Source of the DNA: an uncultured Sphingomonadales bacterium
GTDB lineage: Bacteria; Pseudomonadota; Alphaproteobacteria; Sphingomonadales; Sphingomonadaceae
DNA length: 37,031 nucleotides
Direction: 5' to 3'
NCBI GenBank assembly: GCA_937870585.1
Contig: CALMZE010000132.1
Location: 1 to 37,031 of the forward strand
This document shows positions 1 through 37,031 of the stretch, piece after piece (within the stretch, counting starts at the first letter, position 1; each line of letters starts with the position of its first letter). Made by a program: the position numbers and the translations under genes. The notes beneath the pieces are model-generated. The model did no database searches and was not told the origin of the DNA. It saw only the letters and a list, made by a program, of their open reading frames with translations.

Positions 1-48
1 CGACCACCGAGATCTACACTCTTTCCCTACACGACGCTCTTCCGATCT
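1..48 (+). other. Illumina P5/TruSeq adapter contamination
   Basis: These bases match, from memory, the Illumina P5/TruSeq universal adapter lacking its first ten bases, and end exactly in the ligation end GCTCTTCCGATCT. The reverse-strand translation gives GRASCRERV, a well-known tell-tale of adapter readthrough in protein databases. The block is technical, not genomic, and marks the physical contig end. Any protein predicted across it is an artefact. Confidence 0.97.
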
Positions 49-478
49 CACCGGCACCGAGGACCGCGACTGGCTGGATGCCAATTCCGAACTCAAAGCG
101 AAGATCGAAGCGATCCGGCTTGCCGTGGGTGAGGGGATGAATCTGGGCGATGTGAAGGACAAGAGCGTCCCCAAGATGATGCTGGTCTCGCCGCCCCGCA
201 ATGGCGGCGGGGTGACGGTGCGCAGCTTCATCCCGCCCGGCGCCCATGCCACGATCGGCGTGCTGGGGGCGGTGAGCGTGGCGACGGCCTGCCTCATCCC
301 CGGCTCTCCGGCGGCGGAGGTCGCGGAGATTCCGGACGGATTGCGCAAGACGCTGTCTGTGGAGCACCCGACCGGCGAAATGAGCTGCGTGCTGGAACTG
401 GACGAAGCAGGTGCGGTCAAATCAGCCGCGCTGTTGCGGACGGCGCGCAAGCTGATGGATGGAATCGTTTTTGGATAA
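49..478 (+). CDS. ligU: 4-oxalomesaconate tautomerase, C-terminal part (partial)
   Basis: This is the last 142 codons, read from base 50, of a PrpF-fold isomerase; the 5' part is lost at the contig end. Visible family features are the glycine-rich NGGGVTVRSF segment, FIPPGAHATIGVLGA, EIPDGLRKTLSVEHPTGEM and a C-terminal ARKLMDG(I/V) tail. LigU moves the double bond of 4-oxalomesaconate in the protocatechuate 4,5-cleavage pathway, in the cytoplasm. In Sphingobium sp. SYK-6 ligU lies directly before ligI, as here, which separates it from other PrpF-like isomerases. A GTG at 125 is an internal codon and should not be taken as the start, because the frame stays open and family-like up to the adapter. 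The identification rests on family resemblance plus context. Confidence 0.85.
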
Positions 479-482
479 GCTC

Positions 483-1926
<1,444 letters not shown>

Positions 1927-1950
1927 CGCGCGGCACTTAACACAAAGCGA

Positions 1951-1979
1951 TTGCACGCTGCAAACGCGATTGCTATATT
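1951..1979 (+). promoter_or_regulatory. ferB promoter with overlapping palindromic operator
   Basis: TTGCAC (1951-1956) and TATATT (1974-1979) are separated by 17 bp, a near-ideal vegetative promoter pointing to ferB. The perfect palindrome TTGCA-CGC-TGCAA (1951-1963) covers the -35. GCGATTGC also occurs twice as a direct repeat (1947-1954 and 1966-1973), 19 bp apart. A MarR dimer bound here would block RNA polymerase. A ribosome site AGGAG lies just upstream of ATG 2004. Confidence 0.7.
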
Positions 1980-2003
1980 CGATAACATAAAAGGAGAATC
2001 CTC

Positions 2004-2843
2004 ATGACCGATCGTGCCGAAGAAGATACTGTTTCCTATGTCGTGGAAGACGGCATTGGCTGGGTGAAGTTCAACCGCCCCGAAAAGCGCAACTGCATGA
2101 GCCCCAAGCTCAACCGCCAGATGAAGAAGGTTCTTGAGGAGCTGGAATTCCGCGAAGACATGAAGGTTCTGGTGCTGACCGGCGAGGGTGATGCCTGGAC
2201 GGCGGGCATGGATCTGAAGGAATATTTCCGCGAAACCGAAGAGCAGGGCCTGTGGGCCATCCGCAAATCGCAGCGCGAATCCTATGGCTGGTTTGAGCGG
2301 CTGCGCTGGTATGAAAAGCCCACCATCGCCATGATCAATGGCTGGTGCTTTGGCGGCGGCTATGGCCCGCTGTTCGGCTGCGACATCGCGATTGCCGCTG
2401 AAGACGCGCAATTTGGCCTTTCTGAAATCAACTGGGGCATTTTGCCGGGCGGCGGCGCATCCAAGGTCGCGCAGGAGCTCATGCCGTTCCGCAAGGCCAT
2501 GTATCACGCCATGATGGGTGAAAACCTCACGGGCAAGCAGGCAGAAGAACAGGGCCTTGTGACCGAAGCCGTGCCTGCCGAGAAGTTGAAGGCGCGCGTT
2601 CTGGAAATCGCCAACGCGCTCAAGAAGAAAGACACGAACGCCCTGCGTGCCACCAAGTGGACGATGCGCCGCATGGTCGACATGACCTATGACAATGGTC
2701 TGGAATATCAGATCCGCGCACAGGAAGCGCTGCACAGCTTTGGCGGTGCCGCCGCACGCAAGGAAGCTACACGCCAGTTCCTGGACGAAAAGAGCTTCAA
2801 GCCCGGACTCGGCACGTTCGATGCGAGCAAAGTGAAGGGGTAA
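2004..2843 (+). CDS. ferB: Feruloyl/p-coumaroyl-CoA hydratase-lyase
   Basis: This crotonase-family enzyme of 279 aa hydrates hydroxycinnamoyl-CoA thioesters and cleaves them to the aromatic aldehyde (vanillin or 4-hydroxybenzaldehyde) and acetyl-CoA. Diagnostic features relative to the Pseudomonas HCHL enzyme are the N-terminal GIGWVKFNRPEKRN, WTAGMDLKEYF with Y74, the oxyanion loop GWCFGGGYGPLFGCD, and GLSEINWGILPGG with the catalytic Glu at 141. YDNGLEYQ lies near the C-terminus. Length matches the family (about 276 aa). It has a strong AGGAG site and a recognisable promoter. The neighbouring MarR gene and the downstream CoA ligase form the expected hydroxycinnamate module. Substrate preference (ferulate versus p-coumarate) cannot be read from sequence. 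Confidence 0.93.
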   Translation: MTDRAEEDTVSYVVEDGIGWVKFNRPEKRNCMSPKLNRQMKKVLEELEFREDMKVLVLTGEGDAWTAGMDLKEYFRETEEQGLWAIRKSQRESYGWFERLRWYEKPTIAMINGWCFGGGYGPLFGCDIAIAAEDAQFGLSEINWGILPGGGASKVAQELMPFRKAMYHAMMGENLTGKQAEEQGLVTEAVPAEKLKARVLEIANALKKKDTNALRATKWTMRRMVDMTYDNGLEYQIRAQEALHSFGGAAARKEATRQFLDEKSFKPGLGTFDASKVKG

Positions 2844-2863
2844 GCCCCAAATTTTCTCCTCCA

Positions 2864-2956
2864 CCGCTCGTCCTGAGCCTGTCGAAGGACTGCCTTTCCT
2901 CTCTGATTCCTCAGCAAGAAGAAAGGACGGCCCTTCGACAAGCTCAGGGCGAGCGG
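2864..2956. repeat. Inverted pair of REP-like elements (family A)
   Basis: The left copy CCGCTCGTCCTGAGCCTGTC starts at 2864; its inverted partner ends in GCTCAGGGCGAGCGG at 2956, with about 40 bp of less conserved sequence between. It is the same family as the element at 483-622, with the common TGTCGAAGG core. It sits in the 155-bp gap between ferB and the CoA ligase and could form a long hairpin that uncouples their expression. Confidence 0.85.
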
Positions 2957-2998
2957 GTCGGGGTTGTTCGTTCCATTTTTCGAGACCCGAGACCAACC

Positions 2999-4504
2999 AT
3001 GACACTCTGCGATCCCATCTTCACCCATGCCCGCGCCAATCCCGATGCTCTGGCAGTGGCCGATCTCGAAAGCGGGCGGCGCTGGTCCTATGCGGAGCTG
3101 GATCGCGCGGTGGACCGGCTGGCGGCTTGGCTGGTAAGTGAGTTCGGGCCGAACAGCGGCGTCCGCGTGGCGACGCTCGCCAAGAATTGCGCGGAAATGG
3201 TCATCCTCCACCATGCCGGTGCGCGCGCAGGGACCATCTTCGTGCCGTTCAACTGGCGGCTGGCCGCAGCCGAAATCGAAGCGCTTGCCGCTGATGCCGA
3301 GCCCGAGATTGTGTTCCATGATCCCGATTTTGCGCCGCCATCTGCCGCCAAGCGCGCGCTGCCCATCGCTGCAATGTTGGGGCTGGGCCAGGAAGGCGAC
3401 GCAGCGCCACGCGCCGCGCGGCGTCCGTTCGACGCAGTCGCAACCCTGCTCTACACCTCGGGCACAAGCGGGCGTCCCAAGGGCGTAATGCTCAGCGAAG
3501 CGAACAGCTTCTGGGGCTGCGCCAACTTTATCCATGGCAATGACGTGACGATGCGCAGCGTGTTCCTGTGTGACATGCCGCTGTTCCACACCGCCGGGCT
3601 CTATGCCGCCGCGCGGGTGCCGATCCAGGCCGGGGCAACGCTGTTGATCACCAAGGGGTTCGATCCGGTGATGACGCTGGAGCGGATGACCGATCCCGCG
3701 CTCAAGGTTTCACATTATTTCTCCGTCCCGCAAATGGCGGCGACGCTCTGGAACCAGCCGACGTTTGACGCGACCAAGCTTTCCGGCATCGTCAGCTGGG
3801 CGATTGGCGGCGCGCCCAATCCCAAGGCGCAGTCCGAGCGCTTTGTCAGCGCGGGCGTGCGGATTTCGGAAGGCTTTGGCATGTCCGAAACGGGCAGCAA
3901 CTTTGCCATGCCCGCGCATGATCCGGCTACGCTGCTGCGCAAGGCGGGCAGTTGCGGCCTGCCGCTGCTCACGGTTGAAACCAAGATCGTGGATGAGGAC
4001 GGAAACGAGGTGCCCACCGGAGAGCGCGGCGAACTTTGGGTGCGTGGGCCATCGGTCGGCATGGGATATTGGAACCAGCCGGAACTGTCCGCCAAGGCCT
4101 TTATCGAAGGCGGTTGGTTCGTCACCGGCGATGCCGCGATGATGGATGAAGAGGGCTTTTTCTACATCGTCGATCGCAAGAAGGACATGTACATCTCCGG
4201 CGGCGAAAACGTCTATCCCGCTGAAGTGGAAGCGGCGCTCGCCGAACTGGCGGAGATTGGCGAATGCGCCGTGGTGGGCGTGCCCAATGAACGCTGGGGC
4301 GAAGTCGGCCGGGCCTATGTCATCCCGGTGCCCGGCAAGAGCATCACGGCCGAAGCCGTGATCGCGCACTGCACCGCGCGGCTCGCAAAATTCAAGGTGC
4401 CGCAAACCGCTGTCATCACCGATGCCATCCCACGCACGGCGTCTGGCAAGGTGCAAAAGCACGTGCTGCGTGCCCGCGCGCTGGAGGAAATGGGGCTGGC
4501 ATAA
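2999..4504 (+). CDS. AMP-forming acyl-CoA ligase (probable hydroxycinnamoyl-CoA synthetase)
   Basis: This ANL-superfamily adenylating enzyme of 501 aa has the P-loop YTSGTSGRPKGVMLSEAN around residue 155, then MPLFHTAG, SEGFGMSETG, GWFVTGDAAM and DRKKDMYISGGENVYPAEVE. The catalytic lysine lies in IPRTASGKVQKH near the C-terminus. These segments are complete and canonical. It follows ferB on the same strand after a REP hairpin, which suggests it activates ferulate or p-coumarate to the CoA ester that FerB consumes. Position is the only evidence for substrate; medium-chain or other aryl acids are possible. As far as I recall, SYK-6 FerA is of a different, larger type, so the gene is left without a symbol. 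Confidence 0.8.
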   Translation: MTLCDPIFTHARANPDALAVADLESGRRWSYAELDRAVDRLAAWLVSEFGPNSGVRVATLAKNCAEMVILHHAGARAGTIFVPFNWRLAAAEIEALAADAEPEIVFHDPDFAPPSAAKRALPIAAMLGLGQEGDAAPRAARRPFDAVATLLYTSGTSGRPKGVMLSEANSFWGCANFIHGNDVTMRSVFLCDMPLFHTAGLYAAARVPIQAGATLLITKGFDPVMTLERMTDPALKVSHYFSVPQMAATLWNQPTFDATKLSGIVSWAIGGAPNPKAQSERFVSAGVRISEGFGMSETGSNFAMPAHDPATLLRKAGSCGLPLLTVETKIVDEDGNEVPTGERGELWVRGPSVGMGYWNQPELSAKAFIEGGWFVTGDAAMMDEEGFFYIVDRKKDMYISGGENVYPAEVEAALAELAEIGECAVVGVPNERWGEVGRAYVIPVPGKSITAEAVIAHCTARLAKFKVPQTAVITDAIPRTASGKVQKHVLRARALEEMGLA

Positions 4505-4546
4505 GCCTTCACACTTTCTTTGCGCGCGGCGATTATAGTCTCGCGC

Positions 4547-6766
4547 GTGGACAAGACGCCTGAAACCATTGAGGAGTATCGCGCCGCGCTGGCTCTGGCG
4601 GATCGCCGTTTTGCGCGTGCGGAAAAGGCGCGGGAAGCGGCGGAACATTTCTTGGAGGTGCGCGGGCGCATCCTCGCCAAGGTCAATGCCGAGCTCAAGA
4701 AGCGCGAAAGCGATCTTCTGGAACAGGCCAAGCAGGATGCCCAAAAGCTGCTTCTGGCGCAGGAACTGGCCGAAGTGGCGACCGTCCATGTTTCTGACAC
4801 GCGCGAACTGATCGGATCGCGCAATCTGGCAACGGTGCTGGGGTGGCGCGGGCCGGTCAATGATCTTGATCAGTTGCTGACGATGATCCATCCGCTCGAA
4901 GGGCCTGCTTCGCGCGACTATCTGGAAGGCGAAATTCACGGCCCGAGCGAATCGAGCCGCGACGTGCGCTTCCTCGATCAATCGGGCAAAACGCGCTGGC
5001 TGCGCTGGACCATCCAGTCCAGCACGCAGGATCGGGGCAGCTATCATGGCGCCGTCCGAGACATTACCCGCGAGCGCCACGCCGAACGCAAAGTGCGGAC
5101 TTCAGACGCATTGCGCGCAAGGCAGTTGCGCAAACTGGAGCGTGTGTCCAACGAGTTGCGCGCGCGCGTGGCGGACCTCGATCAGCTCAGTACGTCGCTC
5201 GAAATCTCCCGCAACCAGGCGATCCGCGCCGATCAGGCCAAATCGCGCTTCCTCGCGATGATGAGCCACGACATTCGCACCCCGATGAACGCCATTCTGG
5301 CAACGCTGGACCTGATCGCCGAATCAGACCTTGCACCCGAGCAAAGCCGCCTGATCGAACTGGCGCGCACCAGTGGCGAACAAATGCTGTTCCTGCTGGC
5401 AGACATATTGGAAGTGGCGCGGTCAGACGGCTGGACCTTTGATCTGGAGGAAGGGCGCGTCTGCCTGTCCGACTATCTTCACACCATCGTTGATGCCTGG
5501 CGTCCGCTGGCGGATCGGCACGGACTGTCGCTCGCGCTCGGGCTGGAAAGCGGGTTGCCGCAATGCATCCGCACCGATGGCGCGCGGCTGCGGCAATTGC
5601 TCGACAATCTGATCAGCAATGCCATCAAATATACGCCTTCGGGCAGTGTCCGGGTTCATGCGCGACTGGCGGTTCTCAACCATAGAAAAGCGCTGCGTAT
5701 CACTGTGTCTGATACCGGGCCGGGCATCCCCCCGGAGCAGCGCGAGCGCCTATTCGAAGACGGGAAGCGCCTGATCCGCGACCCGCTGGAAAGCGGACCG
5801 CAAGGCACCGGGCTGGGGCTGGGCATCTGCAAGCGGATTGCCAAGGCGATGAATGCTGAAATCGGTCTGGACAGCGTGGTGGGCCAAGGCAGCAATTTCT
5901 GGGTGACCCTGCCGTGTCAGGAATGGCGGCAGGATGAAGAGGCGCAAGCGGGTGCGGGCACATCACCGGAGCGGGCCATCCTGATCGACGGCAGGCCACC
6001 CCATTTGCTGGTGGCCGAAGATGTGGAGACCAATCGCATCGTCATGGCCGCGCTGCTCGAACAGCTCCACTGCACCTCCAAAATGGCGGAAGACGGGCTG
6101 GGCGCCTTACAGCTCGCCGAAGTGGAGCGGTTTGATGCGATCCTGATGGACGTCTCGATGCCTGTGATGGACGGGATGGAAGCCACGCGGCGCATCCGCG
6201 CACGCGGCGGGCTCAATGCTGGCATTCCTATCATCGCCGTCACCGCCTTCGCCGCCGAGGATGAAAAGGCTGCCATTTTGAATGTGGGCATGGATCATGT
6301 GCTCTCCAAGCCAGTGAGGCTGGCCAATATGCGCCGCATTCTGGAGGTGGCACTGCTGGGCAAGACCGGCGAACCGGCCCGCCCACAGGAAGGCATTATT
6401 CCCGAATTCCGCAGCCGCTCATCAATCAATGAAACTGCGCTGCGCCAGCAGTTGCTGGCCGTGCCTGAAGCCGCACGCAGCAAGCTGGCAGCAACGATCC
6501 AGGCCGATCTGGAAAAATGGCTCACCCGCTTCATTGACGCGATGGAAGCCGGTGAGAGCGATGCGGTTGCCACCGCACACCATGCGCTCAAGGGCATCTG
6601 CGCCGGGTTCGGGGCAACGGCGTTGGCCGAGGATCTGGCGACCGCGCGTGAAGGTTTCGCCGTCGGCGAAATGCCCTATCGCGAGCATCTCTCCAGCCTG
6701 CTGGAGCGCACCTGTTCCGATATCTGCGCGACCTGCGCCAGCCCGGACCGGCGACAGGCTGCGTAG
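4547..6766 (+). CDS. Soluble hybrid histidine kinase (PAS-HisKA-HATPase-REC-Hpt)
   Basis: This is a 739-aa phosphorelay protein when started at GTG 4547 (a TTG at 4520 is less likely). In order it has an N-terminal coiled coil (ADRRFARAEKAREAAEHFLE), a PAS-like domain at about 80-175, a coiled coil, then HisKA with MMSHDIRTPMN (H241). The ATPase domain follows with NLISNAIKY, DTGPGIP and GTGLGLGI, then a receiver with MDVSMPVMDGME (D535), and an Hpt with HHALKG (H679). There is no membrane segment or signal peptide, so it should sense a cytoplasmic signal or partner. The N-terminal coiled coil resembles that of kinases partnered with H-NOX or NosP/FIST sensors (from memory). It is the only kinase beside an H-NOX gene and a SypG/LuxO-like regulator in this window, so I infer it phosphorylates that regulator through its Hpt. 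It begins 42 bp after the CoA ligase. Confidence 0.85.
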   Translation: MDKTPETIEEYRAALALADRRFARAEKAREAAEHFLEVRGRILAKVNAELKKRESDLLEQAKQDAQKLLLAQELAEVATVHVSDTRELIGSRNLATVLGWRGPVNDLDQLLTMIHPLEGPASRDYLEGEIHGPSESSRDVRFLDQSGKTRWLRWTIQSSTQDRGSYHGAVRDITRERHAERKVRTSDALRARQLRKLERVSNELRARVADLDQLSTSLEISRNQAIRADQAKSRFLAMMSHDIRTPMNAILATLDLIAESDLAPEQSRLIELARTSGEQMLFLLADILEVARSDGWTFDLEEGRVCLSDYLHTIVDAWRPLADRHGLSLALGLESGLPQCIRTDGARLRQLLDNLISNAIKYTPSGSVRVHARLAVLNHRKALRITVSDTGPGIPPEQRERLFEDGKRLIRDPLESGPQGTGLGLGICKRIAKAMNAEIGLDSVVGQGSNFWVTLPCQEWRQDEEAQAGAGTSPERAILIDGRPPHLLVAEDVETNRIVMAALLEQLHCTSKMAEDGLGALQLAEVERFDAILMDVSMPVMDGMEATRRIRARGGLNAGIPIIAVTAFAAEDEKAAILNVGMDHVLSKPVRLANMRRILEVALLGKTGEPARPQEGIIPEFRSRSSINETALRQQLLAVPEAARSKLAATIQADLEKWLTRFIDAMEAGESDAVATAHHALKGICAGFGATALAEDLATAREGFAVGEMPYREHLSSLLERTCSDICATCASPDRRQAA

Positions 6767-6807
6767 GGTATGACGACTTTCGGCCGGAGCACGGATGAGC
6801 GCGGCCC

Positions 6808-8277
6808 TCAATAGGCCCCTCGCCCCGAAATCACGGCAGGCACTGTCTTTGCAATGAGCTTCAGGTCGGTCACCAAAGACCGGCTCGCCAGATAGTCAAT
6901 GTCCAGACGGGCCTGTTCTTCGAACGGAATTTCGGCCCGCCCCGAAACCTGCCAGGTGCAGGTCAGCCCCGGCGCGCCACGCAGACGGCCGCGCACATCA
7001 TCATCATAGGCGAGCACTTCGTTTGGCAATGCCGGGCGCGGACCGACAATCGACATGTCGCCCTTCAAAACGTTGAACAGTTGCGGCAGTTCATCGAGCG
7101 ACAAGCGCCGCAGCCAGCGACCAACGCGGGTGATGCGGGGATCCTGCTTCATCTTGAAGCAGACGCCATCGCGCTCGCTTTGCGCCCTGATCGCGGCAAG
7201 ACGTGCTTCAGCATCCACCGCCATGGAGCGGAACTTGAACATCCGGAACGGCTTGCCATCCGCGCCAATCCGGGTCTGGCTAAAGAGAACTGGCCCGCGA
7301 TCATCGAGCATGATGAACACGCACAAAGCGGCAAGCAGCGGCCCGAGCAGGATCAGGGCGAGCAGCGCAATGCCCAGATCGAGCGAACGCTTGGAAGCCG
7401 CTGCATATTGCTCCGCCTTGCCGCGATCAACCCAGGCTTGCACGGACGCGCGCGCGAGAAAGGCGGCATTGCCCAGCAAATAGCGGCGCGCCAGCCGACG
7501 TGGTTCCTGCGCCAGACGCCACACCCATTCCATTCCTAATGCGCGTACCGTCTTGGGCGCGCGCGGAATGCTGCCAGAGTAATAATCGAACAAGCCGCCA
7601 ACCCCCGTTAGTACCGGGACATTGATCCGGTCTCGATGGCGTGCGATCCACTTTTCCTGATGCGGCACGCCCATCCCGACCAGCAAGATGCCCGCGCCCG
7701 ATGCGTTGATGGCAGCGATCAGCTCCTCATCCGTTTCGCTGCCCAAATAGCCATGATGCGCACCAGCAATGGTCAGGCCGGGGCATTGCTCCAGCATTGC
7801 CTTGGCGGCCTTGCGGGCGATTCCGGGCTGACTGCCGAGCAGGAAGACCGGCACCTCCTGCGCAGCGGCTTCGCGGCAGAGCCAGGGGAAAAGATCGGTG
7901 CCGTTCAGATTTTCGCCAAGCGATCGGCCTGAAAAGAACGACGCGATGCGCAGGCCGGAACCATCGGGCAGAAGCGCATCGGCGCGCGCCAGTGCCGGTC
8001 CATAGCCCGGATCGGTGCGCAATGTGTTGATGCAATGCGCGTTGATGAAGTGGATGATGGTGCGATCCCCGCGCGCCGCGCGCGCCACCACCGCCTCTGC
8101 CGCCTCTTCCAGCGTGGCATTGACGAGCGGCAGACCGAACAAGGTGGTCGCAGGCTTTTCATCGAGCGCATCAGCCGGACAAAGGCTGAATCGACCGCGA
8201 TCAAACCGGAGACGAGTACCCTGCGTGGCAGCGGGCCTGCGGGCAGCGGAATTCTTGGTCATCAGCATCTGGGTCAT
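6808..8277 (-). CDS. Fusion: WecG/TagA/CpsF glycosyltransferase + WcaJ-type sugar-phosphate transferase
   Basis: This 489-aa protein joins two exopolysaccharide enzymes. Residues about 45-250 are a GT26 domain with HFINAHCINTLRTDP, LLPDGSGLRIAS, GAHHGYLG, LLVGMGVPHQEKW and GVGGLFDYYSG. After a hydrophobic segment (LGIALLALILLGPLLAAL) comes the polyprenyl-phosphate sugar-1-phosphate transferase core: PVLFSQTRIG, FRMFKFRSM, LSLDELPQLFNVLKGDMSI, VGPRPALP and PGLTCTWQVSGR. It should start repeat-unit assembly at the inner membrane and may add the second sugar. ATG 8277 is chosen because GGAG lies seven bases upstream; a TTG at 8313 would be upstream of or at the transcription start. A sigma54 promoter at 8329-8314 points to it. 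It converges with the kinase gene. Confidence 0.9.
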   Translation of the reverse strand: MTQMLMTKNSAARRPAATQGTRLRFDRGRFSLCPADALDEKPATTLFGLPLVNATLEEAAEAVVARAARGDRTIIHFINAHCINTLRTDPGYGPALARADALLPDGSGLRIASFFSGRSLGENLNGTDLFPWLCREAAAQEVPVFLLGSQPGIARKAAKAMLEQCPGLTIAGAHHGYLGSETDEELIAAINASGAGILLVGMGVPHQEKWIARHRDRINVPVLTGVGGLFDYYSGSIPRAPKTVRALGMEWVWRLAQEPRRLARRYLLGNAAFLARASVQAWVDRGKAEQYAAASKRSLDLGIALLALILLGPLLAALCVFIMLDDRGPVLFSQTRIGADGKPFRMFKFRSMAVDAEARLAAIRAQSERDGVCFKMKQDPRITRVGRWLRRLSLDELPQLFNVLKGDMSIVGPRPALPNEVLAYDDDVRGRLRGAPGLTCTWQVSGRAEIPFEEQARLDIDYLASRSLVTDLKLIAKTVPAVISGRGAY

Positions 8278-8313
8278 GGCGCACTCCGAAGGTTGGGAAT
8301 TTGCCGGAGCCAA

Positions 8314-8329
8314 AGCACAGGGCGTGCCA
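8314..8329 (-). promoter_or_regulatory. Sigma54 promoter for the GT26/WcaJ fusion gene
   Basis: On the minus strand the sequence is TGGCACG-CCCT-GTGCT. The -24 GG (8328-8327) and -12 GC (8316-8315) are exactly 12 bp apart. Transcription would start near 8303, about 26 nt before ATG 8277. The -12 half is slightly off consensus (GTGCT for TTGCW). Confidence 0.78.
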
Positions 8330-8394
8330 GATCAGATTTCTCGCGGGAGACTGCGGGCTTCACCTCTGCCCATCGCTGCGCCGCGTCCGTCCTA

Positions 8395-8453
8395 TTTGCA
8401 GCCCGCAAAGCCCTGCATTGCAAAATGCAAAGCGCCACGTCGCATTCCGCAAC
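8395..8453. promoter_or_regulatory. Array of three activator sites (TTGC-N5-GCAA), 22-bp period
   Basis: Three imperfect palindromes start at 8395 (TTTGC-AGCCC-GCAAA), 8417 (ATTGC-AAAAT-GCAAA) and 8439 (GTCGC-ATTCC-GCAAC). They are exactly 22 bp apart, about two helical turns. They lie about 67 bp upstream of the leftward sigma54 promoter and 55 bp upstream of the rightward one, the usual position for enhancer-binding-protein sites. The same motif recurs at 16992-17085. The natural candidate to bind them is the sigma54 regulator encoded at 17708. Confidence 0.72.
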
Positions 8454-8506
8454 CGAACCGGTTGGTTCGCGCCCCGCTTTGCCTGAAATTCGCTGAATTC
8501 CGGGGT

Positions 8507-8522
8507 TGGCACGAGCCTTGCT
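8507..8522 (+). promoter_or_regulatory. Sigma54 promoter for the flippase-glycosyltransferase operon
   Basis: TGGCACG-AGCC-TTGCT is a near-perfect -24/-12 element (GG at 8508-8509, GC at 8520-8521, 12 bp apart). The predicted start is near 8533, 18 nt before ATG 8551. It diverges from the sigma54 promoter at 8314-8329 and shares the site array between them. Confidence 0.88.
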
Positions 8523-8550
8523 TGTGAAGCTGCAAACGTAAGCAACAGGA

Positions 8551-9843
8551 ATGCGCCTGCCCATGCAAAACAGACTTCGCCGCCTTATCGGTCATGGACC
8601 GCTTGCCCTGGGCAAGGGGTTGATGGCCTATGGTCTGGCGGAACTCTCTGTTCGCGTGGTGCGGCTGGTGACGGTCATCCTCATCGCGCGGCAATTGTCG
8701 CCAGAGATTGTTGGCGTGGCCGCGCTGTCGCTCACGGTGTTCGAACTGGTGCGCGTGCTGGCCAATGTGGGCATCGGGCAGCGGATCATCGCTGCAGACG
8801 CCGCGCATCTGGATGCCACCTGCAACACGGCGCATCGTCTGTTCTGGCTGTGGTGCGGGGGCGTCGCTCTGGTGCAGTTAGGCGTGGCAGGCGTGCTGTG
8901 GCTCGGCTTTGATCAGCCGCTTGCCGCACAAATGCTCGCTGTGCTCGCGCTCGTCTATCTCTTCATGCCCGGCGGGCTTGTCTCCTGCTATCTGCTGATG
9001 CGCGAAGGCCGGGCGGCGACCACCGCGCGCACCGTCGCCACACAGACGATTGCGGACCATATCCTCTCTGCCGCGCTGCTGCTGATCTGGCAGAGCCCCT
9101 GGTCGATCATCCTCCCTAAATTGCTGACAGCCCCGATCTGGCTGGTGCTGACCCGTCGTGCCCGCCCGTGGCAGCCGGCCGCTGCTGCCGGGATGGTGCC
9201 CATCATGGCCCTGTTGCGTTTCGGCCTTCCGGTGCTTGCCACCGAGATGATGGCGGCGCTCCGCGTCCAGTTAGACAAGCTGATCATTGCCGCCAGTTTT
9301 GGTGTGACGACGCTTGGCACATGGTTCTTCGCCTTCAATGCCGGGATCGGCATCGCGTCCTCGCTGATCACCGCATTCGGTACGCTTGCCTTTCCGGCAC
9401 TCTGCGCCAGCGATGGCACGGATGCGCGCGCGCGGCTCAAAATGGTCGCGACCATGGGCCTGATGATTTTCGTGCCGATGGTTCTGGCACAATCGCTGCT
9501 GGCCCCGCTTTATGTGCCTGTCATTTTCGGCGCGCACTGGGCCCACGCCATTCCGCTGATCGCTGCGCTGTGTCTGGCCGGCATTCCCATGATCTGCGCC
9601 ACCATCACCACGGCCTGGCTGCGCGCCAGCGGGCGACCGGGTGTGGATGCCATGGCGGCACTCGCGGCAACGCTTGCTTCACTGGCCGGGCTGTGGCTCG
9701 GCTGCCAGTCAGGCGCGCCACTTCATGCCGCTGCTGGCTGGGTGGCCGGGACTGCGCTGATCGCTCTACCTTTTGCCGCCTTCACGCTGTGGCGCGCTTT
9801 CTCGCCCTCTTCTTCCCCCGTCCTCAAAGAGGCCCTTGCATGA
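8551..9843 (+). CDS. Polysaccharide flippase (Wzx-like, MOP superfamily)
   Basis: This 430-aa polytopic inner-membrane protein has about 12 hydrophobic segments spread over its length and is typical of oligosaccharide flippases. Near the N-terminus MAYGLAELSVRVVRLVTVIL and ARQLSPEIVGVAAL match the Wzx/PST start, and the central MMAALRVQLDKLIIAASFG is the usual mid-protein motif. It should move lipid-linked repeat units to the periplasm. It is the first gene after a sigma54 promoter. ATG 8551 has an AGGA directly before it, closer than normal; ATG 8563 is an alternative. Its stop overlaps the next start (ATGA at 9840-9843), implying translational coupling. Confidence 0.88.
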   Translation: MRLPMQNRLRRLIGHGPLALGKGLMAYGLAELSVRVVRLVTVILIARQLSPEIVGVAALSLTVFELVRVLANVGIGQRIIAADAAHLDATCNTAHRLFWLWCGGVALVQLGVAGVLWLGFDQPLAAQMLAVLALVYLFMPGGLVSCYLLMREGRAATTARTVATQTIADHILSAALLLIWQSPWSIILPKLLTAPIWLVLTRRARPWQPAAAAGMVPIMALLRFGLPVLATEMMAALRVQLDKLIIAASFGVTTLGTWFFAFNAGIGIASSLITAFGTLAFPALCASDGTDARARLKMVATMGLMIFVPMVLAQSLLAPLYVPVIFGAHWAHAIPLIAALCLAGIPMICATITTAWLRASGRPGVDAMAALAATLASLAGLWLGCQSGAPLHAAAGWVAGTALIALPFAAFTLWRAFSPSSSPVLKEALA

Positions 9844-10769
9844 CCCCGCCTGCTATTTCCGTGATCATTCCGGTCCATAATGCCACCCGCACTCTGGCTG
9901 CCACCGTGCAATCGGTGCTGGCGCAGAGCTTCACCAACTTCGAACTCGTTCTGATCGATGATGGCTCCACCGATGACAGCCTGTCTGTGATGCTCGATCT
10001 CGCCATGGCCGATGCGCGCATCCATGTGCTCGCCCAGTCAAACAAGGGCGTCGCTGCCACCCGCAATCTGGGTGTGGAGAGCAGCAGTGCGCCGCTCATC
10101 GCCTTTCTGGATGCCGATGATCTCTGGCACAAAGAGAAGCTCGCCCGCCATGTCGCCTTCCACAAGGCGGATGCAGATGTGGACGTCAGCTATGCGCGCA
10201 TCGCCTTCATCGATCCCAAGGCAGAGCATGGCCGCGGCGCGCGCACAACCTCGTCCATTGAACGCGGTGTGCTGACCCTCCAGCAGATTCTTGCCGAAAA
10301 TCCGGTCTGCACCATGTCCAACATGGTGGTGACGCGGGCCTGTTTCGATCTGGTCGGGCCGTTTCTGGCTGATATGTCGTTCGCCGAAGATCAGGAGTGG
10401 CTGGCCCGCGCGGCGGATCGCGGCTTCGTGATTGAAGGGCTGGATGAGGTCCTGGTGGATTACCGGCTCAGCCATGACGGCCTGTCTGTCAATCTGGAGC
10501 GGATGCACGCCGGATGGCAGCATCTCGCGTCACTCTATCGCCTGCCCGCCGAGCTGCGCGCTGCCGAAGCCGTCTATTGCCGCTACCTTGCCCGCCGCGC
10601 GCTGCGTTCTGGCGCCCCGGCCGCCCGTGCCCGCGATTGGGCGTGGAAGGGCATGAAACTCGATGCCGCAGCCTTCCTGTCCGATGCGAGACGCGGCTGG
10701 ATGACCCTGCTCAGCGCCCTCATCGCTCCCCTTCTGCCCCGTGCCGCGCGCCTGCGCGTTTTTGCCTGA
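9840..10769 (+). CDS. Family 2 glycosyltransferase
   Basis: This 309-aa GT-A enzyme has an N-terminal ISVIIPVHNATRTL, VLIDDGSTDDS and FLDADDLWHKEKLARH (the metal-binding DxD region), then FAEDQEWLARAADRGF, the acceptor-side ED motif. It adds a sugar to the growing lipid-linked repeat unit on the cytoplasmic face. The start overlaps the flippase stop by four bases. It is paralogous to the next gene (same domain, same motifs, similar length), which suggests a tandem duplication with later change of acceptor. Donor and acceptor sugars cannot be predicted. Confidence 0.9.
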   Translation: MTPPAISVIIPVHNATRTLAATVQSVLAQSFTNFELVLIDDGSTDDSLSVMLDLAMADARIHVLAQSNKGVAATRNLGVESSSAPLIAFLDADDLWHKEKLARHVAFHKADADVDVSYARIAFIDPKAEHGRGARTTSSIERGVLTLQQILAENPVCTMSNMVVTRACFDLVGPFLADMSFAEDQEWLARAADRGFVIEGLDEVLVDYRLSHDGLSVNLERMHAGWQHLASLYRLPAELRAAEAVYCRYLARRALRSGAPAARARDWAWKGMKLDAAAFLSDARRGWMTLLSALIAPLLPRAARLRVFA

Positions 10770-10793
10770 CCTATTTCCCCAAGGAGACCAACC

Positions 10794-11786
10794 ATGACCA
10801 CGCGCCGCGTATCCGTCATTATGCCCGTTTACAATGTCCGCACCTATGTGGCCGAAGCGGTGCAATCGGTGCTCGATCAGAGCTTTGCCGATTTCGAACT
10901 GCTGGTGATCGACGATGGCAGCACCGATGAAAGCATCTCAATTGTCCGCACGTTCAAGGATCCGCGCATCCGCGTGATCGCGCAGGTCAATCGCGGCTTG
11001 GCTGGTGCCCGCAACACCGGCATTGCCCATGCGCGCGGCGACTATATCGCGTTGCTCGATTCGGATGATCGCTGGCTGAAGGACAAGCTCACCCTCCACG
11101 TCATCCACCTCGATACCAATCCGGATGTCGGCGTGTCCTATTCCGGATCACGGCTGATTGATGCGGCCGGTGAGCCGTTGCGTCAGGCGCAGCGCCCCCG
11201 GCTGGAGCAGGTGCGCGCAGAGGATATCTTTTGTCGGAACCCGGTTGGCAATGGCTCGGCGGCGGTCATCCGTCGCAGCGTGCTCGATCAGGTGGCCTTC
11301 GCGCACCCGGTGGAACGGGAGCGGACCTGCTGGTTCGATGAGAGCTTCCGCCAGTCCGAAGACATTGAACTCTGGATGCGCCTTGCGCTGGCGGCACATT
11401 GCCGTTTTGACGGGATCGAGCCCCTGCTCACCGAATATCGCATCGTGGCGGGCGGCCTGTCCGCCAATGTCACGCGCCAGTTTGAAAGCTGGCTCGCCAT
11501 GTTTGACAAGGTGCGCGCCATCGATCCGGCCTTTGCCGCGCGGCACGGTGCGCGGGCGCGGGCTTACCAATTGCGTTACCTCGCCCGCCGTTCGGTGCAG
11601 ATGGGCGATGGCAGCTTTGCCCTGATGCTGGTGCGCGAGGCGTTCCAGTCGAGCCTGAAGCCGCTCTTTGAAGAGCCCGTGAAGACGCTCACCACCTGCG
11701 TAGCCGCGCTCATCGCCCGCGTGGTGCGCCCGGAAACGCTGGTGGCGCTCGCTGGCCGCTGGACCGGCGGAAAGGTCGTCGCATGA
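10794..11786 (+). CDS. Family 2 glycosyltransferase (paralogue of the previous gene)
   Basis: This 330-aa GT2 enzyme has VSVIMPVYNVRTYV, LLVIDDGSTDES, GLAGARNTGIAHARGDY and LLDSDDRWLKDKL (DxD region), plus FRQSEDIELWMRLALAA at about 190. The residue order and spacing parallel the preceding gene. A strong AAGGAGA site precedes ATG 10794 by a normal distance, in a 24-bp gap. The gene end overlaps the next start by four bases (ATGA). It probably adds another residue of the same repeat unit. Confidence 0.9.
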   Translation: MTTRRVSVIMPVYNVRTYVAEAVQSVLDQSFADFELLVIDDGSTDESISIVRTFKDPRIRVIAQVNRGLAGARNTGIAHARGDYIALLDSDDRWLKDKLTLHVIHLDTNPDVGVSYSGSRLIDAAGEPLRQAQRPRLEQVRAEDIFCRNPVGNGSAAVIRRSVLDQVAFAHPVERERTCWFDESFRQSEDIELWMRLALAAHCRFDGIEPLLTEYRIVAGGLSANVTRQFESWLAMFDKVRAIDPAFAARHGARARAYQLRYLARRSVQMGDGSFALMLVREAFQSSLKPLFEEPVKTLTTCVAALIARVVRPETLVALAGRWTGGKVVA

Positions 11787-12829
11787 GCCGCATCAAACTC
11801 GTCAATCTGCTCGATGATTTCACGCTGGGCGGCGTCACCAAGGGGCTGGCCATTTTCGATTCGGCCCCCGTCCGGGAAATCGCCGATTGCGAGACGCTGC
11901 CCATCAACAGCGAGGCGATGATTGCGCCTGCGCTCGATGCGGACATCATCATTACCCACTTCCCGCCCAACTGGATGCGGCTGGTGTTTCTTGGGTTGCT
12001 GCGCGCGCGCAATCCCAAAGCGACGCTGATTCATGTTGAACACAGCTATTCGGGTGACTGGGAAGACCAGCATGTGCCGCACCGCGCGCGCTTTCGCCTG
12101 ATGATGAAATGGGCGCTGTCCATGGTCGATCACGTCGTCTGCGTTTCAAACCGTCAGGCGCACTGGTTGATGGAGGGTGACATGGTTGAGCCCCATCGGC
12201 TCGATGTGATCTATCCCTCCTCCCAACCCAAGGGTCTGGATGCCATTCCTCTCCCTGAATTCGGGCAAGATCGCCCGCTGGTGGTGGGGGCCTATGGCCG
12301 TTATGCGCCCGCCAAGGGGTTTGATCGCCTGATCAATGCGTTCAAGCGACTCGGCGCAGACGATAATCTGGAGCTGCTGCTCGGCGGTTTTGGTCCCGAG
12401 GAAGAGGCATTGACGGCACAGGCCGCCGATTGCCCGCGCATCCGCTTTGCCGGGAAGATCAGCGATCTGCCCGTCTATCTGGCGCAGTGCGATGTCATTG
12501 CCGTGCCCTCCCGCTTTGAAGCCTATGGGCAGGTTGCCAACGAAGCGCGTGAGGCGGGGCGCCCCATTCTGGTTTCGACAGCGGGCGGTCTGCCCGAACA
12601 GGTTGGTTCCGCCGGGCTCGTCGTCGATTGTGCAGATCCCGATGCGCTGCTGGCCGCACTTCAGTGCCTGCCGGTCATGCCGTTGGCGCACATGGCGCAA
12701 GCCGGACGGGCAGCGACGCAGAATTGCGGCGCAGAGCGGGCCGAGGCCTGGGCGCGCCTGATCCGCACCTTCAAACCGCGTTCCCCAGAACGGAAGTCCC
12801 TTCGGGTCGCCACGCGCCAGCCTGCCTGA
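11783..12829 (+). CDS. Family 4 (GT-B) glycosyltransferase
   Basis: This 348-aa protein has the GT4 pattern: an early glycine-rich FTLGGVTKGLA, LIHVEHSYSGDWE, the domain linker VVGAYGRYAPAKGFDRLINA, LLLGGFGPEEE, RIRFAGKISDLPVYLAQCDV and PSRFEAYGQVANEAREAGRP (the EX7E-type donor-binding region). It is the last gene of the sigma54-driven flippase operon, coupled to the previous gene through a four-base overlap and followed by a terminator-like hairpin. Confidence 0.88.
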   Translation: MSRIKLVNLLDDFTLGGVTKGLAIFDSAPVREIADCETLPINSEAMIAPALDADIIITHFPPNWMRLVFLGLLRARNPKATLIHVEHSYSGDWEDQHVPHRARFRLMMKWALSMVDHVVCVSNRQAHWLMEGDMVEPHRLDVIYPSSQPKGLDAIPLPEFGQDRPLVVGAYGRYAPAKGFDRLINAFKRLGADDNLELLLGGFGPEEEALTAQAADCPRIRFAGKISDLPVYLAQCDVIAVPSRFEAYGQVANEAREAGRPILVSTAGGLPEQVGSAGLVVDCADPDALLAALQCLPVMPLAHMAQAGRAATQNCGAERAEAWARLIRTFKPRSPERKSLRVATRQPA

Positions 12830-12855
12830 GCGCGCCCGCTTCCGTTCAACCCTGT

Positions 12856-12905
12856 CAGCCCCGTCGTGCCCGGTTCGTCTCCTGCACGGCGGGGCTGATT
12901 TGTGT
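12856..12905 (+). terminator. Probable terminator of the flippase/glycosyltransferase operon
   Basis: CAGCCCCGTCGTGC (12856-12869) pairs with GCACGGCGGGGCTG (12884-12897) apart from one mismatch, around a 14-nt loop. It is followed by a moderately T-rich ATTTGTGTAT. It lies 27 bases after the glycosyltransferase stop. Confidence 0.6.
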
Positions 12906-12951
12906 ATAGCTTGCTGCGATGCTTGGGAGACGACGATGGCTCCGCCCGCAT

Positions 12952-13029
12952 CCGTTCGTCCTGAGAAGCCGTTGAATTCGGAGTGCAGCGAAGGCTGAAG
13001 CGGCATATCGAAGGACACCCTTCGATATG
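12952..13029. repeat. Degenerate family A repeat with a short perfect hairpin
   Basis: The block starts like the other repeats (CCGTTCGTCCTGAG) but then diverges. It ends in a perfect 11-bp stem, CATATCGAAGG (13004-13014) with CCTTCGATATG (13019-13029), around ACAC. It lies between convergent operons (stops at 12829 and 13052), where it could help end transcription from both sides. Confidence 0.65.
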
Positions 13030-13051
13030 AGCTTTCGCATTCGCTCAATCT

Positions 13052-14365
13052 CTACTCAGCGCAAACGGTGTGGGTCCGAGTCTCATCGACACTCATAGGC
13101 TCGGCCGTCACCTTCCGAAGCCCCACCCCGATCAGCACCAGAGCGGGCCAGCAGAGATAGGTGAGCACCTCCAGATTTTCGCCAAAGCTGTAGAGCGCAT
13201 AGACCAAAGCCATAGCGAGCGCGGTGCGGCCCGCCCGGTCGCGCATCGCAGCCTTGATGCAAGCGAGCACTGTGGCGGCCATGGGCAAAGCAAGCGACAA
13301 GAGCCCCGCAAACCCCTTCACGAACAGCAGGCCATACCAGCTGTGATGGCTGCCAATCGGCATATATTCCACCAGATGCGGGCCGCGTTCAACAATGCCA
13401 TGGCCGAACCACCAGGCTTCATTCTGCCAGCGTTCGATGGCGATGCGGCCCAGTGTCGCGCGGACACGCGTCGAGTCAGCGCGCGCTCCGGCAAAATCGG
13501 CCTGCGCCTTTTCGGCAAAGGCGATCAGCGCGGGTGCAAACCAGCTGCCCAGCACCAGCACCGGAACCCCCGCAAACCATGTCCCTGCCCGGCCAAGGCG
13601 CGAGGCCCCCCAGGCAAGCGGCCAGATCACTGCCAGCGCCACGAGAGCCAGCCGCGATTGGGAGAGGAGCGCCACCGCAAGCCCGGCCGCAATGCCGATG
13701 ATCTTCCAGCGCAGGTCTTTCTCTTCAAGCGCACAGATCAGATGGATGACCGCAATCATCCCCGCAGCGGGAGACCAGGGCGCATAGAATTGCCAGCGCG
13801 GCGTCCCCACACCCGGCTCCAGCGTGTAGAGCACGGCGGCGAAATATTCATCGCCCGATCCGCCCAGCACCTTGAGCGGGGAGACCCAGAGCGTTTCTGG
13901 CAGGCCGATAAAGGGCGCGGCGAGGAAGAGAGGCAGCAGGATCAGTGTCTGTTTGCCGAGTTTGCAGACCGCGCGGTAAATCACTTCGTCCCGGATCGGC
14001 AGCGCGGCTCCCGCGAGCGGAAAGAGCGCAATCAGCGCCCAGCCCTTTGCCCAGCCAACCGCAGACTTGATCGTCTGCGCCGTGCCCAGGCTGAAATTGG
14101 CATGGCCGAGCAGAAGGACGACCAGCATCGCTGCCATCCCGGCCAACCACAGCTTGATGGTGAAACCGATGGCGACACCACGCTCCTCCGGCGGCAGAGC
14201 AGGCCCGAAATACCAGCTGCGCACCACCAGCACCGCCAGCGTCCACCCCAGAACAGGGCCTGCCATATAGAGGCCCCCGACCAGCCAGAGGATCCAGCTG
14301 GCCGTGATCGTTCCGGCGATCAGGCGTTCGGGAAGAATTTGCGGATGATCGGTTGACGCAGCCAT
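13052..14365 (-). CDS. O-antigen ligase/polymerase-family membrane protein (Wzy-like)
   Basis: This 437-aa protein has about 11-12 membrane segments and a long periplasmic loop at about 290-345 ending in SHHSWYGLLFVKGFAG, the His-containing signature of the Wzy_C/WaaL family. It should polymerise or ligate polysaccharide repeat units at the periplasmic face. Downstream of an export protein and a chain-length protein, polymerase is the better guess. Its ATG overlaps the end of the chain-length gene by 46 bp, so the two are probably translationally coupled. Confidence 0.82.
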   Translation of the reverse strand: MAASTDHPQILPERLIAGTITASWILWLVGGLYMAGPVLGWTLAVLVVRSWYFGPALPPEERGVAIGFTIKLWLAGMAAMLVVLLLGHANFSLGTAQTIKSAVGWAKGWALIALFPLAGAALPIRDEVIYRAVCKLGKQTLILLPLFLAAPFIGLPETLWVSPLKVLGGSGDEYFAAVLYTLEPGVGTPRWQFYAPWSPAAGMIAVIHLICALEEKDLRWKIIGIAAGLAVALLSQSRLALVALAVIWPLAWGASRLGRAGTWFAGVPVLVLGSWFAPALIAFAEKAQADFAGARADSTRVRATLGRIAIERWQNEAWWFGHGIVERGPHLVEYMPIGSHHSWYGLLFVKGFAGLLSLALPMAATVLACIKAAMRDRAGRTALAMALVYALYSFGENLEVLTYLCWPALVLIGVGLRKVTAEPMSVDETRTHTVCAE

Positions 14366-15732
14366 ATCAGACCAAATCCGATGAGGAGGAGGATGGAGGC
14401 CGCCACAGCCCCGCCCAGCGCAATCAGCGCAGAGGGGCTGGAGCGGGTGCGCGGTAGCGAGGGTTCTTCAAGCGTCTGCACCAGCGGGTAAGACGCGAAC
14501 GGATCGAGCTTGTTCGTGTCCAGCCGGGCCAGCGCGGAAGAGAAGACCGCTTCAGCCACGCGGTGATCGCGCGTCAGATCAGCGAGGATCGAGGCTTTGC
14601 CCACCAGCTCACCGGCCTTGCCCTGTTGGCGCGAAAGATCGCCCCGAATTTCGGACAGCGCCGCGCCTGAGCCTGCCCGCTTCACATCGGCCACGATCAT
14701 CCCCTCCATCAGCGAGGATCGCCCGTCCGACACAGAGAGGTCAACCGTCTTCATCAGCGCGCCTTCCGACAAGCCGGTCAGTTCACGGCCCCTTTTTGCG
14801 AGCGCATGGCGCAGCGCATCACGTTCGCCGCCAGCCTGCGCCATTTCGGCATGGGCCTCACCCAAGGTCGCGGACTTTTGCTCGGCATCGGCGTCAAGCG
14901 CGGCATAGCGTTCGACAAGCCTCTGGAAAACCGGATCGGACCTCAGCCGCAGTGTGGCGTTCGCGCTCCCCATGCCCGCGCCAAGCGTGCCTGAGTAACG
15001 GCGCGTTTCCGCCGCCTGCTGGCGCAGTGCCGTGCGTGCTTCGCGCTCGCGTTCCCGCAGCGCATCGATATTGGCGATGCGCGTGTTGAACTGGTCGAGC
15101 GAGACAAGGCCGTTCGCCGCCTGAAATCGGATCAGCTTCTGCTGCGCATCACGCACCTTGGCTTCCAGCTCTTTCAGATGCCGCGCATCAGACACTTCGC
15201 GCACGGCGGCTTCATCGGCGCGCAGCCGGTCGAGCTGCTTGAGGAACGCCGCGCGGAGTGCCGTGGCCCGCGCCCGCGCCTGCGCTGGAGTGCCGCCGCT
15301 CAACTGCACTTCGATCAGATTGGTCTGATCGGTCAGCTTGACGATGGGATCGGGAAAGCCATTCTCATCCTCTCCCACCGTGCGCGCTGCTTGCCGCATG
15401 GTCACATCGGCCATCAGCAGGCGCTTGTAATTCTCGGTCGGGCTCAGTGTGGTGCTGGAAAAGGCCGAAGAGGCGGAGGATTGCGCCTGGCCGATGCTCT
15501 CCACATTCATCGAACTGCCCACGCCAGAGCCGGGCAGGATCAGCGTGAAGCTGCTGGTGTAGCGTGCCGGAGCCAGCGCCAGATATGCCCCGGTCAGCAG
15601 CCAGATTGCAGCAAGCGAGGGGGCTATGGCCGCCACATAGCGCTTGTAGCGGCCCGGCGTCGGCAGTCCGTCTCGAACCGAATACCAGACGCGCAGCAGG
15701 AAGCGGGGCTTTTCGATAACCTGATGCAGCAT
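14320..15732 (-). CDS. Polysaccharide chain-length/co-polymerase protein (Wzz/GumC-like)
   Basis: This 470-aa protein has a first membrane segment at about 33-53 (AIAPSLAAIWLLTGAYLALA) followed by the Wzz-type TSSFTLILPGSGVG. It then has a long charged coiled-coil region at about 170-390 (AREVSD, REREREARTALRQQAAETRR and similar), a proline-rich SLPRTRSSPS and a second membrane segment near 440. There is no C-terminal Walker-A kinase domain, so it is a kinase-less PCP protein. It starts one base after the export lipoprotein stop and is the second gene of the sigma54-driven leftward operon. Confidence 0.85.
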   Translation of the reverse strand: MLHQVIEKPRFLLRVWYSVRDGLPTPGRYKRYVAAIAPSLAAIWLLTGAYLALAPARYTSSFTLILPGSGVGSSMNVESIGQAQSSASSAFSSTTLSPTENYKRLLMADVTMRQAARTVGEDENGFPDPIVKLTDQTNLIEVQLSGGTPAQARARATALRAAFLKQLDRLRADEAAVREVSDARHLKELEAKVRDAQQKLIRFQAANGLVSLDQFNTRIANIDALREREREARTALRQQAAETRRYSGTLGAGMGSANATLRLRSDPVFQRLVERYAALDADAEQKSATLGEAHAEMAQAGGERDALRHALAKRGRELTGLSEGALMKTVDLSVSDGRSSLMEGMIVADVKRAGSGAALSEIRGDLSRQQGKAGELVGKASILADLTRDHRVAEAVFSSALARLDTNKLDPFASYPLVQTLEEPSLPRTRSSPSALIALGGAVAASILLLIGFGLIWLRQPIIRKFFPNA

Positions 15733-15733
15733 C

Positions 15734-16912
15734 TTACTGGCCCATATTCTTGAGGAGCACGGCAGGCGTGATGGTCTCTCCGATCACGCTCACCACATCG
15801 CGCAGGTTCATCGCGGCGGAATCATAGCAGGCGATGGCATCGCCTGGCATCAGCCACGGATCGACTGCATCGCGATTGGCTTCACGCACCAGCTTCTCCA
15901 CCGAGCGGGAGGTGACCACCGATTGCCCGTTCACCGGATTACGCGACATCAGCACGCCACTGCGTCCGGCATTCATCGCGGAGCCACCCACGCAATTGGC
16001 CGTCACCAGCGCCTGGCTGAAGCGCGTGCCATAGGGCAGGCTGGTCGAATCCTTGCCGATGGCAGACATGGCATTGCTCGGGGCCGGGCGCGACAGGTTG
16101 GAGATGAAGACGCGAATGCCTGGCGGCGTGATCTGCGATGGGCGTACCAGCGCGTCTTTCAGGCACCCGGTCGAAGCCACCACGATCCGGTCTCCTGCGG
16201 TCACGGGCACATCGTCCGCTGCAAAGCCGCCCAGCGCACCACTCAAGTCAAGCCGCGCATATTGGCCGCCGCGGAACAGATAGATGGCCGACGGGTCTGC
16301 ATCAGGCCGGATGCCGCCCGCAGCCCGCAAGGCGGTGCTGACGCTGCGGCCTACATTCAGATCCCCCGAGACGATGTTGGACAGGTTGAGGTTGCGCACC
16401 TCGGCCTGCCGCTCGCCCACGCGCACCGTGCCGCCTTCGAACACGGCCCCGGCAACGGAAACGGGCACGCCCGCCAGTTCGACTTGCTCTAGCCGAACGC
16501 CGTTGGAGAGAGGACGAATCAGCCGGGCCGCGATCAGGTGCGCAGTTATGCTGCGCTCAACTTCAGAGAGCATATGCCCGGCCGCCTCGATCCGCAGGCT
16601 ACCAGCCAGCTGGATCATCCCGTCAGCCGCGATGACATAGCTGCCCGTCAGCAAGCTCTTGTCTCCGGCAACGGTCAGCCGCAGCCGGTCACCCGCCGCC
16701 AGCATATCGGGCGCAAGCGCGAAACTCGCCGACGGCACCTCGCTCCATCCTGCCAGTGCTGGCAGCGTGGCGTGCGGGCGGCACGCGTTCTGGTCTGGCA
16801 AGGCCTGCTGCACGGCATAGGCGCTGCCAGGCGCATTGCGCGGCGTCGGCATGGTCGCACAGGCCGAGAGCAGCAGGGAAGACAGGAGCAATAGGGAAGA
16901 CTTGCGAGACAT
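15734..16912 (-). CDS. Outer-membrane polysaccharide export lipoprotein (OPX/Wza family)
   Basis: This 392-aa lipoprotein has signal peptide MSRKSSLLLLSSLLLSAC with lipobox LSAC, so it is anchored in the outer membrane. A poly-export domain follows (MLAAGDRLRLTVAGDKSLLTG, ADGMIQLAGSLRI) and then SLBB-like repeats (VELAGVPVSVAGAVFEGGTV, TAGDRIVVASTGCL). It forms the export channel for the polysaccharide. ATG 16912 is chosen because it starts the signal peptide and lies about 23 nt after the predicted sigma54 transcription start; the longer frame reading upstream to 17056 crosses the promoter. It is first gene of the operon that continues into the chain-length and Wzy-like genes. Confidence 0.9.
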   Translation of the reverse strand: MSRKSSLLLLSSLLLSACATMPTPRNAPGSAYAVQQALPDQNACRPHATLPALAGWSEVPSASFALAPDMLAAGDRLRLTVAGDKSLLTGSYVIAADGMIQLAGSLRIEAAGHMLSEVERSITAHLIAARLIRPLSNGVRLEQVELAGVPVSVAGAVFEGGTVRVGERQAEVRNLNLSNIVSGDLNVGRSVSTALRAAGGIRPDADPSAIYLFRGGQYARLDLSGALGGFAADDVPVTAGDRIVVASTGCLKDALVRPSQITPPGIRVFISNLSRPAPSNAMSAIGKDSTSLPYGTRFSQALVTANCVGGSAMNAGRSGVLMSRNPVNGQSVVTSRSVEKLVREANRDAVDPWLMPGDAIACYDSAAMNLRDVVSVIGETITPAVLLKNMGQ

Positions 16913-16945
16913 GGACCAACACCTCGATTGAGTTGCCCCGCCGTT

Positions 16946-16961
16946 CGCAAGTTGCGTGCCA
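16946..16961 (-). promoter_or_regulatory. Sigma54 promoter for the export operon
   Basis: On the minus strand this reads TGGCACG-CAAC-TTGCG with GG (16960-16959) and GC (16948-16947) 12 bp apart. The predicted start is near 16935, leaving a leader of about 23 nt before ATG 16912. It is paired with the opposite promoter at 17128-17143. Confidence 0.85.
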
Positions 16962-16991
16962 ATTGCCCGCAACAAACGGAATCTCGCCATT

Positions 16992-17085
16992 TTCGCATTT
17001 TGCATGGCTCTCGCAAAACCACCGTTTGCGAAATGCAAAGACTTTGCGTTGCACAATGCAAAGACGGATCATTGCAGAGTGCGAA
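16992..17085. promoter_or_regulatory. Array of four activator sites (TTGC-N5-GCAA), 23-bp period
   Basis: Sites start at 17025 (TTTGC-GAAAT-GCAAA), 17048 (GTTGC-ACAAT-GCAAA) and 17071 (ATTGC-AGAGT-GCGAA), spaced exactly 23 bp. A fourth, reverse-facing copy starts at 16992 (TTCGC-ATTTT-GCATG), 33 bp away. The centre sequence AAAT recurs in the strongest copies. The array lies between two diverging sigma54 promoters, as at 8395-8453. The extra inverted repeat TCGCAAA/TTTGCGA (17011-17031) overlaps it. Confidence 0.75.
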
Positions 17086-17127
17086 TCCCAAGAGCGAGGA
17101 CCACACAAAGCCTTGGAAATCCGCAGT

Positions 17128-17143
17128 TGGCACGATTGCTGCT
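17128..17143 (+). promoter_or_regulatory. Sigma54 promoter for the H-NOX/response-regulator operon
   Basis: TGGCACG-ATTG-CTGCT has GG at 17129-17130 and GC at 17141-17142, spaced 12 bp. The predicted start is near 17154, about 22 nt before ATG 17176. Because the operon encodes a sigma54 activator, the promoter implies positive autoregulation. Confidence 0.82.
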
Positions 17144-17175
17144 TGCACATCCGCCATATGGACAGGGATTCGATC

Positions 17176-17715
17176 ATGAAGGGTGTGATTTTCACCGAGC
17201 TGATTCGCTTCATGGAGGTGCAGTCTGCGGCTTTTGCCGATGAAGTTGTGCGCGATGCGCAGCTTCCCAATGACGGGGCCTATACCAGCGTTGGCAGCTA
17301 TCCAACCGAGCAGGCGCTGGCGTTGATCCATGCCGCCTCTCGCCTGTCAGGCCAGAGCGAGGAAGAATTGTGCCGTCGGTTTGGCAACTTCCTGTTCTCC
17401 CGTTTTCTGATCCTCTTTCCGCACATCACCAGCGCCTACACAACAGCGGAGGCATTGCTGGGCCATGTCGGCACGCACATCCATGATGAAGTCTGCGTGC
17501 TCTACCCCGATTCCCGCCCACCGCAGATCACCACGCGGCAAGACGGCACCCGCACCATCATGACCTACCAGTCGCACCGCCCGATGGCCGTGATCGCCTT
17601 CGGGCTGATCCAGGGCTGCATGGCGCATTATGGCGATCCGCGCAGCATCAGCTGGAGTGCCAGCAGCCGAGGACGCGCGGCAACCTTCATCCTCTCGGAG
17701 ACCGCCCATGGCTGA
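17176..17715 (+). CDS. H-NOX (haem nitric oxide-binding) sensor
   Basis: This stand-alone haem sensor of 179 aa begins MKGVIF, the usual H-NOX start, which is why ATG 17176 is preferred over ATG 17158. The haem ligand is H103 in HIHDEV. The Pro that distorts the haem is in RPPQI (115-116), and the haem-propionate motif YxSxR is Y131-S133-R135. The FGLIQG that follows aligns without gaps to the canonical family. The residue equivalent to the O2-stabilising distal Tyr140 of the Thermoanaerobacter protein is Ile140, which predicts an NO sensor that rejects O2. H-NOX proteins usually act by inhibiting a partner histidine kinase; the soluble hybrid kinase at 4547 is the candidate. Its 3' end overlaps the response-regulator start by eight bases. 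Confidence 0.92.
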   Translation: MKGVIFTELIRFMEVQSAAFADEVVRDAQLPNDGAYTSVGSYPTEQALALIHAASRLSGQSEEELCRRFGNFLFSRFLILFPHITSAYTTAEALLGHVGTHIHDEVCVLYPDSRPPQITTRQDGTRTIMTYQSHRPMAVIAFGLIQGCMAHYGDPRSISWSASSRGRAATFILSETAHG

Positions 17716-19129
17716 TCCCATGATCCTGATCGTCGAAGATATTGCCTCTCTGGCACTCGCCTATTCCGCCCAATTGGAAGCGGCTGGTTTTGCCTGCCAG
17801 ACGGTCAGCACCGGCACCGAGGCGGTGGATCTGCTTTCGCGCCCGCTTAACGCCATCGGGGCAGTGCTGCTCGATTTGCAATTGCCTGACATGGATGGTC
17901 TGAGCCTGATGCGCGCCCACCCCGATCTCGTTGAGCGGCATCCCTTCATCGTCGCCACGGCAGACGGCTCGATTGCCCGCGCAATCGAGGCAATGCGGCT
18001 GGGTGCCTTCGACTTTCTGGTGAAACCGCTCGCGGCCCACCGGCTTGTCACGATCATGAAGAGCGCGCTGGAAACCATGCCGCAGCATGGCGTTGACCAA
18101 TGCACGCCGGTGCAGCCAAGCTCGGCTCAAGGCTATATGGGCTTTATCGGCATGTCGCCGCCGATGCAGACGGTCTATCGTCAGATCGCCAACGTCGCCC
18201 GCTCGCGCGCGACCGTGTTCATCACCGGCGAAAGTGGCACCGGCAAGGAGGTGTGCGCCGAATCGATCCACAAGGCGAGCCCGCGCGCGGCCCGCCCATT
18301 CATCGCCATCAATTGTGGGGCGATTCCTGAAGATCTGCTTGAATCCGAATTGTTCGGCCATTTGAAAGGTTCTTTCACCGGGGCTGTGTCAGACCGGATT
18401 GGCGCGGTACAGGCGGCACATGGCGGCACGCTATTCCTTGACGAAATCTGCGAGATGGAGCCCAAATTGCAGGTTAAGCTGCTGCGCTTCCTCCAGACTG
18501 GAACGATACAGCGCGTCGGCTCTGCGCGCACAGAGGATGTGGATGTGCGCATCATCTGTGCGACCAACCGCAACCCGGAAGCCGAAGTGGCGGCAGGCCG
18601 TTTCAGGGAAGATCTCTATTACCGTCTGGCTGTGGTCCCGCTGGAGATGCCGCCCTTGCGCGCGCGTGGCGTGGACATTGCACTGTTGGCGAACGCGTTC
18701 CTCAAACGCTATGGTGAGGAGGAAGGCAAAGCGTTTAACCCCATTACGCCCGTCGTGATTCAGGCGTTGGGCCAGCACCTCTGGCCGGGCAATGTGCGCG
18801 AGTTGCAGAATCTTATCCGCCGCGCGGCTGTCTTGCACTCCGGACCAGATCTGCCGCTGGATGTGATCCCGCGCGCTGCGCTGCCTGCCGTATCAGAACC
18901 CGTCATGGTTCCGAAGGCCATGGTGGCCCTGCCTCCCTCACAGCCGAGCATGGCCTTGCTCAACAGCCTGACCGGGCTGACACTGGAAGAAATTGAACGC
19001 ATCGCCATCGAAAACGCCATTGATCAGGCGGGCGGCAGCTTGCCCGTTGCTGCGCGGATGCTGGGGGTCAGCCCCTCTACATTGTATCGCAAGCGCGAGC
19101 GATGGACGGCACAGTCAAGCGTCGCCTGA
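17708..19129 (+). CDS. Sigma54-dependent response regulator (SypG/LuxO-like)
   Basis: This 473-aa enhancer-binding protein has an N-terminal receiver (E10/D11, phosphoacceptor D56 in LLDLQLPDMDG, T84, K106). The AAA+ domain follows with Walker A GESGTGKE (174-181), the sigma54-contact loop GSFTGA (221-226, Ser instead of the usual Ala), Walker B TLFLDE (241-246) and arginine-finger region FREDLYYRLAV. A Fis-type HTH, AARMLGVSPSTLYRKRER, closes it. The receiver start (ILIVEDIASLALAYSAQL) looks like LuxO and SypG, regulators fed by Hpt proteins. It is translationally coupled to the H-NOX gene. It is the obvious binder of the TTGC-N5-GCAA arrays and activator of the four sigma54 promoters (inference). 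Confidence 0.92.
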   Translation: MADPMILIVEDIASLALAYSAQLEAAGFACQTVSTGTEAVDLLSRPLNAIGAVLLDLQLPDMDGLSLMRAHPDLVERHPFIVATADGSIARAIEAMRLGAFDFLVKPLAAHRLVTIMKSALETMPQHGVDQCTPVQPSSAQGYMGFIGMSPPMQTVYRQIANVARSRATVFITGESGTGKEVCAESIHKASPRAARPFIAINCGAIPEDLLESELFGHLKGSFTGAVSDRIGAVQAAHGGTLFLDEICEMEPKLQVKLLRFLQTGTIQRVGSARTEDVDVRIICATNRNPEAEVAAGRFREDLYYRLAVVPLEMPPLRARGVDIALLANAFLKRYGEEEGKAFNPITPVVIQALGQHLWPGNVRELQNLIRRAAVLHSGPDLPLDVIPRAALPAVSEPVMVPKAMVALPPSQPSMALLNSLTGLTLEEIERIAIENAIDQAGGSLPVAARMLGVSPSTLYRKRERWTAQSSVA

Positions 19130-19139
19130 CATAAGAAAA

Positions 19140-19163
19140 GGCCCGGACGTTTCCGCCCGGGCC
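19140..19163. terminator. Bidirectional rho-independent terminator
   Basis: GGCCCGG (19140-19146) pairs with CCGGGCC (19157-19163) around a ten-base loop. The plus strand continues GATTCTTCTT and the minus strand continues TTTTCTT. It lies ten bases after the response-regulator stop and 27 bases past the PEP-CTERM stop, so it serves both converging genes. Confidence 0.85.
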
Positions 19164-19189
19164 GATTCTTCTTACCGAAACCGGAAGGT

Positions 19190-19708
19190 TCAGGCGGCAG
19201 CCTTCGCCTTGCGGCGACGGGCAAAGGCGAGACCGCCCAGACCCAGAGCCAGCAGACCAGCCATGCCGGGTTCCGGAACCGAGGTGCCCGGATCAACCGA
19301 ATAGGACTTGATCGTGGTCAGATAGTCACCGCCGGTGATAGGATCGCCCCACCAGGCCCACAGATTGATGCCCGTGCCGGACATGATCAGCTTCTGCGGG
19401 TGGGTCGTGGTCGAATACAGGGGATTGTCGGTCACCCACGAACCGTTGATCAGACGCGTGCCGGTCAGATCGCTGAGGACCGCCGTGAAGGTCGGGGCAG
19501 CACCGCCTGCAAAGGTTGCGAACGCGCTGCTGACCATAGCCGCGTTGATCGTGGCACCAGTGAAGGTCGCGCTGTTGGTCGCGGTGTTGATCGACAGCTT
19601 GTCGTTGTTGGTCATGGTGTAGTTGTAAATTGCGGCCGACGCGGGCGTGCTGACAGCAGCACCCAGGCAGATGGCAGCAATAGCGGAGAGGAGATTCTTC
19701 TTTTTCAT
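19190..19708 (-). CDS. PEP-CTERM sorting-domain protein
   Basis: This 172-aa secreted protein has a signal peptide MKKKNLLSAIAAICLGAAVS with a TPASA-A cleavage site, then a Thr/Ser/Asn-rich body. The C-terminus carries the full PEP-CTERM signal: VPEP (144-147), the hydrophobic GMAGLLALGLGGLAFA and the basic cluster RRRK. Such proteins are cut by an exosortase and are usually extracellular and linked to exopolysaccharide or floc formation. No exosortase gene is in this window. No sigma54 promoter is visible upstream. The function of the body domain is not recognised. It is divergent from the TPR lipoprotein gene. Confidence 0.9.
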   Translation of the reverse strand: MKKKNLLSAIAAICLGAAVSTPASAAIYNYTMTNNDKLSINTATNSATFTGATINAAMVSSAFATFAGGAAPTFTAVLSDLTGTRLINGSWVTDNPLYSTTTHPQKLIMSGTGINLWAWWGDPITGGDYLTTIKSYSVDPGTSVPEPGMAGLLALGLGGLAFARRRKAKAAA

Positions 19709-19824
19709 AACTCGTCACACCCTTTTCAAAGGTCCGGCTTGTTAACCAATTTTGGCCGGCACCGATTTCAGTCTGGCTGCGCAAATTCACATCAAATTTA
19801 CGAAGTGCTCATACTAATGTCCGC

Positions 19825-21393
19825 ATGATCACCGTGAAACAACACTTCAAAATAGTTAACCTGGCGCTGGCTGCCGCTTTGATGGTAAACGCAGGTTGCT
19901 CTTCCATTGGCGGTGATCCCGCCAAGGCTGCCCAAGCCGCCATGGACACGTTCGACTATGAAACCGCGCGCGTCCATCTGGCGAATGCCTTGAAGGAGAA
20001 TGCCAACGATCCGGCATTGATCTTCCTCGAAGGTCAGCTTGCTCTGGCTTCGGGCGATGCCGAACGCGCCAAGACCAACTTTGAACGACTCGCGCGCGAT
20101 CCCCAATGGGCGGACAAGGCTGTGCCTCTGCTGGCCAAGGCACAACTCATGGGCGGTAATCCCGAACTCGCCCTGCAAACGCTTGCGTCCGCACCCAAGC
20201 CCAGCGCAATGGGCCATGCCGTTTCGGTGTCTTGCAAACTCACACAGGGCAAGGGTGATGAAGCCGAGGCCGAACTGGATAGCGCCTTGGCCGCCTTCCC
20301 CGATTCGCTTGATCTGGGCGTCATTGATGGCGGGCGGGCCTTGGCCAAGGGCGAGACAGACCGTGCCCAAACTGTTGCAGACCGACTCTTGGCTGCCCAT
20401 GCAAACAACCCCGAAGCGCTGATGCTGGCAGGCCGCGTGGCATTGGTCCGCAAGGATCTCGACAAAGCCGCCGAACATTTTGCGGCTGTCATCAAGCACC
20501 AGTCCGGACACCAGACCGCGTTGCTGGCTCTCGCTGCAATTGCGCGCGACAAGGGTGATGCCAAGACAGCAACCGAATATGCGAAAAAGGCGTATAGCAA
20601 ATCCCCCGGCAATCCGGTCGCGACCTATTTTCTGGCCGAAATGGCGCTCGATTCGAACGACCTGAAGGGCGCTGCCAAGCTGCTGCAAGGCGTGGAAGAA
20701 GCGCAGAACCAGTTGCCTGCGCTCGCCATGTTGAACGGTCTGCTCGCGGCGAGGCAGAATAATCACGAACAGGCCATTGCCCATCTCCAGCGCTATTTCT
20801 CGCTCGGCGGAGACGATGAGCGCGCTCGCCTGACGCTCGCGGCGTCGCTCTATGCGGGCGGCGATAAGGCGAACGCCTGGACCACTCTGCAACCTCTGGC
20901 AGATGCAGCCAACGCCAGCGCGCCCGCTCTCAAGTTGGCAGCGGCACTTGCAACTGAACTGAAGTTGCCCACGGCATCAAACTACGCTGCGCGCTCAGCA
21001 AAAGCGGGAACAGCGGACCCCATTTCTGCGGAGATGAAGGCTGCCGATGCGGCGATTCGCGCAGGGAACTGGAAGAAGGCTGATGGCATTTATGCAGGCC
21101 TGCTTTCCCAAGGCCATGGCGACAATGTGATCTTGCTCAACAACGCGGCCAATGCGCGGCTGGAACTGGGTGATGCGGCTGGCGCCATCGCGCTTGCCCG
21201 TAAGGCGCAGGCGGTTGCCCCCAAAGATCCGATTGTGCTCGACACGCTGGGATGGGCCTTGTTCAAAGGACAAGGCGACAGCCCCGAGGTGACCCAGCTT
21301 CTGGGGGAGGCGGTGCGTCTGTCTCCCGGTAATGCCGAAATTCAGAACCATGTAAACGCGGTGGCGCACGCGCGCAGCCGCAAACCGGCCTGA
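19825..21393 (+). CDS. TPR-repeat lipoprotein, PrsT-like (PEP-CTERM system)
   Basis: This 522-aa protein has a lipoprotein signal ending VNAGC (Cys near residue 25) followed by tandem TPR helices over most of its length. Examples are DYETARVHLANALKENANDP, ALASGDAERAKTNFERLA and LELGDAAGAIALARKAQAVA. The organisation fits the PEP-CTERM-associated TPR lipoprotein family (PrsT), though members are often longer. A role in polysaccharide or PEP-CTERM protein handling in the periplasm is inferred from the adjacent PEP-CTERM gene. It is followed after 16 bp by a porin gene on the same strand. Confidence 0.75.
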   Translation: MITVKQHFKIVNLALAAALMVNAGCSSIGGDPAKAAQAAMDTFDYETARVHLANALKENANDPALIFLEGQLALASGDAERAKTNFERLARDPQWADKAVPLLAKAQLMGGNPELALQTLASAPKPSAMGHAVSVSCKLTQGKGDEAEAELDSALAAFPDSLDLGVIDGGRALAKGETDRAQTVADRLLAAHANNPEALMLAGRVALVRKDLDKAAEHFAAVIKHQSGHQTALLALAAIARDKGDAKTATEYAKKAYSKSPGNPVATYFLAEMALDSNDLKGAAKLLQGVEEAQNQLPALAMLNGLLAARQNNHEQAIAHLQRYFSLGGDDERARLTLAASLYAGGDKANAWTTLQPLADAANASAPALKLAAALATELKLPTASNYAARSAKAGTADPISAEMKAADAAIRAGNWKKADGIYAGLLSQGHGDNVILLNNAANARLELGDAAGAIALARKAQAVAPKDPIVLDTLGWALFKGQGDSPEVTQLLGEAVRLSPGNAEIQNHVNAVAHARSRKPA

Positions 21394-21409
21394 CGAAACG
21401 AGATTTGAT

Positions 21410-22930
21410 ATGCGTCAACCCCTCACTCTTCTCCTCACCGCCTCTGCGCTGCCTGCATTGCTGGCTGCCACGCCTGCACTCGCTGGAACGACCGACGATC
21501 AGGTGCGCGAACTGGCCGACCGGCTCGAACGGCTGGAGGCAGACAATGCCCGGCTGCGTGCCGAAATGGGCACGATGCAGGATCAGCGCGACGCGGTTCC
21601 CGCGCCCCCACCACCCCCACCGCCGATGACTGCGGCCAATGGCCCGCATTGGTCTGACGAGGATGGTCGCCGCGCAGACAAGGACGAGCCGCGCAAGGCG
21701 GTCGGTATTTCGCTCGGCTATTCGTTCGACATGCTCGATCATGCCGAAGGTGTGAACAAGCGGCTGATCCGCCAGCTTCAGGCCCGCCAGAATGATGAAC
21801 TGGACAGCATCGTCACACTCGGTGGCTCGGTGGTGGCCATTGCCAACGCCCATTTCTCAAACCGGGCAGACAAGTTTGGCTATCTGATGCGGCACCCCAC
21901 GCCCAACAACCAGCGCACCAAGCATACGCAGGAAATCACCCTTGCCAGCGCTCAGCTGGCCTTCACGGTGACGCCGAATGATTACATCACGGCCTATGCC
22001 GAGCTGCTCTATGATCCCGAACAGAGTTTTGGTGCGGGCACGCTGACGGCGCTGGGTCGCAACCAGATCCAGCTGCGCAAGGGCTGGGTGATGTTCGGCA
22101 ATCTGAACGAATCGCCGCTTTATGCCGCTATCGGCAAGATGGATGTGCCGTTCGGCCTTGAAGATACGGTCAGCCCCTATACCAATTCGACCAACTGGCA
22201 CGCCTTTGCGCCACTCGCTTATGGCGGGCAGGTGGGTTATCTGAAGGATGGTCTCAGCGTGCGCGCCATGGCCGTGATGGGCGGATCGCAATTCCGCGGG
22301 GCCAATGTGCCCGTTGATGGCACTTCTATCCCTGCCAAAATGAACAATTTCGCGGTCGACGCCAGCTACACCTACAAGTTCGGCGAAGATGCGCAGGCGA
22401 TGCTCGGCGGCAGCTATATTCATGGCTCCGCCTATTGTCAGGGCTATCCGGTCGTCCATTTCAACCCCTGCACAGACAATGTGCCCGCCTGGTCTGCCTA
22501 TGGCACACTCAATCTGGGCCGCTTGAAGGTTCTGGGTGAATTTGCGCAGACGACCACAGCCTGGCCCGGCACCCAAGTGCCTGATCCGGCCAATCCGCTC
22601 TCGCAATTTGCTGCGTCAAAGGTCACCTCGCTGACGGCAGGCGGGCGCTACAACTTGTCGAATCCGGACAGTCCGACAAATCTCAGCCTCGAATATAGCC
22701 GCTTTCAGGCCGGACCGGATGGGGCGCCTTGGCACCGTCAGAATCAGGTTGTCGCAGGTCTGTCTCACCGCGTGTCAAGAAGCGTCGACCTGTTCGGTGA
22801 AGCCATCCACACCGATGGCTTTGCGCCTTTGAACTTTATCTCGGGCGGCAACCAGCCGGGTGGCGCGACATGGTCAGATGCAAGCGCGCGCAGCAATGTG
22901 CTGATGCTGGGGGTTCAGGCGGCGTTCTGA
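21410..22930 (+). CDS. Outer-membrane beta-barrel protein, LbtU-like porin
   Basis: This 506-aa protein has a signal peptide with cleavage near TPALA-GTT and a short N-terminal coiled coil (VRELADRLERLEADNARLRA). A proline run (residues 64-72) follows, then a barrel of alternating strands ending in a C-terminal Phe (LGVQAAF), the usual BAM signal. The segment AAIGKMDVPFGLEDTVSPYT resembles the LbtU/DUF3573 siderophore-porin family. The coiled coil could trimerise or touch peptidoglycan. It likely shares a transcript with the TPR lipoprotein. Substrate is unknown; export-linked roles are also possible. Its stop is only 12 bp from the converging ligE stop. Confidence 0.65.
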   Translation: MRQPLTLLLTASALPALLAATPALAGTTDDQVRELADRLERLEADNARLRAEMGTMQDQRDAVPAPPPPPPPMTAANGPHWSDEDGRRADKDEPRKAVGISLGYSFDMLDHAEGVNKRLIRQLQARQNDELDSIVTLGGSVVAIANAHFSNRADKFGYLMRHPTPNNQRTKHTQEITLASAQLAFTVTPNDYITAYAELLYDPEQSFGAGTLTALGRNQIQLRKGWVMFGNLNESPLYAAIGKMDVPFGLEDTVSPYTNSTNWHAFAPLAYGGQVGYLKDGLSVRAMAVMGGSQFRGANVPVDGTSIPAKMNNFAVDASYTYKFGEDAQAMLGGSYIHGSAYCQGYPVVHFNPCTDNVPAWSAYGTLNLGRLKVLGEFAQTTTAWPGTQVPDPANPLSQFAASKVTSLTAGGRYNLSNPDSPTNLSLEYSRFQAGPDGAPWHRQNQVVAGLSHRVSRSVDLFGEAIHTDGFAPLNFISGGNQPGGATWSDASARSNVLMLGVQAAF

Positions 22931-22942
22931 CGCGCGATCCGT

Positions 22943-23782
22943 TCATTCCGCACTTTTGCCGGTGATTCGTTCGGTTTCGGCACGCGTCGATTCAGGCCCG
23001 GTGTTGCGCTTTTCCTGTCCGCCCATCGGGCCAACTGCGCTGAACAATTCGGGATCGCCGTCGCGCCGTTCGAGCCCGAACAGCGGAAAGAGGCCCGGAT
23101 GGCGGCCCAGTCCGTCAAACAGGTCAAAGCAGCGCTCCACCCAGTCGCGCAGCGGATCATCTGCGGCAAGCGCAGGCGTTTTGGCGACTGAAGCGGTGAA
23201 CAGAAAATTGCCGAGGATGCGATAATCGGCATAGTTGGGCTCATCTCCGCCCAGCCATTTGGCTTCACGCAGCGACTTGCGGAACGGTTCAAGCGCGGCG
23301 GAAATCTGCGGCAACCGATCTTCGCGCCCGGCTTGCACATCCTCCAGCTTGCGACCGAGCATCCGTTCGCGCGAAGAGGTCACATACTCATGATCCTGCG
23401 GGAGCGAGAGGTCGCGATAGTCCTGGCAATAGCAGAACATCCAAGGCCCTGTGGCGGTTGACCAGAGCCATGTATCGAGAAAGCGCGTCAGCGTGGCGAT
23501 GCCGGAATGCGGGATCAACGCCGGGCGATCCGGATAGGTCGCGTCGAGATACTCGACGATCCCCCAGCTATCGAGCACCCATGTGCCATCATCGACAATC
23601 GCAGGCAGCCGCTCGCTCCGGCCTCCGGTGCGTTCCATAATGCCGGTAAACCCGCCTGGCACCACGTCGAGATCGAAGCCCTTATGCTTGAGCGCATATT
23701 TGGTCGCCCAGACGAACGGGCTGATTGTAGCACCGGTAGACAGCGCCAGATCATAGAAGGTGATGCGATTATCCTTGGCCAT
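22943..23782 (-). CDS. ligE: Glutathione-dependent beta-etherase, LigE-type (GST family)
   Basis: This 279-aa glutathione transferase homologue cleaves the beta-aryl ether bond of lignin-derived dimers. It tracks SYK-6 LigE (281 aa) closely: ITFYDLALSTGATISPFVW, TKYALKHKGFDLDVVPGGFT, ERTGGRSERLPAIVDDG, WLWSTATGPW, DYRDLSLPQDHEYV, RKLEDVQAGREDRLP and RCFDLFDGLGRHPG. ATG 23782 starts the thioredoxin-like domain in the right place; the frame further upstream is not family-like. It is a monocistronic gene here, separate from ligF/ligD/ligG partners. The paralogue LigP has the same specificity, so ligE versus ligP is open. Confidence 0.88.
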   Translation of the reverse strand: MAKDNRITFYDLALSTGATISPFVWATKYALKHKGFDLDVVPGGFTGIMERTGGRSERLPAIVDDGTWVLDSWGIVEYLDATYPDRPALIPHSGIATLTRFLDTWLWSTATGPWMFCYCQDYRDLSLPQDHEYVTSSRERMLGRKLEDVQAGREDRLPQISAALEPFRKSLREAKWLGGDEPNYADYRILGNFLFTASVAKTPALAADDPLRDWVERCFDLFDGLGRHPGLFPLFGLERRDGDPELFSAVGPMGGQEKRNTGPESTRAETERITGKSAE

Positions 23783-24226
23783 CAGGCTGTCTTCTCGTCT
23801 TTTGGTTTTAGGCACAGGACCTAATAGATCGCTTTCCAGCGGCATGATTGGGCGATTCTATGGCAGCGTCAAGGACGCGCTGTCGATGGATGTTCCGCTT
23901 TTGCTGCGCGAGGTACAGATGCGCCCGATGATCTCGGTCAGCACCAGCGTCGCATGGCTCAGTGGCAACCACAAACTATAGTCGCGCCAAAGGTTGAACC
24001 TGCGCCTATTCGCTCTCGGACAATTCGCATGGCAAAGCTAGTTTCGTGCGGGCGTACTGCGCCCGAATGATGTCGGTCCACATCGCTGCTCTCGGGGAGT
24101 TTTCGCACGAACTTCTGAAGCTACGATTGGGCATGGATTAGGCTATCCCACTGATACCAATCAAAAAAAAGCGGCAGCGGCAATAGCCTCCCGATTTACC
24201 AACGGGTGCGCCATCAAACAAAGCTC
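23783..24226. other. Gene-free stretch upstream of ligE
   Basis: No reading frame with family resemblance, no tRNA and no clear repeat was seen. It must carry the ligE promoter at its left end. Near its right end a run of eight A (24163-24170) follows, on the minus strand, a GC-rich stretch, so it may act as a weak terminator for the hydroxylase gene. Confidence 0.5.
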
Positions 24227-25339
24227 CTAGGCCGTCACTACGACCCCAACTTCTGCCTTTTCACCAAACCAGTCTGGCCAGCCTGCGGCCTTGTTCTGCG
24301 CCATGGCCATCTCGCGCTCTTCGGGCGTGGCGAGTTCATTGTCCCAGCGTTTCAGCGCGGGTTTGATGATCAGATTGTGCCACAGCGGCGGGATGAGGGC
24401 GGAGAAGAAGCAGACGAACACGCTCGGCATCGGGATCCATTGCCGGTCTGGCCGCAGTTCGTGGAAGCGGGCGAAGCTGTCTGTGTGGTGGTCCGCATGG
24501 TTGGTGATTTCAAACCCCATGATGCGCGAAAGCGGCTTGAAATGGTTCCAGACATGACGACGGCTGATCGCGCCGCCTTCTGCGCGGATCAGCCCATAAT
24601 GCTGAAAATAGTTGAAGCTCTCCACCCAGAAGCGCGCGCCGACCATGCCTGCGAGCACCAGCGCGACTGCGGGCCAGCCGCCAATCTGGAAAACGATGCT
24701 CTGCATGATGATCTGCGCAAGGATGGCCTTCCACAGCCGGTGGCGGATCGACCAGCGGCCATGGCCCTGCTTTTCCAGATTGTCGCTTTCCATCCGCCAA
24801 GCGTCGCGCGTGCTCTGCACCACGGCTTTGGGGGTGAAGGCGTAGAGGCTGGTGCCGCGTTTGGCGGTGTCGCTGTCAAGCACGGTCGCAACATCAAGGT
24901 GATGGCCGGTCACGTGCGCAATCTCGCGCGTGCAATCAAGGTAGCAGACCTGCGAATATTGACCCACGAAACGGCGGAGCTTGCCTCGTTGGTGGTAAAG
25001 TTCGTGTGCGGCGGGGACGAGCGGTACCACACTCATCCACGCGCAGGAGAGGATCGCGCCGGCAATCTGAATGGGTGTGGCATTTTCCGCACCCGCAAAC
25101 CAGCGCGCGGCCATGAAATAGAGGCCCACCGCCATGATCGTGGAAATCCACACGGGCAGATCGGCGACAAAGCCCGGTTTCATCTTGCGCGTCTGCATGT
25201 CGTTGGGCAGCACCGAATCGATCAGGCCGAGCAGCGGTAGCGAGGCGATGCCCACAAACACGCCATTGCCGCCCACATAAAAGCCCGCATAGGCCGCAAT
25301 CTGGACCAGCATGGGGATGTAATAGCGCAGATAATCCAT
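24227..25339 (-). CDS. AlkB/XylM-family membrane di-iron hydroxylase
   Basis: This 370-aa integral membrane monooxygenase has several hydrophobic segments and three histidine boxes: HELYHQ (first box), AHVTGHHLDVAT (second) and NHADHH (third). The conserved NYFQHYGL, equivalent to the NYxEHYGL of alkane hydroxylases, is also present. The first box has Gln where AlkB has Lys, and the second has Ala-His where AlkB has Glu-His. Both changes suggest a branch nearer XylM/CymA-type or uncharacterised hydroxylases. It would use electrons from a rubredoxin or ferredoxin reductase not found here. ATG 25339 follows a GGAGAG site. A divergent MerR gene probably controls it. Confidence 0.8.
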   Translation of the reverse strand: MDYLRYYIPMLVQIAAYAGFYVGGNGVFVGIASLPLLGLIDSVLPNDMQTRKMKPGFVADLPVWISTIMAVGLYFMAARWFAGAENATPIQIAGAILSCAWMSVVPLVPAAHELYHQRGKLRRFVGQYSQVCYLDCTREIAHVTGHHLDVATVLDSDTAKRGTSLYAFTPKAVVQSTRDAWRMESDNLEKQGHGRWSIRHRLWKAILAQIIMQSIVFQIGGWPAVALVLAGMVGARFWVESFNYFQHYGLIRAEGGAISRRHVWNHFKPLSRIMGFEITNHADHHTDSFARFHELRPDRQWIPMPSVFVCFFSALIPPLWHNLIIKPALKRWDNELATPEEREMAMAQNKAAGWPDWFGEKAEVGVVVTA

Positions 25340-25365
25340 GGCAGCTCTCCTCAACTCTTTGCATT

Positions 25366-25384
25366 TGCGTATCATCAATACGCA
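25366..25384. promoter_or_regulatory. Inverted repeat, candidate MerR operator
   Basis: TGCGTAT-CATCA-ATACGCA is a perfect 7-bp dyad with a 5-bp spacer, 19 bp in all. It lies between the divergent hydroxylase (ATG 25339) and MerR (ATG 25461) starts, 26 bp from the hydroxylase ATG. MerR-family operators have this size and symmetry. Confidence 0.65.
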
Positions 25385-25460
25385 TAATGGTAAAGCCGTT
25401 TATGAAATGCAGCTGGATTGCCGGTTGCGCCGCTGCGGCAAATGGGGTTAGCGCTGGGGC

Positions 25461-26219
25461 ATGAAGATGCGAGATCTGGAAGCTGCTACCGGCGTGAACC
25501 GTGAAACGATCCGCGTCTATTTTCGCCATGGGCTGCTGCCGGAACCCAACCGGCCCAAACCCAATGTGGCCGATTATGATGACGGCCATGTGCGTGCGAT
25601 CATCGCCGTGCGCGATCTGCAGAAGAATAACGGGCTGACCCTCAAGCAGATCGGCAATGTGCTGAGTGGGGAGACCGACGACCGCCAGGTGGAGGCGACC
25701 GCTTTTGCCAATCTGGAAGCGCTTGTGGCGACGCGCGTGGGGCTGGATGATCGGCAGGTGATGCTGTCTTCCTTGCTGAAAGTCTGGCCCAAGGCCGCCG
25801 ATGATGCCGAAGAGTTTGAGAAAATGGGGCTGATCAGCATCATCCGCGGGCGCAAAGGCCCGGCGTTGAGCGTGACCGATAGTCGCATTGTCACCATCTG
25901 GCAGGAAATGCGCGCGGCGGGTTATACCGAGGAAAATGGCTTTCCGCCGAGCATTTTGGCCTTTTACAAGGAACCGGCGGAAACCATCGCGGCGCAGGAA
26001 TCAGGCCGGTTCATGGAGGCAATGGGTGACAAATGGTCGGCCGAAGATGCCGCAGTCTTGTTCCAGCATGGCATCCGGTTGATGATCGACTTTTTCGGGC
26101 TGCTCCGCATCAAGGCGCTGATGCGCAACATCCATTTCGATTCGCCTGCGTCCGCTCAGGCAAAGCCCCGTTCTGCGAAAGTGAAGGGTCCACCAAGGAA
26201 GGCCGGAAAGCCCGCCTGA
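25461..26219 (+). CDS. MerR-family transcriptional regulator
   Basis: This 252-aa protein has a canonical MerR DNA-binding head: MRDLEAATGVNRETIRVYFR, HGLLPEPNRPKP and GLTLKQIGNVLSG (residues 1-70). The remaining 150 residues look like a helical effector domain, and a basic low-complexity tail (SAKVKGPPRKAGKPA) ends it. There is no cysteine in the protein, so it cannot be a thiolate metal or redox sensor; an organic ligand is likely. It diverges from the hydroxylase gene. Its last 64 bp overlap the end of the converging crotonase gene. Confidence 0.85.
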   Translation: MKMRDLEAATGVNRETIRVYFRHGLLPEPNRPKPNVADYDDGHVRAIIAVRDLQKNNGLTLKQIGNVLSGETDDRQVEATAFANLEALVATRVGLDDRQVMLSSLLKVWPKAADDAEEFEKMGLISIIRGRKGPALSVTDSRIVTIWQEMRAAGYTEENGFPPSILAFYKEPAETIAAQESGRFMEAMGDKWSAEDAAVLFQHGIRLMIDFFGLLRIKALMRNIHFDSPASAQAKPRSAKVKGPPRKAGKPA

Positions 26220-27301
26220 GCCACGCAGGCATAATCGGCCATGCGCTTTTCTTGCGACGACAGGGTCGCAGCCAGCGGGGCGACAGCGGCGCTGATGGCG
26301 TGGAGGGTGGCTTCATCCGCTGTGTCTCCCGCTACCGCCTGTGCTGCTGCGACGATGTCGGGAATGGCAGCGGGCAAAGCCTCTTTACGTGCGGCGCGCT
26401 CATAATCGGTTTTACCGAGAAAGAGCGTCTGGATCATGTTCCGCGGCTCTGGGCGCTGGATGAGTGCGGCGAAGATCGCCATCTCGCTGCGGATCGCCCC
26501 TTCGAAGCCTTGCGGCAGGCCAAACTCCACGCAATCGAGGATGGCGGTGATCGCCGGATTGTGCGGATCGGCGGCGGCGCGACGCTCCGCCTGCATGGGC
26601 GTGATCGCGGGGGACTGCCAACCTGCGCGATCCCAGGGCTGGGCGGCATTCTGCGCGGATAGCAGCCAAGCCTCTGCCCGGGCAACCTCCTCTCCCGCCG
26701 GAGCGAGCTCATGCACCAGCCCCGCATCCAGCGCCGCCTGACCCGACAAGCGCCCGCCGTCGAGCAGGATCGGGAACGCGATATCCACGCCCACAAGGCG
26801 CGGCAGGCGCTGCGTGCCCCCGGCCCCCGGTAACAGGCCGACCAGCGACTCTGGCAGGCCCATGCCGACCTTGGGATCATCCACCAGCACCCGGTAATGC
26901 GCGCCAAGCGCCAATTCGCACCCTCCGCCTAGCGCCAACCCGGCAATGGCCGCAGCCACCGGCTTGCCTGCGGTCTCCAGCGCGCGAATCGCTTTGGAGA
27001 GCGGGAAGAAATTATCGAATGCCACGTTGAAGCGGTCGCGCGGTTTGGCCTCCATGATCATATCGTATGCAACGCCCAATTCGGTCAGGTCTGCGCCTGC
27101 ACAAAAGGCATTGGCCTTGCCGGAGCGGATCAGCACGCCCTTCACGTCCGCTTCGGCCAGCCACGCAGCAAAGGTCGCCAGCTCATGGATCGCTGCGTTG
27201 GAGAAGACATTCATCGTCCGGTCCGGGCAATCGAACACCAAATGGATGAGACCGTTGGATTGGGCTTCCACGCGGAACTGGGTGAGGGCGGGCAGGCTCA
27301 T
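26156..27301 (-). CDS. Enoyl-CoA hydratase/isomerase family protein with FadJ-like tail
   Basis: This 381-aa crotonase has an N-terminal NGLIHLVFDCPDRTMN, the oxyanion pieces FCAGADLTEL and IAGLALGGGCELALGAHYRV, then PESLVGLLPGAGGTQRLPRL with the catalytic Glu. It continues past the usual 260 aa into a helical region and ends in CVAQAGFPAFLGGPF. That ending resembles the C-terminal end of multifunctional FadB/FadJ proteins, but the dehydrogenase nucleotide-binding domain is absent. It likely hydrates an enoyl-CoA in the catabolic locus. Its ATG overlaps the ligase stop (ATGA, 27298-27301). Confidence 0.82.
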   Translation of the reverse strand: MSLPALTQFRVEAQSNGLIHLVFDCPDRTMNVFSNAAIHELATFAAWLAEADVKGVLIRSGKANAFCAGADLTELGVAYDMIMEAKPRDRFNVAFDNFFPLSKAIRALETAGKPVAAAIAGLALGGGCELALGAHYRVLVDDPKVGMGLPESLVGLLPGAGGTQRLPRLVGVDIAFPILLDGGRLSGQAALDAGLVHELAPAGEEVARAEAWLLSAQNAAQPWDRAGWQSPAITPMQAERRAAADPHNPAITAILDCVEFGLPQGFEGAIRSEMAIFAALIQRPEPRNMIQTLFLGKTDYERAARKEALPAAIPDIVAAAQAVAGDTADEATLHAISAAVAPLAATLSSQEKRMADYACVAQAGFPAFLGGPFTFAERGFA

Positions 27302-28674
27302 GCGGGGCTCCGGATTTTGCGAAATTTGCCCGCATCATCGCGGACGGGGGAAGATTGCAGCGTCAGGCTGCGCGGATGCTTCTGGCGGGATAGCCAAGGC
27401 GCGAGAAAGGCAGACAGGTCGTCAACGGTCAGGGCCTCACCCGTTTCAATCACGGCATGGACAACTTCGCCCAGATCGGCATCGGCCAAGCCATAGACTG
27501 CGCAGGATCCCACGCGCGGATGACGCAAAATAGCGGCCTCCACTTCGGCGGGCCAGATGTTGACCCCGCCTGAAATGATCAGATCGCTGCGCCGGTCTGA
27601 CAGGAAGAGGTAACCTTCCGCATCGACATGGCCGATGTCGCCCACCGACTCCCAGCCATCCGATGTCGCGCGGCGGTCTGCGCCCAGATACTGATAGCTT
27701 GATCCCGGACCGCCCGGCGGCATGGCGAACACTTCGCCCTCTGTGCCCGGTGGCACCTCTAGCCCGGCCTCGTCCAATATGCGCAACTGCGCGCCGCCGA
27801 TGGGCCTGCCAACCGAGCCGGGGCGTTTGAGCCATTCGCGCCCGCCGATCCAGCAGCGCACGAGCCCTTCGGTCGCTCCATAGACCTCCCAGATATGATC
27901 CGGCCCCAGCCAGTCGATCCATGCCTCTTTCAGCCAGCGCGCCATCGGTGCTGCGGTGTGGACGACCATGGCCCAGCTGGAAAGATCGAGACTGTCGCGC
28001 GACACATCGGGCAGCGTCATGATCCGGTGCATCATCGTGGGCACCATCATCGCCCAGGCCGCCCGTTCGCGCGCGATCAGTTGCAACGCAGAAATCGCAT
28101 CGAACCGGTCCATCGTGATGACGGCGCAGCCTTTCCATAGCGCAAACACCGCCGCGCTGAACGGGGCGTTATGGTAGAGCGGGCCGGGCACCAGCACTGG
28201 TTGGCCTTCAGGGATACCGATGAAATCCATTCCGCTTGCAAAGCCCGCCGGACGACCATCGACAATCACCTTGGGCGTGCCTGTGCTGCCGCCGCTGGTG
28301 CAGGCTTTCCATGAGGCTGCGATGTGAAGTGCGGGGAGGTCCACGCCTTCACCCGGCTCGGTTTCCGCCGCGACGAACAGCCGCGGCTGCATGACGGCAA
28401 GGATCGCATCCCGCTCAAAATCAGGCAGCTTGCCCGAGATCGGCGCGGGTGTGGCTCCGGCTTTGTAGATGCCGAACGTCAGCGCGAGGAATTCCGGGCC
28501 ATTCGGGCGGCTGAACGAGACGAGATCGTCAGGCACCACGCCTTGCGCTACGAGCCAACCTGCCCAGTCTGAGGAGCGGGCGTCCAGCTGTGCGAACGTC
28601 CAGCGCTGATCACCATGGATCAGCGCGAGGGCTTCACCAGGGTGACGCGACAAGGCTGTGGCGAGGGGGAGCAT
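27298..28674 (-). CDS. AMP-forming acyl-CoA ligase
   Basis: This 458-aa ANL enzyme has a P-loop with CTSGGSTGTPKVIVDG, EVYGATEGLVRCWIGG, DGWESVGDIGHVDAEGYLF, SDRRSDLIISGGVNIWPAEV and a C-terminal DDAGKFRKIRSPA carrying the catalytic-type Lys. It is short for the family, with a compact N-terminal domain. ATG 28674 is chosen because GGAGG lies 8 bases before it; the longer frame to 28737 translates the neighbouring repeat (PFDKLRANG). It probably activates the carboxylic acid substrate of the locus, the role AliA has in cyclohexanecarboxylate degradation. Confidence 0.85.
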   Translation of the reverse strand: MLPLATALSRHPGEALALIHGDQRWTFAQLDARSSDWAGWLVAQGVVPDDLVSFSRPNGPEFLALTFGIYKAGATPAPISGKLPDFERDAILAVMQPRLFVAAETEPGEGVDLPALHIAASWKACTSGGSTGTPKVIVDGRPAGFASGMDFIGIPEGQPVLVPGPLYHNAPFSAAVFALWKGCAVITMDRFDAISALQLIARERAAWAMMVPTMMHRIMTLPDVSRDSLDLSSWAMVVHTAAPMARWLKEAWIDWLGPDHIWEVYGATEGLVRCWIGGREWLKRPGSVGRPIGGAQLRILDEAGLEVPPGTEGEVFAMPPGGPGSSYQYLGADRRATSDGWESVGDIGHVDAEGYLFLSDRRSDLIISGGVNIWPAEVEAAILRHPRVGSCAVYGLADADLGEVVHAVIETGEALTVDDLSAFLAPWLSRQKHPRSLTLQSSPVRDDAGKFRKIRSPA

Positions 28675-28690
28675 GGAACTTACCTCCACA

Positions 28691-28781
28691 CCGTTCGCCC
28701 TGAGTTTGTCGAAGGGCTGCCCTTCTTCGAAAACCATGGCGCACAGAAAAGACAGTGCTTCGACAGGCTCAGCACGAACGG
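28691..28781. repeat. Inverted pair of REP-like elements (family A)
   Basis: The left copy CCGTTCGCCCTGAGTTTGTC begins at 28691; the inverted partner (CTTCGACAGGCTCAGCACGA...) ends at 28781. It fills most of the 129-bp gap between the BKACE and CoA-ligase genes of the leftward operon. Confidence 0.85.
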
Positions 28782-28803
28782 AATTTGAGCGTTAGCCATT
28801 GTG

Positions 28804-29727
28804 TTAAAACGCCACCTTGTCCCCGCCCTTCAGCGCCAAAATCTCGCGCGCTTCATCGGGCGTTGCGATCTCCAGCCCCAGCCCTTCGATGATCTGGCGG
28901 ACGCGTGTTACTTGCTCAGCATTGGTCTTCGCCAATTGCCCCCGCCCAAGCCAGAGCGAGTCTTCCAGCCCGACGCGGACATGCCCGCCCATCGCCGCAG
29001 CCATCGCCGCCACCTTCATCTGCGCGGCACCCGCTGCCAGCACAGACCAGCGATACTTGTCGCCAAACAGCCGGTCTGCCGTGCGCTTCATGTGCAGCAC
29101 TTCATCGGGGTGCGATCCGATACCGCCGAGCAGACCAAAGCAGGTCTGGATGAAGAGCGGCCCCTGTACCAATCCCTCACGCCAGAAATAATGGAGGTTG
29201 TGCAGATGCGCCGTGTCATAGCATTCAAATTCGTAACGTGTGCCGGTCTTGTTCAGCGTGTCGAGCGCATAGCGGATATCCATGAAGCTGTTGCGGAACA
29301 CCAGATCATGGCTGCCTTCCAGCATCTCCGGCTCCCAGGCGTGCTTCCATTCGCGATCTTTCTTGAGCATCGGGAACAGGCCGAAATTCATCGACCCCAT
29401 GTTGAGGCTCGCGACCTCGGGCTGCCATGTTTCTGCGGGCTTCACGCGATATTCGACCGGCATATAGGGCGACGCGCCGGTGGTGATGTTCACCACCACG
29501 TTGGAGCTTTGCTTGATCACCTTCAGGAAGGGCTCGAAATCCTCCGGCGTGTGGACGGGATGCCCATCCTCCGGATCGCGTGCGTGAAGGTGGACAATCG
29601 CAGCGCCAGCTTCGGCGGCCCCTAGCGCGCTTTCGGCAATCTCCGCAGGCGTCACCGGCAGATAGGGCGACATGCTCGGCGTATGGATCGAGCCGGTGAC
29701 AGCGCAGCTGATGATGACCTTGCTCAT
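28804..29727 (-). CDS. BKACE-family (DUF849) beta-keto acid cleavage enzyme
   Basis: This 307-aa TIM-barrel enzyme of the 3-keto-5-aminohexanoate cleavage family condenses a beta-keto acid with acetyl-CoA to give acetoacetate and a new CoA ester. The start (KVIISCAVTGSIHTPSMSPYLPVTP) is typical. The zinc-binding HLHARDP gives H46 and H48, at the positions known for Kce, and ECYDTAHL and GLEDSLWLGRG are the other conserved blocks. The actual substrate varies across this large family. It follows the BadI-like gene by 13 bp, which suggests it acts on a keto acid from the same pathway. Confidence 0.88.
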   Translation of the reverse strand: MSKVIISCAVTGSIHTPSMSPYLPVTPAEIAESALGAAEAGAAIVHLHARDPEDGHPVHTPEDFEPFLKVIKQSSNVVVNITTGASPYMPVEYRVKPAETWQPEVASLNMGSMNFGLFPMLKKDREWKHAWEPEMLEGSHDLVFRNSFMDIRYALDTLNKTGTRYEFECYDTAHLHNLHYFWREGLVQGPLFIQTCFGLLGGIGSHPDEVLHMKRTADRLFGDKYRWSVLAAGAAQMKVAAMAAAMGGHVRVGLEDSLWLGRGQLAKTNAEQVTRVRQIIEGLGLEIATPDEAREILALKGGDKVAF

Positions 29728-29740
29728 TTCAGCGGCCTCC

Positions 29741-30535
29741 TCACTTCACATATTTGTGGAAGTCGGGCGTTCGGCGTTCTTGGAAGGCACGCATCCCTTC
29801 CTTCGACTCTTCGGTGTCATAATAGAGCTTCACCGCGTTCAGTGAGAGCATGGAAATGCCGCGAATATTGTCGCTATCCGCATTAAACGAGCGCTTGGCG
29901 AGGGCGAGCGCAGTCGGCGAGCGTTCGCCCAGCGTCTGCGTCCAGGCGTTCACGGCATCGTCCAGTTCGGCTGCGGGGACGACCTTGTTGACCAGCCCCA
30001 TCTCCATCGCCTGCTGAGCCGTGTACTGCTCATTGAGATACCACATTTCGCGCGCCTTCTTGTCGCCGACGATGCGCGCGAGATAGGCGGTGCCCCAACC
30101 GGCATCGACCGAACCCACCTTGGGGCCGACTTGCCCGAGCTTGGCGGTATCTGCCGCGATGGAGAGATCGCACAGCGTCGCAAACACATTGCCGCCACCA
30201 ATCGCAAAGCCGTTGATGCGGGCGATAACGGGCTTGGGAATATCGCGGATGATCGACTGGAATTCGTCGATGGGCAGGCCGACGATGCCGCGCCCGTCAT
30301 ATTGGCCATCCTTGGCGCTCTGGTCACCACCGGTGCAAAAGGCCTTGTCGCCAGCACCAGTGAGGACGATGCTGGAGACGCCCTTATCGTCCGCAGCCAG
30401 CTTGAACGCGGCGATCAGTTCCTCGATCGTCTGCGCGCGGAAGGCGTTGTAGAGCTTGGGGCGGTTGATGATGACCCAGGCCGCGCGACCGCGGACTTCA
30501 TACAGGACATCTTCGAAACTGGTGGGGTCGATCAT
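29741..30535 (-). CDS. badI: 2-Ketocyclohexanecarboxyl-CoA hydrolase-like (BadI)
   Basis: This 264-aa crotonase is far closer to BadI/MenB than to ordinary hydratases: FEDVLYEVRGRAAWVIINRP, AFCTGGDQSAKDGQYDGRG, VGLPIDEF, IPKPVIARINGFAIGGGNV, LGQVGPKVGSVDAGWGTAYL and KLYYDTEESKEGMRAFQE. R. palustris BadI (260 aa) opens the ring of 2-ketocyclohexanecarboxyl-CoA hydrolytically to pimeloyl-CoA. I infer the same or a substituted alicyclic ring here. ATG 30535, with GGAG seven bases upstream, is chosen; the longer frame up to 30643 reads a repeat. The neighbouring BadH-like gene supplies the expected substrate. Confidence 0.85.
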   Translation of the reverse strand: MIDPTSFEDVLYEVRGRAAWVIINRPKLYNAFRAQTIEELIAAFKLAADDKGVSSIVLTGAGDKAFCTGGDQSAKDGQYDGRGIVGLPIDEFQSIIRDIPKPVIARINGFAIGGGNVFATLCDLSIAADTAKLGQVGPKVGSVDAGWGTAYLARIVGDKKAREMWYLNEQYTAQQAMEMGLVNKVVPAAELDDAVNAWTQTLGERSPTALALAKRSFNADSDNIRGISMLSLNAVKLYYDTEESKEGMRAFQERRTPDFHKYVK

Positions 30536-30550
30536 GGGGGGTCTCCAATT

Positions 30551-30645
30551 CGTGCTCCGGCGAAGGCCGGAGCCCAGGTCGGTTGGGTGCAATTGTCGGT
30601 CGTGGCGCATATCTGTCCACGGCTCCGGCCTGCGCCGGAGCACAA
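30551..30645. repeat. Inverted pair of REP-like elements (family B)
   Basis: Two hairpin-forming units are inverted to each other: CGTGCTCCGGCGAAGGCCGG starting at 30551, and GGCTCCGGCCTGCGCCGGAG starting at 30621. Each has a stem GCTCCGG/CCGGAGC. It is unrelated in sequence to family A and sits between the BadH-like and BadI-like genes. Confidence 0.88.
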
Positions 30646-30650
30646 GCTTG

Positions 30651-31409
30651 TCAAATCATGTTCATTCCGCCCGCGACAGACACCGTCTGCCCGGTCATGA
30701 AGCTCGCATCGTCTGAAGCGAGGAAGGCGACGATGCCGCCATAATCCTCGATCTCGCCCATACGCTTCAGGGGAATGCCGCGTACCATGGCGTCTTTCCA
30801 CTTCACCGCCGCTTCGCCTTCGCCCAGCACGCCCGCCATCATCGGCGTGTTGGTGGGGCCGGGGCAGACGACGTTCAAAAGCACATTGTTGCGCGCCAGT
30901 TCGCGCGCGACCGATTTGGTGAAGGCAATCACGCCGCCCTTGCACGCTGAATAGACCGCTTCGGTGCTGGTGCCGACGCGCGCCGCGTCTGACGCGATGT
31001 TGATGATGCGCCCGCCGCCGCGCGCCACCATCAGCGGGGCGACAATGTGATGCGTGTTCAAGGGGCCGTAGAGGTTGATCGCAATGATCTTGTCCCACAA
31101 CGGCTTGTCCGTCTGGAGGAAGTTTTTCGGCAGATCCCAGCCCGCATTGTTGACCAGCGCCCAGATCGGGCCGAGATCGGCCTCAACCGCATCCACAGCC
31201 GCCTTGATCGCGTCATAATCGGTGACATCGACTGTGTAGGTCTTCACAGTCGCGGCACCGGCGAGCTTTTCGGTCTCGGCCCCTGCCTCCGGGTTCATGT
31301 CGAACAGCGCGACCTTGCAGCCCTCTTCGGCGAGGCGCAGCGCGATGCCGCGCCCGATCCCTTGCCCGCCACCGGTTACGATGGCCACCTTGTCCTTCAA
31401 TCCACGCAA
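30651..31409 (-). CDS. badH: 2-Hydroxycyclohexanecarboxyl-CoA dehydrogenase-like SDR (BadH)
   Basis: This 252-aa short-chain dehydrogenase has a Rossmann motif TGGGQGIGRG, NNAGWDLPKNF and NIASDAARVGTSTEAVYSACKGG (Ser/Tyr/Lys catalytic set, YSACK), then NVVCPGPTNTPMM and TGQTVSVAGG. The segment INIASDAARVG(T/S)S(T/G)EAVY(S/A)ACKGG is shared with R. palustris BadH, which oxidises 2-hydroxycyclohexanecarboxyl-CoA with NAD+. Next to a BadI homologue the assignment is strong; a related alicyclic beta-hydroxyacyl-CoA could be the actual substrate. It starts 17 bp after the MarR stop. Confidence 0.82.
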   Translation of the reverse strand: MRGLKDKVAIVTGGGQGIGRGIALRLAEEGCKVALFDMNPEAGAETEKLAGAATVKTYTVDVTDYDAIKAAVDAVEADLGPIWALVNNAGWDLPKNFLQTDKPLWDKIIAINLYGPLNTHHIVAPLMVARGGGRIINIASDAARVGTSTEAVYSACKGGVIAFTKSVARELARNNVLLNVVCPGPTNTPMMAGVLGEGEAAVKWKDAMVRGIPLKRMGEIEDYGGIVAFLASDDASFMTGQTVSVAGGMNMI

Positions 31410-31426
31410 CGCCTGTCTCCTGAAAG

Positions 31427-31987
31427 CTAATCGAGTAAGTTGATCTCCGCCCGGTCATCATCGGCCTCATCGGCATCGACCATTTCGAGCAACGTGTTTT
31501 TAAGAGCGAGCAATGTTTCCGCCGCGTGATCCAGATCCTTTTCGGGAATCCGGCTCAGAATGCCGAGTTCGACCTGCTCCACCGTTTCGCGGATGGTCGA
31601 GATCAGCTTCGCGCCCGACTTGGTGAGATAGACGCGGCGGGCGCGGCCATCATTGGGGTCGGCACGGCGTTCGACGAGGCCGCTCGCTTCCATCCGGTCC
31701 AGCAGCCCGCCAATCGCGACCTTGGTGAGGTCCAGATCGGCAGCAAGCGCGGTCTGTGTCATCCCGTCGCGGCGCGAAAGGAAAGCGAGCACCCACCATT
31801 GCGAGCGGGTGATGCCGAGCGGTTTCAGGGCGCGGTCCACCACGATGCGGCGCAGGCGCGACACATCATGGATCAGAAAGCCGAAGCGCAGGCTGGAGTT
31901 GAGGTCTTTTTGCACGGGTTTACCTTCGAGTTGCGTGGAACGCCCCTCTTTCGGCAATTCGTCCAGAATTTCCAGCCCCAGCGTCAT
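31427..31987 (-). CDS. MarR-family regulator (BadR-like position)
   Basis: This 186-aa winged-helix protein has LRRIVVDRALKPLGITRSQW, the recognition helix QTALAADLDLTKVAIGGLLD, the wing VERRADPNDGRARRVYLT and an acidic C-terminal tail. It is embedded in the leftward catabolic operon, three bases after the acyl-CoA dehydrogenase stop, so it is probably autoregulated. In R. palustris the MarR protein BadR represses the alicyclic genes until a cyclohexene-carboxyl-CoA binds. The same logic is proposed here; I have no direct evidence for its ligand. Confidence 0.87.
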   Translation of the reverse strand: MTLGLEILDELPKEGRSTQLEGKPVQKDLNSSLRFGFLIHDVSRLRRIVVDRALKPLGITRSQWWVLAFLSRRDGMTQTALAADLDLTKVAIGGLLDRMEASGLVERRADPNDGRARRVYLTKSGAKLISTIRETVEQVELGILSRIPEKDLDHAAETLLALKNTLLEMVDADEADDDRAEINLLD

Positions 31988-31990
31988 GGA

Positions 31991-33160
31991 TCAGGCCGCT
32001 TTCCGGCCTTTGAGACGCCCCTTGAACATCTCACGACTGATAATCGTCTTCATCACTTCAATAGAGCCGCCCGCGATTTTCACGATGCGCGCATCGGCAT
32101 AGGCGCGGCAGATGGGATATTCCCACATATAGCCCCAGCCGCCGAAGAGTTGCAGGCACTTGTCCGCCGCTTCGCAGTGGAGTTCGGATGTCACCATCTT
32201 GGCCATGGCCGCATCAACCGGATCGAGCTTGCCCGCCATGAAGAGCTCGATGCACTTGTCCGTAAAGACGCGCGCCATCACTGAGCGCGCCTTGAGGTCA
32301 GCGAGCACAAATTGCGTATTTTGGAAGTCGGCAATCGTCTGATCGAACGCGGCCCGCTCGGCAGTATAGTCGACCGTCCATTCGAGCATGGTTTCCACCA
32401 CCGTCGCGGAGCGGATCGCTTGCGCCAGCCGCTCCTGTGGCAGCTTGCCCATCATCACGCCAAAACCACCGCCTTCGCTGCCCAGCATGTTGGAGGCCGG
32501 AATGCGGACATTTTCAAAGAAGAGTTCGGACGTATCCTGCCCCTTCATTCCCAGCTTTTCGAGGTTGCGACCACGCCGGAAGCCGGGACGATCCCCTTCC
32601 ACCAGAAACAGCGTGACGCCCTTCGCGCCTGCTGCGCTGTCAGTCTTGGTGGCGAGCACCAAAATGTCGCACATCTGGCCGTTGGAGATGAACACCTTCT
32701 GCCCGTCGATTACGAACTCGTCGCCATCCCGCACGGCCTTGGTGCGGATGGCTTTGAGGTCAGACCCAGCGTGCGGTTCAGTCATGCCGAGCGATCCAAT
32801 CGCCTCGCCCTTGACCATCTTGGGCAGCCATTTCGCCTTCTGCTCAGGCGTGCCGTGGGTGAGGATATAGGTGGCAACCAGATCGGTGTGGATCAGAAAA
32901 CCCGGCGCGCTGGCCCCGACCCGCCACAATTCCTCGAACACAATCACGTCGAACAGATAATCGAGCCCCAACCCGCCATATTCTTCTGGAACCGTGCAGC
33001 AGAGCAGGCCCGCTGCGCCCGCCTTGAGCCACAGCTCGCGCGGCACGCAGCCATCATGCTCCCACTGCGCGTGGAACGGTACAACTTCCTTTTCCATGAA
33101 GCGGCGGACGGTCTCCCGCCACATGTTGTGCTCATCGTTGAAGAGGCTGCGCTCGATCAT
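31991..33160 (-). CDS. Acyl-CoA dehydrogenase
   Basis: This 389-aa FAD enzyme has an N-terminal helical domain (WRETVRRFMEKEVVPF), the flavin/substrate loop GSLGMTEPHAGSDLKAIRT and FISNGQMCD. The C-terminal domain carries LPQERLAQAI, LQLFGGWGYMWEYPICR and YADARIVKIAGGSIEVMKT. The usual catalytic Glu of medium-chain enzymes near the C-terminus is Gly (IAGGSIE). The helix VVETMLEWT carries a Glu in the place used by long-chain and isovaleryl enzymes, so the latter mechanism is likely. In the operon it could make the alpha,beta-alkene, as AliB does for cyclohexanecarboxyl-CoA. Confidence 0.88.
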   Translation of the reverse strand: MIERSLFNDEHNMWRETVRRFMEKEVVPFHAQWEHDGCVPRELWLKAGAAGLLCCTVPEEYGGLGLDYLFDVIVFEELWRVGASAPGFLIHTDLVATYILTHGTPEQKAKWLPKMVKGEAIGSLGMTEPHAGSDLKAIRTKAVRDGDEFVIDGQKVFISNGQMCDILVLATKTDSAAGAKGVTLFLVEGDRPGFRRGRNLEKLGMKGQDTSELFFENVRIPASNMLGSEGGGFGVMMGKLPQERLAQAIRSATVVETMLEWTVDYTAERAAFDQTIADFQNTQFVLADLKARSVMARVFTDKCIELFMAGKLDPVDAAMAKMVTSELHCEAADKCLQLFGGWGYMWEYPICRAYADARIVKIAGGSIEVMKTIISREMFKGRLKGRKAA

Positions 33161-33188
33161 GCCCGGTTTACCTTGTTAAAACCCGCCG

Positions 33189-33266
33189 CGTCGTTCCCGC
33201 GAAGGCGGGAACCCATGATCATCGGCGTTGAAGGGAGATGGATTCCCGCCTTCGCGGGAATGACGG
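33189..33266. repeat. Inverted pair of REP-like elements (family C)
   Basis: CGTCGTTCCCGCGAAGGCGG (from 33189) and its inverted partner ATTCCCGCCTTCGCGGGAATGA (ending near 33266) form two hairpins around about 25 bp of spacer. This core (TTCCCGCGAAGGCGGGAA) is a common dispersed repeat in sphingomonads. It lies between the DECR-like and acyl-CoA dehydrogenase genes. Confidence 0.88.
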
Positions 33267-33275
33267 AAAGTGGGT

Positions 33276-34154
33276 TCATGCCCGGTTTGCCTTGTCTCTC
33301 TGGGTGGATGCCTGGATCGCCTCGCGCGCGGCCTGCCATTGCGCGTCGCTCATGCCATTCAGGTCTGCAAACGTGCCCGGCTGAGCGAGGTGCTGGCCGC
33401 CATCAATCGCTATGGTCTGGCCCGAAATGTAGTCGCAGCCGTCAGACAGCAGGAAGGTGATGAGGTTCTGCAACTCCGGCATCTGGCCAAAGCGGCCCAG
33501 CGGCACGGTGTCACTGCCCGTAGCGGAGGATTGTGCGTCGGGGATCGGGTTCAGTTTCTCCCACGCGCTTTCGGTGGGGAAAGGACCCGGCGCGGTGGCG
33601 TTCAACCGGATGCCATATTTGCCCCATTCAACCGCGAGCGACATCGTCATCGCGTGGAGTGCGGTTTTCGCCATGGCAGAGGGCACCACGAACGCCGAGC
33701 CGCTCCACACCCAAGTGACGAGATTGCTGACCACCGAACCCTTGATGCCCTGTTCGATCCAGCGTTTGCCGCACGCCAGCGTGACGAAGAAGCTGCCATC
33801 CATCACGGTGGAGGTGACAGCGCGAAAGCCGCGCGGGCTCAGATCCTTGGTGGGCGCGATGAAATTGGCAGCGGCATTGTTGACGAGTCCGGTGAGCGGA
33901 CCAGCCGCCCAGATCGCCTCCATCATTGCCTCAATCGAATCGGCGTCGCGGATGTCGCAAATATGTGCCTTCGCACCATGACCGATCTCAGCCACCGCCT
34001 CCTCCAGAACATTGGCGCGGCGGCCGCAGATATGGACCTGAGCGCCCTTCGCGGCGAGTGCCTTGCTGATTTCCTTGCCGAGCCCAGAGCCACCGCCAGT
34101 GACAAGAATCGACTTGCCTGCCAGCACGTCGCTCTTGAAAATATCCATGCTCAT
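33276..34154 (-). CDS. SDR-family 2,4-dienoyl-CoA reductase-like protein
   Basis: This 292-aa short-chain dehydrogenase has TGGGSGLGKEIS, HICGRRANVLEEAV, GLVNNAAANFIAPTKDLSPR and GSAFVVPSAMAKTALHAMT. The classical Tyr of YxxxK is Ser here (SAMAK), exactly as in 2,4-dienoyl-CoA reductases (DECR), where this block reads VVPSASAK. NATAPGPFPTESAW and SGQTIAIDGG follow. It should reduce a conjugated dienoyl-CoA with NADPH, useful for unsaturated or ring-derived acyl-CoAs. ATG 34154 has AAGGAG ten bases upstream; ATG 34148 is an alternative. It is the first gene of the leftward run and divergent from the next operon. Confidence 0.85.
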   Translation of the reverse strand: MSMDIFKSDVLAGKSILVTGGGSGLGKEISKALAAKGAQVHICGRRANVLEEAVAEIGHGAKAHICDIRDADSIEAMMEAIWAAGPLTGLVNNAAANFIAPTKDLSPRGFRAVTSTVMDGSFFVTLACGKRWIEQGIKGSVVSNLVTWVWSGSAFVVPSAMAKTALHAMTMSLAVEWGKYGIRLNATAPGPFPTESAWEKLNPIPDAQSSATGSDTVPLGRFGQMPELQNLITFLLSDGCDYISGQTIAIDGGQHLAQPGTFADLNGMSDAQWQAAREAIQASTQRDKANRA

Positions 34155-34226
34155 CAGCCATCGACTCCTTGGAATTCGGGAATTATGGCCGCCTAGTCTG
34201 CGTCCCTTCTCGAATATTGGTGAACC

Positions 34227-34238
34227 TGTTTACAAACA
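34227..34238. promoter_or_regulatory. Palindrome in the divergent catabolic promoter region
   Basis: TGTTT-AC-AAACA is a perfect 5-bp dyad with a 2-bp centre inside the 146-bp gap between the DECR-like gene and the HMG-CoA-synthase-like gene. GTGAAC precedes it. It is a candidate operator for the MarR regulator of this locus or a TetR protein elsewhere. Confidence 0.45.
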
Positions 34239-34300
34239 TCGCAAAGCCTGTCAAGAACTGCGTGTATTGAAAACGCAAAATGCTTCACAGCGGGGACAGG

Positions 34301-35734
34301 ATGGCAGGCTCACAGCGTGGAATTGCAAGGATAAGCGGCTATTTGCCGCTGTTGCGGCTGGACCGGGCGGCAGCGGCCAAGGCCCTGCGATTCTCCGGAT
34401 TGGGTGGTCGCGGTGCTGGCTACCGCTCCGTGGCCGGATGGGATGAAGATGCCTTCACGCTTGCGACTGAGGCGGCGCGCGGAACGCTTGTCGGATCCTA
34501 CCCCACGCAACTCATTTTCGCTTCCACCTCCGCCCCCTTCATCGAGCGCAGCCATGCTGGCGTGATGATCGATGCCCTCGCGTTGCCGCGCACCACGCGC
34601 ACGCAGGATGTGGCGGGCTCGCGCCGCTGCGGCCTCTCCGCGCTGCTCGATGCGCTGCTGGGGCGTGGCGATACTCTGGTGGCAGCAGGCGAAAGCCGCC
34701 CGGCCAAGGCAGGCAACCCGTTCCATTTTTCGTTTGGCGACGGCGGCGCAGCGGCCTTGGTGAGCGATGACGCCCCGGCCCGGCTGATCGGCCATGCCAG
34801 CCTCTCCCATGATCTGGTCGATCTCTACACTTCGCGCGAACACCCCACGCCCTATTCTTACGAAGAGCGGTTCGTGAAGGACACGGCCACACGCGGCATC
34901 ATCGTGCCCACCATCAAGGCGGCACTGGCGGATGCGGGTGTTGCGGCAAGCGACATCAGCCAATGCGTGATCATCGAGCCGCTGGCCGGCATGGCGCGCG
35001 ATGTGGCCAAGCTAACCGGAATAACTGCACCCAATCACGCCGCAGACCTCTCCGCCCAAGCAGGCGATCTCGGCGCGGCACACCCGCTCTTTGCGCTTGC
35101 CCTCGCGCTTGACGCCGCCAAGCCCGGAGACAAGGTTCTGGTCGCCGGATTCGGCAGTGGCTGCGATGCGCTGGTGTTTGACGTAGCTGGCCAGGTTCCC
35201 GGCGCGGCAGACACGAAAGCGGTACTATCGCAAGGCCTAGTCTTTGCCGATTACACCCGCTTCCTCTCGCTCACCGGCGCGCTCTCCCTCGATTGGGGTG
35301 TTCGGTCCGAATTTGAGCAGAAGGCGCAGGCGACGGTGCTGGAGCGCAATGGCCGCGACACGATTGGCTTTATCGGCGGGCGCGACGCAGCGGGCAATGT
35401 GCAATTCCCCAAAAGCCGCATCCCCATCCGCCCCGATGCCGATGGGCCGGAGCCCCTTGAGGATGTGCGGCTGGCGGACCTGACCGGCACGCTGGTTTCG
35501 GTCACCGCAGACCGGCTCAACTTCACGCCTGATCCGCCCTTCTGGTTCGGGCTGGTGCAGTTTGAGAATGGCGCGCGCGTGATGATGGAACTGACTGATG
35601 CCGATGCGAGAGGCTTTGCGGTGGGCGACAGACTCACCATGCGGTTGCGCATCAAATCGCACGATAAACGCCGGGGCTTTCGCACCTGGTTCTGGAAGGC
35701 TGCGCCGCTCGCGCGTCCGGAAATGGAGGGCTGA
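34301..35734 (+). CDS. HMG-CoA synthase-like protein fused to a DUF35-type OB domain
   Basis: This 477-aa two-domain protein has a thiolase-fold HMG-CoA-synthase-like domain at residues 1-355. It shows GAGYRSVAGWDEDAFTLATE and the acylation Cys C110 in SRRCGLSALLDALL, then FHFSFGDGGAAALV and VLVAGFGSGCDALV. Residues about 365-477 look like a DUF35 acyl-CoA-associated domain: FIGGRDAAGNVQFP, then an OB fold (LTGTLVSVTADRLNFTPDPP, GDRLTMRLRI). The zinc-ribbon cysteines normal in DUF35 are missing. In archaea, thiolase, DUF35 and HMG-CoA synthase form one complex, and here two of these are fused beside a thiolase gene. It may condense or cleave a CoA ester in this pathway. ATG 34301 is chosen because GGGGA precedes it. 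Confidence 0.78.
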   Translation: MAGSQRGIARISGYLPLLRLDRAAAAKALRFSGLGGRGAGYRSVAGWDEDAFTLATEAARGTLVGSYPTQLIFASTSAPFIERSHAGVMIDALALPRTTRTQDVAGSRRCGLSALLDALLGRGDTLVAAGESRPAKAGNPFHFSFGDGGAAALVSDDAPARLIGHASLSHDLVDLYTSREHPTPYSYEERFVKDTATRGIIVPTIKAALADAGVAASDISQCVIIEPLAGMARDVAKLTGITAPNHAADLSAQAGDLGAAHPLFALALALDAAKPGDKVLVAGFGSGCDALVFDVAGQVPGAADTKAVLSQGLVFADYTRFLSLTGALSLDWGVRSEFEQKAQATVLERNGRDTIGFIGGRDAAGNVQFPKSRIPIRPDADGPEPLEDVRLADLTGTLVSVTADRLNFTPDPPFWFGLVQFENGARVMMELTDADARGFAVGDRLTMRLRIKSHDKRRGFRTWFWKAAPLARPEMEG

Positions 35735-35737
35735 GCC

Positions 35738-36931
35738 ATGGCCACGGGTATCAAGGATAAGGTCGCCATCATCGGCATGGGCTGTACCGAATTTGGCGAA
35801 CATTGGGACAAGAGCCCCGAAGATCTGATGGCGACTGCCTTTGAGGAAGCGCTGGCCGATGCGGGCATCGCGCGCGACCAGATCGGGGCCGCGTGGATGG
35901 GCAATGCGCTGGACGACATCAATGTCGGCAACTCCGCTTTGCCCCTCGCCCACGCCTTGCGTCTGAAGACGATTCCCGTTTCGCGCGTCGAGAATATGTG
36001 CGCGACAGGCACGGAGGCCTTGCGCGCGGCGACCTATGCCGTGGCGGCGGGTGCGGTGGACATTGCGGTGGCGGTCGGCGTCGAGAAGCTCAAGGATACG
36101 GGCTATGGCGGGCTGCCCTTGCGGACCAAGGGCCTCGCGAACGATCTCTGGCTACCCTACGGCTCTGCGCCGGGCACCTTCGCGCAGCTGGCGGGGGCCT
36201 ATGCGGCCAAGCATGGCGTGGAGGCAGGCGACCTCAAGCGCGCGATGGCGCATGTCAGCTGGAAGAGCCATCAGAATGGCGCGGAGAATGCCAAGGCCCA
36301 TCTGCGCAAGGCGGTTGATATAGAGACCATTCTCAAGGCCCCGATGATCGCCGATCCGCTTGGCCTGTTTGATTGCTGCGGAGTCTCCGATGGCGCAGCG
36401 TGCGTGATCGTAACGACGCCAGACATTGCCAAAGGGCTGGGCATTGCCAACCCCGTCACCGTCAAAGCTATTCAGGTCTGCGCCAGCCATGGCTGGGAAA
36501 TGGGCTATGGCGAATGGGATGGGGCGAGTGTGCGCAACACGCAGGTCGCATCTCAAAGGGCCTATGCCGAAGCGGGCATTGCACCAGGTGATCTCTCGCT
36601 CACAGAAGTGCATGACTGCTTCTCTGTCACGGAACTGGTGACGATGGAAGACCTTGGCCTTTCCGCCGAAGGCCGCGCCATTTTTGATGTTCTGGATGGT
36701 CGCTATGATCGCGGCGGCGCCCTGCCTTGCCAGACCGATGGCGGCCTCAAATGCTTTGGCCATCCGGTTGGGGCATCCGGCCTGCGCATGGCCTATGAGG
36801 TTTATGCCCAGTTGCTGGGTCGCGCAGGCAGTCGTCAGCTTGCCAAGGTGGATTTCGGGCTTACCCACAATCTGGGGGGGCAGCCCGCGAACAGCGTGGC
36901 CGCCGTCTCCATTCTTGGACGTCTGAATTAG
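35738..36931 (+). CDS. SCP2-type thiolase family protein
   Basis: This 397-aa thiolase has VAIIGMGCTEFG at the start, the nucleophilic Cys88 in ENMCATGTEALRAA, GLFDCCGVSDGAACVIV, EVHDCFSVTELV with the catalytic His, and GGLKCFGHPVGASGLRMAYE. The family includes SCPx-like thiolases and non-decarboxylating partners of DUF35 proteins. It starts three bases after the HMG-CoA-synthase-like stop, so the two are co-translated and probably form a complex. It should cleave a beta-ketoacyl-CoA (or retro-aldol equivalent) late in the pathway. Confidence 0.88.
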   Translation: MATGIKDKVAIIGMGCTEFGEHWDKSPEDLMATAFEEALADAGIARDQIGAAWMGNALDDINVGNSALPLAHALRLKTIPVSRVENMCATGTEALRAATYAVAAGAVDIAVAVGVEKLKDTGYGGLPLRTKGLANDLWLPYGSAPGTFAQLAGAYAAKHGVEAGDLKRAMAHVSWKSHQNGAENAKAHLRKAVDIETILKAPMIADPLGLFDCCGVSDGAACVIVTTPDIAKGLGIANPVTVKAIQVCASHGWEMGYGEWDGASVRNTQVASQRAYAEAGIAPGDLSLTEVHDCFSVTELVTMEDLGLSAEGRAIFDVLDGRYDRGGALPCQTDGGLKCFGHPVGASGLRMAYEVYAQLLGRAGSRQLAKVDFGLTHNLGGQPANSVAAVSILGRLN

Positions 36932-36944
36932 GGAGATCGTGGCA

Positions 36945-37031
36945 TGGCCGGACTATATTTTGAAGAATTTGAGATTGGGCAGGAATTTGCCCATGAAATC
37001 CGTCGCACGGTGACGGATATGGACAATATCC
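36945..37031 (+). CDS. MaoC-family dehydratase, N-terminal part (partial)
   Basis: Only 29 residues are inside the window. The start YFEEFEIGQEFAHEIRRTVT is typical of MaoC-like (R)-specific enoyl-CoA or mesaconyl-CoA hydratases (hot-dog fold). A GGGAG site lies at a proper distance, 13 bp after the thiolase stop, and so the gene continues the operon. The catalytic Asp/His region lies beyond the window. Confidence 0.75.

Follow-up and report, generated by a model that had tools for sequence, protein, structure and literature searches.

A candidate nitric oxide-responsive phosphorelay within a sphingomonad exopolysaccharide island

An island of 11 genes in an uncultured Sphingomonadales bacterium brings together an H-NOX protein, a hybrid histidine kinase, a sigma54 activator and an exopolysaccharide (EPS) locus, and we consider it likely that it forms a self-contained, NO-responsive phosphorelay that switches this locus. 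It lies in the window, as we call the whole stretch of 37,031 nucleotides that was analyzed. In the circuit that we infer, H-NOX would bind NO and act on the soluble hybrid kinase, probably via the N-terminal helix of the kinase. Without NO, phosphate would pass from H241 to D535, on to H679 in the kinase's own Hpt domain, and finally to D56 of the activator. Once phosphorylated, this protein would bind LuxO-type sites between two divergent pairs of sigma54 promoters and thereby switch on the H-NOX-activator operon, of which it is itself a product, as well as the two parts of the EPS locus. When NO is present, H-NOX would inhibit the kinase or make it a phosphatase, and EPS would fall. Control of the kinase by H-NOX, with a relay along H241-D535-H679-D56 that turns EPS on, is the most likely reading of the sequence.

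The H-NOX gene (17176-17715, forward strand) encodes the sole match to the Pfam HNOB profile in its genome (a draft, 96% complete), and its score of 86 bits (cut-off 25.5) assigns the protein the HNOB fold. Both the proximal haem ligand, His103, and the YxSxR motif (as Y131QSHR) are kept, and the closest solved structures are bacterial H-NOX proteins, some of them named haem NO-binding. By these features it is a probable NO sensor. It also has three cysteines (Cys66, Cys107 and Cys148), and redox-responding H-NOX proteins are among those reported in PMC8738867; sensing of something other than NO, either O2 or redox via these cysteines, nevertheless appears quite unlikely given the retained haem-pocket residues and the identity of the nearest structures. 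The gene overlaps the activator ATG at 17708 by exactly 8 bp, in agreement with the preliminary description. The kinase gene is about 10.4 kb away in the window and is thus not next to hnoX, as those of the HqsK/HahK kind are; in some relatives the two genes are adjacent.

By Pfam, the activator (17708-19129, forward strand; 473 aa) consists of a REC domain with D56, a sigma54 AAA+ domain and a Fis helix-turn-helix. Its top NCBIfam model is LuxO (NF041946), with NtrC (377 bits) as runner-up; at 525 bits it stays below the LuxO cut-off of 800 and so outside that equivalog. LuxO also provides the top PDB chain (5ep0, 413 bits; other LuxO chains 333, next family 281), and a search of the Vibrio sagamiensis genome gave a top match with 50% identity. 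LuxO being the top match among sigma54 activators, and LuxO-type sites lying at the putative target promoters, we retain the earlier SypG/LuxO-like label in its broader sense, below NCBI's threshold for LuxO itself. On the activator side, the island is adjoined by genes for a PEP-CTERM protein (19190-19708) and a PrsT-like TPR protein (19825-21393), as might be expected if this were an EPS locus of the PEP-CTERM/exosortase kind, governed by a PrsK/PrsR-type pair, and H-NOX were a bystander. Model scores and lack of conservation in relatives led us to reject this highly improbable reading: the activator scores 360 bits on the PrsR model (TIGR02915, cut-off 502.6) versus 525 on LuxO, which places it outside PrsR, and among the matches listed neither the PEP-CTERM nor the PrsT query had one in the relatives' regions.

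The opposite end of the island is formed by the soluble hybrid histidine kinase (4547-6766, forward strand, GTG start), with an N-terminal helix followed by PAS, HisKA, HATPase_c, REC and Hpt domains. HisKA, HATPase and REC are Pfam matches with their active residues present, as in H-NOX-associated hybrid kinases of the HqsK/HahK kind; PAS (E 0.001) and Hpt (E 4e-4) are weak, both below the curated Pfam cut-off. In an alignment with 35 relatives, chosen by eye among 71 matching frames (leaving out duplicates, partial frames, second kinases and L011, L163 and L166), H241 (HisKA), D535 (REC) and H679 (Hpt) sit in conserved columns. A soluble, Hpt-bearing hybrid kinase at the end of the locus, as first described, is therefore confirmed, with an Hpt domain that is weak by Pfam and has a conserved H679 column. 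When the relatives were sorted by eye into two types, the ATPase was deleted or degenerate in 21 of the 35, so that the helix-bearing protein is no autonomous kinase there. A soluble hybrid kinase also answers an NO sensor in the NosP-NahK system. The island shares that type of kinase with it, but its genome has no FIST/NosP match, and the NahK/ErcS model (NF041832) gave 176 of 400 bits; on these grounds a NosP/NahK reading was rejected.

Between the kinase at its far end and the H-NOX and activator genes is a Wzx/Wzy-type EPS locus, as had been claimed. It begins with an initiating sugar transferase that joins WecG/TagA and Bac_transf domains in one protein (6808-8313, reverse strand). On the forward strand follow a Wzx-type flippase identified by family profiles (8551-9843), a GT2 glycosyltransferase (9840-10769, with a putative start inside the open frame 9168-10769; relatives align from about residue 1) and, by Pfam, a second GT2 (10794-11786) and a GT4 (11783-12829) glycosyltransferase. 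On the reverse strand are a hydrophobic protein without a Pfam match, designated Wzy-like from its position and composition (13052-14365), a Wzz/EpsF-like chain-length protein with a weak match (14320-15732; 45 of 423 bits on TIGR03017) and a Wza-like export lipoprotein with a Poly_export domain (15734-16912, with a putative start at 16912).

Two divergent gaps each contain paired predicted sigma54 promoters flanking predicted LuxO-type activator sites. In the first, conserved -24/-12 sites upstream of the sugar transferase (8314-8329, reverse strand, one mismatch) and of wzx (8507-8522, forward strand, exact) flank an exact LuxO-type site, TTGCAAAATGCAA (8418-8430). In the second, sigma54 sites upstream of the export operon (16946-16961, reverse strand) and of H-NOX (17128-17143, forward strand), each with one mismatch, flank two LuxO-type sequence matches, TTGCGAAATGCAA (17026-17038) and TTGCACAATGCAA (17049-17061), and a weak one with two mismatches (16993-17005). 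Exact TTGCRWWWTGCAA occurs at three places in the genome, two of them within the island; the third (C135:25657) has a small frame and, judged by eye, RND-like genes nearby. Window-wide, matches with up to two mismatches were not above chance, either for sigma54 (10 versus 10.2 expected) or for LuxO-type sites (5 versus 2.5 expected, with 9 of 100 shuffles reaching 5). With one mismatch at most, all four sigma54 and all three LuxO-type matches fall inside the two divergent gaps, and it is this placement, together with conservation, rather than the window-wide counts, that gives the sites weight.

To count sites in relatives, duplicates were removed (L008, L012 and L016, of the same species as L142, L147 and L150), and the window gap was cut at 16912. 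A sigma54 site was present in the forward orientation in 24 and in the reverse orientation in 22 of 32 export/H-NOX gaps, and in 28 and 27, respectively, of 30 transferase/wzx gaps. The loci, 779 kb in total, contain 91 LuxO-type sites, of which 67 lie in the two gap sets, where approximately 0.1 would be expected; 11 of the 32 and 12 of the 30 gaps, several of them shortened by alignment ends, have none. The preliminary description had placed the sensor inside the EPS locus and under the same promoter class. This stands for the operon that begins with H-NOX and for the two EPS operons; in the 42 bp upstream of the kinase gene, no sigma54 site was found.

Unlinking of the kinase gene in relatives had been named as a finding that would count against the circuit; the linkage holds. 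All 11 genes occur together in 26 of the 32 fetched family regions, in the window's order in 24, and kinase (a tblastn match at 1e-8), H-NOX and activator occur together in 29. Across 397 family genomes, an H-NOX orthologue (at least 39% identity) was found in 38 and, with at most three candidates scored per genome, an activator orthologue in 36 among the matches listed; 35 of these 36 also have H-NOX, consistent with the proposed co-occurrence. The island's wzy, used as a marker for its EPS genes, is present in 32 family genomes, 30 of which have H-NOX. Fisher tests gave p values of 2e-45 for H-NOX with activator and 2e-35 for wzy with H-NOX, treating genomes as independent and uncorrected for kinship. 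Class-wide, the marker was found in 1 of 385 genomes, the island's own. H-NOX and activator persist in five genomes that lack this wzy, two of which, G118 and G179, are fragmented into 660 and 720 contigs. The 38 H-NOX genomes include the island's own; regions were fetched for 32 others and G230, and those of G103, G118, G179 and G354 were left out because of short contigs.

H-NOX directly adjoins the activator in most loci, and this, like their co-occurrence, would also fit direct action of H-NOX on the activator, with the kinase answering another signal. Natural rearrangements make this very unlikely: in G254 and G042, H-NOX is beside the kinase and the activator is at the other end of the locus; H-NOX and kinase are both absent from the G223 locus; and the partner helix sits on the kinase. 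Our preferred reading, in which H-NOX acts on the kinase, is compatible with each of these. In G036, H-NOX, kinase, a separate Hpt frame and activator stand in a row, and in G360 the locus is split into two parts about 150 kb apart, both retained. G223 retains the EPS genes and the activator, in which D56 is replaced by A and T84 by D. D56 and T84 are both present in all other 41 rows of the activator alignment (46 loci and the window given, activator frame from 41 loci), in which three species appear twice (L008/L142, L012/L147 and L016/L150). H-NOX was not found in the G223 genome, nor was a kinase or helix match within 60 kb around the locus; the genome-wide kinase search used a threshold of 1e-40, which an ATPase-less relative can escape (best G020 match, 4e-36). 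This loss is a single case, and as wzy occurs in only one of seven genomes of the genus, G223 itself, no second natural loss was found.

The N-terminal helix of the kinase (residues ~9-60) spans roughly 45 residues. Outside the island, it occurs at 51 of 57 loci, on H-NOX-adjacent kinases and GGDEF/EAL proteins, in a form close to A-R-x-x-A-E-x-L-L-E-x-K-S-x-E-L-Y-x-x-N. The helix profile matched 28 of 31 H-NOX-adjacent kinases and 2 of 6 other kinases, 18 of 157 H-NOX-adjacent frames without a kinase core, and none of 930 remaining frames; in Vibrio, the kinases at loci L064 and L065 also bear it. The complete set of matches in the twenty control loci is six frames: those of L098, L101 and L093/L102, the last pair a single protein, belong to the island, and those of L099 and L100 are on contigs whose link to an island cannot be seen. 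A reciprocal profile, not independent because its segments were selected with the sphingomonad profile, matched 1 of 169 window frames, the kinase (E=4.6e-6), and missed the island proteins of L143, L156, L168 and L170. No NCBIfam model matched the helix above cut-off; as a mark of membership, which the window kinase carries, it is a feature found in this analysis rather than an established criterion. We tentatively suggest, at somewhat less than even odds, that the helix is a portable H-NOX docking tag which unrelated outputs, both hybrid kinases and GGDEF/EAL proteins, have in common, and that in many sphingomonads it sits on an ATPase-less relay scaffold, so that H-NOX would gate a conduit for phosphate from a neighbouring kinase rather than a kinase as such. 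Together, linkage, co-occurrence, rearrangement and loss, promoter and activator sites and the kinase helix support the three-gene circuit first proposed.

The logic of H-NOX, kinase and activator is already known from Vibrio. In Vibrio fischeri, HnoX-HahK feeds SypF-Hpt or LuxU and then SypG, with syp polysaccharide as output (PMC12369376, PMC8738867). H-NOX beside a hybrid kinase, a sigma54 activator of the same type and a polysaccharide output are common to both; however, hnoX-hahK forms its own operon and HahK depends on an Hpt supplied by SypF or LuxU, whereas the island holds sensor, kinase, activator and EPS genes together and its kinase has its own Hpt. Vibrio harveyi/parahaemolyticus has H-NOX-HqsK-LuxU-LuxO (PMC6759604), likewise with H-NOX, a hybrid kinase, an Hpt and a LuxO-type activator, and the Vibrio LuxO-type site TTGCAWWWTGCAA (PMC10162802) is a further likeness; there, the output is quorum sensing and the Hpt is a separate protein. 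The H-NOX-adjacent GGDEF/EAL proteins share the helix, with a c-di-GMP enzyme rather than a relay as output. By analogy with these Vibrio precedents (PMC12369376, PMC6759604, PMC8738867), NO most likely turns EPS off. The same circuit with the opposite sign, NO-bound H-NOX releasing or stimulating the kinase so that NO induces EPS, is unlikely: one organism may respond to NO-bound H-NOX with more biofilm and another with less (PMC8738867), but in those Vibrio systems that come closest in logic the kinase linked to H-NOX is inhibited by NO.

In the open-licence literature, which lacks most subscription journals, we found no published description of the sphingomonad circuit; the self-contained island, the built-in Hpt and the ATPase-less relay variants appear to be new. 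In the sources available, the H-NOX pathways compared reach biofilm via genes apart from their targets or via c-di-GMP. In the sphingomonads, one island unites the sensor, the relay, the activator and the target operons and comes with informative natural mutants (relocated H-NOX, separate Hpt, lost sensor plus dead phospho-site). Both the putative contact between H-NOX and kinase and the direction in which NO controls a polysaccharide can thus be tested directly in harmless sphingomonads, with Aurantiacibacter marinus and Novosphingobium sp. PC22D among the carriers. The common helix gives a way into the question of how H-NOX recognises partners so unlike one another. With a probable NO sensor, a relay, a switch and polysaccharide genes in one conserved island, NO may decide whether these bacteria produce slime.

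The window is an entire contig (C132) of a draft genome. Between 4547 and 19129 it carries, in order, a soluble hybrid kinase (4547-6766), an initiating sugar transferase, a Wzx flippase, three glycosyltransferases, three minus-strand genes (Wzy-, Wzz- and Wza-like), H-NOX (17176-17715) and a LuxO/SypG-like sigma54 activator (17708-19129), an 11-gene exopolysaccharide (EPS) locus that we call the island. The 8-bp overlap of the H-NOX and activator genes reported in the preliminary description was borne out, and the two phospho-sites it named are present: D56 of the activator, and H679 of the kinase Hpt domain, which lies in a histidine column common to relatives. This Hpt is weak by Pfam (E=4e-4, below cut-off); its histidine column is shared with L153 and L176 (the latter represented in the kinase alignment by its duplicate, L150), two relatives in which Pfam detects Hpt. 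The sugar transferase gene (6808-8313) encodes sugar transferase and WecG/TagA/CpsF glycosyltransferase domains fused in a single protein, which relatives match across most of its length. Adjoining the island, genes for a PEP-CTERM protein, a PrsT-like TPR protein and an LbtU-like porin (slightly below cut-off) at 19190-22930 had no match among those listed in relatives' regions. Farther on, 26156-33160 holds CoA-type degradation genes, including BadI/BadH-like enzymes (below cut-off) and a 3,5-dioxohexanoate:acetyl-CoA acetone transferase (above its cut-off), and the contig end at 1-48 is presumably residual Illumina adapter sequence.

In a collection of named genomes, eleven loci (L008-L018) encode an H-NOX 46-58% identical to the window's. 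In eight of the eleven, the window's EPS genes adjoin H-NOX in the same order up to the contig limit; the other three have hybrid kinases shortly before H-NOX and the activator, with an intervening glycosyltransferase in L018. Because the 10-kb flanks ended before the kinase, we searched for it in the 10 genomes concerned (L010 and L011 lie in one), and in all six with a long enough contig the best kinase match lay at the kinase end of the island, past the sugar transferase. Linkage was then counted in 20-kb regions, two of them shifted, from 32 of the 38 family genomes with an H-NOX of at least 39% identity. The kinase, which might have proved unlinked in relatives, accompanies both H-NOX and the activator in 29/32 regions; H-NOX occurs with the kinase in 31/32 and with the activator in 30/32. 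All 11 island genes are together in 26/32, and the window's order is kept in 24/32.

The co-occurrence that the preliminary description had led us to look for was evident across 397 family genomes, 52 of which have an H-NOX match of any kind and 38 one of at least 39% identity. The activator group, taken from the best candidates (at most three scored per genome), comprises 36/397 genomes with at least 52% identity and 452 bits; below that, the best whole match has 42% and 328 bits. H-NOX is present in 35 of these 36. The window's Wzy-like gene, used as a marker, was found in 32/397 genomes, 30 of them with H-NOX. Exceptions are three genomes with H-NOX and no whole activator (G058, plus G150 and G230, which have activator fragments), two with the marker and no H-NOX (G223 and G004, the latter 84% complete with contig ends) and five with H-NOX and activator and no marker match (G025, G036, G118, G166 and G179). 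In a class-wide sample the marker matched 1/385 genomes, its own. Within the genus the island is patchy, since 6 of the 12 other genomes have a different H-NOX (~26% identical; L002-L007).

Both intergenic gaps of the island contain predicted promoter elements. Opposed sigma54 sites at 8314-8329 and 8507-8522 (gap 8314-8550) enclose an exact predicted LuxO-type site (8418-8430), and opposed sites at 16946-16961 and 17128-17143 (gap 16913-17175) enclose predicted LuxO-type sites at 17026-17038 and 17049-17061, plus a weak match at 16993-17005. PMC10162802 gives TTGCAWWWTGCAA as the LuxO site and has SypG acting via overlapping sites. The window's own genome contains exact copies of the pattern TTGCRWWWTGCAA three times, twice inside the island. 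With duplicates removed, relatives have sigma54 sites forward in 24/32 and reverse in 22/32 export/H-NOX gaps, and in 28/30 and 27/30 transferase/wzx gaps, respectively; sigma54 matches in relatives' gaps total 102, whereas letter shuffles predict ~2. LuxO-type sites with at most one mismatch occur in 21/32 and 18/30 of these gaps (duplicates removed), with 67 in 18.5 kb of gaps versus ~0.1 expected, and 91 across all 779 kb of loci.

A profile of residues 8-80 of island kinases, spanning an N-terminal helix, was run on 57 H-NOX loci that do not belong to the island group (L019-L075), from many phyla, including two sphingomonad MAGs. It matched 28/31 H-NOX-adjacent kinases versus 2/6 other kinases, 18/157 adjacent frames lacking a kinase core and 0/930 remaining frames. 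Pfam, applied to seven of 20 listed non-kinase matches, identified six GGDEF/EAL proteins and one with PAS domains only. Overall, 51/57 loci encode a helix-bearing protein, the helix being absent from L020, L021, L039, L047, L067 and L075. A reciprocal profile of 49 helix segments from outside the island group, themselves chosen with the sphingomonad profile, matched one of 169 window frames, namely the 4547 kinase (E=4.6e-6). In 33 relatives' regions it matched 25/950 frames, every one the island's own helix protein. The short N-terminal helix of H-NOX-adjacent kinases and GGDEF/EAL proteins is a candidate common H-NOX docking element. At the gammaproteobacterial locus L074 (Thiotrichales; 6634-17286), two H-NOX-kinase pairs in tandem and a STAS protein precede OmpA/Poly_export genes and genes like wzz and wzy (the latter 44% to the window's). 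H-NOX there adjoins a related EPS locus, with no activator-sized frame between.

Aligned island kinases, selected and typed by eye, fall into two kinds. Type A, with an intact ATPase, comprises 15/36 proteins, including the window's, with Hpt on a separate frame in two. Type B (21/36; L010, L018 and 19 of L148-L170) keeps helix, PAS, DHp, REC and Hpt, and its ATPase is deleted in 12/21 and degenerate in 9/21; these proteins should be incapable of self-phosphorylation. The DHp histidine is kept in 20/21. A second kinase-like frame adjoins the type B protein in 19/21 regions, longer than the type B scaffold in 16 (some truncated at the region end), and type B proteins may take phosphate from it. 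Pfam found PAS, HisKA and HATPase in three second kinases; Cache or HAMP fell below cut-off in two, so their membrane placement is putative.

Gene order also varies naturally. H-NOX adjoins the kinase in G254 and G042, the activator remaining behind the export gene; G036 has the order H-NOX, kinase, separate small Hpt frame, activator, and G042 likewise has Hpt on a separate frame. Judged by its activator (70%), G360 is the closest relative; its island is split in two, with ~150 kb between the parts, and the kinase still adjoins the sugar transferase. G223 keeps the EPS genes and activator. H-NOX has no match genome-wide there, no kinase, H-NOX or helix match lies within 60 kb around the locus, and no kinase matches genome-wide at 1e-40, a cut-off at which a relative lacking the ATPase could be missed. 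Its activator (L178, from 17522) has D56 changed to A and T84 to D, residues kept in the other 41 rows of the activator alignment, with the AAA+ GAFTGA loop intact. LuxO-type sites are retained in both gaps; sigma54 sites face both directions in the transferase/wzx gap, and the activator gap has the export-side site alone, with no forward site before the activator. Joint absence of sensor and kinase with a dead phospho-site, seen in this single case, would be expected if sensor and kinase had been the activator's main input; the dead-receiver activator is perhaps now constitutive. In G230 (L183, from 15210), a broken H-NOX and an activator remnant lie in a region without EPS genes or a kinase match, which is island decay.

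We consider it quite probable that an H-NOX-controlled kinase relay acts through the activator to turn on the EPS operons. H-NOX would act on the kinase via its helix, phosphate would pass from H241 to D535, H679 and D56, and the activator would open the sigma54 promoters driving the two EPS operons and the operon it shares with H-NOX. Vibrio HnoX-HahK-SypG and H-NOX-HqsK-LuxO have the same parts and logic; the single-island form in sphingomonads, thought undescribed at the outset, is new as far as open-licence literature shows. For Vibrio, PMC6759604 describes NO-bound H-NOX as inhibiting the kinase or turning it into a phosphatase, and PMC12369376 describes it as restraining the syp biofilm. 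By analogy with this inhibitory action, NO would most likely lower EPS here.
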